Assembly (NCBI RefSeq): GCF_900188275.1 | Contig: NZ_FZNY01000005.1 | Location: forward strand, 372,001 to 436,000 | Origin: Dokdonia pacifica | GTDB lineage: Bacteria; Bacteroidota; Bacteroidia; Flavobacteriales; Flavobacteriaceae | Reading direction: 5' to 3' | DNA: 64,000 nt | Shown: one piece after another, positions 1 through 64,000 of the stretch | Layout of the letters: each line of letters opens with the position of its first letter | Numbering within the stretch: position 1 is the stretch's first letter | Notes under the pieces: generated by a model | Told to the model about the DNA's origin: nothing | The model's database searches: none | The model's input: the letters and a program-made list of their open reading frames with translations, nothing else | Program-made: the position numbers and the translations under genes

Positions 1-1495
1 TTAAAACAGCTTCTGGTGTGTCTTCTGTTTTTACTTTTTTCATGGCAGTCATAGCTTTACGCAATCTTGCACCTACTTTTTCTACTGGATGATTACGAAT
101 GGCATCATTTACAGCAATAAGTTCTTGATTATCTACGCTATTTGATTTCGCGAAAGCGGTACCTATCACATCTACATCAATAGTTTTCATAAAATCAGTA
201 AGTAATGGCTTGCATGCATGATCAAAAAGATAACATCCATACTCTGCTGTATCAGAAATGATACGGTTCATTTCAAACAGTTTTTTACGAGCTATCGTAT
301 TTGCAATAAGTGGTGTTTCGTGTAATGATTCATAGTAGGCTGAGTCTTCAATAATACCTGCAGCAGTCATGGTTTCAAAAGCAAGTTCGACACCAGATTT
401 CACAAAAGCAACCAGTAACGTCCCATGATCAAAATACGTTTGTTCAGAAATATGATCGCCTGTAATTTCTTGTTTTTCGAAAGCAGTTTCTCCAGTGGCA
501 GCACGCCATGTTAAAAGGTTTTTATCATCTGCTGCCCAATCTTCCATCATAGTTTTAGAAAAATGCCCCGAAATAATATCATCCATATGCTTTTCAAACA
601 GCGGGCGCATAATTGTTTTTAAGTCTGAAGCTAGTTGAAAAGCTTTGATCTTAGCAGGATTACTTAAGCGATCCATCATGGTGGTAATACCTCCGTGTTT
701 TAATGCTTCTGTAATCGTCTCCCATCCATATTGAATAAGTTTTGCTGCATACGAAGGTTCGATTCCTTTTTCAACCATTTTATCAAAACAAAGAATAGAT
801 CCTGTTTGTAATACACCACAAAGAATGGTTTGTTCTCCCATGAGATCACTTTTTACCTCAGCAACAAATGATGATTCTAATACACCTGCTCTATGTCCCC
901 CAGTTGCAACTGCGTAAGCTTTTGCTTGCTCTAATCCTTTTCCTTGCGGATCGTTATTAGGATGTACTGCAATAAGTGTAGGAACTCCAAAACCACGTAA
1001 ATACTCTTCTCTTACTTCAGATCCTGGGCACTTAGGTGCTACCATAATTACTGTCAAATCTTTACGTACCTGCATTCCTTCTTCAACAATATTAAATCCA
1101 TGAGAGTAAGATAGTGTTGCTCCTTCTTTCATAAATGGCATTACTGCCTTTACAACAGCAGTATGTTGCTTATCTGGAGTTAAATTAAGTACTACATCTG
1201 CATCAGGTATAAGCTCTTCATAGGTTCCTACCGTAAAATCATGTTTGGTTGCATTTTGATAAGAAGCACGTTTTTGATCTATAGCACTTTGGCGTAAAGC
1301 ATAAGAAATATCAAGACCACTGTCTCTCATATTTAATCCTTGATTTAGTCCTTGCGCACCACAACCTACAATAACCACTTTTTTCCCATCAAGGGCTTTG
1401 GTTCCGTTAGAAAATTCATCGGCAGTCATAAAACGACATTTTCCTAATTGTGCTAATTGATCTCTTAATGATAATGTGTTGAAATAATTTTCCAT
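1..1495 (-). CDS. ilvC: Ketol-acid reductoisomerase (NADP+), class II, 3' end cut by window edge
   Basis: IlvC converts 2-acetolactate and 2-aceto-2-hydroxybutyrate to the dihydroxy acids in valine and isoleucine synthesis, in the cytoplasm. I translated it by hand from the ATG at 1495; it stays open for 498 codons to the window edge, so only the last residues can be missing. This fits the long (about 490 aa) E. coli-type class II enzyme. A GCGAQG dinucleotide-binding loop lies at residues 44-49, HGFNI near 132 and [10 protein letters not shown] near 153. R68, A71, R76, S78 and Q110 match the positions known to set NADPH preference in E. coli IlvC, so NADPH use is inferred. It is the last visible gene of the ilvD-B-N-C operon. 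A copy of the TTTCGCGAAA palindrome (146-155) is read in frame as AFAK. Confidence 0.95.
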
Positions 1496-1514
1496 GTGTG
1501 TATCTTATTTTTTC

Positions 1515-1577
1515 ATCTCCGTATAGACGGAGATCTAATCTCTCTCTGTCCTTCGGACATCTCTCCTAAAGGGAGAG
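1515..1577. repeat. Three small hairpins in the ilvN-ilvC gap
   Basis: Three back-to-back inverted repeats fill the gap: ATCTCCGT/ACGGAGAT (1515-1534), TGTCC/GGACA around TTC (1547-1559) and CTCTCC/GGAGAG around TAAAG (1561-1577). None is followed by a clear U-run on the minus strand, so they look like interspersed repeat or mRNA-processing hairpins rather than terminators. Confidence 0.55.
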
Positions 1578-1612
1578 AATTAATAATCTTTTATATTTTT
1601 TAATTATGCTGT

Positions 1613-2164
1613 TTATGCTTTCGCGAAAGCGTACTCATCTTCTTTACTTAACTCTTTTAAAAGTTGAGAAATAGGCATTTCTGATTTTGTGACCGCAATA
1701 CGCCCTGATCTGACAAATTGCATAATCCCAAAAGGTTTTAATTCTCTGTATAATAATTCGATTTCAGAGCGCATTCCAGATTTTTCAAGTACAAAAAACT
1801 GTTTGTTTACTGTTACAATACGCGCATGACTATCTTTTATAATGTTTTGGATTTTTCGTTCTTCAAAGAGTAAATCTGATTTAATTTTAAATAATGCACT
1901 CTCTGTAAAGATGGTTTCCTCATCGGTATGGTAATAGGCTTTAATGACTTCTATCTGACGTTCAATTTGTCCTATAATTTTTTTGATTTGTGATTCTGTT
2001 ACTTGCACAACAAGTGTCCATCTGAACACATCATCTATTTCACTTTCTGAAGCAGAAAGGCTTTCTACATTGATGTGGCGACGTTGGAAAATAGCCGAAA
2101 TACGGTTTAATAACCCTATATTATTTTCGGTATAGATACTTACGGTATAGGTCTTTTTCTCCAT
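1613..2164 (-). CDS. ilvN: Acetolactate synthase small (regulatory) subunit
   Basis: Regulatory subunit of acetohydroxyacid synthase. It binds the IlvB catalytic subunit and normally confers feedback inhibition by branched-chain amino acids. The N-terminus (residues 5-75) is an ACT domain of the form YTVSIYTENNIGLLNRIS followed by a second alpha/beta domain; 183 aa is normal for the longer Flavobacterial type. It lies between ilvB and ilvC in the same direction, with a hairpin repeat in each flanking gap. The last residues, YAFAKA, are encoded by the palindrome GCTTTCGCGAAAGC (1617-1630), so the end of the gene may have been shaped by that repeat. Confidence 0.95.
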   Translation of the reverse strand: MEKKTYTVSIYTENNIGLLNRISAIFQRRHINVESLSASESEIDDVFRWTLVVQVTESQIKKIIGQIERQIEVIKAYYHTDEETIFTESALFKIKSDLLFEERKIQNIIKDSHARIVTVNKQFFVLEKSGMRSEIELLYRELKPFGIMQFVRSGRIAVTKSEMPISQLLKELSKEDEYAFAKA

Positions 2165-2250
2165 AACTTTTATTTTAATTCCTGAGAAAATGTGTATCTC
2201 ATTACTTTTAAATTAGTGTTCTTTTAAATTAGAATAACTCTTTATTATTT

Positions 2251-2275
2251 ATTTCCCCTTTGGGGGTTAGGGGCC
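2251..2275. repeat. CCCC-TTT-GGGGG hairpin repeat between ilvB and ilvN
   Basis: The segment reads TTTCCCCTTTGGGGGTTAGG and continues GGCC. It is a GC-rich patch in an AT-rich gap, placed immediately after the ilvB stop codon. Short CCCC/GGGG hairpins of this kind are, to my knowledge, interspersed in many Flavobacterial genomes. It could fold in the operon mRNA, but no U-run follows on the minus strand. Confidence 0.45.
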
Positions 2276-2277
2276 TT

Positions 2278-4002
2278 TTACTCTAGCCTTATATCTGATA
2301 CAGATGCGCCTGAAGGAATCATAGGGAATACATTATCTTCTTTTTCTACACATACTTCTAGGAAGTATGAATCAGTACAAGCGATCATTTCTTTGATAGC
2401 TCCCGCTAGTTCTTCTCTTTTAGTTACTTTTTGTGCTTGGATATGATATCCTTTTGCAATAGCAACAAAATCAGGATTCACCATCTCTGTAGAAGCGTAT
2501 CGTTTATCAAAAAACAATTGTTGCCACTGTCGCACCATCCCTAGAAACTCATTATTTAATACCACAATCTTTACAGGTACCTTATTTTGAAAAATAGTTC
2601 CTAACTCTTGAATGGTCATTTGGTATCCACCATCTCCTATAATAGCGACAACTTCTCTATCGGGTCTTCCCATTTTTGCTCCTATAGCTGCAGGTAATGC
2701 AAAGCCCATAGTTCCGAGACCTCCAGATGTAATATTACTTTTTGTTTGATTAAACTTTGCATAACGACAAGCTACCATTTGGTGCTGCCCTACATCAGAT
2801 ACAATAATGGCGTTCCCTTGAGTTTCTTTATTAATACCATCAAGGACTTCTCCCATGCTAAGACCTTCTTTGTTTGGCACAAGATCATGCTGAATAATCT
2901 TAGTATATTCTACTTGATACAAGTCTTTAAATTGTTGATGCCAATCTGTATGTACATTGGGCGACACTTTGGATAGTATTTTAGAAAGACTCTCTTTACA
3001 GTTACCTAGTACAGCTACATCTACCATTACATTTTTATTAACCTCGGCAGGGTCTATTTCAAAATGAATGATTTTTGCTTGTTTTGCATAGGTATCTAAA
3101 GATCCCGTTACACGATCATCAAAACGCATTCCTATTGCTATTAATAAGTCACATTCATTAGTTAATACATTAGGAGCATAATTACCATGCATCCCTACCA
3201 TACCTACATTAAGAGGGTGATCTGTTTCTAATGCAGACACTCCTAAAATGGTCCACGCAGATGGGATCCCCGTTTTTTCAACAAAGGTTTTAAAAGCTTC
3301 TTCGGCTTCGCCAAGAATCACCCCTTGTCCCCAAACGATCATAGGTTTTTTTGCGGTATTAATTAATTGTGCTGCTGCTTCAAGAGCCTCTTCTTTTACT
3401 TCTGGAACAGGTTTGTAGCTTCGTATATGAGTACATTCTTTATATTCATAATCTAACTCGCCAAACTGCGCATCTTTTGTAATATCAATAAGTACTGGTC
3501 CTGGACGACCACTACGTGCAATATAGAAAGCTTTCGCAAGCACTTCTGGGATTTCGGATGCTTTGGTTATTTGATAATTCCACTTGGTAACAGGTGTTGA
3601 GATGCCAATAATATCTGTTTCTTGAAATGCATCACTTCCCAATAAATGTGAAGCTACTTGACCTGTAATACATATCATAGGAGTACTATCTATTTGAGCA
3701 TCTGCTATTCCTGTAATAAGGTTGGTTGCCCCTGGTCCTGAAGTGGCAACTGCCACACCTACTTTACCTGTAGCTCTTGCATATCCTTGCGCAGCATGCG
3801 TTGCTCCTTGCTCATGTCTTGTAAGTACATGTTGTAATTTATCTTGAAACTTATACAGCTCATCATACATAGGCATAATAGCACCGCCGGGATACCCATA
3901 TATGAGATCAACTCCTTCTGCTAGTAAACAATGGATAATGGCTTCGCTTCCTGTAATAGTTTGCTTTCTAGTTTCTGTATGTATTATTTTTTTTGTTTCC
4001 AT
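2278..4002 (-). CDS. ilvB: Acetolactate synthase large (catalytic) subunit
   Basis: ThDP-dependent enzyme condensing two pyruvates, or pyruvate with 2-oxobutyrate, as the first common step to valine, leucine and isoleucine. The catalytic Glu lies in RHEQGATHAAQGYARA (Glu about 64). The ThDP/Mg motif runs from GDGGYQM (about 456) to the NN pair at 483-484, and FGLD-type FAD-domain segments lie between. I place the start at 4002 (METKKII, 574 aa). The open frame extends seven codons upstream to 4023, but those codons translate the CCTCTC/GAGAGG hairpin repeat and are unlikely to be coding. The partner ilvN lies about 115 bases downstream. Confidence 0.96.
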   Translation of the reverse strand: METKKIIHTETRKQTITGSEAIIHCLLAEGVDLIYGYPGGAIMPMYDELYKFQDKLQHVLTRHEQGATHAAQGYARATGKVGVAVATSGPGATNLITGIADAQIDSTPMICITGQVASHLLGSDAFQETDIIGISTPVTKWNYQITKASEIPEVLAKAFYIARSGRPGPVLIDITKDAQFGELDYEYKECTHIRSYKPVPEVKEEALEAAAQLINTAKKPMIVWGQGVILGEAEEAFKTFVEKTGIPSAWTILGVSALETDHPLNVGMVGMHGNYAPNVLTNECDLLIAIGMRFDDRVTGSLDTYAKQAKIIHFEIDPAEVNKNVMVDVAVLGNCKESLSKILSKVSPNVHTDWHQQFKDLYQVEYTKIIQHDLVPNKEGLSMGEVLDGINKETQGNAIIVSDVGQHQMVACRYAKFNQTKSNITSGGLGTMGFALPAAIGAKMGRPDREVVAIIGDGGYQMTIQELGTIFQNKVPVKIVVLNNEFLGMVRQWQQLFFDKRYASTEMVNPDFVAIAKGYHIQAQKVTKREELAGAIKEMIACTDSYFLEVCVEKEDNVFPMIPSGASVSDIRLE

Positions 4003-4010
4003 ACCCTCGC

Positions 4011-4034
4011 CTGACCTCTCCAAAAGAGAGAGGA
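4011..4034. repeat. CCTCTC-GAGAGG hairpin repeat between ilvD and ilvB
   Basis: CCTCTC (4015-4020) pairs with GAGAGG (4028-4033) around an A-rich loop. It resembles the CTCTCC/GGAGAG hairpin in the ilvN-ilvC gap and overlaps the ATG-extended 5' end of ilvB, which argues for the downstream ilvB start. Confidence 0.5.
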
Positions 4035-4055
4035 ATTTTTAATTAATTCTTTTAT

Positions 4056-5735
4056 TTAAAACTCGTCTGTTACACATCCCTGTGAAGCAGATGCTACTGT
4101 TTTTGCATATTTATATAAAGCACCTCGTTGTACCTTAAGAGGAGGTTGTGTCCAATGTGCTTTCCTATTTGCTAATTCTTCTTCACTAACATCTACCGAT
4201 ATGGTGTTAGCTTCGGCATCAATTGTAATGATATCTCCATCTTCTACAAGTGCTAAGGTGCCTCCTTCTTGAGCTTCTGGTGTAATATGACCTACTACAA
4301 ACCCATGGGTTCCTCCAGAGAAACGGCCATCAGTAATAAGTGCCACTTCTTTACCTAATCCTGCTCCCATAATAGCTGCTGTAGGTTTTAGCATTTCTGG
4401 CATTCCAGGGCCTCCTTTAGGCCCTTCATATCTAATAACAACAACATCACCAGAGACGACTTTTCCTTGTCTGATTCCATCATTAGCTTCAAATTCTGAA
4501 TTAAATACACGTGCGCTTCCGCGAAAGCGAACTCCTTCTTTACCTGTAATTTTTGCAACAGATCCTTCTGTAGCAAGATTTCCGTATAGAATGCGAATGT
4601 GTCCTGTTTTTTTAATTGGATTTTCTACTGAATGAATCACATCTTGATGTGCTTTTAGATGATCAACATCCGCAAGATTTTCAGCAAGTGTTTTTCCTGT
4701 AACTGTAAGACAGTCGCCATGTAGCATTCCTTGTTCCAGCATATATTTTAATACAGCGGGAACTCCTCCTACTTTGTGCAGGTCTTCCATGAGGTACTTT
4801 CCACTTGGTTTTAAATCTGCTAAGAATGGTGTCGTATCACTTATTTTTTGAATATCGTCAAGCGTAAAAGGAATTTGAGCTGCTTTGGCAATCGCCAAGA
4901 AATGCAAAACAGCATTTGTAGACCCACCTAACACGGTTACAAGCCGAATTGCATTCTCAAGCGATTTAACCGATACAATATCAGATGGTTTGATATCGTG
5001 TTCAATAAGATGTTTTAATGCATTTCCTACTTTAGCACACTCTTCGGTTTTGTTTGTACTTATTGCTGGATTTGATGATGTATATGGCAAACTCATTCCG
5101 AGTGCCTCAATAGCAGAAGCCATTGTATTTGCTGTATACATTCCTCCACAAGCACCAGCACCAGGGCATGCTTTTTTAACAACAGTTTTAAATTCCTTTT
5201 CTGTAATAGTACCTGCAACTTTTTCACCCCAAGCTTCAAAGGCAGAAACTACATCTAATTTTTTATCTTCATGACATCCAGGAGCTATGGTGCCACCATA
5301 TACTAAAATAGAAGGTCTATTTAATCGTAACATAGCCATAAGGGCACCTGGCATATTTTTATCACATCCTACCACCGTCACAAGCGCATCATAACTCATT
5401 GCTTCTACGACTGTTTCCATAGAATCTGCAATCAAATCACGGCTTGGCAATGAAAATCGCATTCCAGGGGTTCCCATAGAAATTCCATCACTCACACCAA
5501 TGGTATTATAAATCAACCCGACAAGATCTGCTTGTTGGATACCACCTTTTATATCTTTTGCTAATGCATTTAAATGCATATTACAAGGGTTTCCTTCGTA
5601 CCCTGTACTTGCGATTCCAACAAAAGGTTTTTGAAAATCATCTTCTGTTAACCCTATGGCATGCAACATAGCTTGTGCAGCAGGTTGCGTTGGATCTTGT
5701 GTAACGGCTTTACTATATGGATTGAGTTCTTTCAA
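4056..5735 (-). CDS. ilvD: Dihydroxy-acid dehydratase
   Basis: IlvD dehydrates the 2,3-dihydroxy acids to 2-oxo acids in valine and isoleucine synthesis. At 559 aa it is the standard IlvD/Edd length. The three Fe-S cluster cysteines are visible: Cys51 in NPCNMHL, Cys125 in GCDKNMPGA and Cys197 in [16 protein letters not shown]. The conserved C-terminal GGPGMPEM and [11 protein letters not shown] segments are also intact. It is the first structural gene of the operon, about 160 bases downstream of a transcription attenuator. An imperfect palindrome copy at 4514-4529 is read as RFRGSA in a conserved segment, where a single base differs from the consensus core. Confidence 0.96.
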
Positions 5736-5892
5736 TGTTATATTATTTAAAATGTTAAAACTAATAGCTATTCATTATTTAAAAATTCTCTTTGCTGTTT
5801 ACTTACGTTATTCAATAGCACCAAAAAACACATAACAACCTAAATAACAGCATTTTGTGTTTTTATTTTCTTTCCAAGTCACATCATAAAAA
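5736..5892. other. ilvD 5' untranslated region downstream of the attenuator
   Basis: About 155 bases of AT-rich sequence between the attenuator U-run and the ilvD ATG. I see no further hairpin with a U-run and no other open frame. It is presumably transcribed only when the attenuator is read through. Confidence 0.5.
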
Positions 5893-5920
5893 AAGCCTGT
5901 ATCAATAATGATACAGGCTT
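5893..5920 (-). terminator. Attenuator terminator of the ilv operon
   Basis: On the minus strand AAGCCTGTATCA, loop TTAT and TGATACAGGCTT form a perfect 12-bp stem followed by a run of T. It lies between the Ile-rich leader peptide and ilvD. The leader segment AATGATACGG (5951-5942) can pair instead with the 5' arm of this stem (CC-GTATCATT, 5917-5907, one bulged base), giving mutually exclusive antiterminator and terminator folds. Confidence 0.85.
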
Positions 5921-5946
5921 TTATATAATGGGTATAGCAGTCCGTA

Positions 5947-6000
5947 TCATTCCCTTTGAGGAATAATAATAATGACGCTATTGATAATTTGGTTTCTCAT
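5947..6000 (-). CDS. ilv operon leader peptide (Ile-rich, attenuation)
   Basis: A 17-residue frame, MRNQIINSVIIIIPQRE, ends in TGA and sits directly upstream of the attenuator hairpin. It has six Ile codons, four of them consecutive ATT, plus one Val codon. The TGA stop lies inside the AATGATAC segment that can pair with the terminator 5' arm. A ribosome stalled on the Ile run would therefore free that segment and favour read-through, while a ribosome at the stop would cover it and favour termination. This is the classical attenuation logic. An in-frame ATG two codons upstream (MF) is an alternative start. No amino-acid control other than isoleucine (and perhaps valine) is suggested. Confidence 0.82.
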   Translation of the reverse strand: MRNQIINSVIIIIPQRE

Positions 6001-6095
6001 AAACATGGGATAAATGTATAAAAAGATTTTTGAAAAAAACACGAAAAATTCAAAATGGTAGGTTCTATTTTCAATCGCTTCAGTAAAATTGTACT

Positions 6096-6103
6096 TATTT
6101 TTG
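6096..6103 (+). promoter_or_regulatory. Putative -7 element of the aldehyde dehydrogenase promoter
   Basis: TATTTTTG matches the Bacteroidota -7 consensus TAnnTTTG and sits about 14 bases before the GTG start. No convincing TTG at -33 was found, so support is partial. It would imply a very short leader. Confidence 0.35.
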
Positions 6104-6116
6104 TAAAAAATATATA

Positions 6117-7490
6117 GTGAATATCCCAAGCCTCATTGATTCGCAACGCACCTATTTTACTACAGGTAAGACAATAGCTATCTCATCACGCATTCAGGTT
6201 TTAAAAAAATTATACAAAAGCGTAAAAAAAAATGAAGAAGCCATTCATAAAGCGTTGTATTCAGATTTTAAAAAACCTATATATGAAAGTATTTCAAGTG
6301 AAACGGGAATTGTGTATCGAGAATTACGACTTGCAATTAAAGAATTGGAATTTTGGGCACGACCAAAAAAAGTAAAAGGATCACTACTTAATTTTCCATC
6401 AAAAGATTATCTGTATTATGAACCCTATGGAACAACGCTCATTATTGCGCCCTGGAATTACCCGTATCAACTTGCATTAACACCTCTTATTGGAGCCATT
6501 GCAGCAGGAAATACTGTTGTTATAAAACCTAGTGAACTTACTCCAGCGACAAGTCAAGTTATAGAAATTATTATTAGCGAAGTGTTTACTCCAGAATATA
6601 TTGCTGTGGTACAAGGTGCTATTCCAGAAACAACCGAATTACTTGCGCAACGTTGGGATTATATATTTTTTACAGGGAGTGTGTTTGTAGGCAAAATTGT
6701 AGCACAAGCTGCGGCAAAGCATTTAACACCTACTACATTAGAATTAGGAGGTAAAAACCCTTGTGTCATTGATGCATCTGTAAATATCGCATTGGTTGCA
6801 AAGCGTATTGTTTGGGGGAAGTTTTTAAATGCAGGACAAACATGTGTTGCCCCAGATTATATATTGATTGATGCTTCTATAAAAGATTCATTTTTAAAAG
6901 AATTGGAAAAAGAAATAGCGCTTGCCTATGGAAAAGATCCTTCAACTTCCCCTGATTTTGCTAGAATTATAAATGAAAAGAATTTTGATAGGCTCACTAA
7001 AATGTTAGAGGATGCACCTATTGCATTTGGAGGAAAAATTGATCGTAATCAACTCTATATAGCACCTACAATTATTGATAATCCAAGCATAGATAGTTTT
7101 GTTATGGAGGATGAAATTTTCGGCCCAATTTTGCCCGTCATCCCTTATCAAACCAAAGCAGATATAGAAGCTATTATAGACCGTTATGAGAAGCCATTAT
7201 CGGGGTATATTTTTTCGCGAAAGCGGTCTTTTACAAATTGGTTTTTAAGTCGTTTTTCTTTTGGAGGAGGTGCTGTAAATGATACCGTGATTCAATTTGC
7301 CAATGAAGCATTACCATTTGGCGGTGTAGGTCATAGTGGTGTAGGTAGTTATCACGGAAAGCATACTTTTTTAACTTTTAGTCATACAAAAGCCATTGTC
7401 AAAAAAGGAAATTGGTTAGACCTTCCTGTCAGGTATGCACCCTATAAAGGGAAAAATAACTTACTAAAGGCTGTTTTAAAATGGTTATGA
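6117..7490 (+). CDS. Aldehyde dehydrogenase, class 3-like
   Basis: NAD(P)-dependent oxidation of an aldehyde to the acid. Residues of the ALDH superfamily are visible: Asn114 in APWNYP, Glu209 in TLELGGKNP and the nucleophile Cys243 in NAGQTCVAPDY, followed by the C-terminal PFGGVGHSG motif. At 457 aa, with a hydrophobic and basic C-terminus, it fits the class 3 / fatty-aldehyde-like group, which often associates with membranes; the substrate cannot be told. The start is GTG at 6117, since no ATG lies nearby and the N-terminal helix begins there. It diverges from the ilv leader and converges on the response-regulator gene, their stop regions overlapping by six bases. The palindrome at 7213-7222 is read as FSRKRSF. 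Confidence 0.92.
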   Translation: MNIPSLIDSQRTYFTTGKTIAISSRIQVLKKLYKSVKKNEEAIHKALYSDFKKPIYESISSETGIVYRELRLAIKELEFWARPKKVKGSLLNFPSKDYLYYEPYGTTLIIAPWNYPYQLALTPLIGAIAAGNTVVIKPSELTPATSQVIEIIISEVFTPEYIAVVQGAIPETTELLAQRWDYIFFTGSVFVGKIVAQAAAKHLTPTTLELGGKNPCVIDASVNIALVAKRIVWGKFLNAGQTCVAPDYILIDASIKDSFLKELEKEIALAYGKDPSTSPDFARIINEKNFDRLTKMLEDAPIAFGGKIDRNQLYIAPTIIDNPSIDSFVMEDEIFGPILPVIPYQTKADIEAIIDRYEKPLSGYIFSRKRSFTNWFLSRFSFGGGAVNDTVIQFANEALPFGGVGHSGVGSYHGKHTFLTFSHTKAIVKKGNWLDLPVRYAPYKGKNNLLKAVLKWL

Positions 7491-8162
7491 TTGTATGATG
7501 AGATTATGTTTCATTACATAAATTACAGCACCTACTCTAGATGACACCCCTAGTTTTCTAAATAACTCTGCGCGTCTATTTTCTATGGTTTTAGGGCTTA
7601 AATTCATACGGTCTGCAATTTCTTTGTATCCTAAATCGGTACCACAGAGGTAATTTAAAAACTCCTGATCGGTAGGTTTTAATTGAAATTTTCTATGGTT
7701 ACTAATCTCAGTTTCTTTTTCTTCAGAAATACCATTTAAAGCCTTTTTACGAAGATCTCTATCTACTATTTCATTATACACAAATTCTCCTTTACTAGCT
7801 CTTACAATAGAGGCATTTAATTGCGTAGGTTCTACATCTTTAAGAAGATAGCCTTTACAACCGAAGAAAATCATATTAGAAATGGTTTCTTCATCATCTT
7901 CCATGGTAATGGCAATCACATTAATTTCTGGACAATTATCTTTAATCCATGCCATCGTGCTTAATCCATTCATGATGGGCATACGGACATCTAACAACAC
8001 AACATCTGGTTGTTCATGACCACTTTTAAGGTATTCTACAAACTCTCTACCGTTTTTGGCAACAAAAACGACATAGGTATCTTCAAAACCTGAGACTAGT
8101 GTTTTTAATGCTTTCGCGAAAAGAATATGATCGTCAACAATGGCTACTTTGAGCGGTTTCAT
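7485..8162 (-). CDS. Response regulator, NarL/LuxR (FixJ) type
   Basis: Cytoplasmic two-component output protein of 225 aa. The receiver domain (1-125) has the acidic pair D10-D11 and the phospho-acceptor Asp58 in DVVLLDVRMP. A LuxR-type helix-turn-helix (about 160-222) contains YKEIADRMNLSPKTIENRRAELFRKLGV. The four-base overlap with the histidine kinase gene upstream marks them as a cognate pair. DNA targets are unknown, but inverted and direct repeats upstream of the operon (10107-10190) are plausible autoregulatory sites. The palindrome at 8112-8121 is read as ILFAKALK in the first receiver helix. Confidence 0.93.
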   Translation of the reverse strand: MKPLKVAIVDDHILFAKALKTLVSGFEDTYVVFVAKNGREFVEYLKSGHEQPDVVLLDVRMPIMNGLSTMAWIKDNCPEINVIAITMEDDEETISNMIFFGCKGYLLKDVEPTQLNASIVRASKGEFVYNEIVDRDLRKKALNGISEEKETEISNHRKFQLKPTDQEFLNYLCGTDLGYKEIADRMNLSPKTIENRRAELFRKLGVSSRVGAVIYVMKHNLIIQS

Positions 8163-8953
8163 TTAGGGGAAGGTTGGTATGTTAGTGTTATTTCGGTTCC
8201 ATGACCTTGTTTGCTATGCGCCACTAATTGTGCATGAATCATTTCTGCCCTGCGTTGCATATTAATAAGACCTGAACCTAATTTATTATCATGGGTATTA
8301 TATCCTATTCCATCGTCTTTTATCATAATATGAAGATGTTTCTCCTCATAAGATATATTTATAACAAGGTGTTGTGCTTCTGCGTGTTTAATCACATTAC
8401 TACAACATTCTTGCACTATTCTAAATATAATAATTTTTTCGCGTTCTTCTATAAAAATAGGTTCACCAGTTACTGTAAGTGTAGAATTGGTATGCGAAAA
8501 ACGATTTAAGCGATCTATCTCTACTTGTATTGCTGCTTGTAAATCCATGTTTGCAAGAACCTCACTATTAACAATTTTAGAAAGCTGACGCACCTCAGTA
8601 AGACTCAAATCTACTGTTTCTAATGCCTCTTTAAATGTTTCTTTTTTATCATCAGGAAGAAGTGAAAGACCTGATCGTAATTGCATTTTAGCAACCGAAA
8701 GGAGTTGTCCTACATTATCGTGTAACTCCATCCCTACATTTTTAAGGGTTGCTTCTTGTATCTCATTTTCGGCTTGTACAAGAGCACTCTCATATTCTTT
8801 TTGAGCCACTACTTTTTCTATAAGCAGTTTGTTTTTACGACGTTGAAACGTATAAAAGAAGAGAATAAATAGAAAGACAAGGACTACGACTACTATGATA
8901 AAGTAGGCGACGAGGAGAACTTCGTGCTTTGAGATTTGTTGAACCAATAACAT
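8159..8953 (-). CDS. Sensor histidine kinase, HisKA_3 (NarX/DesK-like)
   Basis: Membrane-anchored kinase of 264 aa. One transmembrane segment (about 12-34) is followed by a short coiled coil, a HisKA_3 dimerisation domain with His78 in GMELHDNVGQLLS, and an HATPase_c domain with DDGIGY and GSGLINM. It has no extracellular sensor domain of its own, so the signal may come through the adjacent 7-TM protein (inference). The start at 8953 overlaps the upstream gene by 61 bases; there is no later Met before the catalytic region and the TM segment is needed, so this overlap appears real. Confidence 0.92.
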   Translation of the reverse strand: MLLVQQISKHEVLLVAYFIIVVVVLVFLFILFFYTFQRRKNKLLIEKVVAQKEYESALVQAENEIQEATLKNVGMELHDNVGQLLSVAKMQLRSGLSLLPDDKKETFKEALETVDLSLTEVRQLSKIVNSEVLANMDLQAAIQVEIDRLNRFSHTNSTLTVTGEPIFIEEREKIIIFRIVQECCSNVIKHAEAQHLVINISYEEKHLHIMIKDDGIGYNTHDNKLGSGLINMQRRAEMIHAQLVAHSKQGHGTEITLTYQPSPK

Positions 8954-9645
8954 TTTACAATACCAAAGATAATAATTCCATACAGGAAGTAGTTCGCATA
9001 ACTTAAAATCAATCGATAATATTTAGTAAATACGATTTCTTCCGACTTTATATATTGACTACTCAAAAATAGTGGTGTGACCGAAATAAAATATAATAAA
9101 ACACCTACAGAAATATAAAAAGGTAATTTATGAGTTATCTCTAGAATTCTATCAGATGTCAAAATCTCATAATAGTACATACATAGAACCATCACAATAA
9201 GAATCAATCCAAATAAATTCATGAGTTGAGAGTACCCAATAAAAAATATCTCTCCAAATATAAAATCAAAGATGGTTATTATATTGAAAGTAATCATCGA
9301 ATAAATAACTATAGATTTTTTCTTACTAGATATCAGTTGCTTAAAGAAGTACCAAGTATAAAACATATAGGCAATTGCCGTATATATATTGAAAAGCCAA
9401 TAATTTTTAGACCATTCTGGATTATTAATAAAAAATGGTAGCTCATCAAATTTATATGGACAAATTAAAAATGTGTATGAACCTAAAACTTCTACAGATA
9501 TAACTATCCATAGATATATACTCAAGAATTTAAAAGTCTGTGTTTTTAGTTTTTTGATTTTTATATAAGAAAATGTGGCTACTACTGCAGCCACAAATTC
9601 TAATATCAATGAAAAATTAATAATATCAAGTAAAGTTTTTATCAT
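8893..9645 (-). CDS. Seven-transmembrane protein of unknown function, two-component operon
   Basis: A 250-aa integral membrane protein with about seven hydrophobic segments (near 8-28, 40-62, 84-104, 113-133, 137-158, 173-193 and 212-236). I recognise no catalytic motif. It directly abuts the small acidic gene upstream (stop and start adjacent) and overlaps the kinase gene downstream by 61 bases, so translation is probably coupled. The tight arrangement suggests it is the sensing or ligand-binding partner of the kinase, but that is inference. Confidence 0.75.
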   Translation of the reverse strand: MIKTLLDIINFSLILEFVAAVVATFSYIKIKKLKTQTFKFLSIYLWIVISVEVLGSYTFLICPYKFDELPFFINNPEWSKNYWLFNIYTAIAYMFYTWYFFKQLISSKKKSIVIYSMITFNIITIFDFIFGEIFFIGYSQLMNLFGLILIVMVLCMYYYEILTSDRILEITHKLPFYISVGVLLYFISVTPLFLSSQYIKSEEIVFTKYYRLILSYANYFLYGIIIFGIVKCYWFNKSQSTKFSSSPTLS

Positions 9646-10032
9646 TTACGGATTGTATTGTGTTGGAGGCCATCCTCCTTGAGTATTATTGAATGGATCA
9701 ATATCGTAATTATTTTCATCATCATCATCTCCCCCTCTACTTGTACTTGCTGTTTTTCCTTTAGTAGGGGCTAAGAAAAAAGTTGTTTTGTCAGATTTTG
9801 ATGCATCGTATGCTCCAAAATATAAACGTACGCCTGGGTTTGATACTCCTTGTTTTTTAGATTCATCTTCCACATAATCTAAATACTCTCGAAGTTCAGA
9901 AATACTAAGTGAAAATTCACAGGTATCATGTTCTCCTAAGCTTTCTCTAAGAGTTTCTCCCCTTGTCTTACTCCAGTGAGAAAACAACTTTTCAGCATCC
10001 TGAGGTGAGATGCATTTTTCTGGTTTTGCCAT
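9646..10032 (-). CDS. Small acidic protein, first gene of the two-component operon
   Basis: A 128-aa protein with no signal peptide or TM segment. It has a folded-looking N-terminal 90 residues (SPQDAEKLFSHWSKTRGE, then SISELREYLDYVEDESKKQG) and a low-complexity tail rich in Asp and Asn ending WPPTQYNP. I do not recognise the family. It ends exactly where the 7-TM gene begins, so it belongs to the four-gene operon. A soluble regulator or ligand-binding accessory would fit, without direct evidence. Confidence 0.7.
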   Translation of the reverse strand: MAKPEKCISPQDAEKLFSHWSKTRGETLRESLGEHDTCEFSLSISELREYLDYVEDESKKQGVSNPGVRLYFGAYDASKSDKTTFFLAPTKGKTASTSRGGDDDDENNYDIDPFNNTQGGWPPTQYNP

Positions 10033-10106
10033 AATGTAAATAGTTAAAGTTAAGTTATGAAAGTAGCAAAATATAACTCGTTCTCCAAGAAGATTTATAT
10101 AAAAAC

Positions 10107-10120
10107 AGGTAAAAATACCT
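10107..10120. promoter_or_regulatory. Inverted repeat AGGTA-N4-TACCT upstream of the two-component operon
   Basis: A perfect five-base inverted repeat with four A between the arms, about 75 bases upstream of the first gene of the kinase/regulator operon and on the way to the divergent gene at 10227. Symmetric half-sites of this size suit a LuxR/NarL-type dimer. Confidence 0.4.
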
Positions 10121-10154
10121 ATTTATGTTACGGTCTTCCTGTATAAATTAGCGG

Positions 10155-10190
10155 TAAAATTCTTACGAACCTATATTAAAATTCTTACGA
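10155..10190. promoter_or_regulatory. Two 14-bp direct repeats TAAAATTCTTACGA, 22-bp period
   Basis: Identical 14-mers at 10155-10168 and 10177-10190, centred two helical turns apart, in the intergenic space between divergent genes starting at 10032 and 10227. The phasing is typical of a protein binding two sites on one DNA face. Confidence 0.55.
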
Positions 10191-10226
10191 GGATAAACAA
10201 ATATATAGTATTAAAAGATTCTAATT

Positions 10227-10532
10227 ATGAAAAGAGCCTCAAACTCAGAAAGATTACTCGCACCAAGACCTATTGTTATGCCATCTACTATCACATTTTG
10301 TAAACTTACTATTAGAAAATTATACGCCAGAGGAAAGCGTTTGGGAATTGCTGGTTGGAATAATGAAGCAGATTATGCAGATTACATCCACAACCTATGG
10401 GAAGCTATTTCTTCACATCGCGAACTCAAATCAGAAGCAAAACGCACTGAAGATCTTTTAGGAAAAGGAGATGTTATTCAATTGCTTAGTGATACGGTTA
10501 TGGAACAGCAAAATGTTCTAGCTAGTAAGTAA
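10227..10532 (+). CDS. Hypothetical protein, 101 aa
   Basis: A small basic protein with no signal peptide or TM helix. The N-terminal half is rich in Arg and Lys (TIRKLYARGKRLGIAGW) and the C-terminal half is a predicted helix ending TVMEQQNVLASK. I do not recognise it. It is transcribed divergently from the two-component operon across the repeat operators and ends tail-to-tail with pxpC, overlapping by about 15 bases. It could be controlled by the same regulator, but its role is unknown. Confidence 0.6.
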   Translation: MKRASNSERLLAPRPIVMPSTITFCKLTIRKLYARGKRLGIAGWNNEADYADYIHNLWEAISSHRELKSEAKRTEDLLGKGDVIQLLSDTVMEQQNVLASK

Positions 10533-11387
10533 AAATGATACGGTATCATCTTGTTTTTTCTGAGCTAATACATTCATAGCACTTTCAGAAAGTTGTAATA
10601 TGCGTGGGTATCCGCCTGTAGTTTGACAATCTTGCATTAAAATCATCATTCGTCCAGAGGGTGTTAACTGTACTGTACCGGGAATCACTGGCCCTGTTGT
10701 TATAGAAGGTATTTTATGAGCTATTGTATCCTCTAATTGTATTGCCATTCGATTCCAAAGTTTGGAAATAGTAAATGTTTTTTTTGATATATCAGCACGT
10801 AACTTCTCATCCAAAAGATCGTATTCAGGTCCTTTATATGTAATGAGATCTTCTTCTTTCAGGTAAGAAACAATAGCAGTTTCCTTTTCAATTTTAAGTC
10901 GGGCGCCTTTTATTGCACCATATAGAGATATACCTACAGGAATACTTGCTCCCTTTTGTATTGTTTTGGATTTTGTAATAGGCACATACATACTTTTACT
11001 TTCTAATACTGATGGTGATTGCATTCCTCCAGCAATTGCAAAATAGCCTCGACAGCCTTCTGTAATTTTAGTGAGCTCTAGAATTTGTCCTTTACGTCCT
11101 TTATAAACTGTATTATTTTTGATGGTTTTAGCATCTAGGGTTGCAATGGTATTTCCGCCAGTAATCACAAAGTGTCTATCACAAAGAAATTGAATAGAAG
11201 GGCCTACCAAAGTATATTCAAGCACTGCTTCATTTAGGGAATTATTGACAAGTGTATTTGCAAGTTGCATCGCTTTTTTATCCATGACTCCACTTTCTGG
11301 AATTCCTAAATGAGCATATCCAAAGCGACCTTGATCTTGAATAGTTGTATAAAAACCTGTACGTTCTATTTGAATACTATCTTTCAT
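10518..11387 (-). CDS. pxpC: 5-oxoprolinase subunit C (biotin-dependent carboxyltransferase family, KipA-like)
   Basis: With PxpA and PxpB it forms the ATP-dependent prokaryotic 5-oxoprolinase that opens pyroglutamate to glutamate. The 289-aa protein shows the AHS2/KipA signature: GFYTTIQDQGRFGYAHLGIPESGVMD at the N-terminus, a GGNT motif and a C-terminal LMQDCQTTGGYPRI. It overlaps pxpB by 11 bases in the order transporter-pxpA-pxpB-pxpC, supporting a stoichiometric operon. The older KipA name reflects sporulation-kinase effects in Bacillus, which do not apply in this phylum. Confidence 0.92.
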   Translation of the reverse strand: MKDSIQIERTGFYTTIQDQGRFGYAHLGIPESGVMDKKAMQLANTLVNNSLNEAVLEYTLVGPSIQFLCDRHFVITGGNTIATLDAKTIKNNTVYKGRKGQILELTKITEGCRGYFAIAGGMQSPSVLESKSMYVPITKSKTIQKGASIPVGISLYGAIKGARLKIEKETAIVSYLKEEDLITYKGPEYDLLDEKLRADISKKTFTISKLWNRMAIQLEDTIAHKIPSITTGPVIPGTVQLTPSGRMMILMQDCQTTGGYPRILQLSESAMNVLAQKKQDDTVSFLLTS

Positions 11388-12108
11388 CTTCTTCTTCTAG
11401 TATTGGAAATACGGTTTCTGTAAGTGCCTGATTTTTTATACGTTGATACTCTTTTGCGTCTATTGCATAAAATTGAATAGCATCTCCTGCTTTAAATGGA
11501 GAAGGTTGCTTTTTTGAAACATCAAATAGTATACTAGGACTATGTCCAATGGTGTACCACCCGCCAGGGCTATCTTGAGGATATATTCCTGTTTGTTTTC
11601 CTCCTATAGCCACACTTCCCTTTTTGACATTTTGAGATGGGATTGATTTACGTTCTATATGTAATCGTTTATCAAGGCCTTCTAAATAAGGAAATCCTGG
11701 TAAAAATCCCATAAAATAAACAGTATACAATGGTTTTGTGTGTAGTTCTATTAATTGATTTAATGTGAGCGAAGTCTTCTCTAAATAGGCATCTAAATCA
11801 TCTCCAAATAAGGATTCATAGCATACCGGGATGCGATGAACTCTTGTTTTCTGGTCTTCCTGAGGGATTGTTGCTTTAATAATTTCGCGAAAGCGGTCTT
11901 CAATTGTATTTCCAGAAAGAGAATCTATGGTAACATATTTAAGTAAAATCTCTGTGTAGGTATGAATAATCTCGGCATCAAATTCTTTTGCAAGGTTTTT
12001 TTTAACAGCAAGAAGAAACAGCAATAATGATCTTGAAGGAACAGATTTCCATTGAATACTCCAAGAGTTCTCTCCTAATTTAAAAATATGGACATTGTGA
12101 TAGTACAT
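11377..12108 (-). CDS. pxpB: 5-oxoprolinase subunit B (KipI-like)
   Basis: A 243-aa AHS1/KipI family subunit that works with PxpC in 5-oxoproline hydrolysis. Family motifs visible are YFMGFLPGFPYLEGLD, SVAIGGKQTGIYPQDSPGGWYTIG and a conserved C-terminal PFKAGDAIQF. It overlaps pxpA by one base at 12108 and pxpC by 11 bases, indicating translational coupling. The palindrome at 11883-11892 is read as DRFREI. Confidence 0.92.
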   Translation of the reverse strand: MYYHNVHIFKLGENSWSIQWKSVPSRSLLLFLLAVKKNLAKEFDAEIIHTYTEILLKYVTIDSLSGNTIEDRFREIIKATIPQEDQKTRVHRIPVCYESLFGDDLDAYLEKTSLTLNQLIELHTKPLYTVYFMGFLPGFPYLEGLDKRLHIERKSIPSQNVKKGSVAIGGKQTGIYPQDSPGGWYTIGHSPSILFDVSKKQPSPFKAGDAIQFYAIDAKEYQRIKNQALTETVFPILEEEDER

Positions 12109-12839
12109 CAGTATATCTGTATTTGATGACTTTTAAGACCCTGATGTATTTCGGTTAAAATTTGAAATGCAGAGGGTGTATCACCATGAACACATAAAGT
12201 GTCTATTTGAAATGGTAATTTTTCATTCGTACTAGTGATGAGTTGTTGGTCTTTAATCATCGGAATAATATGCGCAAGAACTTCTTTTGCATTATGAATT
12301 ACAGCATCAGGTTTTGATCTACTCACCAATGTATAATCATTATGATACCTACGGTCTGCAAACCCTTCTACTTTTGTTTGTAATGCTCCTTCTGCCGCTC
12401 TTTGAATGACAGATTGATAAGGTACATATAGTACTAATTGATCATCAATTTCCTGAACTACATCGATTACTAGCTTTGCTATAGTGATATCTACGGCAGC
12501 TAAATTATATAGTGCTCCATGTACTTTTACGTGATGCAATTTTTGATGTTGCCTTTCGGCGAAATTTTTTACCGTTTGTATTTGCTCCTTAAGACTATTC
12601 CGGAGATCTGTTGTTGTCATATCGAGTACCAATCTTCCAAAATTTTCTTTATCTGGATAGCCTGGATGTGCTCCGATCTTTACATTATTTTTGATGGCTA
12701 GTTGAATGGTATGCTGTATTGTATTTGCATCGCCTGCATGTGCTCCACACGCAATATTACACGAACTCAACAGTGGAAGTAATTGCGCTTCATTACCTAC
12801 ACCTTCACCTACATCACTATTTATATCAATATGATACAT
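12108..12839 (-). CDS. pxpA: 5-oxoprolinase subunit A (LamB/YcsF family)
   Basis: A 243-aa LamB/YcsF fold protein, the subunit that acts with PxpBC on 5-oxoproline. The family opening DINSDVGEG, the SCNIACGAHAGDANT segment, GAHPGYPD and VKVHGALYN are intact, as is the C-terminal LCVHGDTPSA. It shares one base with both neighbours. A degenerate palindrome, GCCTTTCGGCGAAA (12551-12564), is read as FAER; the same 14-mer occurs in the cysteine desulfurase gene. Confidence 0.94.
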   Translation of the reverse strand: MYHIDINSDVGEGVGNEAQLLPLLSSCNIACGAHAGDANTIQHTIQLAIKNNVKIGAHPGYPDKENFGRLVLDMTTTDLRNSLKEQIQTVKNFAERQHQKLHHVKVHGALYNLAAVDITIAKLVIDVVQEIDDQLVLYVPYQSVIQRAAEGALQTKVEGFADRRYHNDYTLVSRSKPDAVIHNAKEVLAHIIPMIKDQQLITSTNEKLPFQIDTLCVHGDTPSAFQILTEIHQGLKSHQIQIY

Positions 12840-14062
12840 TACACAACGTTAAATGCTTTAAGAATAAGACGAAGCCCTACTCCAAAAACGATTAACCAAA
12901 TAGCTACACTTAGTATATTTTGCCACGTCTTGTTTGTATAAGCTCCTAATAGTTGTTTTTTATTTGCTATCCAGATTAAATATCCTGCAATGATAGGTAA
13001 TAAAACTCCATTAGCAACTTGTGCAAATAGAATAACATCCCCTGGTCTATAGCCAAGTGAAGAAAATATAATTCCTAAGAGTAGGATTATCACCCAAACC
13101 CATCGAAATCTCATAGATTTAATATTCTTCTCCCATCCTAAACACCCCTGTACTACATACGCTGCAGCCAATGGAGCTGTAATTGCAGAAGTTAATCCAG
13201 CTGCAACTAACCCTACTCCTATAAAATAACGTGCATATTCTCCAAATAATGGTTCTAAACTTTTAGCTAAATCGGCGGCATTAGAGATCTCTTGTCCTTG
13301 AATTGCTGCTGCACAAATAATAATGGACATAGAAACCAATCCACCCAAAATAACAGCTACAATTGTATCTTTTCTTGCAATAGAAAGATCTTCTGGTCCT
13401 CCCCATTTTTCAGTTACTAAAGATGCATGAAGAAATAAATTATAAGGCACTACAGTAGTTCCTATCAAAGCAACAATAGTAAGTATACTTTCATCTGGAA
13501 ATGAAGGGGTGAAACTATTTTTTAAAATAGCTACAATATCTGGTTTTGTAACAATAGCTGTGATCAAGAATGCGACACTCATAAATAGTACTAGCCCCAC
13601 TAAAATACGTTCTAGCATCTTATAGTTTCCTATATATAGAATTATAGCTGCCAGAATACCTATTCCGATACTCCAAATATTAAGTGATAATCCTCCAACG
13701 TCAATTGTGCTTATTATTCCAATCGCTTCCACACCTAGTACACTACCACTTATATTACCCGCTTCATACGCGGCATTTCCAATCACAATAGCACTTAGAA
13801 TTAATAAAATAGATAACAATCGTACTAATGGATTTGTAATTTGAGATCGTATTACTTTAGCAAGACCATTATTGGTTACAAGTCCTATCCGAGCAGCCAT
13901 TTCTTGTAATACAATGGTGGCAATAATAGAAAGTACCATGGCCCATAATAAGGTAAATCCAAATGATGCACCAGCATCGATACAGGTGGCTACAGTGCCA
14001 GGTCCAATAAATGCCGCTGCAATGAGAACACCTGGGCCTGAAATTTTATACTTGCTTTTCAC
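12839..14062 (-). CDS. NRAMP-family transporter of the oxoprolinase operon, metal ligands absent
   Basis: A 407-aa, about 11-TM NRAMP-fold transporter. True NRAMPs carry DPGN in TM1 and MPH in TM6 for Mn2+/Fe2+. Here TM1 reads GPGT (residues 20-23) and TM6 reads VVPYNLFLHAS, so the Asp, Asn and Met ligands are all replaced. It starts the pxpABC operon and overlaps pxpA by one base, as the NRAMP-like ycsG gene accompanies ycsF/kipIA in Bacillus. I infer it moves 5-oxoproline or a related organic solute rather than a divalent metal. Confidence 0.88.
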   Translation of the reverse strand: MKSKYKISGPGVLIAAAFIGPGTVATCIDAGASFGFTLLWAMVLSIIATIVLQEMAARIGLVTNNGLAKVIRSQITNPLVRLLSILLILSAIVIGNAAYEAGNISGSVLGVEAIGIISTIDVGGLSLNIWSIGIGILAAIILYIGNYKMLERILVGLVLFMSVAFLITAIVTKPDIVAILKNSFTPSFPDESILTIVALIGTTVVPYNLFLHASLVTEKWGGPEDLSIARKDTIVAVILGGLVSMSIIICAAAIQGQEISNAADLAKSLEPLFGEYARYFIGVGLVAAGLTSAITAPLAAAYVVQGCLGWEKNIKSMRFRWVWVIILLLGIIFSSLGYRPGDVILFAQVANGVLLPIIAGYLIWIANKKQLLGAYTNKTWQNILSVAIWLIVFGVGLRLILKAFNVV

Positions 14063-14097
14063 TAGATGTAGAATATTTTAAAATGTGTCATATAAAA

Positions 14098-14781
14098 TTA
14101 TTTTTTATTTTTCAATTCTCGTTTTAATATCCTTAATTCTATTTTATTTTTTTTATCAATTATTTTTTGAATTCTATTTTTCCATAGTCTAAAACCAAAA
14201 AATGATAACATAGAACCAATAAGAAAAAACAAGCTTCCAAATAAGTATATAAATTTTAACTTATTTTTTTCATATTTAATACCTCTTTTTATTGACTCTA
14301 GTTCAACCTTTTTCAATTCTAAGCCCTTTGAAGCTATTTCCATTTCTTTTAAAATTTTGTCTATTTCTTTCAATTCAGATTGCCCTGGAATTATTTGATC
14401 TTCATACTTGAAAATAAATGCTAAATATTCTCGCCATTTTGGATCAGCTTGAATGTTAGCTAAATTCTGTTGATATTCTTTTCGAGAATTCTCTGTATAG
14501 TCCTTTTCAGGAAAAGATCTCAATACATTATTAATTGTTTTATACTTACTTTCAAGTTCCAATCTATAACCTTTAAAATAAATACTATCGACTTTAAGTT
14601 TTTGCTCAGTTAGCTCCATATTTCGGATTTCACGTTCTAATTCAAAACTCGTTAAAAGAATTATACTCATCGAAAATATTGCTATAAAGATTCCTGATAA
14701 CGCATAAAATTTATACAAGTTATCAGTTGGTAAATTAGGTACTGAGAAAGGAGTCATTTTTCTTTCATTATGAATGGACAA
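14098..14781 (-). CDS. Hypothetical protein with two TM helices flanking a coiled coil
   Basis: A 227-aa protein with TM segments near 25-45 and 178-198. The 130-residue stretch between them is charged and helical (ELEREIRNMELTEQKLKVD and EIDKILKEMEIASKGLELKK), and the C-terminus is very basic. No domain is recognised. It lies 17 bases downstream of the patatin-like gene and is probably cotranscribed with it. Met9 is an alternative start. Topology suggests a membrane scaffold with a periplasmic coiled coil, which is inference. Confidence 0.65.
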   Translation of the reverse strand: MSIHNERKMTPFSVPNLPTDNLYKFYALSGIFIAIFSMSIILLTSFELEREIRNMELTEQKLKVDSIYFKGYRLELESKYKTINNVLRSFPEKDYTENSRKEYQQNLANIQADPKWREYLAFIFKYEDQIIPGQSELKEIDKILKEMEIASKGLELKKVELESIKRGIKYEKNKLKFIYLFGSLFFLIGSMLSFFGFRLWKNRIQKIIDKKNKIELRILKRELKNKK

Positions 14782-14798
14782 CTAATGTATAAAAAATA

Positions 14799-16580
14799 CT
14801 ACCCATTCATCATTTTTCTTTTTGTAAAATCATTTTTCATGACTGTAATTACTTTTTTAGTAAGTACTCTTGCTAGATATCCTTTTACAAGTTTAATAGC
14901 ATTTCTAAGTAGCCATTTCTTTTTAAAACGCGTCTTTATTTCATAATCTAAAATGACTTTTATTCTATTTTTCAGAGAAGACTCTATACTTTCAAAATAT
15001 CCATTTCTAATTTCGGGGAAGTCAGGAACTGTATAAAAATATGGATTTGTCTTTCCTTCTTTTTTAGCTTGGATAAATAAAATATCAGGAATAATTGGAA
15101 AATAAGCTTTCTCTACTCCTTGATCATCTGTATCTTCCTTAAGGAAAACATCTTTTGCTTCGGCAGTGAGGTCTTTGAATAAAGGATGCGGATTTGCTTC
15201 ATCATACTCTAAAGAAAAGAAAGCTCTTAGGAAATTTCTAGCATTATCTCTTCCTAAGAAAAAATCATGTTTTCTAAACTCAATATCTAAAAAACCTCCA
15301 AAACCTCCTAAGGCACTACAGGCTAGTGGTGGATGCTCTGCCAGTTTTCCGGGTCTTTCCCATTTTACAGGAAATATGAGTAACCTAAAGTAATCTTTAT
15401 AAAAAGCACCCGATCTTTTTACACGAACTTGTTGTTGGAATAATGAATATCCCTTTCCGAGTACTTGCCAAATATTTTTTTGAAAAAAAGAAGTTTCCCC
15501 TTCAATATCCTCAGCGAGATCTTGATTGTAAAAATTAGGGAATGGGTCTATCATAATCGTTCCAAACATTGGGGTTTCCTTATTATAATTGGGATGCATA
15601 CTTTCCAGCACATTGACCACTTCTGCATAAGGTTCATTGTTTATCGTTCCTCCATCTATATTTGTAAAGTCAAAATTTTCTGTTTCTAAGTATATTTTTA
15701 TTGCAGAGCGCTCCTGTACACCTAGGCTTCTTAAAATAGCATTTTCTATATATGCGGTTGTGAGTTTTCCATCAAATTGTCTCATTTCGAGTCCAATAGG
15801 GAAAGCTCCCGTTCCTTTTGTACACAGCTTCATTAGCTCTTTGGCTTCTGTATCATAAGGATCAAAATTTAAATAAATGTCGGTATCTGTTGCTGCGTCA
15901 AATTTTAGTTTAAAGTGCGCAATTATCATATGTTCATGCATACGATGGCCTGGTGAAAATGGAAAACTAGCCGACGTGAAATTTTGAAATTTAATCTCAA
16001 AAGGAATACCTCTTACACTACAAAGAGTTACTAGTACTCTTAGGTCTTCAGATATATACTTAGGGCGTTCTCTCTTTTGATTTTGAGGCGGTACTTGATT
16101 GAAAACTCGATCTGCAATATTATCTATTGGTTTAGAATTTAATAATGAAGGAACCCCATGCGTACTTTCATCTATATCGGTAACGGTAAGCATTTTTTGA
16201 AACGTAGCTACTTTATTTTTAACAGCGGGCGCTACATCATCATCTAATAACACCCAACTATCATACAAAATATTACCTGTTTTTTCATTAGAAGGTTTGC
16301 GTACAGGTTCCATTTTTGAGAATGTTGATAGTGCGGTAATCATACCTACCATCCCTCCTGCCGAAGCACCTCCAAAAGCATCTATACAAACATCATACAT
16401 AGGAATAGTGGGATCATATTCCGGACTCTCCTTTCCTACACTCCTATTCCTTTCTTTCTTTTCTTCCCACAATTCTAGAACTTCTATTAAATAATCCATA
16501 AATCCAGCTGTATATGCTCCTGCCGATACAGCACCTGCCATTGTAATTCCTATATGAAATGTTTCTGTTTGTGTCGCCAT
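14799..16580 (-). CDS. Patatin-like phospholipase
   Basis: A 593-aa serine acyl hydrolase. The patatin signatures are present: an oxyanion-type stretch AGAVSAGAYTAGF (15-27), the nucleophile Ser73 in GASAG, and the catalytic Asp309 in IDGG, with ATGAFPIGL-like TGAFPIG near 258. No signal peptide is visible, so it probably acts in the cytoplasm or at the inner membrane face. It is longer than classical patatins, with a roughly 280-residue extension after the catalytic Asp. The 2-TM gene follows after 17 bases and may be its membrane partner (inference). Substrate is unknown. Confidence 0.85.
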   Translation of the reverse strand: MATQTETFHIGITMAGAVSAGAYTAGFMDYLIEVLELWEEKKERNRSVGKESPEYDPTIPMYDVCIDAFGGASAGGMVGMITALSTFSKMEPVRKPSNEKTGNILYDSWVLLDDDVAPAVKNKVATFQKMLTVTDIDESTHGVPSLLNSKPIDNIADRVFNQVPPQNQKRERPKYISEDLRVLVTLCSVRGIPFEIKFQNFTSASFPFSPGHRMHEHMIIAHFKLKFDAATDTDIYLNFDPYDTEAKELMKLCTKGTGAFPIGLEMRQFDGKLTTAYIENAILRSLGVQERSAIKIYLETENFDFTNIDGGTINNEPYAEVVNVLESMHPNYNKETPMFGTIMIDPFPNFYNQDLAEDIEGETSFFQKNIWQVLGKGYSLFQQQVRVKRSGAFYKDYFRLLIFPVKWERPGKLAEHPPLACSALGGFGGFLDIEFRKHDFFLGRDNARNFLRAFFSLEYDEANPHPLFKDLTAEAKDVFLKEDTDDQGVEKAYFPIIPDILFIQAKKEGKTNPYFYTVPDFPEIRNGYFESIESSLKNRIKVILDYEIKTRFKKKWLLRNAIKLVKGYLARVLTKKVITVMKNDFTKRKMMNG

Positions 16581-16705
16581 GTCTTTTGTTTTCGTGTCAA
16601 TCAGTTAACGAATAGGAAAGTACATATTTTATCATAGATATGAATACCCTTTATGAGGTATTTTAATCTGCATTATGCAATAGTTTAGGACATTGGGTGT
16701 TTGAG

Positions 16706-16729
16706 TATACGCTTTCGCGAAAGCGTATA
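16706..16729. repeat. Perfect 24-bp palindrome, extended TTTCGCGAAA family
   Basis: Centred on TTTCGCGAAA and symmetric out to TATACGC on the left arm. The same 24-mer is repeated exactly at 55544-55567, 39 kb away. Confidence 0.9.
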
Positions 16730-16768
16730 ACAACATATAAATTGCAAAAAAATAGCCGTAGGAATAAT

Positions 16769-16798
16769 AAAGAGGGAGTGCACCACTACCCCCTCTTT
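16769..16798. terminator. Hairpin terminator candidate, AAAGAGGG/CCCTCTTT
   Basis: An 8-bp stem (16769-16776 with 16791-16798) around a 14-base loop, with A-rich and T-rich flanks so it could act on either strand. It most likely ends a minus-strand transcript or insulates the patatin promoter. The loop is long, so support is moderate. Confidence 0.5.
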
Positions 16799-17061
16799 AA
16801 ATACTTTATTTACATAAACATTTCTAATAAAATAACTACACTTTAATTGTTATTGAACTGTTTACGCTAATTTATCAATACAACTAACAAAAATAAATTA
16901 GGCTTGTAAATAACAAGGGAATCTAAACTACGCTATAGATTTATATAACACAATAGTCACTATAAAAGCGCTACTTGCCCTTTCATATTTGTAGTCATAA
17001 TATGTAAAAATGTATGTGTCCTGCAGTATATATTATGCAGGTATCAAGTTTACTAGTAGAG

Positions 17062-18045
17062 CTAGGATGTAAAATCTAAAAAACTATTAGACACCCATTG
17101 CTCATCTAAACTTATTTGTGACCAACCGTTTTTTTCTTCATAGGCAAAGACTTCTTGATTTTTTACAACAGAACCTACCACGTGAAATTTTGTAGAAGGG
17201 CCACTACGTACATTGAGTACATGGGCATTTACAGTGGCTCGTTTTATTTCTTTTACATAGTTACCAGAAACCCATTCTTCTTTATTTTCTGATATTCTGT
17301 ACCAATTATTTTTCTCTTCATAAATACGTACCACTGCTCCTAGAGAAGTTTGCCCAACACGTTCAAATGAAGAGCTTGCTCCTTTACGAATATTTAATAG
17401 GTTTGCTGTCACATATCCATATCCTATGATAGAAGAAGATATTTCTCCTGTAATAGGTTGTCCTATAGCAGCTGCAACAAGCGGTAGAAAATGCTGCTCA
17501 CAATCTGATACTTTATTACCTCCAAAAAAATTAGTGCCTGGACAACTCTTTGTACCCGAACCTCCATTAGTACGCGCTCCTGTACTCAGGTTAAACCAAT
17601 GATGGTATACAATCCTATCTGTAGATACTGGCACATTAAAACGTTTACATAATGCGGCAGTAACCGAAATAATACTTTGACGTTGTAAATCTGTCATTTC
17701 ATCTTCTCCAGTATCAAAAAAGCCTATATTTTCTATACAGATAGCGTGTTTATTATTTCCATAAATACAAGCAGGAGATCGCTCAAAATCTCTTCCTGTA
17801 AGAATTCTTCCATCTGGAAAAATACTAAGATGTTGCCCAATATCACTCCATCCGTTATTATTGACATGATGGTTTTTCATGCTCTTTTGCATATCAAAAT
17901 GATTGTCTCCTTTAAAGTGAATATAACTAGGTGAAAATGTGTGATGTTGCTGAACAAACAGCACGGTACGCGCAATATTTTGTTGCTGAATCCATCGTTC
18001 AAATTCAGAAACGGTGAATGAGGTAAAGCCAAATTTTGTTTTCAT
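17062..18045 (-). CDS. N-acetylmuramoyl-L-alanine amidase with two SH3b domains, no signal peptide
   Basis: A 327-aa zinc amidase that would cleave the lactyl-peptide bond of peptidoglycan. The Amidase_2/PGRP domain (about 25-190) shows candidate Zn ligands at His34/35 (QQHHTFSP), in YHHWF and the Cys of KSCPGTNFF. Two bacterial SH3 domains follow (about 208-268 and 270-327), each with LN[IV]R.G and EEKNxW. The N-terminus (MKTKFGFTSFTVSEFE) is not a signal peptide, so export must be non-classical, or the enzyme acts after lysis as phage endolysins do. No phage genes lie nearby. A helical N-terminal segment could be involved in delivery, but nothing shows this. Confidence 0.88.
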   Translation of the reverse strand: MKTKFGFTSFTVSEFERWIQQQNIARTVLFVQQHHTFSPSYIHFKGDNHFDMQKSMKNHHVNNNGWSDIGQHLSIFPDGRILTGRDFERSPACIYGNNKHAICIENIGFFDTGEDEMTDLQRQSIISVTAALCKRFNVPVSTDRIVYHHWFNLSTGARTNGGSGTKSCPGTNFFGGNKVSDCEQHFLPLVAAAIGQPITGEISSSIIGYGYVTANLLNIRKGASSSFERVGQTSLGAVVRIYEEKNNWYRISENKEEWVSGNYVKEIKRATVNAHVLNVRSGPSTKFHVVGSVVKNQEVFAYEEKNGWSQISLDEQWVSNSFLDFTS

Positions 18046-18175
18046 GTTGATCTATTTTTTGAATGGTATCACCTCTAAAGATACTTTAAAATACTCACTA
18101 TCAGTAGCTACGCCTTATTTTCTTACAATAGTTTCAGTAGTTTTCTTGAAATAATGTTATAGACAGTGTTTTTTC

Positions 18176-18189
18176 GCTTTCGCGAAAGC
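18176..18189. repeat. Palindrome GCTTTCGCGAAAGC, intergenic
   Basis: Exact 14-bp member of the palindrome family in the 227-base gap upstream of the amidase gene. Confidence 0.85.
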
Positions 18190-18272
18190 ATATATAATAT
18201 ATGCAGATATACACTTAAATCATGATGCATCTTGCAATCCAAATTCACATTCTATTACCTGAAAAAAATGTA

Positions 18273-19514
18273 TTATTCTTTAGGTAAAAGAGAATCTCTT
18301 TTTACATTAATAACATGAAAATCTCCATAATAACTTGAAGAAACCCGTACTTGAATTCTATCGTTATAGTAAATGATCTCTAGCTTATCAATTTCTGATA
18401 CTACAGGTTTTTCTTTCGTAATTTTCACTCTTTCAAATTTACCTTTTACAAGCGCTCTATCTATACCACTGTAAAAATTATAAAGAGGTTTTTCTTTTTC
18501 ATTAAATTCAAAAGTAATTACGAGTCTAGGGTTATTATCTAAAGACAATGTAGCATTAGCCATATAAACTGGGATCTCGAGATAATCACCAGTACTATCT
18601 ATAACTTCTTTTGTAGTAGGATCTATATTTTCAAGTATATTTTTAGATACTTTAATGACACCCCCTTTAGCCATTCCTATTTTAAGTTTGTAACTCCGTA
18701 GATCATCTATGTATGTGAATATATTTCGGGATGAGCTTAAATTACTATAAAAATCTATTATAGATTTCTCAGTTTTTAGCGATTGATCTTTTTCTATAAA
18801 AGTTTTAAAAATTAATTGCAATGTTTCCTCATAAGTGTAGTTAGATTTTAATGTTTTTATGAGGTTTTTAAAGGCGTCATTATCATTTTTTGGTATTTCA
18901 ATATCTGTGTTAAGTTTTTCATTGATACGTTTTACAAATATTTCAATTCCAGTTTCGTCTTTTTTGTAATCAAAATCTACAAGTTTATTTATTGTATTGG
19001 CTACAACTTGTCCTAAACTAAGGCTTAATACATAAGTTCCTGTTTCAAAATAAGAATAATAACTATAGTCAAAAGATTTTACATAATTCTCATGACAGTA
19101 ATTTAGTATTGCTAGTTCACATTCTGTATCAATACTATATTTATTTCTAGTAAGTGTTTCGCTAATTTTCCTTTTAGAACTGGCCGTAGGCGAGAATACT
19201 ATAAGGTCATCATACAATGGTATATTTATTCCTTCTCCTTTATCATATGCGCTAAGTTGTATATAACCTCCACTATTTCTTGAAGAAATACTATTTCTTG
19301 AAAGACCAAAAAATAACTCTTCTAAACTATGATCTACCCAAGCAGTTATATTTGAAAAATCCTTACTATCTTGACTTTGAAGGCTTGACACGCTACAAAA
19401 TTCTTGAAGTATCGGTAATGCCGAATCATAGCTTTGTTGCCCATAAGAAACTAAATGTATAAGTAATAAGGCTAAAAAACTATAGCTATATTTATTATTA
19501 GAAATGTAATTCAT
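18273..19514 (-). CDS. Secreted hypothetical protein, 413 aa
   Basis: The N-terminus has a hydrophobic core (YSFLALLLIHLVSYGQQ) and a likely Sec cleavage after the Gly-Gln, so the product is probably periplasmic or surface-exposed. The rest is an alpha/beta mix with no motif I recognise; it includes segments such as AYDKGEGINIPLYDDLIVFSP and PTTKEVIDSTGDYLEIPVYM. It lies five bases downstream of the MORN-like gene, so both are probably one transcript. It may be a partner of that protein, but function is unknown. Confidence 0.65.
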   Translation of the reverse strand: MNYISNNKYSYSFLALLLIHLVSYGQQSYDSALPILQEFCSVSSLQSQDSKDFSNITAWVDHSLEELFFGLSRNSISSRNSGGYIQLSAYDKGEGINIPLYDDLIVFSPTASSKRKISETLTRNKYSIDTECELAILNYCHENYVKSFDYSYYSYFETGTYVLSLSLGQVVANTINKLVDFDYKKDETGIEIFVKRINEKLNTDIEIPKNDNDAFKNLIKTLKSNYTYEETLQLIFKTFIEKDQSLKTEKSIIDFYSNLSSSRNIFTYIDDLRSYKLKIGMAKGGVIKVSKNILENIDPTTKEVIDSTGDYLEIPVYMANATLSLDNNPRLVITFEFNEKEKPLYNFYSGIDRALVKGKFERVKITKEKPVVSEIDKLEIIYYNDRIQVRVSSSYYGDFHVINVKRDSLLPKE

Positions 19515-19519
19515 GTTAT

Positions 19520-20323
19520 TTATGATTTCTTATATCTTCTATTCCCATTTACAACTTCATAGGTTCGTTTTATCTTCCCATTATTATCATACTCATAATA
19601 AACTCCGTTACCATCTTTTAATGTTCCTTTATCTAATGGGTTTCCATCACTATCATTAGCCTCAATAAGATTAAGAATTTTTCTGTTTTCTCCATATTCT
19701 AATATGGACTTTACGATTCCATTTTCATAATACGAAATGTATTTCCCTACAGGCACATTCATGTTATATATTTTTTCTTCTCTAGGATTCCCGTTCTTAT
19801 AATAATTCATGCTCTTTCCGTGTAACTTTCCATCTTTATAATTTTCCTCCTTCATTTTAATACCATTGATCGCATAAATTATATACTTCCCATTTTTCTT
19901 TCCATCTTTATAATTAGCTTCACTTTGTATTTTTTGAGTCTTTTCATAATATTTTATCCATTTACCATCTTCTTTGTAATATGAATAATTTTGAATAGCG
20001 ACTTTTTTTCCTTGTTTATTAAAAATACGCTCAACTCTATATTTTCCTTTTTTAGAGTATTTAATTTTTTTGTGAATGTTACCATCTCTGAAATAGACAA
20101 TAACCTCTCCTGTAATATTATTATTCTTATAGGTTTCTTCTCTTTTAAGTTGTTTATTATCAAAAAAGAATTTCCACGTATTAATTCTTTCTCCTTTATC
20201 ATTATAACATTCTATACTCAACGGATTTCCATTATCGTAAAAAAACTCAAAACATTCATTCTGACTAAAAAGAGTACTTATTGTAAAAAGTGTTATTAAT
20301 AGGGTTACTAATTTTGATTTCAT
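19520..20323 (-). CDS. Secreted MORN-variant / YwqK-like repeat protein
   Basis: A 267-aa protein with a signal peptide (KLVTLLITLFTISTLFSQ) followed by about eight tandem beta-hairpin repeats of the type Y-x-N-G-x-x-x-x-E-x-x-Y-x-x-G-x-x-x-G-K, for example NYKDGKKNGKYIIY and NYKDGKLHGKSMNYY. This matches the MORN-like repeats of the YwqK antitoxin family. YwqK itself is cytoplasmic, so a toxin-antitoxin role is doubtful for an exported version; members with signal peptides are common in Bacteroidota and of unknown function. It is cotranscribed with the downstream secreted unknown. Confidence 0.78.
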   Translation of the reverse strand: MKSKLVTLLITLFTISTLFSQNECFEFFYDNGNPLSIECYNDKGERINTWKFFFDNKQLKREETYKNNNITGEVIVYFRDGNIHKKIKYSKKGKYRVERIFNKQGKKVAIQNYSYYKEDGKWIKYYEKTQKIQSEANYKDGKKNGKYIIYAINGIKMKEENYKDGKLHGKSMNYYKNGNPREEKIYNMNVPVGKYISYYENGIVKSILEYGENRKILNLIEANDSDGNPLDKGTLKDGNGVYYEYDNNGKIKRTYEVVNGNRRYKKS

Positions 20324-20802
20324 ACATTAAAAAAATTAAGTACGTAAAAGTAGTTTTTATATTCCAATACTTTATATGAAGATTTATCTCAACATACAGT
20401 GTGCTCAGATTGCATGATTTTGATGTAAATAATAGTGTTGCTGGGTATGCTTTCGCGAAAGCATATATAGTACTTTTATAAAAGACAAGTAAAAAACACT
20501 TTTTTGATAAAAATATGTTAATAAATGCACTTTAACGGCTTTATAGTGTTTTTTGTCGATTTTTAATTTAAAAATATTTAATTTTGCTTTTTAATATATA
20601 TGAATATATCAAGTTATAATACCTTGCGCTAATTAATTCAAGAAGAAACATTCTTAACCCTATTTTTCAAGCATTTTCAAATTTATATTTTTATTAAAAA
20701 TAACGAATAAATCACCTATATAACTTGCACCCCATTTTAGTATATGGTTTTTAAAATTTGTTATTAAATCCTACTATTAAGTGTACCAAAATCATAACCT
20801 AC
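20324..20802. other. Intergenic region upstream of the TonB receptor
   Basis: About 480 AT-rich bases separating divergent genes. It contains the palindrome at 20446-20465 and presumably both promoters. A TTTTAAAATTTG stretch near 20749 resembles a -7 element but has an extra spacer base. A frame open from a TTG at 20758 adds 15 codons to the receptor but is unlikely to be translated. Confidence 0.5.
20446..20465. repeat. Perfect 20-bp palindrome TATGCTTTCGCGAAAGCATA
   Basis: Member of the TTTCGCGAAA family with both flanks co-varying (TATGC/GCATA instead of TACGC/GCGTA), which shows that symmetry beyond the core is kept. Confidence 0.9.
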
Positions 20803-23538
20803 ATGTTTTTCAAAAATGATCATTTAAGTACCCGGAATCTTACAAAAAAATATGTATTGTTGTTCATTTTTGCAATAACAACAATGACCTCATATTCTCA
20901 AACAAGAGCTACGATTAAAGGTACTATTTCTGATCAATTTGGAGGTCTTCCAGGTGCTACTGTAAGCATTGAAGGAACTACTCAAGTTACGACTACAGAT
21001 GTAAACGGAATGTATGAATTTTCTGTAGATGAAGGTACGTATATCATAAATGCAAGTTTTGTAATGTATGTAACAGACTCCAAAGAGACATCAGTTATGG
21101 TTGGGGAAACAGTACAACTTGATTTTTTATTACAAACTGGTTTTTCTATAGATCAACCCATAAGTATCGGTACTCGAGGGAATCCTATATCTAGCTTAAA
21201 CACGTCTTCTCCTGTAGATATCATTACACCACAAATGCTAGAGAATGCAGCTGGATTAGAGCTAAGTACGGTATTACATTATTTAGTCCCTTCTTTCCAT
21301 TCTACACATCAAACTATTGCAGATGGTACAGATCATATAGATCCAGCTACCTTACGTGGATTAGGTCCTGACCAGGTATTGGTACTTATTAACGGAAAAC
21401 GTAGACATAGCAGTTCGCTTCTCAATGTAAATGGAACTGTGGGTAGAGGTAGTGTAGGCGTTGATTTTAATGCCATTCCACTAGCTACTATTGAACGTAT
21501 TGAAATCTTACGAGAAGGTGCAACATCACAATATGGATCTGATGCTATTGCAGGAGTGATCAATATTATACTCAAAAAACAAACTGAAGTTATAGATATA
21601 GATAACAGAGTCCTTATCAATAGTGAAGGAGATGGTTTTGAGAATTACTCTTCAGGAAATTTTGGTTTAAAACTAGGAGCCAATGGCTTTGTAAATGTAA
21701 CTGCAGAGTATCGAAATAGAAATGCAACCAACAGAGCTGGAAACTATACTGGTAATGTATATAGCGATGATCCAATTGAAGATGCATTGTTAATTGAAGA
21801 GAATGATTTCTTTAATCAAACGGGATATGATGATAGGCAGGTGATGGAAATCGGAAATGCAGAAACACAAAACCTTGCCCTCTATTTTAATGGTGAATTT
21901 AAAATGTCTCCTAACGCTACTATTTATTTACATGGAGGAAGGAATTATAGAGAAGGAAAAGCAAAAGGTTTTTATAGATTTCCAAAAGACGAAGATCGTG
22001 TAGTATTATCACTTTTCCCAAATGGTTTTTCCCCAGAAATATTAACCGATATTCAAGATGATGCAGTTGTTGTAGGAATTAAAGGGATTAAAAATGGCTT
22101 TAATATTGACTTTAGTCACACTATTGGCAATAACAGAATAGACTACACGATTAATAATTCTAATAATGCATCCTTAGGGATTACATCACCACGCACCTTT
22201 TATTCTGGAGGTTTTTCTTATCATCAAAATACAACCAATCTCGATATATCAAAACCTCTTGATTATTTCAAAGGAGTAAACCTAGCTTTTGGAGCCGAGT
22301 TACGGGTTGAGAATTATCAAATTATTGCTGGCGAGGAAGCATCCTATGTAGATGGTGGTGCTACCTTTATTGATGCTAATGGAGAAGAAAGACCTCGTAT
22401 CCCAGGAGCTCAAGTATTCCCAGGTATACAACCAGAAAATGAGTTGAATAGATTTAGAAGTAACTCATCAGGATATATTGATATAGATGCCAACTTAACA
22501 GATAATTTTTTAATGCGTTTAGGAGGTCGATATGAATCTTCAAATGATTTTGGAAGTCAAGCGGTATATAAGATCGCGAGTAGATATCGTATTGATGAGA
22601 ATCTAAGCTTCAGGGCGGCATATGCTAAAGGATTCAGAGCTCCTTCTTTACATCAAGTATATTTTCAAAATATAAGTACACAATTTATTAATAATACCAT
22701 TGTACAAGTAGGTACCTTTAATAATGAAAGTGCGGTAGCAAGAGAAGCTTTTGGAATTGATAGACTCAGCGCCGAAACTTCAAGACATTTTAGCGCTGGT
22801 TTAAATGGAAAACTAGGAACTAAAATTACATTTGGTTTAGATTATTATCTTATCAATATAAAAGATAGAATTGTACTTTCTGGACGATTTTCAGAAGGGT
22901 ATGAAGATATCTTAGATCCTTTTAACGTAGGAGCCGCACAATTCTTAACAAATGCTATTGACTCCAAAACCAATGGTATAGACTTTTCAACATTTTATAA
23001 AGACCAATTAGGTAACGGAGTGCTTAATGTTTCTCTTGCAGGAAATTTCACAAAAACAGAAGTCGTTGGACCTATTAAAGTATCTTCTTCACTTATTGGA
23101 CAAGAAGAAGTTTTATTTAATAGAGAAGAAGTAGCACGTGTAGAAAAAGCGCAACCAAATTTTAAAATAAATTCAAATGTCTCTTATGAATGGGACAAAT
23201 TCAAAGTACAAATAGGAAATACTTATTTTGGAGAAGTTACTTTCTTACATCCTAGCGATGGTGATCCTGCAAACTGGGTACTCAATGAATATACTGGAAT
23301 TATTGAATCTAGAGATCAAGTATTCACTCCTAAAATTATCACAGACGCATCTATAAGTTATCAAGCTAGTACAAATATTATCTTCACTCTTGGAGGTAAT
23401 AATATTTTAAATGTGTTTCCAGATAGACATACTCATGAGGCAAATACAAGTGATGGAAGTTTTGTTTATAGTAGACGTGTACAACAATTTGGAATAAGTG
23501 GTTCTAACTTCTTTGCAAAATTATTACTACGCTTGTAA
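20803..23538 (+). CDS. TonB-dependent receptor with N-terminal CarboxypepD-like domain
   Basis: Outer-membrane active transporter of about 911 aa. After a signal peptide ending TSYSQ comes a CarboxypepD_reg-like domain (TIKGTISDQFGGLPGATVSIEGT), then a plug domain (LRGLGPDQVLVLINGKRRHSS with VERIEILREGATSQYGSDAIAGVINIILK) and a 22-strand barrel ending in a terminal Leu after FAKLLLRL. The cargo is unknown. The start at 20803 (MFFKND) is chosen because the upstream TTG extension is not signal-like. The stop codon overlaps the ATG of the downstream YfiR-kinase, so the receptor and sensor are translationally coupled; it may be both transporter and input for signalling. Confidence 0.9.
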   Translation: MFFKNDHLSTRNLTKKYVLLFIFAITTMTSYSQTRATIKGTISDQFGGLPGATVSIEGTTQVTTTDVNGMYEFSVDEGTYIINASFVMYVTDSKETSVMVGETVQLDFLLQTGFSIDQPISIGTRGNPISSLNTSSPVDIITPQMLENAAGLELSTVLHYLVPSFHSTHQTIADGTDHIDPATLRGLGPDQVLVLINGKRRHSSSLLNVNGTVGRGSVGVDFNAIPLATIERIEILREGATSQYGSDAIAGVINIILKKQTEVIDIDNRVLINSEGDGFENYSSGNFGLKLGANGFVNVTAEYRNRNATNRAGNYTGNVYSDDPIEDALLIEENDFFNQTGYDDRQVMEIGNAETQNLALYFNGEFKMSPNATIYLHGGRNYREGKAKGFYRFPKDEDRVVLSLFPNGFSPEILTDIQDDAVVVGIKGIKNGFNIDFSHTIGNNRIDYTINNSNNASLGITSPRTFYSGGFSYHQNTTNLDISKPLDYFKGVNLAFGAELRVENYQIIAGEEASYVDGGATFIDANGEERPRIPGAQVFPGIQPENELNRFRSNSSGYIDIDANLTDNFLMRLGGRYESSNDFGSQAVYKIASRYRIDENLSFRAAYAKGFRAPSLHQVYFQNISTQFINNTIVQVGTFNNESAVAREAFGIDRLSAETSRHFSAGLNGKLGTKITFGLDYYLINIKDRIVLSGRFSEGYEDILDPFNVGAAQFLTNAIDSKTNGIDFSTFYKDQLGNGVLNVSLAGNFTKTEVVGPIKVSSSLIGQEEVLFNREEVARVEKAQPNFKINSNVSYEWDKFKVQIGNTYFGEVTFLHPSDGDPANWVLNEYTGIIESRDQVFTPKIITDASISYQASTNIIFTLGGNNILNVFPDRHTHEANTSDGSFVYSRRVQQFGISGSNFFAKLLLRL

Positions 23539-25370
23539 TGAAAAAGGAAATAAAGCACACCATAAGGATTGTTTTTCTACTACTACTTAGCATACATAGC
23601 ATAGGTGACTTACAATCCCAAAACACAGAAAACAAGCAAGTAGAAAGATTACAACGTGCAATTTTTGTCTATAACATTGCACAACAAGTAGCATGGCCAA
23701 ACGCTAACAGTTTTAAAGAAGTTACTATTGGTGTATTAGGTCCAGATAGAACTACTATAGATCTACAAGCAATGGCCCAAAAGCGAAGCATTGGAGGAAA
23801 ACCAGTTCGTGTAATTACCCATTCTAAAATAAAAGATATAGGAGCTATTCAAATACTCTATGTAAATAACCGCTTTCATTATGACATTGCTTATATATTA
23901 CAATCTATAAAAGGGAAAAATATACTACTAATTACAGAAGATTATAGCTATAATGCTTCTATGATTAATATGGTCTCTGTTGGAAATTCATTTGAATACG
24001 AACTGAACGAATCACTCCTTTCTATAGAAAACTTTACCATAGCACCTTCCCTATCCCAAAATGCAGTAAGCTCTGCACAAAAATGGAAAGCCTTATTTAA
24101 GGACACACAATCATTACTTGAGAAAGAAAAAACAACGGTCATAGACAAAAACAAAGAACTATTAGAAAAAGACACCATACTTAAAAATCAACAAGACATC
24201 TTAAATTCACAAAAAGATGCTATTAGCCAACAAGAAAAGAGTTTGCAAACTAAAGAACAAGCGTTTGAAAAGCAATTAGACTCTATAAATGTATTGTGGT
24301 CTATCAATCAGATACAGGAACAAAAATATGAAGATAAAGTAGCTATTGAAAAAGCGCTTGAAAAACAGATCACAGAACAAATTGCATTTTCAAAAGTCAC
24401 ACAAGATCAAATTATAAAAAGTAGAAAAAAGCTTGCACAACAAGACTCTATATTAGCTTTAAAAAACAACCAGATTACAGAAGCAGAGGCAATTATAGAT
24501 AACCAACAATCTATCATTACAAGTAAGACCAAAATTAATATGTTGCTTGGCGTGATTGCTGGACTATTGTTATTAGGTGGGGTTTACTTTTTTATTAATT
24601 ATCGTAAAAAACAAACACTCAATACCACACTTGCATCCAAGAATAAAGAAATTAACAAACAATCTAAAGCACTCTCTTTAAAAAACAGTGAATTAGAGCA
24701 ATTTGCGTATATCGCGAGTCACGACCTTAAAGAACCACTTAATACCATCTCTAGTTTGATCATGCTTATCAAAGAAGATGCTGGAGAGACGTTAGATGCT
24801 AGTGCACTAGAGAATTTAGATTATATGGATGCATCCAGTACCCGCATGCGTACTTTAATAGAAACCTTATTGCAACATTCTAAATTAGGTGCCATGAGTG
24901 ATGTAGAAATTATTGATTGTAATGCGCTCTTAGACGATCTTCAAAAAGACTTAGCCACTGTTATTAAGAAAAATAATGTCGTTTTTCATATTGATCAATT
25001 ACCCGCAGTAAGAGCATCCAAAGTAGAACTCCGATTGGTATTTCAAAACCTACTTGCCAACGCGATAAAATTCAGGAAAGCAGACACCGTTCCTATCATT
25101 AAGATCACTTCGTCAAAAGACGCAGATGAAGCATTTCCTGATCAATACTACCATACTTTTTATGTAACAGATAATGGAATTGGGATTCCAGAGATTCACC
25201 AAGAGAAGATCTTTACTATTTTCCAGAGATTACATGCAGATGAAGCCTATGAAGGTACAGGAATTGGACTCGCGCATACCAAAAAAATCATACAAGCCCA
25301 TGGTGGAATCATCTCAGTAGAAAGTGAGCCAGGACATGGAAGTACGTTTTCATTTACGTTGCCAGTGTAG
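23538..25370 (+). CDS. Hybrid sensor: YfiR (DUF4154) domain plus histidine kinase
   Basis: A 610-aa sensor. It has a signal sequence (about 1-28), a periplasmic YfiR/DUF4154-like domain (about 38-185, VERLQRAIFVYNIAQQVAWP), a long coiled coil (about 188-328), one TM helix (334-354), a second coiled coil, a HisKA domain with His395 in YIASHDLKEPLNT, and HATPase_c with NLLANAIKFRK, DNGIGI and GTGIGLAHTKKI. No receiver domain and no adjacent response regulator are present. Its one-base overlap with the TonB receptor gene suggests it reads a periplasmic signal related to that receptor. Confidence 0.9.
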   Translation: MKKEIKHTIRIVFLLLLSIHSIGDLQSQNTENKQVERLQRAIFVYNIAQQVAWPNANSFKEVTIGVLGPDRTTIDLQAMAQKRSIGGKPVRVITHSKIKDIGAIQILYVNNRFHYDIAYILQSIKGKNILLITEDYSYNASMINMVSVGNSFEYELNESLLSIENFTIAPSLSQNAVSSAQKWKALFKDTQSLLEKEKTTVIDKNKELLEKDTILKNQQDILNSQKDAISQQEKSLQTKEQAFEKQLDSINVLWSINQIQEQKYEDKVAIEKALEKQITEQIAFSKVTQDQIIKSRKKLAQQDSILALKNNQITEAEAIIDNQQSIITSKTKINMLLGVIAGLLLLGGVYFFINYRKKQTLNTTLASKNKEINKQSKALSLKNSELEQFAYIASHDLKEPLNTISSLIMLIKEDAGETLDASALENLDYMDASSTRMRTLIETLLQHSKLGAMSDVEIIDCNALLDDLQKDLATVIKKNNVVFHIDQLPAVRASKVELRLVFQNLLANAIKFRKADTVPIIKITSSKDADEAFPDQYYHTFYVTDNGIGIPEIHQEKIFTIFQRLHADEAYEGTGIGLAHTKKIIQAHGGIISVESEPGHGSTFSFTLPV

Positions 25371-25396
25371 TTGCTAGTGTATTTTATTCTTTTTTC

Positions 25397-25408
25397 GCTT
25401 TCGCGAAA
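25397..25408. repeat. Palindrome family member, intergenic, one arm decayed
   Basis: GCTTTCGCGAAA followed by TG; the core TTTCGCGAAA at 25399-25408 is exact. It lies about 30 bases after the kinase stop codon. Confidence 0.75.
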
Positions 25409-25445
25409 TGTTATACATTATTGTTGAAATAATAAATAACCAGCA

Positions 25446-25557
25446 CTACCCCAACCATCCATCTCTATCCAAACTACGATACTGTATGGCTTCGCTGATA
25501 TGTGTTCCGGTAACGGTTTCACTTCCAGCGAGATCTGCAATGATACGGTCTACTATA
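25446..25557 (-). pseudogene. Truncated duplicate of the comM 3' end
   Basis: Positions 25447-25542 match 28012-28107 of intact comM at 93 of 96 bases in the same orientation. The fragment reads [18 protein letters not shown] onward to DGWLG and keeps a stop codon (TAG here, TAA in comM). Upstream of that, similarity falls abruptly, though VDRI still resembles the family. It cannot be a gene. It brackets the FG-GAP gene with comM, as expected for a direct repeat left by integration at the comM 3' end or by an unequal recombination. Confidence 0.9.
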
Positions 25558-25646
25558 AATATTTATAAATTATATCAAAACAAAGAGGCTTTACAAGGCA
25601 TATGTCTGTTATTTTGACATTCAATGAATTGAAAAAGTATTCAAAT

Positions 25647-27845
25647 TTATTTTTTTTGATTATTCTTGTAAATAAAAAGCCCGTAGTTATGCCATTTCCT
25701 TTGTGATTGAAAGGCGTCTAAATCCCCATCTCCATCAATATCATGTAATTTTATTCTCCAAGAATTCCCGCTGGAATTCCCAATAAAATGAGATGTAAAA
25801 TAACCTGTCCCATCATTTTCTAACCACATGAGTTTGTATTTATTCATAAACGCTTCGACGTCTACCATAACATAATCTGAAGTTCTGTAAAGGATATCAA
25901 TATCGCCATCGTTATCAATATCACCAGTATAGATTAATTTTTCAATATTTGGCGACTCTTCAATAATTTCTATAGGCTGCATTATCTTATTAGCATTTAC
26001 TTTACTCCAACTCAGTTTCCGTCTCTCATCAATAAGAATATCCTCTATAGAATCATTATCAATATCTGCCATGATCAAATTGTAATAAAATCCATAACAC
26101 TTTTCAAGAAATGGAACTTTAAATGTGTTGTTTTCTTTATTTTCAAAAGAAGTATAGCACTCACATGCTTTACTTAAGTCAATAATTTCTAGTTTCCCAT
26201 CTACATTGGCATCAAAAACAAATAATTGTTTAAATTGATCTGATTCTGAAATGGTTACAGGTGGGGTGTTAAATGTCCCATTTTCATTAAGATAGACATA
26301 AAATCCTTTACGACTATTTCCATCTGTTCTTCTTATTTCATAGGTAACAATATCAATATCGCCATCATTATCAAAGTCAATCAAGTCAGCATTTGGAACT
26401 CTTGTATTCATTAAGTTAACTTCTTGATATTCAAACTTACCCATTCCTAAATTTTTATACCAACCTACACGATCTATCTTGGTTCTTTCATCCCACCAGA
26501 ACACATCTTGAAGTCCATTATTATCCATATCTGCCAAAATGATTTTATTAAAATAGTTCTCATTTTGTATGATGGGTACGGCATCAGAAATTTCTCCATT
26601 CTTAGAAACAGGATAATAAAATAATCGGTGCTCTGAAGCTGCAATGATATCTTTAATTCCATCATTATTGATGTCTAAAAAATCAAAATCACTAATACTC
26701 CCTGTGATGACCCAATCGTCTTGATATACCAATGTCATATTATTATTTATACCAACTGAAATTCTATATCCGTTCCTTACAGAAAACTCGGTAAAGTCTC
26801 CAATACCATCATCATTCATATCTGTAATCATAAGGTAAGCCGACTCATGTTTTGCGACGATTGGTTTTTCTTCTGAAAATTTTCCATTTTCAATATTTTC
26901 TAACCAGAAATTTTCTGAGGGTTTTGTAGGTGGTACTCTGATGTTTTCTACAATATCTAAATCCTTATCACCATCCATATCGGAAAGAAAAAATGTAATT
27001 GGAATCTCTTTTGTTTCTATTTTGTGTTTTTTATAATAATGCCCTTGTTCATCACGCTCATTCCAATAGATACCATTATCATATTCACTCGCATACACAA
27101 AATCCAGATCACCGTCGTTATCAATATCTTCTATATAAAATACATCTACTCTGGTTTGAATCTCGTATGATCCCTTTTCAACATAATTTCCATTCTTAAA
27201 TGCTCTTATTTTCACTAATATTTTATTAGTGTCACCTGATGTAGTTACCTGTTCAGAAATGATCTCTTTTTTACCATCTCCATCAATATCCTTAGACATT
27301 ACAAATCCAAAATCTCCAAAAAGTTGCCGAAATTCCTTAAACTTTTCAAACTGTCCTTTACCATCTCCTGTAAAAGCCATAATACTGCCTCCAAAACGAT
27401 TGATGAGTATATCTAAATTGTTATCGGCATTAATATCTGCTACATATATGTCTGAATACTCAATAGCATAATATCCAATCTTAAATTTCTGTTTCAGTTC
27501 TTTAAGACCTTTACTTGAATTCATAAAAATCTTGATTTTACCATCTTTATGTAGCACCACAACATCATCTAAACCATCATTATTAAAATCAGCTACACTT
27601 AAAGTTTCCATATTTTCGGACTCAGCAAATTGAATGGTTTCTTGTTTGTGCCCATCACCATTGTTAATATGAACAAATGGATAAGCCAGGATGTCAGGAA
27701 ATTGGTCTTTATTATAATGAATAAAGCGTGCTTTTTTACCATAAGTAAAGCCTATACTCCCTATAAGTTCACCTTTACTAAATTGCTGTGAGGATACAAT
27801 ATCAGGACAAATAAAAAGACAAATAAGTATAAGAGTTCTGAACAT
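25647..27845 (-). CDS. Secreted FG-GAP/VCBS repeat protein
   Basis: A secreted beta-propeller-type protein of about 733 aa with a signal peptide (MFRTLILICLFICPDIVSSQQ). It has many repeats containing calcium-binding loops of the D-x-[DN]-x-D-G-x-x-D type, such as DFNNDGLDDVVV, DINADNNLDILI, DIDGDGKKEII, DIDNDGDLDFVYA and DIDGDGDLDAF. No enzymatic domain or T9SS sorting domain is visible. I place the start at 27845; the frame runs 34 codons further upstream, but that part translates a REP-like hairpin. It is the only gene between comM and the duplicated comM 3' fragment, so it may be cargo of an integration event. Role in adhesion or binding is only a guess. Confidence 0.8.
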   Translation of the reverse strand: MFRTLILICLFICPDIVSSQQFSKGELIGSIGFTYGKKARFIHYNKDQFPDILAYPFVHINNGDGHKQETIQFAESENMETLSVADFNNDGLDDVVVLHKDGKIKIFMNSSKGLKELKQKFKIGYYAIEYSDIYVADINADNNLDILINRFGGSIMAFTGDGKGQFEKFKEFRQLFGDFGFVMSKDIDGDGKKEIISEQVTTSGDTNKILVKIRAFKNGNYVEKGSYEIQTRVDVFYIEDIDNDGDLDFVYASEYDNGIYWNERDEQGHYYKKHKIETKEIPITFFLSDMDGDKDLDIVENIRVPPTKPSENFWLENIENGKFSEEKPIVAKHESAYLMITDMNDDGIGDFTEFSVRNGYRISVGINNNMTLVYQDDWVITGSISDFDFLDINNDGIKDIIAASEHRLFYYPVSKNGEISDAVPIIQNENYFNKIILADMDNNGLQDVFWWDERTKIDRVGWYKNLGMGKFEYQEVNLMNTRVPNADLIDFDNDGDIDIVTYEIRRTDGNSRKGFYVYLNENGTFNTPPVTISESDQFKQLFVFDANVDGKLEIIDLSKACECYTSFENKENNTFKVPFLEKCYGFYYNLIMADIDNDSIEDILIDERRKLSWSKVNANKIMQPIEIIEESPNIEKLIYTGDIDNDGDIDILYRTSDYVMVDVEAFMNKYKLMWLENDGTGYFTSHFIGNSSGNSWRIKLHDIDGDGDLDAFQSQRKWHNYGLFIYKNNQKK

Positions 27846-27914
27846 AGATTTGTTTTTATTCAAAGATAAAACAATAAAAACCATCAAGCATTTACTAGTT
27901 ATAATTCCCTCGCT

Positions 27915-27937
27915 GGCGCCAGTTTGTAACTGGTGCC
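27915..27937. repeat. REP-like hairpin, GGCGCCAGTT/AACTGGTGCC
   Basis: Ten-base arms with one mismatch around TGT. It is strikingly GC-rich in AT-rich surroundings and sits between the VCBS gene and comM. It resembles REP hairpins mobilised by REP-associated tyrosine transposases, but no such transposase is in the window. Confidence 0.5.
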
Positions 27938-28010
27938 CACTCATCACAACCTACACTTAGATACGATGTCGTTGCTAACATCATAAAATCACTTCCTGTT
28001 CTCATTCTAG

Positions 28011-29549
28011 TTACCCCAACCATCCATCTCTATCCAAACTACGATACTGTATCGCTTCGCTGATATGTGTTCCGGTAACGGTTTCGCTTCCTGCGAGATC
28101 TGCAATGGTTCGAGATACTTTTAAAATACGATCATACGCTCTCGCAGAAAGATTCAGACGTTCCATAGCGGTTTTTAATAGCGTTTTAGAAGCCTCATCA
28201 AGCGCACAGTACTTTCGGATTTGCTTGACATTCATCTGAGCGTTGTAGTTTGTGGATTCGCTTTCGCGAAAGCGGACTACTTGTAATTCCCTCGCTGCCG
28301 TCACTCGTTTCCGAATCTCGACGCTGGACTCGGCTTTTTGCTCACTACTCAATTTTTCAAACGGAACGGGTGTTACTTCAATATGAATATCAATACGATC
28401 TAATAAAGGACCACTCACCTTCCCTAAATAACGTTGCATCTCTGCTGGACTACTCGTCACTGGAGCGTCGGGATCATTAAAATACCCTCCTGGACTAGGA
28501 TTCATACTCGCTACCAACATAAAACTACTAGGATAGGTTACTGTAAAGCGGGCTCTGGAAATGGTCACTTCTCGATCTTCCAATGGCTGACGCATCACTT
28601 CTAATACCTCACGTTTAAACTCGGGTAACTCATCCAGAAACAACACCCCATTGTGAGATAATGAGATTTCGCCTGGTTGCGGATAGCTTCCGCCTCCTAC
28701 GAGAGCAACATTTGAGATGGTATGATGTGGTGATCTAAATGGGCGTTCGCTCATCAAACCTTGGTCATTCTTAACACGTCCCGCCACACTATGAATTTTA
28801 GTAGTTTCCAACGCCTCTCGCAAACTCATCGGCGGAAGAATGCTCGGAAGTCGTTTAGAAATCATGGTCTTTCCTGAACCTGGAGGACCTATCAATATAA
28901 TATTATGTCCGCCTGCAGCGGCAATTTCCATACAGCGTTTTATAGACTCTTGTCCTTTGACATCGGCAAAATCAAATTCTGGATGTTCCAAACTTTTATA
29001 GAACTCGGCTCTTGTATCTATAACGGTTTGTTCTAATGGAATGTCTTTATCAAAAAAGGCAATAACTTCGCTTATATTTTCGACACCATACACTTCTAAT
29101 CCATCAACAATAGCAGCTTCTTTAGCATTTTGTTTGGGAAGAATAAAGCCTTTGAAACCTTCTTCTCTTGCTTTGATCGCAATAGGCAAGGCACCTTTTA
29201 TGGGTTGTAATCCTCCATCTAGAGAGAGTTCGCCCATGATAATGTATTCTTCTACGCGATCTCCTTTAATCTGTTGTGTAGCGACTAATATTCCTGTTGC
29301 TAATGTAAGATCATAGGCAGAGCCTTCCTTACGCATATCGGCAGGTGACATATTGATAATAATCTTTTTTCCTGGGATTTTATAGCCATTATTTTGAAGT
29401 GCTGCTGCAATTCTATAATTGCTTTCTTTAATGGCATTATCAGGTAATCCTACAAGGTGGTATCCGATTCCTTTATCTACATTGACTTCAACGGTAATGG
29501 TGGTGGCATCTACACCAAACACTGCGCTACCAAAAACTTTGGTTAACAT
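28011..29549 (-). CDS. comM: YifB/ComM family Mg-chelatase-like AAA+ ATPase
   Basis: A 512-aa AAA+ protein. In naturally competent bacteria ComM is a hexameric helicase that promotes branch migration during DNA integration; elsewhere its role is less clear. An N-terminal ChlI-like domain (1-180) is followed by Walker A GPPGSGKTM (about 219), Walker B GVLFLDELPEF and sensor segment SFMLVASMNPSPGGY, then the C-terminal Mg_chelatase_C domain ending DGWLG. The palindrome at 28259-28274 is read as RFRESES. A 96-bp copy of the 3' end lies at 25447-25542. The gene is intact. Confidence 0.94.
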   Translation of the reverse strand: MLTKVFGSAVFGVDATTITVEVNVDKGIGYHLVGLPDNAIKESNYRIAAALQNNGYKIPGKKIIINMSPADMRKEGSAYDLTLATGILVATQQIKGDRVEEYIIMGELSLDGGLQPIKGALPIAIKAREEGFKGFILPKQNAKEAAIVDGLEVYGVENISEVIAFFDKDIPLEQTVIDTRAEFYKSLEHPEFDFADVKGQESIKRCMEIAAAGGHNIILIGPPGSGKTMISKRLPSILPPMSLREALETTKIHSVAGRVKNDQGLMSERPFRSPHHTISNVALVGGGSYPQPGEISLSHNGVLFLDELPEFKREVLEVMRQPLEDREVTISRARFTVTYPSSFMLVASMNPSPGGYFNDPDAPVTSSPAEMQRYLGKVSGPLLDRIDIHIEVTPVPFEKLSSEQKAESSVEIRKRVTAARELQVVRFRESESTNYNAQMNVKQIRKYCALDEASKTLLKTAMERLNLSARAYDRILKVSRTIADLAGSETVTGTHISEAIQYRSLDRDGWLG

Positions 29550-29674
29550 ACATTTTTAGTTAGTGTAAGATAGAAATATGCGCAGCTCTATACCTCACTG
29601 ATTATAAGACCATAAATATAAATGCTTTTTATGGGTTTACAAATCAATCTTTTAGGAAATTAAGCTTTATAAAA

Positions 29675-29702
29675 AAACCTGCAAAGCGAACTTCACAGGT
29701 TT
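29675..29702 (-). terminator. Terminator after the amylase gene
   Basis: On the minus strand AAACCTG pairs with CAGGTTT, the stem continues to a TTCG tetraloop, and a T-run follows. It lies 28 bases downstream of the amylase stop. Confidence 0.75.
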
Positions 29703-29729
29703 CCATATGGGTCTTAATTTTATATAAAA

Positions 29730-32396
29730 CTATTTTACAAGAATCTTCCCAACTTCAATTTCAGATCCGTAAACTACTTTATAAAAATAAAGACCAGAAG
29801 TAGTAAGATGATAGTCTATTACTACTGTTCCTGCATCAAACTCTTTAGATTTGTATTCTTTTACCATCCGACCATAACTATCATAAATCATCACAGTAAT
29901 AGCTTCTTTTTCTTCCAAAGGAATCGCAATCACTCCATTTCCATCTGAAGGATTAGGATAAGTTATTATCTTACTTTTTAAAACGGTACTTATATCTTTT
30001 ATATCATCTACAGAAATTCCATCTGGTACATTACTACGAGTAGGGCAATCAAATGGACAAGTATCATTCCAAGTACCATTTCGCATTGCTCCGCCAGAAG
30101 TAAAATTGAACCAGCCTTCACGGTCTCTAAATAGATCTACAGATTGACTTCCATTATTCCCATTATTAAAAACAATTCCAATTTCAGAACTACTTACGCC
30201 TGTTGGTAATGTGATATCGTAAAAGTACCAATTAGCAGTATCGGGAAGGGCTGTCATTTGTAAACCAGGCCAGTTGGGAGTACCCGATAAAACACCATTT
30301 TGAGTTGTATTAAATGTATACGCAAAAATCGTGTTCCAATCATTAGGTTGATGGGCATAGATACGATAGGTATTTGTAGAAGTTCCAGGACAATCTGAAG
30401 GACAAACATCTGACCAAGTACCATTTCGTAAGGCACCGCCAGAAGTAAACTCAAACCAACCATCTTTATCTCTAAATAGATCAACAGATTGGCTTCCATT
30501 ATTCCCATTATTAAATACAATCCCGATTTGATTGGTACTCACTCCTGTAGGTACATTGATTTCATATTCATACCAAACTGTACTTCCTGAAACGGGTGTC
30601 ATAGATTGCCCAGGCCATCCGTTGGTACCAGAGAGCACACTATTTGTTGCTGTGTTATATACATAGATATCAAGTTCATTCCAGTCTAATGGTTTTTTAG
30701 CACGTACAGTAAATGATGAAGGAGGAGTTACACTATTGCCATCAAAAGCTTCTCCTATTAAGACAAGACCAAACGGGCTGTTAAAATCTGCGGTATTATT
30801 TGTCACCGTAGCAGTATTTCCTGAAAAATAATCAGTAAGTTCAGTTCCATCTGGCCATAGATTAAACACATTTAGTGCATTCTGAAAGTCACCATCATTT
30901 CCTGTATACACTAAACTTTTGTCAGATAACACGCCGTTATCAAACTCTCTTTTAAAGGTATATGGTGTATCCTGTAATTTTGTATGTACACCCGCCCCTA
31001 CAGAAACATGCTCTCTTCTAAAGCGTCCTATCTTTTGGTGATGTAATAAGGTGAGTGACGCTAGAGAATTAGGGTTTGAAAGATCTCCAAAATTCATAAA
31101 TGATCGTAACGTAGCATCACCTGTTGCCCCACCGCCGGGTGTTAAGGTACGTGCGGTTTCATCTCCATAATATATTTGTGCGGTAGAAGGTGACAGTAAG
31201 AGCTTGGTACCTGCTTCAAAAGTTCTCGTTCTATTGATATCAAATACCTCAGCAGTATCATGATTTGCCAAGAAATTCATCACAGAAGCACCTCCTAATT
31301 GATTTTGCAATAAATTGTTATAGCTAGAAAATATACTCTCTAAGCCTTGATTTGCGACAAAACGAAAATCAAAATTGATAAGGTTTTCATACCCATTATT
31401 ATAATAATCTACATTAAAACCATCTCCATTAAATACACGCTGCATTCCTAGTGCAAAATAATTAAACACCTCTCCTGTCATCCAGAAAGGTTGATCGTCT
31501 ACTTTCTTTTGAGGATTATTTCCTTTCCAATCTTGCAGTGCAATAAGCCCTTCTGTTTTTAATTCGGTCCATACAGATTCTTCTACATGTTTTACAGTAT
31601 CTACTCTAAAACCATCTACACCATAATCTCTTACATAATCAGTCAACCATTTTATGATATAAAAACGAGGAGCTCTCGGATACCCTGTTCTATTAAAGAA
31701 CGCATCAAGTTCTGCTAGTTCCTGATCTTTTCTACCTTCATTTTCCCATTTGTCCAATAGCCACTGAGGAAGATTTACGGGAGTATTACTCTCTGTTAAA
31801 ATGTCTGGCAAATTAGCAACTAACTCACAAGGAATTGTTCCTTGAGGCCCATTAAAATTACAATCTGGATCTCTTCGTACCCAGTCACTTGGCCAAGACT
31901 CATCATCAGGATTATCTGGTCCTACATGATTTAAAACAACATCCATAACAATACGAATACCATGATCATGCGCGGTATCTACTAATGTTTGAAATGTCGT
32001 TTCAGTACCAAGATTACGGTCTATGGCCGTCCAGTCTTTTGCCCAATAACCATGAAAGGCATAATTTTTCCCTGGACCTTCATCTGTTGCTCCATGAATA
32101 TTTTCATAAGGTGGTGTTAACCATATGGCACTCACTCCTAAGTCGTCAAAATAACCTTCATTGATTTTATTAATAAGACCTTGTAGATCGCCTCCTAAAT
32201 AACTTCGTAGTGGCGCGCCGTCTTGTTGTCTTCCATACGAAAAATCATTAGAAGGGTCTCCATTTTCAAAACGATCGGTAAGTACAAAATAAACAGTTGC
32301 ATTTTCCCATACAAAAGGAATATCTCTGCTCTGTCCTAAGCTAGTTATGTACGTAAATAGTACACATAAAATTGTCAAAAATTTAGTTGTTTTCAT
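29730..32396 (-). CDS. Secreted GH13 alpha-amylase with tandem starch-binding modules and T9SS sorting domain
   Basis: An 888-aa extracellular starch hydrolase. After a signal peptide (1-21) a GH13 barrel shows region I DVVLNHVGP (His157), region II GFRVDTVKH (nucleophile Asp266), region III acid/base Glu309 in TGEVF and region IV FLANHD (Asp380). Two near-identical modules follow (about 560-668 and 674-783) with LDWNELDIYVYN / NDWNTIFAYTFN, a W-P-G motif and QSVDLFRD.[DE]GW; they look like CBM-type starch-binding modules. The C-terminal about 85 residues (ITYPNPSDGNG to VGKILVK) are a type A T9SS sorting domain. A LacI-type operator upstream suggests maltose or starch control. No susCD-like genes are adjacent. 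Confidence 0.95.
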   Translation of the reverse strand: MKTTKFLTILCVLFTYITSLGQSRDIPFVWENATVYFVLTDRFENGDPSNDFSYGRQQDGAPLRSYLGGDLQGLINKINEGYFDDLGVSAIWLTPPYENIHGATDEGPGKNYAFHGYWAKDWTAIDRNLGTETTFQTLVDTAHDHGIRIVMDVVLNHVGPDNPDDESWPSDWVRRDPDCNFNGPQGTIPCELVANLPDILTESNTPVNLPQWLLDKWENEGRKDQELAELDAFFNRTGYPRAPRFYIIKWLTDYVRDYGVDGFRVDTVKHVEESVWTELKTEGLIALQDWKGNNPQKKVDDQPFWMTGEVFNYFALGMQRVFNGDGFNVDYYNNGYENLINFDFRFVANQGLESIFSSYNNLLQNQLGGASVMNFLANHDTAEVFDINRTRTFEAGTKLLLSPSTAQIYYGDETARTLTPGGGATGDATLRSFMNFGDLSNPNSLASLTLLHHQKIGRFRREHVSVGAGVHTKLQDTPYTFKREFDNGVLSDKSLVYTGNDGDFQNALNVFNLWPDGTELTDYFSGNTATVTNNTADFNSPFGLVLIGEAFDGNSVTPPSSFTVRAKKPLDWNELDIYVYNTATNSVLSGTNGWPGQSMTPVSGSTVWYEYEINVPTGVSTNQIGIVFNNGNNGSQSVDLFRDKDGWFEFTSGGALRNGTWSDVCPSDCPGTSTNTYRIYAHQPNDWNTIFAYTFNTTQNGVLSGTPNWPGLQMTALPDTANWYFYDITLPTGVSSSEIGIVFNNGNNGSQSVDLFRDREGWFNFTSGGAMRNGTWNDTCPFDCPTRSNVPDGISVDDIKDISTVLKSKIITYPNPSDGNGVIAIPLEEKEAITVMIYDSYGRMVKEYKSKEFDAGTVVIDYHLTTSGLYFYKVVYGSEIEVGKILVK

Positions 32397-33052
32397 AATT
32401 CTGGGGGATTAATTGGTTATACGTATTAGATTCTTCCTATCAAACAGTATTTAAATCACTAATAATCTGATAGATAAACCCATTTAAAAATAAGTGAAAG
32501 TTCTAAGATATTCTGTTCAAAAATCCATTAATTTTTAAAATCGATATCATTTTTAACATATTGATATTCAATGCTTTCAATTAAATACGTTAACGAAAAC
32601 GTTATCGTAAAAATTATCAAATTCGCAATATTTAGTAAGGGTTATTTAAGAAAGGTTTCAGAATAGAAAAAATAGAGAGATCTATCTTACACATTATACA
32701 TAATAATTCCTGTTATGAATACATTTTCAAATGACGAAATTCATACAATGTTTTATGAAAATCCTATCATTCTAGTAGGAATTAATACTATACTCGTAAT
32801 TCTCAAACAATCGGCAAATAGACATAAAATCAAGATGAAATACATTTGCATCTTAAAAAAAAGTTAACAAAAAAGAAAATACCCCCATTTTTCAGAAGAA
32901 AACTGAGCAAAAAAAATCAAAAAAGGGGGATTTACCCCTTTCCTAGCACATAAGTATCCTATACTTTTAACATAGAAAACAAATAAAGGTTTGTTTAGAT
33001 TTAACAAATGGGGGATGTGACGTTTTTATTTGAGTGTTTAAAGACAATTTTA
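32397..33052. other. Long intergenic region upstream of the amylase
   Basis: About 650 AT-rich bases with no credible gene. It contains the LacI-type site at 32587-32608. Around 32882-32938 CCCCC and GGGGG blocks could pair across a 40-base A-rich loop. A further GGGGGATGTGACG patch lies at 33010. Nothing else was recognised. Confidence 0.5.
32587..32608. promoter_or_regulatory. Putative LacI-family operator
   Basis: The core TAACGAAAACGTTA has inverted arms TAACG/CGTTA around AAAA, and the flanks extend with partial symmetry. This is the shape of LacI-family operators, known for starch and maltose regulators in Bacteroidota. It lies about 190 bases before the amylase start. No LacI regulator gene is in the window. 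Confidence 0.5.
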
Positions 33053-33112
33053 ACGCACAATACCATTTAATTTAGGGGTGAAAGGCATCCCGCTTCTCTG
33101 CGGGATGTTTTT
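33053..33112 (+). ncRNA. Hairpin RNA element A of a tandem pair
   Basis: AGGGGTGAAAGG is followed by CATCCCGC, a six-base loop, GCGGGATG and five T (33086-33112), an intrinsic terminator. The segment CATCCC can also pair with the upstream GGGGTG (33075-33080), which would exclude the terminator stem. ACGCACAA at 33053 is shared with element B. No open frame is present. Confidence 0.55.
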
Positions 33113-33156
33113 CTAAAAAAATCTAAACATCAATATATATAGTGCGCTTGCTACCT

Positions 33157-33212
33157 ACGCACAAAACAATATAGGGGGTGAAAGGCATCTCGCGGCTTAG
33201 CGGGGTGTTTTT
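33157..33212 (+). ncRNA. Hairpin RNA element B of a tandem pair
   Basis: It repeats element A with its CATCTCGC segment exactly 100 bases downstream of the CATCCCGC of A. AGGGGGTGAAAGG, CATCTCGC, loop GGCTTA, GCGGGGTG and five T follow. Bases that differ from A are tolerated by G-U pairing in both possible stems, which supports a conserved RNA structure. Confidence 0.55.
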
Positions 33213-33235
33213 CCGTTTTAGGACATATCTAAAAT

Positions 33236-33266
33236 AAAAAAGCGCACCTGGTAGGTGCGCTTTTTT
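33236..33266. terminator. Strong bidirectional terminator
   Basis: AAAAAAGCGCACCT and AGGTGCGCTTTTTT form a perfect 14-bp stem with a three-base loop. It follows the S15 hydrolase stop on the minus strand and also closes the plus-strand RNA elements. Confidence 0.9.
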
Positions 33267-33288
33267 ATTTTAGTAAGATATCTTATTT

Positions 33289-35127
33289 CTATCTCAGAAT
33301 ACTAAATGAGATTCTAGAAGTATGAAACACAGTATGTGTTTCTTTTGTAAAGTCAGACTTCTTAGCTTCAAAAATATTATCTACATACGTTTGTGGATTC
33401 AAATCAATAAGCGGAAACCATGTACTTTGCACTTGAATCTGTATTTTATGACCTTTCTTAAAGGTATGTAACACATCTTGCAACTTGATGAAAACTTCTT
33501 CTTTTTTACCAGGTACAAATGCTTCTGGACGTTCCATGCTTCTTCTAAAGCGTCCTCTCATGACTTCGCTACGCACCATTTGATGGTAACCCGCCATTTG
33601 AACACCTTCTTCTGTCTCTTCTGTATTAGGTACATCATCTGGATACACATCAATGATTTTTACAATCCAATCTGCGGCAGTTCCAGTAGTAGCTACTTCT
33701 AGTTTTGCCATAATCTCCCCAGCGAGTGTCACCTCATCATCTAGTACAGGCGTTTCATATACTAATACATCATCCCTTTTAGCTGCAAATCGTTGATCAT
33801 CACTCATATATTTACGAGGTGTAAACACCATTTTCTTCCCTTCGGCATACGGAACTGGATTTGCTGGATCACTCACAAAAGTTTCTGCTCCATTCTTAGT
33901 AGATGGGCTTCCAGACAACCTATTATTGTCATCTAAATAAAATGTAGCTCCCATTGTTGCTTTAGGTGGCCATACATCAAATGACTTCCACTCTTTCGTT
34001 CCAGTATCAAATATATGTGCTTCGGGTAATTGTGTCTCATTACCTCCCATTCCTTTTAAGAAGTGATTAAAGAATTTTGTCTCTAATTCTTTTTGAAAAT
34101 AATCAGAGATATTATCTCCAAAATACACATTACCTACAGCTTGTCTTTTTCTATCACGTGCCCAATCTCCATGACTCCATGGTCCAAAAACAACGGTGTT
34201 ATAATTATTGCTACGTTTTTCTATATTCTTATACGTTTCCCAAGGTCCATATAAATCTTCTGCATCAAAAAGACCTCCTACTGTCATAACAGCAGGTTTG
34301 ATATTTTCTAGATGTTGAATAATCCCTCTAGATCTCCAAAACTCATCATAATTAGGATGCTCTTTTAATTGTGTCCAGAACTCATTAGTTTCATCATAAT
34401 ATGCATCTAGATTTGATAACGGTCCTGTCTTCAAAAAGAAGTCAAACTGATCGTCACTATCTAATTTTGGAAATTGGTACCATGCATCTGTAGTTGGGCC
34501 TTCTTTTTGATATCCAAATAAAGCAGTTGCTCTCCAGTAACTCAGTAAATAAGCTCCATTATGATGAAAGTCATCAAAAAAGAAATCTCCAATACAAGCC
34601 TGTGGTGAACTCGCTTTTAAAGCAGGGTGACCGCTTAATAAAGAATAGGTTGCATAAAAGCCAGGGTACGAAATTCCCCAAGTTCCAACATTCCCATTAT
34701 TATTTTCTACGTTTTTCACTAGCCAATCTATCGTATCGTAGGTATCACTTGCTTCATCTACTTCATTACCTTCTTTATTAGGAATATAAGCGCGCATATT
34801 ATCATACTTCCCTTCACTCATCCATCGCCCACGTACATCTTGGTATACAATAATATTTCCTTCTTCCATCATATACTTATTAGGCCCTATTTTAGAACGA
34901 AATTGTCCTTCCCCATAAGGTTTGCTACTATATGGTGTACGTTGCATTACAATAGGATACGTCTTTGAAGTATCCTTTGGAGAATAAATAGTCGTGTGGA
35001 GTTTTACGCCATCACGCATCACAATATCCACCTCTTGTTTATTGTAATGTGCTTTTACATCATAGGTTTCTTGTGCATACGCTTTCGCGAAAGCAAAAAC
35101 AAATAGCAATACGAATAGTTTCTTCAT
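33289..35127 (-). CDS. Secreted CocE/NonD family (S15 X-Pro dipeptidyl-peptidase-like) hydrolase
   Basis: A 612-aa alpha/beta hydrolase with signal peptide MKKLFVLLFVFAFAKAYAQ. Catalytic residues of the S15/CocE family are visible: Ser153 in GISYPGF, an Asp in GLFDAEDLYGPW and a His in FGPWSHGDW. The C-terminal beta-sandwich (about 400-612) ends with a typical RISFSIL. It would cleave esters or N-terminal X-Pro dipeptides outside the cytoplasm; the substrate cannot be told. The signal peptide itself contains the palindrome (35081-35094) read as AFAKA. It follows dsbD by six bases and probably shares its transcript. Confidence 0.92.
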   Translation of the reverse strand: MKKLFVLLFVFAFAKAYAQETYDVKAHYNKQEVDIVMRDGVKLHTTIYSPKDTSKTYPIVMQRTPYSSKPYGEGQFRSKIGPNKYMMEEGNIIVYQDVRGRWMSEGKYDNMRAYIPNKEGNEVDEASDTYDTIDWLVKNVENNNGNVGTWGISYPGFYATYSLLSGHPALKASSPQACIGDFFFDDFHHNGAYLLSYWRATALFGYQKEGPTTDAWYQFPKLDSDDQFDFFLKTGPLSNLDAYYDETNEFWTQLKEHPNYDEFWRSRGIIQHLENIKPAVMTVGGLFDAEDLYGPWETYKNIEKRSNNYNTVVFGPWSHGDWARDRKRQAVGNVYFGDNISDYFQKELETKFFNHFLKGMGGNETQLPEAHIFDTGTKEWKSFDVWPPKATMGATFYLDDNNRLSGSPSTKNGAETFVSDPANPVPYAEGKKMVFTPRKYMSDDQRFAAKRDDVLVYETPVLDDEVTLAGEIMAKLEVATTGTAADWIVKIIDVYPDDVPNTEETEEGVQMAGYHQMVRSEVMRGRFRRSMERPEAFVPGKKEEVFIKLQDVLHTFKKGHKIQIQVQSTWFPLIDLNPQTYVDNIFEAKKSDFTKETHTVFHTSRISFSILR

Positions 35128-35133
35128 TATATA

Positions 35134-37161
35134 TTAATTATTATTAAATCGTGTTATTCCTTCTTTTAACCAAGCTAAATATTCCTCAATATCAGGAGTA
35201 TAAGATACTGGCTTATTTAATTCTTTTTCGTCATGGTCTAGCAATACATAGTAAGGAGCGGCTAAAATACCATAACGTTCTATCTGAAAATTACTCCATT
35301 TATTTCCTACTGTTTTTATACGACGTCCTGAAGCACTAACGCCTTGTTCACTTTCTGGGAGTTCTTCTCTAGAGTCACCGTATAAAGAAATTAAAACAAT
35401 ATCATTACGTAAAACATTTAATACTTTAGGGTCTGACCATACGCGTTCTTCCATTCGTCTACAATTTATACAGGCATATCCCGTAAAATCTAAAAGAATC
35501 GTTTTATTTACCTTTTTTGCATAGGCAACTCCTGCATCATAATCTGTAAAAGATAATAAATCATGTGGCCCCAACTCTGCATGTTCTGGAATTTCTTCTT
35601 CTGAAGAAACGATAGAAGATTTACCACCTACACCATACGGAGATTCACTATTTTTCATAGGAGGAGGAAAACCACTTATCAATTTAAGAGGCGCTCCCCA
35701 TAGACCCGGTATCATATATACTACAAGACTTAATGTAGTTAATCCAAGTAAAAGACGTCCTACCGAGATATGATTTAAATCACTATCATGAGGTAACTTT
35801 AATTTCCCGAATAGATATACCGTTAGCCCTATCATGATAGCAATAATGATCGCTAAGAATATTTCGCGCTCTAAAATATTAGTTTGTGCAACAAGATCTG
35901 CATTTGATAAAAATTTAAATGCCAATGCTAACTCTAAAAACCCTAATACTACTTTTACAGTATTCAGCCATCCACCTGATTTTGGTAATGAGTTTAACCA
36001 ACCAGGAAACATCGCAAATAATGCAAATGGTAATGCTATAGCAGAAGAAAAACCTAACATACTTATGATAGGTGCTATTCCTCCTTTTGTTACAGATTCA
36101 ACAAGAGCAGTTCCAACGATAGGTCCTGTACAAGAAAAAGAAACAATAGCCAATGCCAATGCCATAAAGAAAATACCGATCAACCCTCCTCGATCTGCTT
36201 GTCGATCTACTTTATTTGCCCATGATTGCGGTAACATAATTTCAAATGCTCCCAAAAATGAAATAGCAAATACTACGAGTAAAACAAAAAACGCAATATT
36301 AAAAGGGACACTTGTAGAAACCTCAACAATGGCAGTTTCTCCAAAAATAGCTGTCACTGCAAGTCCTAATACTACATATATAAGTATAATAGATAAGCCA
36401 TATATAATGGCATTTTTAATTCCTTGCGCACGTGATTTGCTCTGTTTTGTAAAAAAGCTCACGGTCATGGGTATCATAGGAAATACACATGGTGTTAAGA
36501 GTGCTGTAAACCCACCTAAAAAAGATAGAAAAAATATGAGCCATAGCCCTTTTTTATCTTCATTTTGATCATCATCATCATCGTCTATTACCTTTTCTTT
36601 TTTAGCTGTATTTGTATCGGTTCCGTATTCCTGAAATGCAGTAAAATTATCAAAAATAACCACCTTGTTATTTACTAAGTCATGTACTACATTAAACTCT
36701 TGATTGATACAAACTTCTTTACAGGTTTGATGTTTTATTATCGATTTTACAAAGGGTGTATTTGGATCGTTAAGCGTAATCTTTTGAGATAATCGTCCTG
36801 TATCTTTCCAAAAAACCTCATCTACTCCAAAAATCTCGCTATACTCTCTATGAGTAGGACTTTCGACTGCGTTTCCTTCTAATATATAAGTGGCATTACT
36901 TTTAGGAAAAAACTCAAATCGCAAAGGATTTGGTCCATCTTCAGGAGTAAACTGGCTATATACATGCCAATCCTTTTCTATAACAACATTATAGTGTAAA
37001 ATATATTCTGTATCTGAAATTTTTTCAATTTCTCCAGACCATTTCACAGGGTCAAACTTCTGACCACCTCCAAAGCCTTGTCTATCGCCAAACCCTTGAG
37101 CCATCGCAAGTGTTGCGGTAAGTATAAATACTCCGAGGAGTGTAAGCGTTTTACGCATCAT
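35134..37161 (-). CDS. dsbD: Thiol:disulfide interchange protein DsbD-like
   Basis: A 675-aa inner-membrane protein that passes electrons from cytoplasmic thioredoxin to periplasmic disulfides. A signal peptide is followed by a DsbD N-terminal-like domain (to about 185) with CKEVC. Next come a hydrophobic core of about eight TM helices (about 205-510) carrying the conserved Cys of TPCVFPMIPM and FSCTGPIVG, and a C-terminal thioredoxin domain with CINC in DFTGYACINCRRMEE. An Asp-rich linker (DDDDDD) precedes the TM core. It overlaps tilS by four bases, an arrangement of convenience rather than function. Confidence 0.93.
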   Translation of the reverse strand: MMRKTLTLLGVFILTATLAMAQGFGDRQGFGGGQKFDPVKWSGEIEKISDTEYILHYNVVIEKDWHVYSQFTPEDGPNPLRFEFFPKSNATYILEGNAVESPTHREYSEIFGVDEVFWKDTGRLSQKITLNDPNTPFVKSIIKHQTCKEVCINQEFNVVHDLVNNKVVIFDNFTAFQEYGTDTNTAKKEKVIDDDDDDQNEDKKGLWLIFFLSFLGGFTALLTPCVFPMIPMTVSFFTKQSKSRAQGIKNAIIYGLSIILIYVVLGLAVTAIFGETAIVEVSTSVPFNIAFFVLLVVFAISFLGAFEIMLPQSWANKVDRQADRGGLIGIFFMALALAIVSFSCTGPIVGTALVESVTKGGIAPIISMLGFSSAIALPFALFAMFPGWLNSLPKSGGWLNTVKVVLGFLELALAFKFLSNADLVAQTNILEREIFLAIIIAIMIGLTVYLFGKLKLPHDSDLNHISVGRLLLGLTTLSLVVYMIPGLWGAPLKLISGFPPPMKNSESPYGVGGKSSIVSSEEEIPEHAELGPHDLLSFTDYDAGVAYAKKVNKTILLDFTGYACINCRRMEERVWSDPKVLNVLRNDIVLISLYGDSREELPESEQGVSASGRRIKTVGNKWSNFQIERYGILAAPYYVLLDHDEKELNKPVSYTPDIEEYLAWLKEGITRFNNN

Positions 37162-38498
37162 ATTGCATATGTTATTTTTAGTAGTTTTTTTGTATCCTCT
37201 TGCGCACTATATCTTCTATCAGAACGATACCCTAGTATCCAAATAATTCCTTTTTGGTCACATAACAACCAGGTATTTTCTTTGGCTACCAAAGATAGCT
37301 TTTCATCTTTAAAAAATTTACTCAATTTCTTTTTCCCTTGCATTCCTGAAGGATAAAAGAAATCACCTTCTTTCCAACGGCGTACAGTCATTGGAAATTG
37401 TACTTTAGAAAGGTCTACATATATCTCAGTATCTAAGACAGTTGCAATAGCATCTACCCCAGCAAATGACAACCTTCCATAATCGCCTTGATGTTCTTGT
37501 ATGTCTTCCTTTATTAGAAAAGAAGTCGTTTTATTTCTTTCTTCTTTACGATAAGGGTAAAGTTGTAATGTGGTTCGGTCTTTTAGTAGTCGATGTGTAT
37601 CCGAAAAAAGTTGTTTGCCCGATTGCGCTTCTAGTAAATGATACACATCTTCCCAAGCAGTAAATCCATAATCCTTATACAATACATAAAGTACAGCATG
37701 AGGAGTTGGATGCGCTTTTAATTTAGGAATGTCTACACAGATAGCACGAGGTCCTATTAAACTATCCAACGGATAGAAATATCGGTCCTTCAGTTCTTGC
37801 TCATATACATTTAATAAGCTCACCGATTGTTGTACATGCGTTACTGTTTTTTCTGCCGTGTGTAGTATATCTGGTCGTATTTTTTCTAGTTCAGGGATAA
37901 CATGATGACGGATCGCATTACGTACATATGCATCAGAAGCATTACTACTATCTTCACGCCATGTAATTTGATGCGCTTGTGCATATTCATAAATACGCTT
38001 TCGCGAAAACGGTAACAGCAACCTCAACACATTCCCAGAAATAGCCGGTATTCCACTCAAACCATCTATTCCTGTACCTCGAGTTATATTAATCAGCAGT
38101 GTTTCTAGATTATCATTACTATGGTGTGCTGTCAGTATATAATCGTATCCTTCAGCGGCAGTGAGTTCTTTAAACCAAGTATACCTTAAATCGCGAGCTG
38201 CCATTTGGGTAGAGATGGTATGTTTTTTTGCGTAAGCGGATGTATCAAAACTCTTCTCGTAATACGAAAGCGTGTTTTCTGCAGCAAGCGCCTTTACAAA
38301 ACGCGCATCTTCATCACTTTCTTCTCCTCGTAAGTTAAAATTACAGTGTGCAATCCCTATATCTAATCCAGATGATATACAAAGGTGTACCAAAACAGTA
38401 CTGTCTAATCCTCCACTTACGGTAGCTAGTAATTTTGTATTCTCTGTGAGGAAAGGAAATTGTTTTTTTAGATGTGATTGAAACGCATCAAGGAGCAT
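37158..38498 (-). CDS. tilS: tRNA(Ile)-lysidine synthase
   Basis: TilS converts the wobble C34 of the minor tRNA-Ile(CAU) to lysidine, an essential step for reading AUA. The 446-aa protein has the PP-loop ATVSGGLDSTVL (about 26-37), a LTAHHSNDNLETLLINITRGTG substrate-binding segment and the C-terminal TilS domains (VRRWKEGDFFYPSGMQGKKKLSKFF). It is followed by dsbD with a four-base overlap. The palindrome at 37999-38008 is read as FSRKRIY. Confidence 0.95.
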   Translation of the reverse strand: MLLDAFQSHLKKQFPFLTENTKLLATVSGGLDSTVLVHLCISSGLDIGIAHCNFNLRGEESDEDARFVKALAAENTLSYYEKSFDTSAYAKKHTISTQMAARDLRYTWFKELTAAEGYDYILTAHHSNDNLETLLINITRGTGIDGLSGIPAISGNVLRLLLPFSRKRIYEYAQAHQITWREDSSNASDAYVRNAIRHHVIPELEKIRPDILHTAEKTVTHVQQSVSLLNVYEQELKDRYFYPLDSLIGPRAICVDIPKLKAHPTPHAVLYVLYKDYGFTAWEDVYHLLEAQSGKQLFSDTHRLLKDRTTLQLYPYRKEERNKTTSFLIKEDIQEHQGDYGRLSFAGVDAIATVLDTEIYVDLSKVQFPMTVRRWKEGDFFYPSGMQGKKKLSKFFKDEKLSLVAKENTWLLCDQKGIIWILGYRSDRRYSAQEDTKKLLKITYAI

Positions 38499-38509
38499 AC
38501 TAAACGATC

Positions 38510-38692
38510 TTAAACTCTTCCTTTAAGGGCATTAAACACCCATGCAATGGCAAAAAAGCCAAAACCAACTGCGGCAAAGCCCCATCCGGCAACATCATCA
38601 TATCTAAAAGCTCCTAAAGCAATAAGTGCTAGTCCAACTACAATCATTATAAAGGTAGCCCAAGCGAGCACCGTATTCTTATTCATTCCCAT
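38510..38692 (-). CDS. Small two-TM membrane protein, CAL67264-like
   Basis: Sixty residues with two TM helices (about 8-28 and 33-54) and the ending FNALKGRV. This resembles the conserved Flavobacterial CAL67264 family of unknown function. It lies 11 bases upstream of tilS and is probably cotranscribed. MGMN could start at either Met. Confidence 0.78.
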   Translation of the reverse strand: MGMNKNTVLAWATFIMIVVGLALIALGAFRYDDVAGWGFAAVGFGFFAIAWVFNALKGRV

Positions 38693-38917
38693 AGATTCAA
38701 TTTAAGTTGTTCAGCAATTATAAGAATAATTGTCATAACAAGGGATCGAAATACAAATATCGACTAAATTTCATAAACGTGAGGAAGAGAAAGCTATAAG
38801 GTTTTCGTAAATTCGAACATTATTTTACGTCTTATCCATTTTAACAAAAAAATAAGGCGTTTTTAAAAACATTATTTTTAATATACCTACCTATATAAAA
38901 AAGCGTATTTCAGTACT

Positions 38918-40546
38918 ATGGATATAAAATTCAATAAAAACGAAGATCATAATAAACTCTTACTTTCTGATTTAAAAAGAAAACTTGCAAAAGTAAAATT
39001 GGGTGGCGGTGAAAAGCGTATTGAAAAACATCATTCTAAAGGAAAACTAACGGCACGAGAACGAATAGACTACCTAGTAGACGATCCAAAAAAATGCATC
39101 GAAATAGGTGCTTTTGCTGGTGAAGGAATGTATGAAGAACATGGTGGCTGCCCTAGTGGTGGTGTGGTTATAAAAATTGGATACGTATCTGGAAAGCAAT
39201 GTATTGTTGTTGCTAATGATGCTACTGTAAAAGCAGGCGCTTGGTTTCCAATCACTGGAAAGAAAAATTTACGAGCACAAGAAATTGCAATAGAAAATAA
39301 ATTACCTATTATTTATCTTGTAGATAGTGCAGGAGTATATCTTCCTATGCAAGATGAAATCTTTCCAGACAAAGAGCATTTTGGGCGTATTTTTAGAAAT
39401 AATGCTGTAATGAGCAGTATGGGTATTACTCAAATTTCTGCGGTTATGGGTAGTTGTGTTGCTGGAGGTGCCTACCTTCCTATCATGAGTGATGAAGCAC
39501 TTATTGTAGATAAAACAGGGAGTATTTTTCTTGCTGGAAGTTACCTTGTAAAAGCGGCAATTGGTGAGACGATAGATAATGAAACATTAGGAGGTGCAAC
39601 AACGCATTGTGAAATAAGCGGTGTAACAGATTACAAAGCAAAAGATGATAAGGATGCTTTGGATACCATTAAAAAATTAATGGATAAAATAGGAGATTAT
39701 ACAAAAGCAGGATATAACCGTAAAGAGGCTGCACTTCCTAAAGAAAATCCTGATGAAATTTTTGGTATTCTTCCAGCTTCCAGAGCCGATCAATATGATA
39801 TGCGTGAAATCATCAAACGTCTTGTAGATCATTCTGAGTTTGATGAATATAAAGAAGGATATGGACAAAGTATTCTTACTGGATATGCTCGTATAGATGG
39901 TTGGGCTGTGGGTATAGTAGCAAATCAGCGTAAGTTGGTGAAAACTAAAAAAGGTGAAATGCAGTTTGGCGGTGTGATTTATTCTGATAGCGCCGATAAA
40001 GCAACTCGTTTTATAGCCAATTGTAATCAAAAGAAAATTCCATTGGTATTTTTACAAGATGTTACCGGATTTATGGTAGGTAGTAAAAGTGAGCATGGAG
40101 GTATTATAAAAGACGGTGCAAAAATGGTAAATGCAGTATCAAATAGTGTAGTGCCTAAGTTTACTATTGTTATTGGAAATTCCTATGGTGCTGGTAATTA
40201 TGCCATGTGTGGTAAAGCTTATGATCCTAGACTTATAGCTGCTTGGCCAAGTGCAGAGCTTGCTGTGATGAGTGGTAATTCTGCAGCCAAAGTATTATTA
40301 CAAATAGAAACGGCTTCTCTTAAAAAACAAGGAAAAGAAATTACTCCAGAAGTTGAAAAAGAATTATACGATAAGATCAAAGCACGTTATGACGAGCAAA
40401 TCTCTCCGTATTATGCGGCTTCACGTATTTGGACAGATGGTGTTATAGATCCTAGAGATACAAGAAAATGGATTTCTATGGGAATTGAAGCTGCAGACCA
40501 TGCTCCTATCGAAAAGCCTTTTAATTTAGGCGTTATTCAAGTTTAA
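38918..40546 (+). CDS. Acyl-CoA carboxylase beta (carboxyltransferase) subunit, methylcrotonyl-CoA type
   Basis: A 542-aa carboxyltransferase that moves CO2 from carboxybiotin to an acyl-CoA. Both crotonase-fold halves are present, with SSMGITQISAVMGSCVAGGAYLPIM in the N-half and IVIGNSYGAGNYAMCGKAYDPRL in the C-half. The sequence style (HFGRIFRNNAVMSS, GSIFLAGSYLVKAA.GE) resembles methylcrotonyl-CoA carboxylase of leucine breakdown more than propionyl-CoA carboxylase, but this is a judgement. No biotin carboxylase subunit is adjacent, so the partner must be elsewhere. It stands alone with its own terminator. Confidence 0.88.
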   Translation: MDIKFNKNEDHNKLLLSDLKRKLAKVKLGGGEKRIEKHHSKGKLTARERIDYLVDDPKKCIEIGAFAGEGMYEEHGGCPSGGVVIKIGYVSGKQCIVVANDATVKAGAWFPITGKKNLRAQEIAIENKLPIIYLVDSAGVYLPMQDEIFPDKEHFGRIFRNNAVMSSMGITQISAVMGSCVAGGAYLPIMSDEALIVDKTGSIFLAGSYLVKAAIGETIDNETLGGATTHCEISGVTDYKAKDDKDALDTIKKLMDKIGDYTKAGYNRKEAALPKENPDEIFGILPASRADQYDMREIIKRLVDHSEFDEYKEGYGQSILTGYARIDGWAVGIVANQRKLVKTKKGEMQFGGVIYSDSADKATRFIANCNQKKIPLVFLQDVTGFMVGSKSEHGGIIKDGAKMVNAVSNSVVPKFTIVIGNSYGAGNYAMCGKAYDPRLIAAWPSAELAVMSGNSAAKVLLQIETASLKKQGKEITPEVEKELYDKIKARYDEQISPYYAASRIWTDGVIDPRDTRKWISMGIEAADHAPIEKPFNLGVIQV

Positions 40547-40573
40547 ATTCAGATTACTCGACAACATTACAAA

Positions 40574-40606
40574 AAGCCGTCTAATTAGAAATTAATAAGA
40601 CGGCTT
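40574..40606 (+). terminator. Terminator candidate after the carboxylase gene
   Basis: AAGCCGTCT (40574-40582) pairs with AGACGGCTT (40598-40606) about 28 bases after the stop codon; the following T-run is weak (CTATAA). It could also act on the minus strand, after the lipoprotein gene, where A/T flanks are similar. Confidence 0.6.
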
Positions 40607-40649
40607 CTATAACTAAAAAGTAGTGGGTTAATAAATATAAAGTGGTGTT

Positions 40650-41357
40650 TTATGATCTTTCAAATTGTTGACCATCCAGAGTAAGAATATTCCCCGAAAT
40701 TGACCAAGTACTTGTAAATGCTGAGGGTGGATCGTTTTGCTCTCCAACGCAACTACTTACATCTGTTGGTGTAATGGTTATACTATTTCCCGAAATCGTA
40801 TAATTAAAATCTGTAATGATCCCTCCATTCATACAGATATCGTTACAATCTGCTTGAAAAACAGATCCGGAAGAACTTGAAGTGAAATTAAAGAAGTTTC
40901 CATCTCCATTAGCATTGGTACACTCTGTAGGTATTTGATTCCATCGACCTAAAATTTCATCTCCTCCTGTATTAGAGCTTGATCCCGATACAGTTGCAAA
41001 ACTATTTATCGTATCCCAGCTTACAGTATCACCATCGTTTACTATACCGTTTGTAAGAACTCTAGTCAGTTCAAGATCAATAAAACTAGAAAGTTCAAGT
41101 GCAGTTCCTCCTCGGTCTAAAACAACTTCTACACTTCTTGTTTCTCCTCTTTCTAAATCAAATAAGTTTGCTGTTTCTTCTCCTCCTATATCATTGCCAT
41201 CACTATCGCGAATTAAAGGAAACGAAACATCTTCATGTACAGAGTTCCATGTAAATATCAAGTCGATTGTTATTGGACCTGAATCGTCATCTGAACATGA
41301 ATTAAACAAATTTGCACATATAAGTAGCACAAAAAATAAACTAATTTTTTTCATCAT
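40650..41357 (-). CDS. Lipoprotein with lipocalin-like domain
   Basis: A roughly 235-aa lipoprotein: MMKKISLFFVLLICANLFNSCSDDD has a lipobox ending in Cys, and the acidic SDDD that follows resembles the Bacteroidota surface-export signal. The C-terminal third (EILGRWNQIPTECTNANGDGN, then FNYTISGNSITITPTD and SISGNILTLDGQ) has the GRW and beta-strand pattern of lipocalin-like proteins. The frame extends 21 codons upstream to 41420, but that part is not signal-like. Function is unknown. Confidence 0.75.
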   Translation of the reverse strand: MMKKISLFFVLLICANLFNSCSDDDSGPITIDLIFTWNSVHEDVSFPLIRDSDGNDIGGEETANLFDLERGETRSVEVVLDRGGTALELSSFIDLELTRVLTNGIVNDGDTVSWDTINSFATVSGSSSNTGGDEILGRWNQIPTECTNANGDGNFFNFTSSSSGSVFQADCNDICMNGGIITDFNYTISGNSITITPTDVSSCVGEQNDPPSAFTSTWSISGNILTLDGQQFERS

Positions 41358-41534
41358 AATTAATTTTGAAGATTTAAAGGCGTAAAAATCGTAGTTGTAA
41401 AGAGTACTTAAAATACCCATTACTAGGCATTTTTATACATTAGAATTTATGGCCTATATTGTAAATCTTGACAGTTAGGAAAAGTATCAGTGTCCCAATA
41501 AAGTTTAAGGTATTTTAAAAGACTCCTTATAATA

Positions 41535-41546
41535 TTTCGCGAAAGC
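41535..41546. repeat. Palindrome family member, intergenic
   Basis: TTTCGCGAAAGC (core 41535-41544) about 80 bases upstream of the M23 peptidase gene; the left arm has decayed to ATA. Confidence 0.8.
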
Positions 41547-41616
41547 GGACAACATCATACTAAAACATATATTTCTGAGTTTTAATTTAGAAAAGGTTTG
41601 TATACATTAGCAGTCT

Positions 41617-43320
41617 ATGATTAAAAGGGGACTTCCAACTTATATTTTATATTTATTTTCTACGTTTTTTTGTTTTGCACAAACAGATATACCTACAGAT
41701 TATTTTACAAATCCGTTAGAGATACCGCTTGTTATGGCGGGTACTTTTGGAGAACTACGAAGTAATCATTTCCATAGTGGATTGGATATTAAAACACAAC
41801 GCAAGGAAGGGCTAAAAGTATACGCCACTGCAACGGGTTATGTAAGCCGAATTAAAATTTCTCACTACGGATATGGGAAAGCGCTCTACATACAACACCC
41901 GAATGGTTATACAACAGTATATGCACATCTCAAGAAATTTAGCCCAGAAATAGAAGCATATATAAAGGAGAAGCAGTATAAGAAAGAACGTTATGAAATT
42001 GAAGTGTTTCCTACCTCAGGTACTTTGACAGTTACTCAAGGAGACCTAATTGCTTATAGCGGAAATACAGGCGGTAGTGGCGGACCTCATCTACATTATG
42101 AAATTCGAGATGCTAATGCCAGACCTATGAATCCCTTTTTATTTGGGATTGATGTAGCAGATCATAAACCACCAAAAATCACAAAAGCATTTGCCTATCC
42201 ATTAGATGAAAACTCTTATATAAATAGTGCTCAAAAACCTGTCGAACTTAGAGTAAGAATGCAAAAAGACAGCACCTATATTACTGAAAAAATCAAAGCC
42301 CAGGGAAATATAGGTTTTGGTATAAGTACCATAGATCAACAAGATGGTGCAACTAATAAAAATGGTATTTATCAAATTCAAACTACCGTAAACGGGGAAG
42401 AAAACTTCTTACTTTCCATGGATAAATTTTCTTTTGCCGAAACACGCTATCTCAATAGAATGATTGATTACGGACGTTATATCAAAAAGAGAAATAGGGT
42501 TCAGAAATTATTTATAGAAAAAAACAATCCGCTTAGTATTTATAAAAACCATGTAGATAATGGTGTTCTTACCATCAATGATAGCTTGTCTTATCAATAT
42601 GGCATAAAAATAAAAGATTATGCAGGAAATGTGACAGCTATTAATGTTCCTATTGTTGGAAAAATAGATACACTAGCAACACCTAATCCACCTATTGCTA
42701 CAGATAATTATGCCTATTCAGATCAGCCTTTTTCATTTACAGATGGTAAGTTTTCTGTTTATATTCCAAAAGGTGCTTTATATGATCATACATTTCTGAA
42801 TCTAACATCAAGTTCTGATACACTTCATTTTCATAATGAAGAGACTCCTTTACACAAAAATGCTATTATCAGCTACGATCTTTCGGCTTACAGCGGAGAG
42901 GATAGAGAAAAACTATATTTAGGGAGATTGAACCGTAAGGGGAATGATATATATTATACGAGTACAAGAATTAAGGATAATGCACTCACAACTGCTACCA
43001 GAACTTTCGGAAAATATACCATAGGAATGGATAAAACCCCTCCAGTTATTACACCAAAGAATGTAGCTAATGGGAGGTGGATGTCTAAGTATCGCTACCT
43101 TAAATTTAAGATTGAAGATGCCAAAAGTGGCATAAGAGGATATCGTGCTACCGTAAATGGTAAATTTATCCTGATGGAATATGATTATAAAACTAATACC
43201 TTAGTACACGATTTTAATGATAATATCGTTACTGATACAGAAAATAACTTAAAACTAATCGTCACCGATAATGTAGGAAATAGTACTACATTTGAGACAA
43301 CATTTTTTAGAAAAAAATAA
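41617..43320 (+). CDS. M23 (LytM-type) zinc metallopeptidase, secreted
   Basis: A 567-aa periplasmic or surface peptidoglycan hydrolase. The signal peptide ends near Ala21 (FFCFAQ). The M23 domain is at the N-terminus (about 35-175) with Zn ligands His53 and Asp57 in HFHSGLD, His104 in YAHL and His158/His160 in PHLHYEI. The remaining about 390 residues are beta-rich with no recognised domain (KITKAFAYPLDENSY onward, ending VGNSTTFETTFF). The downstream TonB receptor gene starts inside the last 29 bases, so they are probably cotranscribed. Confidence 0.9.
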   Translation: MIKRGLPTYILYLFSTFFCFAQTDIPTDYFTNPLEIPLVMAGTFGELRSNHFHSGLDIKTQRKEGLKVYATATGYVSRIKISHYGYGKALYIQHPNGYTTVYAHLKKFSPEIEAYIKEKQYKKERYEIEVFPTSGTLTVTQGDLIAYSGNTGGSGGPHLHYEIRDANARPMNPFLFGIDVADHKPPKITKAFAYPLDENSYINSAQKPVELRVRMQKDSTYITEKIKAQGNIGFGISTIDQQDGATNKNGIYQIQTTVNGEENFLLSMDKFSFAETRYLNRMIDYGRYIKKRNRVQKLFIEKNNPLSIYKNHVDNGVLTINDSLSYQYGIKIKDYAGNVTAINVPIVGKIDTLATPNPPIATDNYAYSDQPFSFTDGKFSVYIPKGALYDHTFLNLTSSSDTLHFHNEETPLHKNAIISYDLSAYSGEDREKLYLGRLNRKGNDIYYTSTRIKDNALTTATRTFGKYTIGMDKTPPVITPKNVANGRWMSKYRYLKFKIEDAKSGIRGYRATVNGKFILMEYDYKTNTLVHDFNDNIVTDTENNLKLIVTDNVGNSTTFETTFFRKK

Positions 43321-45808
43321 TCTCTTGAAAAAAAGATACTTCCTACCTGTACTCGCTTTCCTTTTTTGTCTGACAACATATAGTCAAACAGCTACCATAA
43401 GAGGAGTTTTATTAGATGAAAATCAAATCCCTGTCCCAGGAGCTAATATCACCTATGGAAATGACGGTGGAATTACCAATGACAATGGATTCTTCCAAAT
43501 TGAAATTCCAGCAAATCAAGAAGTAACGGTTGTATTCTCTTATGTCGGGTTTAAAAATATCACACAAACGTTTAATCTACCTGCAAATGCTGATATAGAG
43601 TATAATCCTATTATAAAAACAGATATAGCACAATTAGGAGAAACGATTATTACATCAAATAGAAGAAGAGCTCGAGAACAAGGGGTTGTTACGATATCGC
43701 CAGAAGCCATTCGTAAATCAGTTGGGGCACAACCTGGAGTCGAAAGCCTACTAAAATCGCTTCCAAGTGCCAGTAGCACTAATGAATTAAGTACGAATTA
43801 TAATGTACGTGGAGGAAACTTTGATGATAATCTAGTGTATGTAAATGAAATCGAGGTATATCGTCCTTTCTTAATACGTTCAGGACAACAAGAAGGATTC
43901 AGTTTTGTAAATAGTGACTTGACACAAAGTGTCTCTTTTAGCGCAGGAGGGTTTCAAGCAAAGTATGGTGATAAACTAGCATCTGTATTGGATATCTCTT
44001 ATAGAAGACCTACAGGATTTGGCGCTAGTGTAAATGCGAGTCTTTTAGGAGCAACTGCATCTGTAGAAGGGGTTTCTAAAGATGGAAGACTTACAGCTAT
44101 TACAGGACTTAGATATCGTAATAATGGGTTATTAGTTTCTTCAAGACAAACAGAAAGTAATATCAATCCTATTTTTGCAGATGCACAAACTTTTATAACC
44201 TATAAGTTTTCAAAGAAATTTCAGTTAGACTTCTTAGGTAATATTGCTATTAACGATTATGATTTTGAACCTTTAAATCGTCAAACAAATTTTGGAACAC
44301 TTGCAGATCCTGTAACCCTATTAATATTATTTGACGGACAAGAGGAAGATAAGTACGAAACCTATTTTGGTGCCTTAAAAGCAACACAATTAGTCAATGA
44401 GAATTTAACCTTAAAACTTATTGGCTCTATTTATCACAGTCAAGAGCAAGAGTTTTTTGATATCCTTGCACAATACCGTTTAGGTACTCCTGATAATAAT
44501 ATCGGAAGTGAAGATTTGGGAGAAGTAGAGTTTACACAAGCTGCAGGAGGTCAATTTAGAAGTGCTCGTAACTTACTAGATGCATTATTTGTAAATGTAG
44601 AGCACAAGGGAGAATATGTAAAAGGCGAAGATCAAATAGATTGGGGAATTAAATATACTCATGAAGATATACGCGATCAATTACGTGAATATGAGATTAT
44701 AGATTCTGCTGGCTTTGCGGTACGCCCTCCTATTCCTGATTTTGCAAATGATCAACCATTTACTCCTTTTGAAGGACCTATCGAACCTTTTACAAGTGTG
44801 CGTGCAAGAAATGATGTACAGATAGATCGTTTTTCTGGGTATGCACAATATACCAAACGTACCGATTGGGGGGATAATGAAGTATCATTTAATGTAGGTG
44901 TGAGAGCTCATCAATGGACCGTTAGCGGTCAAGGTCTAGAAAGCTCATCCCAAGCCGTTTTTAGCCCAAGAGCACAGTTTAGTATTAAACCAGATTGGGA
45001 TCAAGATATGGTTTTTAGGCTTTCTGGAGGGGTCTATCAACAACCACCTTTGTATCGTGAATTACGAAATGCTATAGGTGAAGTGGTACCCAATGTAAAA
45101 GCCCAAAAATCTATCCATGCTGTTATTGGTCATGATTGGAGTTTCAATATGTGGGGAGGACAATTTAAATTGGTAAATGAAGCCTTTTATAAAGATCTTA
45201 CCGATGTAAATACATTTACATTAGAAAATGTACGTATACGTTATCGAGCCAATAATAATGCTACTGCACGTATTTATGGTTTTGAATCTAGACTTAATGG
45301 AGAGTTTGTTCCCGGAACAGATAGCTGGATCAGTGTAGGATTACTTCGTGCCGAAGAAAATCAAGACAATAGAGGTTTTATAGCTAGACCAACAGATCAA
45401 CGATTTAAAGCAGCGTTCCTTTTTCAAGATTATATTCCTACGGTGCCAAGTGCAAGATTATACCTTAATATGGTTTATCAAACAGGATTACCTGGAGGTA
45501 CTCCTAGTAATGTAGATCCATATGATTTTGAAGACTTACCAAGATTACGTGATTTCTTTAGAGCAGATTTAGGAATCTCTTACGTGTTTACAGATGAAGA
45601 GAAAAGAAAGAAAAAAAACTATCCAAAAGGACACTGGTTATATCCATTTAAAGAATTAAGTGCTGGATTTGAAATCTACAATATCTTTGATAGATTAAAC
45701 TCGATCACCAATACTTTTGTGAGAGATGCTAACTCTGGACAACAATTTGCAGTTCCTAACTTCTTAACTCCAAGAGTCTTTAATGTACGTGTAAATATGA
45801 GGTTCTAA
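43292..45808 (+). CDS. TonB-dependent receptor with CarboxypepD-like domain
   Basis: An outer-membrane receptor of up to 838 aa. The signal sequence KKRYFLPVLAFLFCLTTYSQ is followed by a CarboxypepD-like domain (ATIRGVLLDENQIPVPGANITYG) and a plug containing SLLKSLPSASSTNELSTNYNVRGGNFDDNLVYVNEIEVYRPF. The barrel ends in a C-terminal Phe (FNVRVNMRF). The ATG at 43292 overlaps the M23 gene; a TTG at 43325, directly before KKRYF, is an alternative start. The plug lacks an obvious metal or sugar signature, so substrate is unknown. It is not followed by a susD-like gene. Confidence 0.9.
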   Translation: MRQHFLEKNNLLKKRYFLPVLAFLFCLTTYSQTATIRGVLLDENQIPVPGANITYGNDGGITNDNGFFQIEIPANQEVTVVFSYVGFKNITQTFNLPANADIEYNPIIKTDIAQLGETIITSNRRRAREQGVVTISPEAIRKSVGAQPGVESLLKSLPSASSTNELSTNYNVRGGNFDDNLVYVNEIEVYRPFLIRSGQQEGFSFVNSDLTQSVSFSAGGFQAKYGDKLASVLDISYRRPTGFGASVNASLLGATASVEGVSKDGRLTAITGLRYRNNGLLVSSRQTESNINPIFADAQTFITYKFSKKFQLDFLGNIAINDYDFEPLNRQTNFGTLADPVTLLILFDGQEEDKYETYFGALKATQLVNENLTLKLIGSIYHSQEQEFFDILAQYRLGTPDNNIGSEDLGEVEFTQAAGGQFRSARNLLDALFVNVEHKGEYVKGEDQIDWGIKYTHEDIRDQLREYEIIDSAGFAVRPPIPDFANDQPFTPFEGPIEPFTSVRARNDVQIDRFSGYAQYTKRTDWGDNEVSFNVGVRAHQWTVSGQGLESSSQAVFSPRAQFSIKPDWDQDMVFRLSGGVYQQPPLYRELRNAIGEVVPNVKAQKSIHAVIGHDWSFNMWGGQFKLVNEAFYKDLTDVNTFTLENVRIRYRANNNATARIYGFESRLNGEFVPGTDSWISVGLLRAEENQDNRGFIARPTDQRFKAAFLFQDYIPTVPSARLYLNMVYQTGLPGGTPSNVDPYDFEDLPRLRDFFRADLGISYVFTDEEKRKKKNYPKGHWLYPFKELSAGFEIYNIFDRLNSITNTFVRDANSGQQFAVPNFLTPRVFNVRVNMRF

Positions 45809-45825
45809 GTAATTACTATTACTTA

Positions 45826-46350
45826 TCATATCAATTTTTTACCCATTGCAAAAAAGTCAAAATGCTCTTCTCCTATGGTGAAGTCATGATTGCCTATGAT
45901 ATCAAATCCATTCTTTTTATAAAATTGGATAGCGCGTTCATTACTATTAAGAACAGATAACCAGATATACTCATAGTCTAATTCTTTTGCTTTAAGAAGT
46001 AATTGTTTTTGTAATTCGCGTCCAATTTTTAAAGAGATAAATTCTTTTAATACATAAATTTTCTGAAGTTGACAGATTACTGTAGTTTCTACAAATGAAG
46101 TAGGAGAATTTAATTTTAGTTTTGAATAACCTACAGCTTGCCCATCTATAAATGCCAGCCAAAAAATACTGGTAGCTTTACATAAACTTGTTTTAATTTT
46201 AGTTTCTGAAAATGTAGTTTCTAAATACTGATGAAGATCATTCGGGTTTCTAAAGAGGTGTCCAAAAGTTTCGGTAAATGTAATTTTCCCTAAATGAGAA
46301 ATAGGTGTAGCATCATCTTGGGTAGCAATACGTATTTCTAGGCTGTTCAT
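45826..46350 (-). CDS. GNAT family N-acetyltransferase
   Basis: A 174-aa GCN5-related acetyltransferase of unknown acceptor. Core elements are LEIRIATQDDATPISHL at the N-terminus, the acetyl-CoA binding beta4-alpha3 region (QLQKIYVLKEFISLKIGRELQKQLL; the usual GxG loop is degenerate) and the C-terminal WLSVLNSNERAIQFYKKNGFD. It converges on the TonB receptor gene with only 17 bases between the stops. Confidence 0.88.
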   Translation of the reverse strand: MNSLEIRIATQDDATPISHLGKITFTETFGHLFRNPNDLHQYLETTFSETKIKTSLCKATSIFWLAFIDGQAVGYSKLKLNSPTSFVETTVICQLQKIYVLKEFISLKIGRELQKQLLLKAKELDYEYIWLSVLNSNERAIQFYKKNGFDIIGNHDFTIGEEHFDFFAMGKKLI

Positions 46351-46364
46351 GAGTATGTATTCAT

Positions 46365-46376
46365 TTTCGCGAAAGC
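46365..46376. repeat. Palindrome family member, intergenic
   Basis: TTTCGCGAAAGC followed by GTA, in the 62-base gap between the GNAT gene and the cysteine desulfurase gene; the left arm is CATT. Confidence 0.8.
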
Positions 46377-46400
46377 GTAAAAATACAAACCTATACCAAA

Positions 46401-46429
46401 AAAATATCCTAGCTAGGCTAGGATATTTT
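46401..46429 (-). terminator. Terminator overlapping the 3' end of the cysteine desulfurase gene
   Basis: AAAATATCCTAGC and GCTAGGATATTTT form a 13-bp stem with a three-base loop. The TAG stop of the upstream-strand gene (46413-46415) lies at the loop, so the last codons of that gene double as the terminator arm. Confidence 0.85.
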
Positions 46430-47579
46430 CACTTTCAATATATTCTTTTAAGACGCCTACCACATAGTCGACTTCTTCTTTTGTATTATAAATAGAGAAT
46501 GAAAAACGCAAACTTGGTTTCTTAAAATCTTCATCATTCAAGACTTGCTTAAGCACGTGAGATCCACCTGTGCTTCCGCTTTGACAGGCACTTCCTTTAG
46601 AACAGGCAATTCCCTTCATATCTAGTTGAAAAAGAAGCAACACCGCTTTTTCTTCTGCTATAGGAAGGCATACATTTAAAAGTGTATAGGTGCTTTTTTC
46701 TGAATGACCACAATTCCCATTCAACTTAACATTAGGAATCTCCTTTTGAAGCCTTTCGGCGAAATATGTTTTAATCCCCTTTACATATGCACTTTCTTCT
46801 TCCAGGTTTTTATATGACATATGAAGTGCTTCTTCAAGCCCTACAATATTGTGAACTGCTTCGGTACCTGCACGTAATCCTCGCTCTTGAGAGCCTCCAA
46901 AAATGAGCGGTTTTAACCCGCTATTTTTACGTACAAATGCAAAACCAATTCCCTTAGGCCCATGAAATTTATGTGCTGCTGCTGCTATAAAATCTACTGG
47001 AATCTCTTGTAAATCTAATTCATAATGCCCCACACTTTGTACCATATCTGAATGGACAAGTGCACCATGTGATTTACATAAGGTTGCAATAGCTTTAATA
47101 TCGATCATATTACCGATCTCATTATTCACATGCATTAAGCTTACTAATGTTTTTACGTCACTAGCCTTTAGAAGTTCTTCTAAATGAGCTTCATCAGGAG
47201 TACCACATTCTTTAAGATTTACAAATTGTAAATCTATTTTATGGCATGTAGAAACTTCCTCGGCGGCATGAAGCACAGCATGATGCTCTATACGCGATGT
47301 AATAATGCGTCTAACCCCAAGGTCTCGAACAGCGCTATTAATAACTAAGTTATCTGCTTCTGTACCTCCAGATGTAAATACAATTTCTCCAGCTGTAACA
47401 TTAAAAAGTTTGGCAATACGCTTACGTGCAGTTTCTATTTGGCTTTTAGCCGTGCGACCAAAAGCATGCGTAGAAGAAGGATTACCTGGCACGTCTCGCA
47501 TAACTTCTGTCATGCGGTCTACTACTTCCTTTCTTATTTGGGTAGTAGCAGCGTTATCAAAATAAATAGAATTCATCAA
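46413..47579 (-). CDS. Cysteine desulfurase (NifS/IscS-like)
   Basis: A 388-aa PLP enzyme that removes sulfur from cysteine for Fe-S or tRNA thiolation. PLP-site features are SGGTEADNL, the Lys in AAAHKFHGPKG, and the persulfide Cys in CSKGSACQSGSTGGSHVL. The loop with S-x-C is typical of NifS/IscS group I, but no iscU or fdx is adjacent, so the acceptor is unclear. A degenerate palindrome, GCCTTTCGGCGAAA (46751-46764), is read as YFAERLQK. The C-terminus is encoded within the terminator hairpin. Confidence 0.93.
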   Translation of the reverse strand: MMNSIYFDNAATTQIRKEVVDRMTEVMRDVPGNPSSTHAFGRTAKSQIETARKRIAKLFNVTAGEIVFTSGGTEADNLVINSAVRDLGVRRIITSRIEHHAVLHAAEEVSTCHKIDLQFVNLKECGTPDEAHLEELLKASDVKTLVSLMHVNNEIGNMIDIKAIATLCKSHGALVHSDMVQSVGHYELDLQEIPVDFIAAAAHKFHGPKGIGFAFVRKNSGLKPLIFGGSQERGLRAGTEAVHNIVGLEEALHMSYKNLEEESAYVKGIKTYFAERLQKEIPNVKLNGNCGHSEKSTYTLLNVCLPIAEEKAVLLLFQLDMKGIACSKGSACQSGSTGGSHVLKQVLNDEDFKKPSLRFSFSIYNTKEEVDYVVGVLKEYIESENILA

Positions 47580-47680
47580 ACGTTGTAGTTTTGTTAAATA
47601 ACAAATGTAAAGGAAATAAAATAATTTTTGTCATTACTTTGTTGCTTCCTTTCTACTATTTTTGTTTAAAATTCATTTTA

Positions 47681-48610
47681 ATGAAAAAGTTTTTATCTGC
47701 TATTATAGCTATCTATTGTTTAACATCATGTGATGATGGTGATATTATAGTTACTTCTTTTGACTTTGAAGAGCAAACTTTAGAACGTTGTACAGATTTT
47801 GAGTCACAATTTGTATTCTTTAAAATCAATCCTGACAATAATGAAAGCATTGCATTGTCATTTACCACCACCGAGGATATCTTTGGTGCTGGTGATGGAA
47901 TGGAAGCAACCAGAGAAACCTCCATACAGCTATCCGGAAACGACAATATAACGTATAGACGTTTTGATAATACAGTCACCAGTGATTATTTCTGTAATCC
48001 TATACCACCAGCTACACCTATAGTAGTTGAAGAATTTATAAGTGCCGATGGAGATATTACTGTATTTACAAGTGGCACCTATGCAGATAGTGATGGGATT
48101 CCATCAGATACAGAAGATCCAACAGGACTACAAGACACCGATGGCGATAGTATACCAGACATTCTAGATTTTGATGATGATGGAGATAATGTCCCAACTG
48201 CTCAAGAAGGTGTCGTTTTAAATGATGATGATACTATTAATACGGAACTAACACGTGATACCGATGGTGATGGTATTTTTGATTACCTAGATAATGATGA
48301 TGATAATGATGGAGTATTAACGATAAATGAAGACGCAAATATGGATTTAGATCCTAGCAATGATAATTCAGATCCAGACAACGAATCTTTAGATGATTAT
48401 CTTAATCCTGCTTTTACTGGTACCGTAAACACACAAGCTTTTAGAGAACATTCCTATTTCTTAAATGATATTATCATCACCATTAATACCCAAAATCTAG
48501 ATTTTCGTAATCAAAACGGAGAAGAAGTAATACGTGATATACGTACTGTTATTTTTGGAGAGTTTACTGGAACACCTTCGGCTACTTTTACAACAACACC
48601 TACTTTCTAA
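47681..48610 (+). CDS. Lipoprotein with thrombospondin type 3-like calcium repeats
   Basis: A 309-aa lipoprotein (MKKFLSAIIAIYCLTSCDDGD, lipobox Cys about residue 17). A middle section has calcium-binding repeats DTDGDSIPDILDFDDDGDN, DTDGDGIFDYLDNDDDNDG and a longer acidic tract (PSNDNSDPDNESLDDYLNPAF). The start at 47681 is preferred; the open frame begins 30 codons earlier at 47591, but those codons are not part of the signal. The stop is immediately followed by the convergent Smr gene stop (TAATTA shared context). Function is unknown. Confidence 0.75.
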   Translation: MKKFLSAIIAIYCLTSCDDGDIIVTSFDFEEQTLERCTDFESQFVFFKINPDNNESIALSFTTTEDIFGAGDGMEATRETSIQLSGNDNITYRRFDNTVTSDYFCNPIPPATPIVVEEFISADGDITVFTSGTYADSDGIPSDTEDPTGLQDTDGDSIPDILDFDDDGDNVPTAQEGVVLNDDDTINTELTRDTDGDGIFDYLDNDDDNDGVLTINEDANMDLDPSNDNSDPDNESLDDYLNPAFTGTVNTQAFREHSYFLNDIIITINTQNLDFRNQNGEEVIRDIRTVIFGEFTGTPSATFTTTPTF

Positions 48611-49171
48611 TTATTTTCGTTGTGCGTTCTGATAGACATAAACCTCAGTAGCACCCGCGCCATATTTTTGATAGTCGGCACTGTAAAATTTAATCCCATC
48701 ATACCTGTTAAAGAGATAATATAGCTCATCTTTTAGCACACCCTCTCCTACTCCATGAATAAATACAATTTTAGGAATACGCTTTGATATCGCAAAAAGT
48801 AATTGTCGCTCTGCCGTATCTACTTGAAGGGTAAGAATATCATGATTGGTCATATGCCTATATGACTTCACCAATTTCTCAATATGCAAATCTACTTCCA
48901 TAGGAGGCAAGTTGCGTTCCTTTGGTTTTACGCGAGCAGTTTTGGGTTTAACTTTAGGTTCCTTTTCTAGCCCTTTCTGATACGATACATCGATAAGTTT
49001 TTCTTTAATGGTGTTACTTATAGCAGGGATAATTTCGCTTTCGCGAAAGCGTATAATGAATCCATCTGTGGTTTCTATTGTAATGTATGGCATATCTATG
49101 GCGACTATAATGCCATCTAGATTATCATCTAGTACCTGAATTGACTGTCCTATTTCGAAGTTTTTGCTCAA
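48611..49171 (-). CDS. Smr-domain (MutS2-like) protein
   Basis: A roughly 187-aa protein with a C-terminal Smr nuclease-like domain (about 90-185: VDLHIEKLV, FIHGVGEGVLKDEL and GATEVYVYQ). The N-terminal region is a small beta domain (FEIGQSIQVLDDNLDGIIVAID) of the DUF2027 type. The start at 49171 is TTG; the upstream ATG at 49228 would add a hydrophobic stretch overlapping the divergent promoter, which I consider wrong. The palindrome (49036-49051) is read as RFRESE, the same peptide as in comM. Confidence 0.82.
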   Translation of the reverse strand: MSKNFEIGQSIQVLDDNLDGIIVAIDMPYITIETTDGFIIRFRESEIIPAISNTIKEKLIDVSYQKGLEKEPKVKPKTARVKPKERNLPPMEVDLHIEKLVKSYRHMTNHDILTLQVDTAERQLLFAISKRIPKIVFIHGVGEGVLKDELYYLFNRYDGIKFYSADYQKYGAGATEVYVYQNAQRK

Positions 49172-49248
49172 AACTGTGTTTTTGAACGACAAAAATATAC
49201 AAACTATCGAAAAGCTTAGCCCTGACAAGGAATTTGGGAAAAAAAAGT

Positions 49249-49256
49249 TAAATTTG
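49249..49256 (+). promoter_or_regulatory. Putative -7 promoter element of the T9SS substrate gene
   Basis: TAAATTTG matches TAnnTTTG and lies 27 bases before the ATG. No TTG at the usual -33 spacing was found. Confidence 0.4.
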
Positions 49257-49282
49257 TTTTTGAGTTTTTAAAGTAAAACATT

Positions 49283-51481
49283 ATGAAAAACCTACTTATT
49301 GTAGCACTAACTGCCCTAAGTGTTACAGCAAACGCTCAGTTGTATGTACAACCTAGTGCAACTGATGCTTCGTATATTTATGTAAATGATACATTTATTT
49401 ACGTAGACAAAGACGTAGAATTAGAAACGAATAATGTAACAGGTATCAACAATGTTGGTATTCCTAACATATTATTACGTAATCAATCGCAATTATTACA
49501 AGGAACTTCTACTGGCTCTGACGAGCTTAATAAAGGAACAGGTATTGTTTCTTTATATCAAGAAGGTACTACCAATCAATATGATTATAACTTATGGGCT
49601 TCGCCTGTAGGTCTATCTTATCTATCTTCTGGTTCTGTTACTCCAGATGGAAATGGCTTGTTTGCATTTCAACCGTCATTTGTTTCGGGAGGTGTAAGTA
49701 TACCTCAGCAAGTATTTTATGTACCTGCAGGGTCAAACCCAGAGACAACAAGTAACCCTGCCTTAATAGGACCTAGTCTTAATGGTACTGCTGGCCCTAA
49801 CTTATTAAATATCGCTTCTTTCTGGATTTATGGATATGAAGCAGGAAACGCTACTGCAGATTTCATCCCTGTACAAAGCACAGGTACATTACCTGCTGGT
49901 TTAGGATTTACTATGAAAGGTGTATCTGGAGTAGATGCTACAGATGCTGGTGATGGGGTAGCAAATAACTTAGGTGTATTAGGAGATGGTCTAGGACAAC
50001 GTATTGATTTTAGAGGAAGACCTAATAGTGGTACAATTACTGCTAGAGTACTTCCAGATACACAAACAATCACTGGAAACCCATACCCTTCTGCATTAGA
50101 CTTAAATTATTTCTTATTACTGAATTCAAACTCAGGTACTTTCACTACAGAAACCTTACCTAGTGGAAACACAGTAACTTTTACTGGTACAGATGTAACA
50201 GAGGGAGTAGCGTATTTTTGGGATAGTGACCCAACAGCACAAACACACTTTATAGAAGAGTATCAAGCTGGTTATGGAATGTATTCTCCAATGGGACTAT
50301 TAGCAACAGATGGAATGTATGTAGCTGCTCAATTTCTAATGTATGATGAGGCAGGTAATCCTATTGTAGGATCTGAAACTGGTGTCGTTGGACTAGATTA
50401 TGACAGAAGATTTTCTCCTATTGGACAAGGGTTTATGGTAACAGGATCTGCTACCCAAACAACAGATACTTTTACTTTTACAAATGATATGAGAATCTTT
50501 GTAAAAGAAGGAAATAATTCTGATTTTAGAAGTAGTGAAAACACTTCTGAAAATGAAGTTGTTGAAGCTATAGGTGTTGGTACTTATTATGAAGATATAA
50601 ACAACTTTCCTACATTTTCTCAATTTAAAATCGGGATTAACATCAATGATACTTACGGTCGTGAACTTGGAGTAGGAATTCTTGATCATGCAACTAGAGG
50701 TTATGACGTTGCTATGGATGGTAAAGCTGCTGGAATATTAGAATCAGATGTTACTTTTTCAATTAATGAGGAAGAGCAATATGTAATCAATGCAGTTCCA
50801 GATGATGAATATCAAGCACTAACATTAGCAATAAACGCAGAAACAACTTCTGAATTTAGATTTATTGCTAGAGATGTAAGAGATTTTAATTACGAAGGAA
50901 TCTTTTTATTTGATACTGTTTCTGAAACGTATTATGATATTCAAGAAGAAAGCGTTCTTTTACAACTACCAGCCGGAAACTACCCAAAAAGATTTGAAAT
51001 TCGTTTTACAAGGGAAGTAGAAGAAGGAACTTCAATTCCGAATGACGATGATGATGATGAAACGAATGACGATGATGACGATGAAACTAATGACGATGAT
51101 GACGATACTCAATGGGAAGAAGACACTCAATGGGAAGAAGAAGAGGAAGAAGAAGATACTACCACTAACACTAATGATGATGATGATGAAACATTAAGTG
51201 TAGATGAAGTTGTGATCTCAGAAAGTATATTAGAATCGTTTATAATTTTCCAAAATAATAACGCAAGCCAATTAGAAATAAGAAACCCTAATCGTATCGC
51301 ATTAACTAATGTTATGTTATTTGATATGACTGGAAAACAAATATTCTTAGGAAAAGATTTAGGTGATCGTGATGTATTTACATTCCCAACTAGCAATTTA
51401 AGTGCGGGAATTTATATTGTCACATTCAGCACTGAAAACGGACTGACAAAGGCTCGTAAAATAAACGTAACTAACCGATAA
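49283..51481 (+). CDS. Secreted T9SS substrate with Asp/Glu-rich repeats
   Basis: A 732-aa secreted protein (signal peptide MKNLLIVALTALSVTANAQ). The large N-terminal region (about 20-570) resembles autotransporter-like beta-rich surface proteins, with no recognised enzyme motif. Residues about 580-635 are extremely acidic: DDDDDETN units repeated, then TQWEED and a Glu run. The last about 80 residues (SILESFIIFQNNNASQLEIRNP to ARKINVTNR) form a type A T9SS sorting domain. It is the head of a gene group continuing into small membrane proteins 12 bases downstream. Confidence 0.88.
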   Translation: MKNLLIVALTALSVTANAQLYVQPSATDASYIYVNDTFIYVDKDVELETNNVTGINNVGIPNILLRNQSQLLQGTSTGSDELNKGTGIVSLYQEGTTNQYDYNLWASPVGLSYLSSGSVTPDGNGLFAFQPSFVSGGVSIPQQVFYVPAGSNPETTSNPALIGPSLNGTAGPNLLNIASFWIYGYEAGNATADFIPVQSTGTLPAGLGFTMKGVSGVDATDAGDGVANNLGVLGDGLGQRIDFRGRPNSGTITARVLPDTQTITGNPYPSALDLNYFLLLNSNSGTFTTETLPSGNTVTFTGTDVTEGVAYFWDSDPTAQTHFIEEYQAGYGMYSPMGLLATDGMYVAAQFLMYDEAGNPIVGSETGVVGLDYDRRFSPIGQGFMVTGSATQTTDTFTFTNDMRIFVKEGNNSDFRSSENTSENEVVEAIGVGTYYEDINNFPTFSQFKIGININDTYGRELGVGILDHATRGYDVAMDGKAAGILESDVTFSINEEEQYVINAVPDDEYQALTLAINAETTSEFRFIARDVRDFNYEGIFLFDTVSETYYDIQEESVLLQLPAGNYPKRFEIRFTREVEEGTSIPNDDDDDETNDDDDDETNDDDDDTQWEEDTQWEEEEEEEDTTTNTNDDDDETLSVDEVVISESILESFIIFQNNNASQLEIRNPNRIALTNVMLFDMTGKQIFLGKDLGDRDVFTFPTSNLSAGIYIVTFSTENGLTKARKINVTNR

Positions 51482-51492
51482 TAGCATTCCCT

Positions 51493-51768
51493 ATGGAGGA
51501 ATATATGCTACCATGCCTAAACAAAAAGTATCTTGGATATGAATGTATGGGTTGCGGAATACAACGCTCTGTAGCATTACTTCTAAAAGGTGAATTTATA
51601 GAAGCATTTTATATGTACCCAGGAATCTATCCTTTGATAGCGCTCCTGGGTTTTTTAATAGCCAATCATTTTTTTACTATTAAATATGCTAATAAAACTA
51701 TTATTTTTTTAGCTATATTAACGGTCTCAACGATCATTATAAGTTATTTGATCAAAATTACGCACTAA
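51493..51768 (+). CDS. DUF2752 family small membrane protein
   Basis: A 91-aa protein with the DUF2752 signature CMGCGIQRS, followed by LLLKGEFIEAFYMYPG and two TM segments (about 43-61 and 67-88). DUF2752 proteins are of unknown function. It follows the T9SS gene by 12 bases and precedes a CCC-motif protein gene. A second DUF2752 gene ends the cluster (52641-53000). Confidence 0.82.
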   Translation: MEEYMLPCLNKKYLGYECMGCGIQRSVALLLKGEFIEAFYMYPGIYPLIALLGFLIANHFFTIKYANKTIIFLAILTVSTIIISYLIKITH

Positions 51769-51795
51769 ATTAACTAATTAATCAAAACACAAATT

Positions 51796-52140
51796 ATGGA
51801 ACAACAAAAATTACCTAATGTAACGATATCACTTGTACTAGGAATTATATCTTTTATAGCATGTTGCTGTTCTTCTGGAATTGGAGGTGTTCTCTTTTCT
51901 GGAATAGCACTTTTCTTAGCAAATAAAGACAAGAAAACATTAGAAGCTAGTGGAGACCCATCTATATATACAAATGCTAGTCAATTAAATACGGCTAGAA
52001 TTATTGCAATTATAGGGTTAGTAATAAGTGCTCTTATATTAATATGGTCTATCTATCAAATTATTGCAATTGGTGGATGGGAAGCATATATGGAGCAACA
52101 AAGACAAATGATGGAGGATTTAGGACTTCCTTCTTCTTAA
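51796..52140 (+). CDS. CCC-motif membrane protein
   Basis: A 114-aa two-TM protein with a triple-Cys motif in the first helix (FIACCCSSGIGG) and the second helix near 66-90 (ARIIAIIGLVISALILIWSIY). It has the layout of the CCC-motif membrane family that frequently sits near DUF2752 genes in Flavobacteria. The Cys run resembles the palmitoylated Cys pair of dispanin (CD225) helices. Function is unknown. Confidence 0.78.
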   Translation: MEQQKLPNVTISLVLGIISFIACCCSSGIGGVLFSGIALFLANKDKKTLEASGDPSIYTNASQLNTARIIAIIGLVISALILIWSIYQIIAIGGWEAYMEQQRQMMEDLGLPSS

Positions 52141-52165
52141 AATACACTATTTGTATTAAATTATT

Positions 52166-52191
52166 AAAGGCAAATCGTATGATTTGCCTTT
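52166..52191 (+). terminator. Terminator after the CCC-motif gene
   Basis: AAAGGCAAATC and GATTTGCCTTT form an 11-bp stem around GTAT, followed by a T-run. It suggests that the CD225 gene downstream has its own promoter. Confidence 0.88.
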
Positions 52192-52264
52192 TTTTAGTAT
52201 TATTTTTTTCATAATCAGAATATTCTTTTAAATTGAAAATTATATTCACGAAAACTAATAACTA

Positions 52265-52576
52265 ATGGAAAACCAATCAACAATGACATCTGACAATATT
52301 CCTCAGAGACCAAATAACTATTTAATACTTGCTATTGTCACAACATTCTTATGTTGTAATATTACTGGTGTTGTAAGCATCATATATGCAGCTCAAGTAA
52401 ATGCAAAATGGGAAGGCGGAAATTATGAAGGTGCCATAAGTGATTCTAAAAACGCAAAACTTTGGGGACTTATAGGTCTTATAGGCGGTTTTGTAATTAT
52501 AGGAGTTATGATGCTTCTTTACGGCGCTATGATTTTTGCGGCAATAAACTCTGGAGGTAGCGGATACAATTATTAA
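52265..52576 (+). CDS. CD225/dispanin family small membrane protein
   Basis: A 103-aa two-TM protein with the dispanin pattern: PNNYLILAIVTTFLCCNITGVVSIIYAAQVNAKWEGGNYEGAISDSKNAKLWGLIG, including the CC pair in helix one and the A-x-x-x-N loop. Dispanins in animals act at membranes; bacterial members are uncharacterised. Its stop TAA lies just ahead of the downstream DUF2752 frame. Confidence 0.85.
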   Translation: MENQSTMTSDNIPQRPNNYLILAIVTTFLCCNITGVVSIIYAAQVNAKWEGGNYEGAISDSKNAKLWGLIGLIGGFVIIGVMMLLYGAMIFAAINSGGSGYNY

Positions 52577-52640
52577 TAGAATCAAGAAATATAAATATAT
52601 AAAATACGGGTATCTCTTACTAGGGGTACCTCTATTTTTT

Positions 52641-53000
52641 GTGGCGCGTTATTATTATAATAACGACCCCGAAGTTGCTAGTGGCGAAGGGATTTTTCCT
52701 AGATGTATTTTTAATCTGGCTACAGGATTTCATTGCCCCGGATGCGGAAGCCAAAGAGCAACGCATGACTTGTTACATTTTCGTATTGGAGAAGCTCTTA
52801 AGCATAACATAGTTATTGTACTTATTGCGATCATTATGATCTCAAAAGTATATGCGTTTCTCTCAAAAAAATACTTTTCAAAATATTATTACAATCTAGG
52901 GCATAAGTCATACTTTACTTATATAGTCGTTGGTATTGTATTTCTATATTGGATTCTTCGCAATATCCCCTATGAGCCATTCGTACATCTAGCACCATAA
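52641..53000 (+). CDS. DUF2752 family membrane protein, true start uncertain
   Basis: The DUF2752 core CPGCGSQRATHDLLH is clear. A GTG at 52641 gives 119 aa. However, the frame is open further upstream and encodes KKYKYIKYGYLLLGVPLFF, an obvious TM segment expected at the N-terminus of the family. No ATG, GTG or TTG precedes that segment; only ATT (52572), ATC (52581) or ATA codons exist near the CD225 stop. Either translation starts at a rare codon by coupling to the upstream stop, or the GTG product lacks the helix. Confidence 0.75.
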   Translation: MARYYYNNDPEVASGEGIFPRCIFNLATGFHCPGCGSQRATHDLLHFRIGEALKHNIVIVLIAIIMISKVYAFLSKKYFSKYYYNLGHKSYFTYIVVGIVFLYWILRNIPYEPFVHLAP

Positions 53001-53024
53001 ATAATGGTGCTATAACGTATAGTA

Positions 53025-53044
53025 TACGCTTTCGCGAAAGCGTA
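53025..53044. repeat. Perfect 20-bp palindrome TACGCTTTCGCGAAAGCGTA
   Basis: The commonest extended form of the palindrome family, just downstream of the DUF2752 stop and upstream of a terminator. Confidence 0.9.
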
Positions 53045-53049
53045 AAAAA

Positions 53050-53073
53050 ACCGTCTACAATAATGCAGACGGT
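53050..53073. terminator. Terminator between the DUF2752 and rocD genes
   Basis: ACCGTCT and AGACGGT (7-bp stem, ten-base loop) lie between convergent genes, with A-rich sequence on the left and T-rich sequence on the right, so it can serve both strands. Confidence 0.7.
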
Positions 53074-53099
53074 CATTTATAATTTATAGAAACCTATGT

Positions 53100-54380
53100 T
53101 TACTTTTCAAAAGCTTTTAATGTTTTTGTAATAATAGAAACACAGTCCAATAATTGCTCTTCATTCATTACCAAAGGTGGCGCAAAACGAATAATATTTC
53201 CGTGAGTAGGTTTTGCTAATAATCCATTATCTCGTAATGACATACAGATATCCCAAGCAGTCGAGCTATCTTCTGTATCATTAATTAGTATTGCATTGAG
53301 TAATCCTCTCCCTCTCACTAGATTTACAATAGTACTATTTTCTATATACTCATTCATTTTTTCTCTAAAGAGATTTCCAAGAGTTCTAGCATTTTGAGCA
53401 AGGTGTTCATCCTTTACTACTTCTAATGCTTCTGTTGCTACTGCTCCAGCAATTGGATTTCCTCCAAAAGTACTTCCGTGTTGTCCTGGTTTAATTACCT
53501 CCATAATAGGGTCATTTGCAAGTACTGCAGACACAGGATAAGCGCCACCTGAAAGTGCTTTTCCTAAGATTAAAATATCTGGTGTCGCATAGCTCTCTTG
53601 CTTTTCACAATGTCCTTCACAAGTACAGTTTCCACAAACAGCGAGTAAAGCTCCTGTACGTGCAATACCTGTTTGAATCTCATCTGCAATAAATAATACA
53701 TTATGTTCATTACATAATGCTTGTGCTTTACGCATATAATCATCATTTGGTGTATACACTCCTGCTTCTCCTTGAATAGGCTCTACCAAGAAGCCTGCAA
53801 TTGTTTTACTTGATTTTAATGCCTCTTCTAATGCATGCACATCATCATATTCGATTTTAATAAATCCTGGTGTATAAGGGCCAAAATTTTTACGCGCATC
53901 TTCGTCATTTGAAAAAGAAATAATCGTGGTGGTACGCCCATGAAAATTATTAGAACATACAATAATTTGAGCCTCATGTTCTGCGACTCCTTTCTTTTCA
54001 TATGCCCATTTTCTTGCAAGCTTAATAGCTGTTTCTACAGCCTCAGCTCCAGTATTCATTGGGAGTACTTTATCAAACCCAAAATACTCAGTCACATACT
54101 TTTCATAAGGTCCTAATGTATCGTTATAAAATGCACGAGATGTAAGGGTAAGTGTTTTTGCTTGTTCTGTCATTGCATTTACAATGCGAGGGTGACAATG
54201 CCCTTGATTTACTGCAGAATAAGCCGATAAAAAATCATAATATCGCTTTCCTTCTGCATCCCAAACATATACACCTTCTCCTCTACTTAATACGACGGGA
54301 AGTGGGTGATAATTGTGAGCTCCATATTTGTCTTCTAATGCAATTGCCTCTTGTGACGAAAGTTGATCAACTGTTGCCAT
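53100..54380 (-). CDS. rocD: Ornithine aminotransferase
   Basis: A 426-aa class III PLP aminotransferase converting ornithine to glutamate semialdehyde. Family motifs are MNTGAEAVETAIKLARKWAY, FHGRTTTIISFS, FLVEPIQGEAGV and the PLP-Lys region LILGKALSGGAYP. Between ARTGALLAV and the PLP Lys there is a Cys-rich insertion, CGNCTCEGHCEKQES, absent from the human and Bacillus enzymes I know. A CxxCxCxxxC pattern could bind metal. Start MATVDQL is normal. No arginine-degradation genes flank it. Confidence 0.92.
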   Translation of the reverse strand: MATVDQLSSQEAIALEDKYGAHNYHPLPVVLSRGEGVYVWDAEGKRYYDFLSAYSAVNQGHCHPRIVNAMTEQAKTLTLTSRAFYNDTLGPYEKYVTEYFGFDKVLPMNTGAEAVETAIKLARKWAYEKKGVAEHEAQIIVCSNNFHGRTTTIISFSNDEDARKNFGPYTPGFIKIEYDDVHALEEALKSSKTIAGFLVEPIQGEAGVYTPNDDYMRKAQALCNEHNVLFIADEIQTGIARTGALLAVCGNCTCEGHCEKQESYATPDILILGKALSGGAYPVSAVLANDPIMEVIKPGQHGSTFGGNPIAGAVATEALEVVKDEHLAQNARTLGNLFREKMNEYIENSTIVNLVRGRGLLNAILINDTEDSSTAWDICMSLRDNGLLAKPTHGNIIRFAPPLVMNEEQLLDCVSIITKTLKAFEK

Positions 54381-54514
54381 AATCTAAAAAAATTTAAAAT
54401 TAAAAAAACGCAATTCCTGCTGTACCTTTATCCTTTCGAAAGCTCGAAAATTCAGCGTAGGAGAGAAATCATCCTTAGAGTTTGCAATTTAATAAAATTA
54501 AGTGTTGAAAAAAA

Positions 54515-54901
54515 TCATTCATGCAATTTTGACGAGAGTGTTGAAACTTGTAATTCTAATCGCTTTAATTCTCTTATAATACTATTCTTATCCATCTGCA
54601 TCCATATATAAAGCTTGAGCATAGAGAGCATTAACATACAAAAAACTCCAGCAACTGCCCATTTAATAAGTTCATTAGTTACATCTGTTTTAAAAAAATG
54701 TATGATACAATACACAAAAAAACCTAATACAATAACATTTACAATATTCATCATAATAACAATCCATTTATTCTTTCCCATAAATACCCCTCCAAACATT
54801 TGTAATAAGTTTTGCTCATCTAAATCATCATAAAACTTTGCTTCTTCTTCTGTTAAGGCTTCTTTTATCAACTGGTCTATCTCTTCATATTCTTTTCTCA
54901 T
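54515..54901 (-). CDS. Membrane protein partner of the ECF sigma factor, DUF6768-like
   Basis: A 128-aa protein with an acidic cytoplasmic N-terminus (EYEEIDQLIKEALTEEEAKFYDDLDEQ), two TM helices (about 48-70 and 78-100) and a C-terminal coiled tail. It lies five bases downstream of the sigma factor gene. The pattern matches the DUF6768-like proteins that follow ECF sigma genes in Flavobacteria, and it may act as an anti-sigma factor, though no ZAS zinc motif is present. Confidence 0.75.
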   Translation of the reverse strand: MRKEYEEIDQLIKEALTEEEAKFYDDLDEQNLLQMFGGVFMGKNKWIVIMMNIVNVIVLGFFVYCIIHFFKTDVTNELIKWAVAGVFCMLMLSMLKLYIWMQMDKNSIIRELKRLELQVSTLSSKLHE

Positions 54902-54906
54902 AATTT

Positions 54907-55455
54907 CTAGTTTTTAAGTATTGTTTTTAATTTCTCTCTTGCGTAATAAAGTCGTGACTTTACAGTTCCTTTTGAAATGTGTAGAATCTCACTTATTTCA
55001 ATTAAACCATAAGATTCTATATAAAATAACTTTAATACACTTTGTTGTTCTTTAGAAAGTGATGCGATAGCCCGTCTGAGTTTTTCTTTAACGAGTAGAT
55101 TTTCTGGAATAGCTGTTTCTTCTACTATTGACGTATTATTTTTTGAGGTAATCTCTTGTTTCTTATCAAGAGTTCTTTTATTTTTTCGATACCAATCAAT
55201 CGATTTTTTAGTCACTATAGATAGTCCCCAAGCACCAAATTTATCAGGATGCTCTAGTGTATGGATATTCTTCAATATGGTAATCCATGCATCTTGCGCG
55301 ATATCTTTGGCAATATCAAAATCATTAGCATAGCTGTAGGCTTGTTTACAGAATTTCCTGTGCCACCTTTTTACAAGTACAGCCATGGCACTTTTATGAC
55401 CTTCACAATAACGAATTACGAACCAAGCGTCTTCTATTTTTCTAGATGATTTCAT
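54907..55455 (-). CDS. ECF-type RNA polymerase sigma factor
   Basis: A 182-aa sigma-70 family protein with region 2 (KRWHRKFCKQAYSYANDFDIAKDIAQDAWITILKNI, about 26-90) and region 4 (LSKEQQSVLKLFYIESYGLIEISEILHISKGTVKSRLYYAREKLK, about 130-175). No signal domain is attached. Its membrane partner gene follows after five bases. Targets are unknown; the divergently placed lipoprotein and peptide genes upstream are candidates only by position. Confidence 0.92.
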   Translation of the reverse strand: MKSSRKIEDAWFVIRYCEGHKSAMAVLVKRWHRKFCKQAYSYANDFDIAKDIAQDAWITILKNIHTLEHPDKFGAWGLSIVTKKSIDWYRKNKRTLDKKQEITSKNNTSIVEETAIPENLLVKEKLRRAIASLSKEQQSVLKLFYIESYGLIEISEILHISKGTVKSRLYYAREKLKTILKN

Positions 55456-55543
55456 ATCACTTTCTATACTATAGACGACAGGATTTTAAATAGGTTCATT
55501 TTTAAGAGAGCTATTTTATAATGTTAAGGTAGGAATATTAAAA

Positions 55544-55567
55544 TATACGCTTTCGCGAAAGCGTATA
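55544..55567. repeat. Perfect 24-bp palindrome, copy identical to 16706-16729
   Basis: Extended palindrome with core TTTCGCGAAA, about 90 bases upstream of the ECF sigma start; identity with the 39-kb-distant copy extends over all 24 bases. Confidence 0.9.
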
Positions 55568-55606
55568 CAAATACAATACATAAAGATGAAGATTATCTTT
55601 AAAAAG

Positions 55607-55638
55607 AAAAGCCTTCCTGAAAAATCAGGAAGGCTTTT
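55607..55638. terminator. Strong terminator after the glycine-tail lipoprotein gene
   Basis: AAAAGCCTTCCTGA and TCAGGAAGGCTTTT form a 14-bp perfect stem with an AAAA loop. It lies 29 bases beyond the stop of the minus-strand lipoprotein gene and works in either direction. Confidence 0.9.
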
Positions 55639-55666
55639 TATTGCAACAATAACTAATAAATACGTA

Positions 55667-56398
55667 TTAGTCCTTTTCCTTTTCTGCAAGCTTAGAAGCA
55701 AATCCTCCAACAGCTACTCCAGCTCCGAAAGGGTTAACATCAAATCCGTTACCATTATTATTATTATAAGCTAATGAACCCGTAAAGCCACCTATAAAAC
55801 CACCTACATCAGCCCAGAACTTACCTTTAGCTCTTGATGCTCTACCCCCTTGCTCATGATGATCCCAAAACAGATAAGAATGTTTTGCAAGTGAAATTGC
55901 ACCTAAAAGTGTATTTCTTGAATCAACGCTCAATTGCTCATCACTTAGTACTCTACCTACTATTTCTTCAGTATTTGCGATAAATTCATCATTAGAAGTT
56001 CCAGATGATAAAACCAATTCAAGATCACCTAAATATGCTTTCTCACGATCTTCAATATATCCTTCTACCCAGATATGAGTATAGTAGTTATATCCATCTC
56101 CAGCTATTGAATTTATATCTATTCCTAATGGTTCTAATTGCCCAAAACTAGCAGAATCTTCACCCATTACATCAGATAAATACATTACCATACCTTCATA
56201 CGTATCGTCTCTTGTTTCTATAGCATTAGCTAGTGCTAGGTTATGTAACTCTCCAATATATTCTAATGGGTTTGCACTATTAGATCTATTGAAACTTGTA
56301 TCTAATGTAAGATTTTGTTCATCTTTAATGTTTGTATCGTCCTGAGTACAACTTGAAAACGAGACAACAGCCAACATTACTATAAATATTTTTTTCAT
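55667..56398 (-). CDS. Lipoprotein with glycine-rich hydrophobic tail
   Basis: A 243-aa lipoprotein (MKKIFIVMLAVVSFSSCTQDD, lipobox SC). The body is helical and acidic (GELHNLALANAIETRDD, YGLQ-type QLEPLGIDINSI). The last about 45 residues (WADVGGFIGGFTGSLAYNNNNGNG to GAGVAVGGFASKLAEK) are glycine-rich and hydrophobic, recalling bacteriocin-like or membrane-active segments. I do not recognise the family. It diverges from the AraC/TPR regulator gene. Start M8 of the longer frame is chosen because it begins a clean lipoprotein signal. Confidence 0.7.
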   Translation of the reverse strand: MKKIFIVMLAVVSFSSCTQDDTNIKDEQNLTLDTSFNRSNSANPLEYIGELHNLALANAIETRDDTYEGMVMYLSDVMGEDSASFGQLEPLGIDINSIAGDGYNYYTHIWVEGYIEDREKAYLGDLELVLSSGTSNDEFIANTEEIVGRVLSDEQLSVDSRNTLLGAISLAKHSYLFWDHHEQGGRASRAKGKFWADVGGFIGGFTGSLAYNNNNGNGFDVNPFGAGVAVGGFASKLAEKEKD

Positions 56399-56552
56399 TT
56401 GTTTTATTTTGATTTTCACCTACTCATACGCTTTTCGGAAACCGCGACTTTATCTTAAGTATAAGTGATACTTTAAAAATTTTCGAAAATCATTTTTGTT
56501 CTGAACACTTCAAATATTCTGTGATTTAGTGAAATCTACAAGCATATCATAT

Positions 56553-56594
56553 CTTGATTACAAAATCAAGAGTCTCTGTTTTTAAAATCAAGAG
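56553..56594. promoter_or_regulatory. Palindromic and direct-repeat motif AAAATCAAGA upstream of the AraC/TPR gene
   Basis: CTTGATTACAAAATCAAG (56553-56570) is an inverted repeat containing AAAATCAAGAG; the same 11-mer recurs at 56584-56594, 22 bases after 56562. The motif appears again at 58412-58421 before the peptide gene, suggesting one regulator binds both promoters. Confidence 0.5.
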
Positions 56595-56682
56595 TTGTTT
56601 AAAAAGAGTTATTTTTATATTCTATTTAACTCAAAATAAAGAGATAAGAATTATGTGCTTATTTCTAACTAAGCCCTCCTAT

Positions 56683-58386
56683 ATGATCCTAAGAAAGGTT
56701 TTTATCTTTATAAGTATTATCATTTTTATAACTACTTCCCAAGCCCAGGAAGAGTTTCAGGAACAAATAGAAAAACTAGACTTTAAAACAATTTATTCAA
56801 GGTTTGAAACATACTATAATGATTTAGATTCTATAAATGCATTACGGTATGCTGAAGCTTATTATATCAAAGCAAGAAAGACAAAAGATACTAACCATAT
56901 TGCAGATGGGTATTACTACAGAGCCTTAATTGATAAAGAATATAAAAGTCTTCATCTATATGATTCCATTATATCACTAACATCAGATGTAAAGAAAAGT
57001 AATTATCCTACTATAGCTTATCTTCAAAAAGGGTATTACTTTGTTAGTACATATCAATATGATAAAGCATTAGAAAATTTTATTCAAGCTAGCATAAAAA
57101 ATCATGGTAAGAACAAAGAAAATCTAGCTTTACGTATCAATATAAGTATAACTGAGTTGCAAATAAGAATTGAGGAAAACAATAAAGCTCTAACTACTCT
57201 TAAAAAAATTTGGAAAGAAACTGTTGATGTAAATTATAAAACTAAAAATCCTGATATATATAATGAAATACTATTTGGACTAGCCAATGCAAATAGAAAA
57301 CTACATCATATTGATACTTCTAATACATATATAAACCTAGGACTTCTTACTAATGATACTAAGAATAAAGAAAGTAATTATTACTATTATTTTTTACTAC
57401 TTAAAGGCATTAATGAGCTAAGTAATGATTTTAATGGAAATATACCTCCAAAATTAAAGACCGCAATAAACTATATGAATCGTGTAAACTTTAAAGAAAA
57501 TATAGCTTTAGCATATCATTATATAGGAGAAGCGTATCATAAAAAAGGAGAAGAAGAAAAAGCATTACAATACTTTTTTAAAGTTGATTCTCTCACTGAA
57601 AAATCAGCTTCTATTTTACCAGAAACACTAGGTTCTTATAATTATATAAGGGATTATTACAAAAAAAGTAAAGATGTTGTTAATGAACTTATTTATGTAA
57701 AAAAAATTATAGCCTTTGATAGTATTCTAGATATAAACTATAAATCCATAAATAATAAAATTAGAGATAAATATGAATTACCTACCCTAATAGAAAAATA
57801 CAATCAAGATTTTGCCACTTTAGAAAAGCAAAACTCAAAGTCTAATACATTAGTGATTATTTTATATAGCATAAGTAGCATCACATTTATTGTTTTATTC
57901 TATGTACTCTTTCAAAGAAATAAATACAAAAGACGTTTCAAGCAATTACAGGAATCCAGTTTGAATAAAAGATTAAAGAAAACATCATCTAAAGAAAAAC
58001 CAGATTTACCAGAAAAAGTATTTATTAAAGTAAAGAATTGTTTAGATGCATTTGAAAAAGAGCAACAGTTCTTAAATCACGCTATGAATTCTGAAAAACT
58101 AGCACAACAAATAGGAACCAACAGGCCATATTTTGCAAAGGCATTTAATTACTATAAAAACGAAAGTTTTAATGTTTATTTGCGTAACCTTCGCCTTAAT
58201 TATGCTCTAGAGCGATTAAGAGACGATCATATATTTAGAAAATACACCATTAAAACAATTGCAAACGAGTCAGGATTTGGCAACTCAGAATCTTTTTCTA
58301 AATACTTTTTTAAAGCATATGGCATTTACCCATCTTTCTACATAAAGTCTCTCAACAATGAAAACCAGAGATCTAATAGATCATAG
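56683..58386 (+). CDS. TPR-containing, membrane-anchored AraC family regulator
   Basis: A 567-aa regulator. A signal peptide (MILRKVFIFISIIIFITTSQAQ) is followed by about 360 residues of TPR-like helical pairs, placed in the periplasm by the topology. A TM helix (about 388-410) leads to a basic linker and a C-terminal AraC HTH pair (about 445-558, LAQQIGTNRPYFAKAFNYYKNESFNVYLRNLRLNYALERL and TIKTIANESGFGNSESFSKYFFKAYGIYPSF). The start at 56683 is used; a longer frame begins with a TTG at 56554 inside the repeat motif. It sits immediately upstream of the double-glycine peptide gene and probably controls it. Confidence 0.88.
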   Translation: MILRKVFIFISIIIFITTSQAQEEFQEQIEKLDFKTIYSRFETYYNDLDSINALRYAEAYYIKARKTKDTNHIADGYYYRALIDKEYKSLHLYDSIISLTSDVKKSNYPTIAYLQKGYYFVSTYQYDKALENFIQASIKNHGKNKENLALRINISITELQIRIEENNKALTTLKKIWKETVDVNYKTKNPDIYNEILFGLANANRKLHHIDTSNTYINLGLLTNDTKNKESNYYYYFLLLKGINELSNDFNGNIPPKLKTAINYMNRVNFKENIALAYHYIGEAYHKKGEEEKALQYFFKVDSLTEKSASILPETLGSYNYIRDYYKKSKDVVNELIYVKKIIAFDSILDINYKSINNKIRDKYELPTLIEKYNQDFATLEKQNSKSNTLVIILYSISSITFIVLFYVLFQRNKYKRRFKQLQESSLNKRLKKTSSKEKPDLPEKVFIKVKNCLDAFEKEQQFLNHAMNSEKLAQQIGTNRPYFAKAFNYYKNESFNVYLRNLRLNYALERLRDDHIFRKYTIKTIANESGFGNSESFSKYFFKAYGIYPSFYIKSLNNENQRSNRS

Positions 58387-58411
58387 ATTATAGATTATAG
58401 CTCTATATTTC

Positions 58412-58421
58412 AAAATCAAGA
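58412..58421. promoter_or_regulatory. Third copy of AAAATCAAGA upstream of the peptide gene
   Basis: CAAAATCAAGACATATAC lies about 89 bases before the ATG of the double-glycine peptide. It shares the core with the two sites before the AraC/TPR gene. Confidence 0.5.
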
Positions 58422-58500
58422 CATATACTGGTATTTTTCACTTCAGTTATATAAATTAATCTAGTATGTTTATTTCATAACTATAAAAGCTAATATTCAA

Positions 58501-58710
58501 ATGAAAAAAATGAAAAACAAATTATCTTTTGATACATTTAAAATAGCAAAACTCTCTTGGAATTTATCAATGATACGGGGAGGACAAGGACCTACAACTA
58601 CTCTTGACGAACATACTCATAATTGTCCAACTGATCCTACTCAAAGCGATACTTTAAGTCAAAAAACTAATTCTTCTCTAAGATGTAGCAGTAATGATTG
58701 TGCGGGTTAG
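58501..58710 (+). CDS. Double-glycine leader peptide, putative RiPP or bacteriocin precursor
   Basis: A 69-residue peptide. The leader is basic and helical (MKKMKNKLSFDTFKIAKLSW) and ends SMIRGG at Gly27-Gly28, the layout of Bacteroidota natural-product precursors exported by peptidase-containing ABC transporters. The 41-residue core is rich in Thr, Ser, Asn and Asp and has three Cys (42, 62 and 67). No modification enzyme or transporter gene is in the window. An upstream AraC/TPR regulator and a following terminator make it a one-gene unit. The alternative is an unmodified class II-type peptide. Confidence 0.7.
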   Translation: MKKMKNKLSFDTFKIAKLSWNLSMIRGGQGPTTTLDEHTHNCPTDPTQSDTLSQKTNSSLRCSSNDCAG

Positions 58711-58718
58711 TATACCTA

Positions 58719-58726
58719 GGGGGGGG
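58719..58726. repeat. G8 homopolymer after the peptide gene
   Basis: Eight consecutive G begin nine bases after the peptide stop codon. Such a tract is unusual in this AT-rich sequence and could be length-variable; it lies outside any frame and before the terminator. Confidence 0.6.
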
Positions 58727-58788
58727 TAAAGCAAAATACATTTTATCATAATACCTATTTGTATTGAAAAAATGATCCTAAAATTCAT

Positions 58789-58815
58789 ATAGCCTGTTTC
58801 ATAAAAACAGGCTAT
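58789..58815 (+). terminator. Terminator between the peptide gene and rlmD
   Basis: ATAGCCTGTTT and AAACAGGCTAT form an 11-bp stem with a five-base loop, followed by TTTTG. The rlmD start lies about 10 bases later, so rlmD needs either read-through or a promoter overlapping the hairpin. Confidence 0.8.
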
Positions 58816-58824
58816 TTTTGCGTG

Positions 58825-60237
58825 ATGTCTAGAAGAAAACAAAACCGCAAAGTTTTTACGGAACTTGAAGTAACAGATGCTGGTGCCAAAGGCAAAGCAA
58901 TCGCTCATGCACCCGACGGAAAAGTCGTTTTTATAAATAATGCTGTACCTGGCGATGTCGTAGATGTACAGACTACAAAAAAACGTAAATCATACTACGA
59001 AGGCACGGCTACACATATTCATACGCTTTCGCGAAAGCGTACACAACCACAATGTCAACACTTTGAAGTATGTGGTGGGTGTAAGTGGCAACATATGGAC
59101 TATAAATACCAACTAGAGTATAAACAGCAAGAAGTTGTCAATAACCTGACTCGCTTAGGAAAAATAAAACTCCCAGAAGTAACGCCTATCGCTGGAAGTG
59201 CTTCTCAATATTTTTATCGCAATAAGATGGAATTTGGCTTTTCGGATAGTAAGTGGCTTACCATGGAGCAAATCAAAAGCGATGAAGTAATAGAAGACCG
59301 AAATGCCCTAGGATTTCATATCGCTGGAATGTGGGATAAGATTTTAGATATTGAAAAATGTCATCTACAACAAGATCCAAGTAATGCGATACGTAATGGT
59401 ATTAAATCATTTGCTACCAAAAATAATATGGCATTTTACAATGCCCGCAATCAAGAGGGGTTATTGCGTACCTTAATGATACGCACATCATCTACTGGAG
59501 AATTGATGGTGCTCGTACAGTTTTACAAAGAAGATGTTGCGCAAAGAACACTCCTACTCGATTATATAAAAAATGAATTTCCCGAAATTACATCTTTATT
59601 ATATGTAATTAATTCAAAAGGAAATGATACTATTTATGATCAAGAAGTAATTTGCTATCATGGGAGAGATCATATTTTTGAAGAAATGGAAGGATTGCAA
59701 TTTAAGATCAATGCAAAATCTTTTTATCAAACCAATTCTGCACAAGCCTATGAATTATACAAAATCACAAGAGATTTTGCGGGACTAACTGGTAATGAAC
59801 TTGTATATGATTTATATACTGGTACAGGAACCATTGCACAATTTGTTGCAAAGAAAGCAAAGAAAGTGATTGGAGTAGAAGCAGTTCCTGATGCGATTGA
59901 AGCTGCCAAAGAAAATGCACAACGCAATCATATCGATAATGCCGAATTCTTTGTAGGGGATATGAAAAAAGTATTTAATGAGCAGTTTATAAGTACACAT
60001 GGAATCCCTGATGTGATTATCACAGATCCACCTAGAGATGGAATGCATGCCGATGTGGTTAAACAAATCTTAAACATTGCGCCACAAAAAGTAGTTTACG
60101 TAAGTTGCAATAGTGCAACACAAGCACGTGATCTTGCGTTACTAGATGAAACCTATAAAGTAACAAAAGTGCAACCTGTAGATATGTTTCCGCAAACGCA
60201 TCACGTAGAAAATGTAGTACTACTAGAAAAAAGATAG
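58825..60237 (+). CDS. rlmD: 23S rRNA (uracil-C5)-methyltransferase, RlmD-type
   Basis: A 470-aa SAM-dependent enzyme that methylates a specific uridine in 23S rRNA (RlmD/RlmCD/TrmA family). An N-terminal TRAM domain (about 10-70) is followed by the Fe-S cysteine cluster (QCQHFEVCGGCKWQH), a SAM-binding site LVYDLYTGTGTIAQF and the catalytic Cys in VVYVSCNSATQARDL. Which uridine is modified (1939 or 747) cannot be decided. The ATG at 58825 is preferred over the GTG three bases upstream. The palindrome at 59022-59041 is read as LSRKRT. Confidence 0.93.
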   Translation: MSRRKQNRKVFTELEVTDAGAKGKAIAHAPDGKVVFINNAVPGDVVDVQTTKKRKSYYEGTATHIHTLSRKRTQPQCQHFEVCGGCKWQHMDYKYQLEYKQQEVVNNLTRLGKIKLPEVTPIAGSASQYFYRNKMEFGFSDSKWLTMEQIKSDEVIEDRNALGFHIAGMWDKILDIEKCHLQQDPSNAIRNGIKSFATKNNMAFYNARNQEGLLRTLMIRTSSTGELMVLVQFYKEDVAQRTLLLDYIKNEFPEITSLLYVINSKGNDTIYDQEVICYHGRDHIFEEMEGLQFKINAKSFYQTNSAQAYELYKITRDFAGLTGNELVYDLYTGTGTIAQFVAKKAKKVIGVEAVPDAIEAAKENAQRNHIDNAEFFVGDMKKVFNEQFISTHGIPDVIITDPPRDGMHADVVKQILNIAPQKVVYVSCNSATQARDLALLDETYKVTKVQPVDMFPQTHHVENVVLLEKR

Positions 60238-60261
60238 AACTACGCTTAAAAACAAACCATC

Positions 60262-61773
60262 ATGATCTATAAAAACATAAGTGCTTCTCTAATTGTCTTA
60301 CTACTCATCTTCTCATGTACATCAAAACCTGAGCATAATACAGCGTCTTCTGAAACAACTAATGAAGATATTATTATAACAGGAAACATTGATAACCTAG
60401 ATGTCGCTAAGTTTGGAGACAAAGTATCTTTTGGATATCATGATTATATGGCCGGTGATTATCGAGAACTAAAAGCTTCTATAGATACACTAACAGGCGA
60501 TTTTATAACAAATATTTCTTCTATCGCACCCGTTCAGATCTACTTCTATCATAATAATGGCTTAGAAATTATAGTATCTCCAGGAGATAGTATCCATTTT
60601 AAAATGGATGGTAGTATTATTGATAAAACAGCTTTTGTTAATACCCTTGAAATAAGCGGTGATGCGGTTCAGACAAATAAAAATCTTATAGCATTTCATC
60701 AAGAATTTAAGCCTGATTATGCACGTAATGAACTTGAAATAAAAAGAGGCAATCCAGAAAATTACAAGAAATACTTAGACTCCTTATACATAGAACGAAA
60801 TAAAAAAATCCAAGATTTTGCTTCTAATAATGAATTGAGTAATACGTTTAAAAACTGGCTAACCGTTGAGGAAAAGTATGCGAAAAATGCTGCTTTATTA
60901 CAATATCCTCCACTGTATAATATGTTTACTAGACAGTTTCTTGATGTAACTCCAGATTACTTTAATGATGCTATGAAAGTTCCTAGTTTTACAAAAGAAG
61001 ATCTAGCAAATAGCACCCTCGCAAGAAATTATATACAATATTACTACTATCAACTTAGAACAGAATTACAATCAAAACTTTCACAAGAAGATTTGAGAGA
61101 ACCTAAAAAAAGAGATTCTGTGTTCTATACATCAATCAATACTATAGCCAAAGACAATAAGTTAATGGCACAGCTTATTACACTAACCGCTTTGCAAGGA
61201 GAACTTAATAACAATACCATAAAAGGATATGAGGATAATATAACCCAAATAGAAAACTTGTTTGCAGACAGTGATTTTTCAGCTCCCCTGAATGCCAAAT
61301 ATCTAAAAGTAAAAAACCTATTAGAAAACCCTATACTTCCAGAAGACTCTAAGTTATTATCCTTTCAGACTGAAAACCCAGAAGAATACCTTAAAGAGAT
61401 TATCTCAAATGCAAATGGAAAGGTCATATACATAGATAACTGGGCAACTTGGTGTGGACCTTGTAAGCAAGAGTTCAAACAAAGTACCCCACAGCTAAAA
61501 GAAAAATTCCAACAAGATGTTGAGTTTATTTATCTGTGCCATCAATCTAATGAAAAGTTATGGAAGCCTTCTATCGCCGAGTTTAAAGTGACTGGAAAAC
61601 ATTATTTCCTTTCACAAGAAGAAAGCAATCCTATATTTAGAGAAATAAATTTACAAGGATTTCCTACCTATACTATTATCAATAAAAAAGGGGAAATTGT
61701 AAAATCTGGATTTGAATACCGCCCTAGTAGAGCAATTACTTCAGAAATCCTAACAGAATTAATAGCAGAGTAA
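60262..61773 (+). CDS. TlpA-like thioredoxin-fold lipoprotein
   Basis: A 503-aa lipoprotein (MIYKNISASLIVLLLIFSCTSK). The first about 350 residues are beta-rich then helical without a recognised name. A C-terminal TlpA/AhpC-type thioredoxin domain carries the active site WCGPC in WATWCGPCKQEFKQ (about 395-410), and a cis-Pro in QGFPTYTI. It would act as a periplasmic or outer-membrane thiol reductase. It shares one base with the DUF6452 gene. Confidence 0.88.
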   Translation: MIYKNISASLIVLLLIFSCTSKPEHNTASSETTNEDIIITGNIDNLDVAKFGDKVSFGYHDYMAGDYRELKASIDTLTGDFITNISSIAPVQIYFYHNNGLEIIVSPGDSIHFKMDGSIIDKTAFVNTLEISGDAVQTNKNLIAFHQEFKPDYARNELEIKRGNPENYKKYLDSLYIERNKKIQDFASNNELSNTFKNWLTVEEKYAKNAALLQYPPLYNMFTRQFLDVTPDYFNDAMKVPSFTKEDLANSTLARNYIQYYYYQLRTELQSKLSQEDLREPKKRDSVFYTSINTIAKDNKLMAQLITLTALQGELNNNTIKGYEDNITQIENLFADSDFSAPLNAKYLKVKNLLENPILPEDSKLLSFQTENPEEYLKEIISNANGKVIYIDNWATWCGPCKQEFKQSTPQLKEKFQQDVEFIYLCHQSNEKLWKPSIAEFKVTGKHYFLSQEESNPIFREINLQGFPTYTIINKKGEIVKSGFEYRPSRAITSEILTELIAE

Positions 61774-62279
61774 TGACAAAACGTTTATTTATAATAGGAA
61801 CTGTACTCTGGGGATGTATCATGCTCTCTTCTTGTGAAAGAGACGATATATGTGCAGAAGCCACACCCGTTACCCCTTTATTAATCATTGATTTTTTTGA
61901 CATTGAAAATCCAACAGAACCAAAGACACCCGTAGATTTAACGATTAGAGAAGTAAATGGAGATACATTAGACGGCTCGCCTTTTAACACTTCTACAGTC
62001 TCTATACCACTGCGTACAAATCAAGATCAGACGGATCTACTCTTTGTACTAAATACGGGTAGTGAAGAATTAGAAACCCCTGAAAATATAGACGGACTTA
62101 GCATCAATTATGTTCGTATTGAAGAATATATAAGTAAAGCATGTGGTTTTAGAATAACATATGATGCGCTAGATGCAACTCCTAGCTCCCAAGATGGTGA
62201 ATTCTGGATACAAGATGTAATAATAATTAACACAACTGTAGAAGATGAGACTTCAGCACATATCCAGATTTTTCATTAG
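61773..62279 (+). CDS. DUF6452-like lipoprotein
   Basis: A 168-aa protein with lipoprotein signal LFIIGTVLWGCIMLSSCERDDIC, followed by a beta-rich domain (PLLIIDFFDIENPTEPKTPVDLTIREVNG). It matches the DUF6452 family of Flavobacterial unknowns. It overlaps the previous gene by one base and the next by about 35 bases, so the three genes form one translational unit. Confidence 0.8.
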   Translation: MTKRLFIIGTVLWGCIMLSSCERDDICAEATPVTPLLIIDFFDIENPTEPKTPVDLTIREVNGDTLDGSPFNTSTVSIPLRTNQDQTDLLFVLNTGSEELETPENIDGLSINYVRIEEYISKACGFRITYDALDATPSSQDGEFWIQDVIIINTTVEDETSAHIQIFH

Positions 62280-62973
62280 CCTATCTATTATTTTTATGAG
62301 TGCATTCCTTAGCGCTCAAGAAAATGAAGATACTACAGAGACAGCTACTAAAGATGTTACACAACAAAATGTCCAGTACTATGGCTTACGTATAGGAGTT
62401 GATCTTTCAAAACCCGTACGTAGTCTTTTAGACGATCAGTATAGTGGTCTTGAGATTGTAGGAGATTTTAGAGTGAGTAATCGTTATTATGTAGCCGCAG
62501 AACTAGGAAATGAAACATTTACAGTAGATGAATTTTCAAATATTGATGTAACTTCTTCAGGTTCATACATAAAAGCTGGATTTAACTATAATGCCTATAA
62601 TAATTGGTTTGGTATGAATAACCTTATCTATGCAGGTGTTCGTGCAGGTTTTTCAACTTTTACTCAAGAACTAAACACCTATACAATTTCTACCTCAAAT
62701 ACATTCTTTGAAGAAGATGTGCGCACAGATACTAGAGAATTTGACGGACTAAATGCCACTTGGTTAGAATTTCAACTAGGTATACAAACTGAACTGTTTA
62801 GTAATTTTTATTTAGGAATTAATCTTCAAATCAAAAATAGAGTTACAGAAACAGAACCCGATGGATTTGAAAATGTATATATTCCAGGATTTGGAAAAAC
62901 TACAGACGAGAGTAAATTTGGTGTAGGTTATGGATATACACTATCCTACCTTATTCCTATTTTCAAAAAATAA
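62245..62973 (+). CDS. DUF6048-like outer-membrane beta-barrel protein
   Basis: A 242-aa protein with signal peptide (RFFISLSIIFMSAFLSAQ) and alternating beta strands (YYGLRIGVDLSKPVRSLL, YYVAAELGNETF) ending YGYTLSYLIPIFKK. It matches the DUF6048 family and is placed next to DUF6452 as in other Flavobacteria. Function is unknown; a small barrel is inferred. Its start lies inside the DUF6452 gene. Confidence 0.82.
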   Translation: MRLQHISRFFISLSIIFMSAFLSAQENEDTTETATKDVTQQNVQYYGLRIGVDLSKPVRSLLDDQYSGLEIVGDFRVSNRYYVAAELGNETFTVDEFSNIDVTSSGSYIKAGFNYNAYNNWFGMNNLIYAGVRAGFSTFTQELNTYTISTSNTFFEEDVRTDTREFDGLNATWLEFQLGIQTELFSNFYLGINLQIKNRVTETEPDGFENVYIPGFGKTTDESKFGVGYGYTLSYLIPIFKK

Positions 62974-62994
62974 AAAGTGTATTGTTTTGTACGC

Positions 62995-63004
62995 TTTCGC
63001 GAAA
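62995..63004. repeat. Palindrome family core at the edge of a tandem repeat
   Basis: GCTTTCGCGAAATC with exact core TTTCGCGAAA at 62995-63004; the right arm runs directly into the first imperfect repeat unit. Confidence 0.8.
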
Positions 63005-63113
63005 TCGAACTTGTGAGATTCACGACCGGAGGGAGAATGAAATGGTAAATCGAGCTTGCAAGACCTGCCTGCCGTCAGGCAGGTTCATGACCAAAAGGGA
63101 GAGCGTAGCGTTA
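63002..63113. repeat. Two imperfect tandem repeat units, the second with a hairpin
   Basis: Unit 1 (63002-63046) and unit 2 (63047-about 63113) share AAATCGA[A/G]CTTG, TTCA[C/T]GACC and AGGGAGA. Unit 2 carries an extra hairpin CCTGCCTG-CCGT-CAGGCAGG (63064-63083) absent from unit 1. No open frame is supported, and the segment lies between convergent genes. Confidence 0.65.
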
Positions 63114-63133
63114 AAGCATATAAAGGATATCTC

Positions 63134-63982
63134 TTATTTTTCTTTGGTAAATAAGAGATCATCTGCTGTCTCACTATTATATAAGGAATCCAGAAAAGAG
63201 AGAAACTCCTCTGTAGAAGTACGCAAATCTATTTCTTTTTTCTGTCCCACAAATCGAACCTTATCAAAATGAGGAAGGATAAGTGCTACAAATTCCTTAT
63301 TAGAAACACCTGATACATTTTTAAGATGATGTGGTACATATTCTATGTATAACATTTTAACATCAGTCAGGACATCTTGCATACCCTGTAAAGCAAAATA
63401 CTCTGCCCCTTCTATATCTACAATAATGTGATCTGGTTTTGGAAGGCTTTCCTGTTTAATATGATCATCCAAACGTATCATATCTACCTCGACCGTATCT
63501 GGATTATCATGAGAATACAGATAACTGTCCTTAATAGGTTTTATCTTACTCCCACCACTATTAAGTGTATTTTTATAAAAAGATATTTTCTTTTCTGAAT
63601 CTCCTACGGCATAATTAAAAAGCGTCGCATTCTCTAAATCATTTATTAAAACATTTTTAGATACATATCCAAAAGTATCTGGATTTGCCTCATACCCGAC
63701 AATGGTCTTACATTGCTTCCCTATAGGTACTAAAAGAGTCCCTATATGAGTTCCCAAAACATATACAATATCATCTTTATGGATATACGTTAAAAGCTCT
63801 TTGATTTCAGAAATATTCCATCCTCCTTTGAAACCAAGATAACGACCAATTGTATAATCATCTATAGGCGCTAGTATCATTCCATTTTCAGTGTCATAAA
63901 TAACTCCTTTTGCATGATGCCCTAATACTTTCTTTCGAAGTTTTATTTTAAACTGACGCTTTTTAACCTTTATTTTTTTCAT
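63134..63982 (-). CDS. FkbM family methyltransferase
   Basis: A 282-aa SAM-dependent methyltransferase-fold protein. The FkbM domain (about 70-230) shows a SAM-binding loop YVLGTHIGTLLVPIGKQC, the acidic end of beta2 GYEANPDTF, and the conserved IIVDIEGAEYFALQGMQD. The basic N-terminus is not a signal. FkbM enzymes methylate hydroxyls of polyketides or sugars; a role in polysaccharide or glycolipid synthesis is possible, but no such genes lie nearby in the window. Confidence 0.88.
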   Translation of the reverse strand: MKKIKVKKRQFKIKLRKKVLGHHAKGVIYDTENGMILAPIDDYTIGRYLGFKGGWNISEIKELLTYIHKDDIVYVLGTHIGTLLVPIGKQCKTIVGYEANPDTFGYVSKNVLINDLENATLFNYAVGDSEKKISFYKNTLNSGGSKIKPIKDSYLYSHDNPDTVEVDMIRLDDHIKQESLPKPDHIIVDIEGAEYFALQGMQDVLTDVKMLYIEYVPHHLKNVSGVSNKEFVALILPHFDKVRFVGQKKEIDLRTSTEEFLSFLDSLYNSETADDLLFTKEK

Positions 63983-64000
63983 ATCTAAGTATAGATAAAA

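Follow-up and report, generated by a model that had tools for sequence, protein, structure and literature searches.

An iterated 10-bp palindrome in Dokdonia and related marine Flavobacteriaceae as a possible DNA-uptake signal

Results

The 64,000-nt stretch of Dokdonia pacifica DNA analysed here (the window) carries 19 exact copies of a 10-bp palindromic core, TTTCGCGAAA, against a chance expectation of 0.04 (100 dinucleotide shuffles, largest shuffled count 1), in agreement with the 19 cores, and less than one by chance, claimed in the preliminary description. Seventeen of the 19 core coordinates given there were exact, and the two listed as 28261 and 49038 were each one base low (28262 and 49039). 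Gene calls made in this analysis reproduce the earlier split into nine intergenic and ten genic sites, and the two distant copies said to share 24 identical bases (16713 and 55551) are both the 24-bp perfect palindrome TATACGCTTTCGCGAAAGCGTATA. The sites are as follows.

146..155, core site in gene -4..1495 (minus strand), peptide AFAK
1619..1628, core site over the final codons of acetolactate synthase small subunit gene 1613-2164 (minus strand), C-terminal ...AFAKA
7213..7222, core site in aldehyde dehydrogenase-family gene 6117-7490 (plus strand), peptide FSRK
8112..8121, core site in response regulator gene 7485-8162 (minus strand), peptide FAKA
11883..11892, core site in gene 11377-12108 (minus strand) with a CT_C_D domain, peptide RFRE
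16713..16722, intergenic site, 24-bp perfect palindrome
18178..18187, intergenic site
20451..20460, intergenic site, 20-bp perfect palindrome
25399..25408, intergenic site with convergent genes on both sides
28262..28271, core site in YifB/ComM-type gene 28011-29549 (minus strand), peptide RFRES
35083..35092, core site close to the start of CocE/NonD hydrolase gene 33289-35127 (minus strand), peptide AFAKA
37999..38008, core site in TilS-like gene 37158-38498 (minus strand), peptide FSRK
41535..41544, intergenic site with divergent genes on both sides
46365..46374, intergenic site
49039..49048, core site in Smr-domain gene 48611-49228 (minus strand), peptide RFRES
53030..53039, intergenic site with convergent genes on both sides, 20-bp perfect palindrome
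55551..55560, intergenic site, 24-bp perfect palindrome
59027..59036, core site and 20-bp perfect palindrome in gene 58822-60237 (plus strand), which has tRNA_U5-meth_tr and TRAM domains; peptide LSRK
62995..63004, intergenic site with convergent genes on both sides

A genome-wide count, set beforehand as a refuting test, showed that enrichment persists outside the window, with 1195 copies of TTTCGCGAAA in the D. pacifica genome compared to 15 of the reversed control word. Codon usage, likewise named in advance, is ruled out as a full explanation because about half of the copies are intergenic and the genic ones fall in all three reading frames (83, 36 and 28, pooled from three genomes). Extension of the count to related genera, as first proposed, revealed enrichment in all 18 Dokdonia genomes searched and in 23 genomes of a second genus, probably Nonlabens; in a sample of 397 Flavobacteriaceae genomes, enrichment is confined to three genera. 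Carrier genomes hold hundreds to about a thousand copies, the load of larger Dokdonia genomes being hardly above that of smaller ones. No copy was found in 79 of 80 named ilvB loci, Tenacibaculum and Polaribacter included, the sole carrier being an uncultured Dokdonia MAG (7 copies in 21.7 kb). Among the literature matches listed, judged by title, no earlier report of TTTCGCGAAA in Bacteroidota was found; titles likewise pointed to no natural transformation in either Dokdonia or Nonlabens and, for ‘uptake sequence’ in Flavobacteriaceae, only Riemerella columbina.

Each site has a footprint of ~50 bp, made up of the strict 10-bp core, GCG arms and 15-20 bp of outward G-poor, A/C-rich sequence, with background composition reached beyond ~20 bp from the core. 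The claim that most copies extend to CGCTTTCGCGAAAGCG did not hold in the window, where the exact 16-mer is present at 6 of 19 sites and the 14-mer at 10 of 19; the 16-mer is found at 51 of 101 sites in the whole contig and at 79 of 119 and 72 of 87 in two other genomes. Symmetry-keeping covariation of the outer bases, also suggested, was not recovered, left-right matching being equal to that of shuffled pairing in contig and window alike. The two other genomes show a weak matching excess at +4 to +5, a level that 42 and 4 of 1000 shuffles attained; matching at +6 to +10 in G264, taken as D. donghaensis DSW-1, is lower than in every shuffle. Both a hairpin and covariation were rejected as readings of the outer arms, matching being mostly no better than shuffled pairing. 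Near-miss copies are few and the core ends are no hotspot (terminal-base variants in 1 of 23 near-misses in genome G000 and 0 of 26 in DSW-1). TCGCGA occurs 24 times in the window (5.8 expected), 19 times inside the motif, and is not enriched there outside TTTCGCGAAA.

Sites are more evenly spaced than chance in three genomes (400-440 kb each), at a mean distance of 3-5 kb, and neighbouring sites avoid distances below ~1 kb. Twenty samples along the DSW-1 chromosome, 400 kb altogether, contain 131 sites, each 20 kb having between 3 and 10. Motif-free stretches of 16.7 and 16.8 kb lie mostly over giant genes, which are motif-free. Genic sites are located at fast-evolving spots of genes, where motif-encoded residues stand in place of the residues of relatives. 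Site positions are retained within the genus, with 14-15 of 16 alignable cores unchanged at ~82% identity, compared to ~20% of genic control 10-mers. Across genera, 2 of the 4 Dokdonia in-gene sites for which Nonlabens has an orthologue recur at the matching place, as does 1 of the 2 for which genome G367 has one, and one of these three is in a different reading frame; as these sites map to the same place, fully independent gain in each genus is weakened.

The motif is also present in some tailed phages and in metal-efflux islands. Motif clusters in other genera are islands, and both of those examined gene by gene are metal-efflux islands; no reader was recognised in the islands examined and an element-encoded reader was rejected. 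Two related Nonlabens phages contain 0 copies in 35.7 kb each, have recombination proteins of their own by annotation (ERF and YqaJ-like), and do not discriminate between models, since any model allows motif-free phages. Two small contigs of genome G281 (C1 and C3) were rejected as plasmids, the parts examined holding chromosomal-type genes.

Candidate readers and machinery were considered in turn. The PF00145 cytosine methylase is missing from 16 of 32 motif genomes, D. pacifica and G367 among them, so in the proposed check for an associated methyltransferase m5C methylation by this family was rejected as a requirement. The T2SSE/pilus ATPase family is over cut-off in only 8 of 32 motif genomes; a pilus-based route is therefore not common to the carriers, and a type IV pilus was rejected as shared machinery. 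ParB (one protein of ~300 aa per genome) was rejected as reader, as was Noc: no additional paralogue goes with the motif, and all 54 genomes searched have parS-like sites. The idea that close site pairs form an operator through which the reader gene regulates itself was set aside, pairs <650 bp apart (three stretches, inspected by eye) showing no obvious regulator. Regular expressions for ComEC, DprA and other competence proteins matched nothing in the Dokdonia and Nonlabens DNA covered (a minor part of the genomes), and one loose ComEC match was obtained in G367. The YifB/ComM type, to which one gene in the window belongs, is not restricted to competent bacteria.

Discussion

Among the four roles initially proposed (methylation, chromosome organisation, DNA uptake, a DNA-binding protein), uptake is favoured on account of conservation, even spacing, permissive placement and the phage pattern, with a chromosome-organising DNA-binding protein as the main rival. 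Judging from sequence, we put the chance that naturally transformable marine Flavobacteriaceae use the palindrome as a DNA-uptake signal slightly under one half (about 0.47). What was observed is the number of sites, their extent, spacing and conservation, their permissive placement with replaced residues, their phyletic pattern and their occurrence in islands and phages; to this the uptake reading adds competence, a receptor and a drive, which we infer. A putative receptor at the cell surface or in the periplasm, probably dimeric and symmetric, would bind the TTTCGCGAAA core plus a ~20 bp G-poor arm on each side and pass the bound DNA to a pilus-independent, Riemerella-type competence route. 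Fragments bearing an intact site would enter and recombine more frequently, so that intact sites would repair broken ones, a molecular drive that could hold hundreds to about a thousand exact copies, at a mean distance of 3-5 kb, in positions that genes can accommodate, and could also seed sites into resident islands and temperate phages. Phage carriage was dropped as an argument against uptake, given that phage HP1 itself bears 17 Haemophilus uptake cores in 32 kb. Against uptake, we know of no perfect palindrome among known uptake signals, and the palindrome would suit an ordinary dimer inside the cell no less well; furthermore, the Neisseria DUS is rare in acquired DNA, yet islands and some phages bear TTTCGCGAAA.

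The main rival, rather unlikely in our estimate, is a chromosome-organising homodimer that occupies the ~50-bp palindromes, spaced a few kb apart, and thereby bridges, insulates or compacts the chromosome, with resident phages and islands adapting to it. Symmetric core and arms, mostly without left-right covariation, are as expected for a dimer on double-stranded DNA, and the exclusion below ~1 kb, the sites throughout the DSW-1 chromosome and those in phages and islands are also consistent with it. However, gaps of 16.7 and 16.8 kb are tolerated, and constraint strong enough to override protein sequence would need strong per-site selection unless drive helps. We know of no chromosome-organising protein with a thousand strict sites, such sites usually being degenerate. 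A dedicated dimeric protein in separate flavobacterial genera that reads ~1000 strict palindromes of 50 bp as a mark of self or of architecture within the cell, with strong selection having reshaped proteins and resident phages, would be a categorically new genome-wide code, a tentative idea that we think somewhat unlikely. An improbable alternative is a Chi-like or self-marking intracellular site, whereby a recombination or degradation enzyme or a defence system spares DNA bearing the motif: copy number is near that of E. coli Chi (~10^3), sites occur in some phages, and the motif-free Nonlabens phages carry annotated ERF and YqaJ-like proteins, although these two related phages amount to one observation, stretches >16 kb lack the motif, and Chi is short, asymmetric, strand-oriented and read on a single strand, unlike a palindrome in a ~50-bp footprint.

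Methylation, in which a methyltransferase and methyl-directed repair make and keep sites, is a model published for HIP1 (PMC4390886), and an iterated palindrome with a CpG-rich core would suit it. We give it a slim chance here, considering the 16 of 32 motif genomes without PF00145, TCGCGA not enriched outside the motif in the window, and near-misses that are few and, unlike those of HIP1, not at the core ends. Insertion and spread of mobile, REP/MITE-like palindromic repeats would account for many similar palindromes, but is strongly disfavoured by the location of about half of the sites in genes in all frames, background sequence beyond ~20 bp, the scarcity of decayed copies and the retention of positions within the genus. 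Equally hard to credit are bidirectional transcription terminators: DSW-1 has 21 sites 5-15 bp past a stop codon (6.6 expected), an excess absent at this distance in the two other genomes, while about half of the sites are genic, only 14-33% of the intergenic gaps of each orientation class hold a site, and the arms are A/C-rich instead of T-runs.

If DNA uptake is correct, a clean test of molecular drive versus selection would become available, with a receptor findable by simple affinity methods, and Dokdonia, Nonlabens and the third genus would appear to share one uptake code and one gene-exchange community. The motif may also serve to fingerprint donors, with islands of other genera that are dense in it hinting at a possible source of metal-resistance DNA. 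An intracellular reader would instead represent a new kind of chromosome-wide protein code.

Comparison with known systems

The half-sites of the ParB parS/Noc site (TTTC..GAAA) resemble TTTCGCGAAA, which differs in having a 2-bp rather than a 4-bp spacer. The traits of the motif match those of the uptake sequences of Neisseria and Haemophilus. The Neisseria DUS is likewise a 10-bp word in some 10^3 copies with lineage dialects, has a core far better conserved than its surroundings and occupies permissive positions, both genic and intergenic. It is asymmetric and is read by a type IV pilus protein (ComP), whereas TTTCGCGAAA is perfectly palindromic, its arms are symmetric and its carriers have no pilus ATPase in common. 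The likeness to HIP1 (GCGATCGC) of cyanobacteria noted initially stands as far as both are highly iterated palindromes (PMC4390886 for HIP1). Beyond this it is an analogy alone: the word and the phylum are different (Flavobacteriaceae, not cyanobacteria), PF00145 is not common to the carriers (16 of 32 motif genomes lack it) and deviations are not terminal.

The Haemophilus influenzae USS core is asymmetric, and the arms of TTTCGCGAAA, symmetric and G-poor, are unlike those of the USS. Both combine a strict short core with AT-rich flanking segments and are carried by phages (the temperate phage HP1 for the USS), but the USS has a mean spacing of ~1 kb compared to 3-5 kb for TTTCGCGAAA (PMC7811141 for core, flanks and spacing of the USS). 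Descriptions of strong uptake-sequence preference are limited to species of two families, the Pasteurellaceae and the Neisseriaceae (PMC7811141); if the uptake reading is true, TTTCGCGAAA would add a third and independent case from the Bacteroidota, one that is palindromic and lacks a common pilus ATPase.

Copy number and distribution

The window contains 19 exact copies of the 10-base palindromic core TTTCGCGAAA, against a mean of 0.04 over 100 dinucleotide shuffles, and the preliminary description's split into nine intergenic and ten genic copies was reproduced with our own gene calls. The enrichment extends genome-wide: D. pacifica (5.52 Mb, 31 contigs) holds 1195 copies and only 15 of the reversed word. 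In a family survey with one genome per genus (n = 120), only D. pacifica and one other genome (G010; 595) stand out, the next having 27; across the order (148 genomes) the maximum, D. pacifica aside, is 28. All 18 Dokdonia genomes (481–1195 copies) and all 23 of a second genus, probably Nonlabens (319–893), are enriched, and genome size barely affects copy number in Dokdonia (1033 in 3.3 Mb vs 1195 in 5.5 Mb). The 14-mer GCTTTCGCGAAAGC has 408–903 copies in six genomes from three genera and at most 19 in all others (397 family genomes, 237 genera). Among 80 named ilvB loci the word was found only in an ‘uncultured Dokdonia’ MAG (7 in 21.7 kb) and was missing from the other 79. A 25-genome LpxB tree (one gene, long branches) does not unite the carriers in a single clade (p-AU 0.0497), which points either to at least two gains or to a single gain followed by losses.

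Structure of the site

A profile built from 440 kb of D. pacifica and 400 kb each of D. donghaensis DSW-1 (chromosome 3,293,944 bp, 38.2% G+C; PMC4974333; 0.383 over the first 400 kb) and a genome of the second genus (G281) has G (0.89–0.99), C (0.92–0.98) and G (0.75–0.92) on both sides of the core, with +4 usually A or T and +5 usually A. Outward lie ~15 G-poor positions with raised A and C (G 7–9% over +6 to +21), returning to background near +22. Dialects are marked by the +4 base: T for Dokdonia, A for the second genus. Single-mismatch forms are few: 23 (14.5 expected) beside 101 exact sites in D. pacifica and 26 (10.6 expected) beside 119 in DSW-1. The outer bases had been described as co-varying to keep symmetry, which is not supported: the D. 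pacifica arms lack covariation beyond the shared consensus. A weak left-right excess at +4 to +5 was reached by 42 (DSW-1) and 4 (G281) of 1000 shuffles, and DSW-1 has a matching deficit at +6 to +10. We read the site as a probable target for a dimeric dsDNA-binding protein and not as an RNA hairpin.

Placement and spacing

Intergenic DNA makes up 12.8, 12.4 and 11.5% of D. pacifica, DSW-1 and G281, and holds 51/101, 72/119 and 37/87 sites, respectively. Sites within 50 bp of gene starts fall below expectation (7, 11 and 6 vs about 14, 26 and 12); a preference for 5–15 bp after stops in DSW-1 (21 vs 6.6 expected) is absent from the other two. Under a null model retaining the genic/intergenic split, spacing is over-even in all three (CV 0.60, 0.79 and 0.78 vs 1.03, 1.12 and 1.03), with gaps <1 kb depleted (6, 9 and 5 vs 22.8, 38.6 and 18.8). 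Twenty 20-kb pieces of DSW-1 each contain 3–10 sites, with no origin-terminus trend seen by eye. The longest motif-free stretches in 400 kb of DSW-1 (16.7 and 16.8 kb) are mostly giant genes, each with an identical protein encoded downstream (contig C1):

288426–301721: giant gene, 4431 aa
305125–320283: giant gene, 5052 aa
287411–288367, minus strand: 318-aa protein
304110–305066, minus strand: identical 318-aa protein

Conservation

All conservation alignments come from one ~55-kb region, with 31 sites in DSW-1; those uncounted were unaligned or beyond the congener stretches compared. Against three congeners (~82% identity) 15/16, 14/16 and 15/16 alignable cores are identical, and against a fourth (75%) 8/9. 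Control 10-mers are identical in 20–22% (genic) and 24–32% (intergenic) of cases at 82%, and in 7.5% and 18% at 75%; for controls with two CpGs the figures are 14–18%, and 3% at 75%. In the reverse comparison, 15/18, 14/17, 15/18, 8/9, 4/4 and 1/1 alignable congener sites are identical in DSW-1. Genic cores are 0.99–1.00 conserved and their flanks 0.71–0.76, vs a genic average of 0.75–0.82. In the orthologue sets shown, AFAKA, RFRES or LSRK in carrier proteins replace different residues of relatives, and the C-terminal AFAKA of the window's IlvN extends past the end of four relatives.

Site positions are conserved inside each genus and mostly different between genera. Near lpxB, a site ~350 bp upstream is retained in 12 of 13 Dokdonia, while one directly after the gene is present in 6/6 genomes of the second genus and 2/13 Dokdonia. 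Three in-gene sites are common to different genera; in one case the reading frame differs. Between surE and a gene preceding lpxB, DSW-1 has two sites 33 bp apart (C1, 101679 and 101712); of the 13 Dokdonia, G279 and G270 likewise carry a pair (33 and 47 bp apart), nine others have a single site and G280 has none.

Islands and phages

In non-carrier genera motif copies are clustered, and we read the clusters as DNA from carrier hosts. All 16 14-mers of one such genome (G076) lie within 78 kb of contig C3, in an island terminating in a recombinase that resembles XisF/CcrB (scores below curated cut-offs) and adjoins genes assigned by eye to yqeY and ftsZ. From clusters in six further genera, 15 stretches were compared and 12 of them overlap mutually (72–97% identity); the one annotated in detail (G087) encodes a CusA/CzcA-type metal efflux system. 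Features of G076 C3 are:

~31–116 kb (L369–L373): island of ~85 kb (limits set by eye) carrying heavy-metal efflux genes, a large recombinase at the ftsZ-side end, and small genes apparently common to Nonlabens (G281 C4 near 285 kb)
L371:736–6795, within the island: four-gene operon encoding a 1056-aa protein judged SMC-like by eye; its second gene alone has a PADLOC match, a weak one to JetB (E 1e-4)
118779 and 135761: two cores just outside the island, one between ftsZ and ftsA (as read), the other in a nearby gene

The operon could, as a guess, be a divergent Wadjet-like or MukBEF-like system. The two outside cores suggest that flanking core DNA may have travelled with the island.

Among at least 120 IMG/VR stretches listed, 14 have two or more sites, all at GC 0.36–0.48; the others have one each, probably by chance, and many are GC-rich. 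Of five multi-site loci tested, four encode proteins with matches to portal, terminase, head or DnaB-type families, and the proteins of the fifth (L103) match families of unknown function. Density is one per 3.8–10.3 kb in 18 viral contigs, picked for having at least two sites and including near-copies of one virus (identical site flanks). The related Nonlabens phages P12024S and P12024L (L330, L331) have no motif in 35.7 kb each, nor even a TCGCGA hexamer.

Candidate functions

We favour, at a probability slightly below one half (about 0.47), the reading that the palindrome is a DNA-uptake sequence, since its combined traits match those of known uptake sequences. Its perfect symmetry counts against this, as do the lack of a reader protein among our candidates and of any report found in the literature of competence in Dokdonia or Nonlabens. 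Competence-protein regexes matched none of the Dokdonia and second-genus proteins from the minor part of those genomes examined, with one loose ComEC match in the third carrier genus (G367); T2SSE exceeded its cut-off in 8/32 motif genomes and 2/10 others. The window encodes a YifB/ComM-type Mg-chelatase-like ATPase (28011–29549) with a motif inside the gene; this family is broad.

Binding by a chromosome-organising protein, which a palindrome would suit at least as well, is a weaker candidate. All 36 genomes checked for ParB have a single ~300-aa copy, some carriers and some non-carriers having longer extra copies, and parS-like sites occur in 54/54. A Chi-like or self-marking site is improbable. 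The methylase family PF00145 is missing from 7/12 Dokdonia (D. pacifica included), 8/19 genomes of the second genus and G367, so it is not required, and a methylation-linked palindrome is very unlikely; repeats, terminators and the unforeseen share the remainder.

As for uptake, Neisseria DUS are given in PMC2397512 as 97% conserved vs ~85%, with 71% exact in all, and as occupying permissive spots. That source also has them scarce in acquired DNA, whereas islands and phages hold the palindrome, a poorer fit. Phage carriage itself is no objection, because the temperate Haemophilus phage HP1 (32.0 kb) holds 17 USS cores where 0.16 would be expected. Within the same order, Riemerella is described as transformable without pilus homologues, via ComEC, DprA, ComF and RecA together with functionally uncharacterised proteins that its authors call widespread in Flavobacteriaceae (PMC8459023), and R. 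columbina as preferring its own DNA (PMC7965970).
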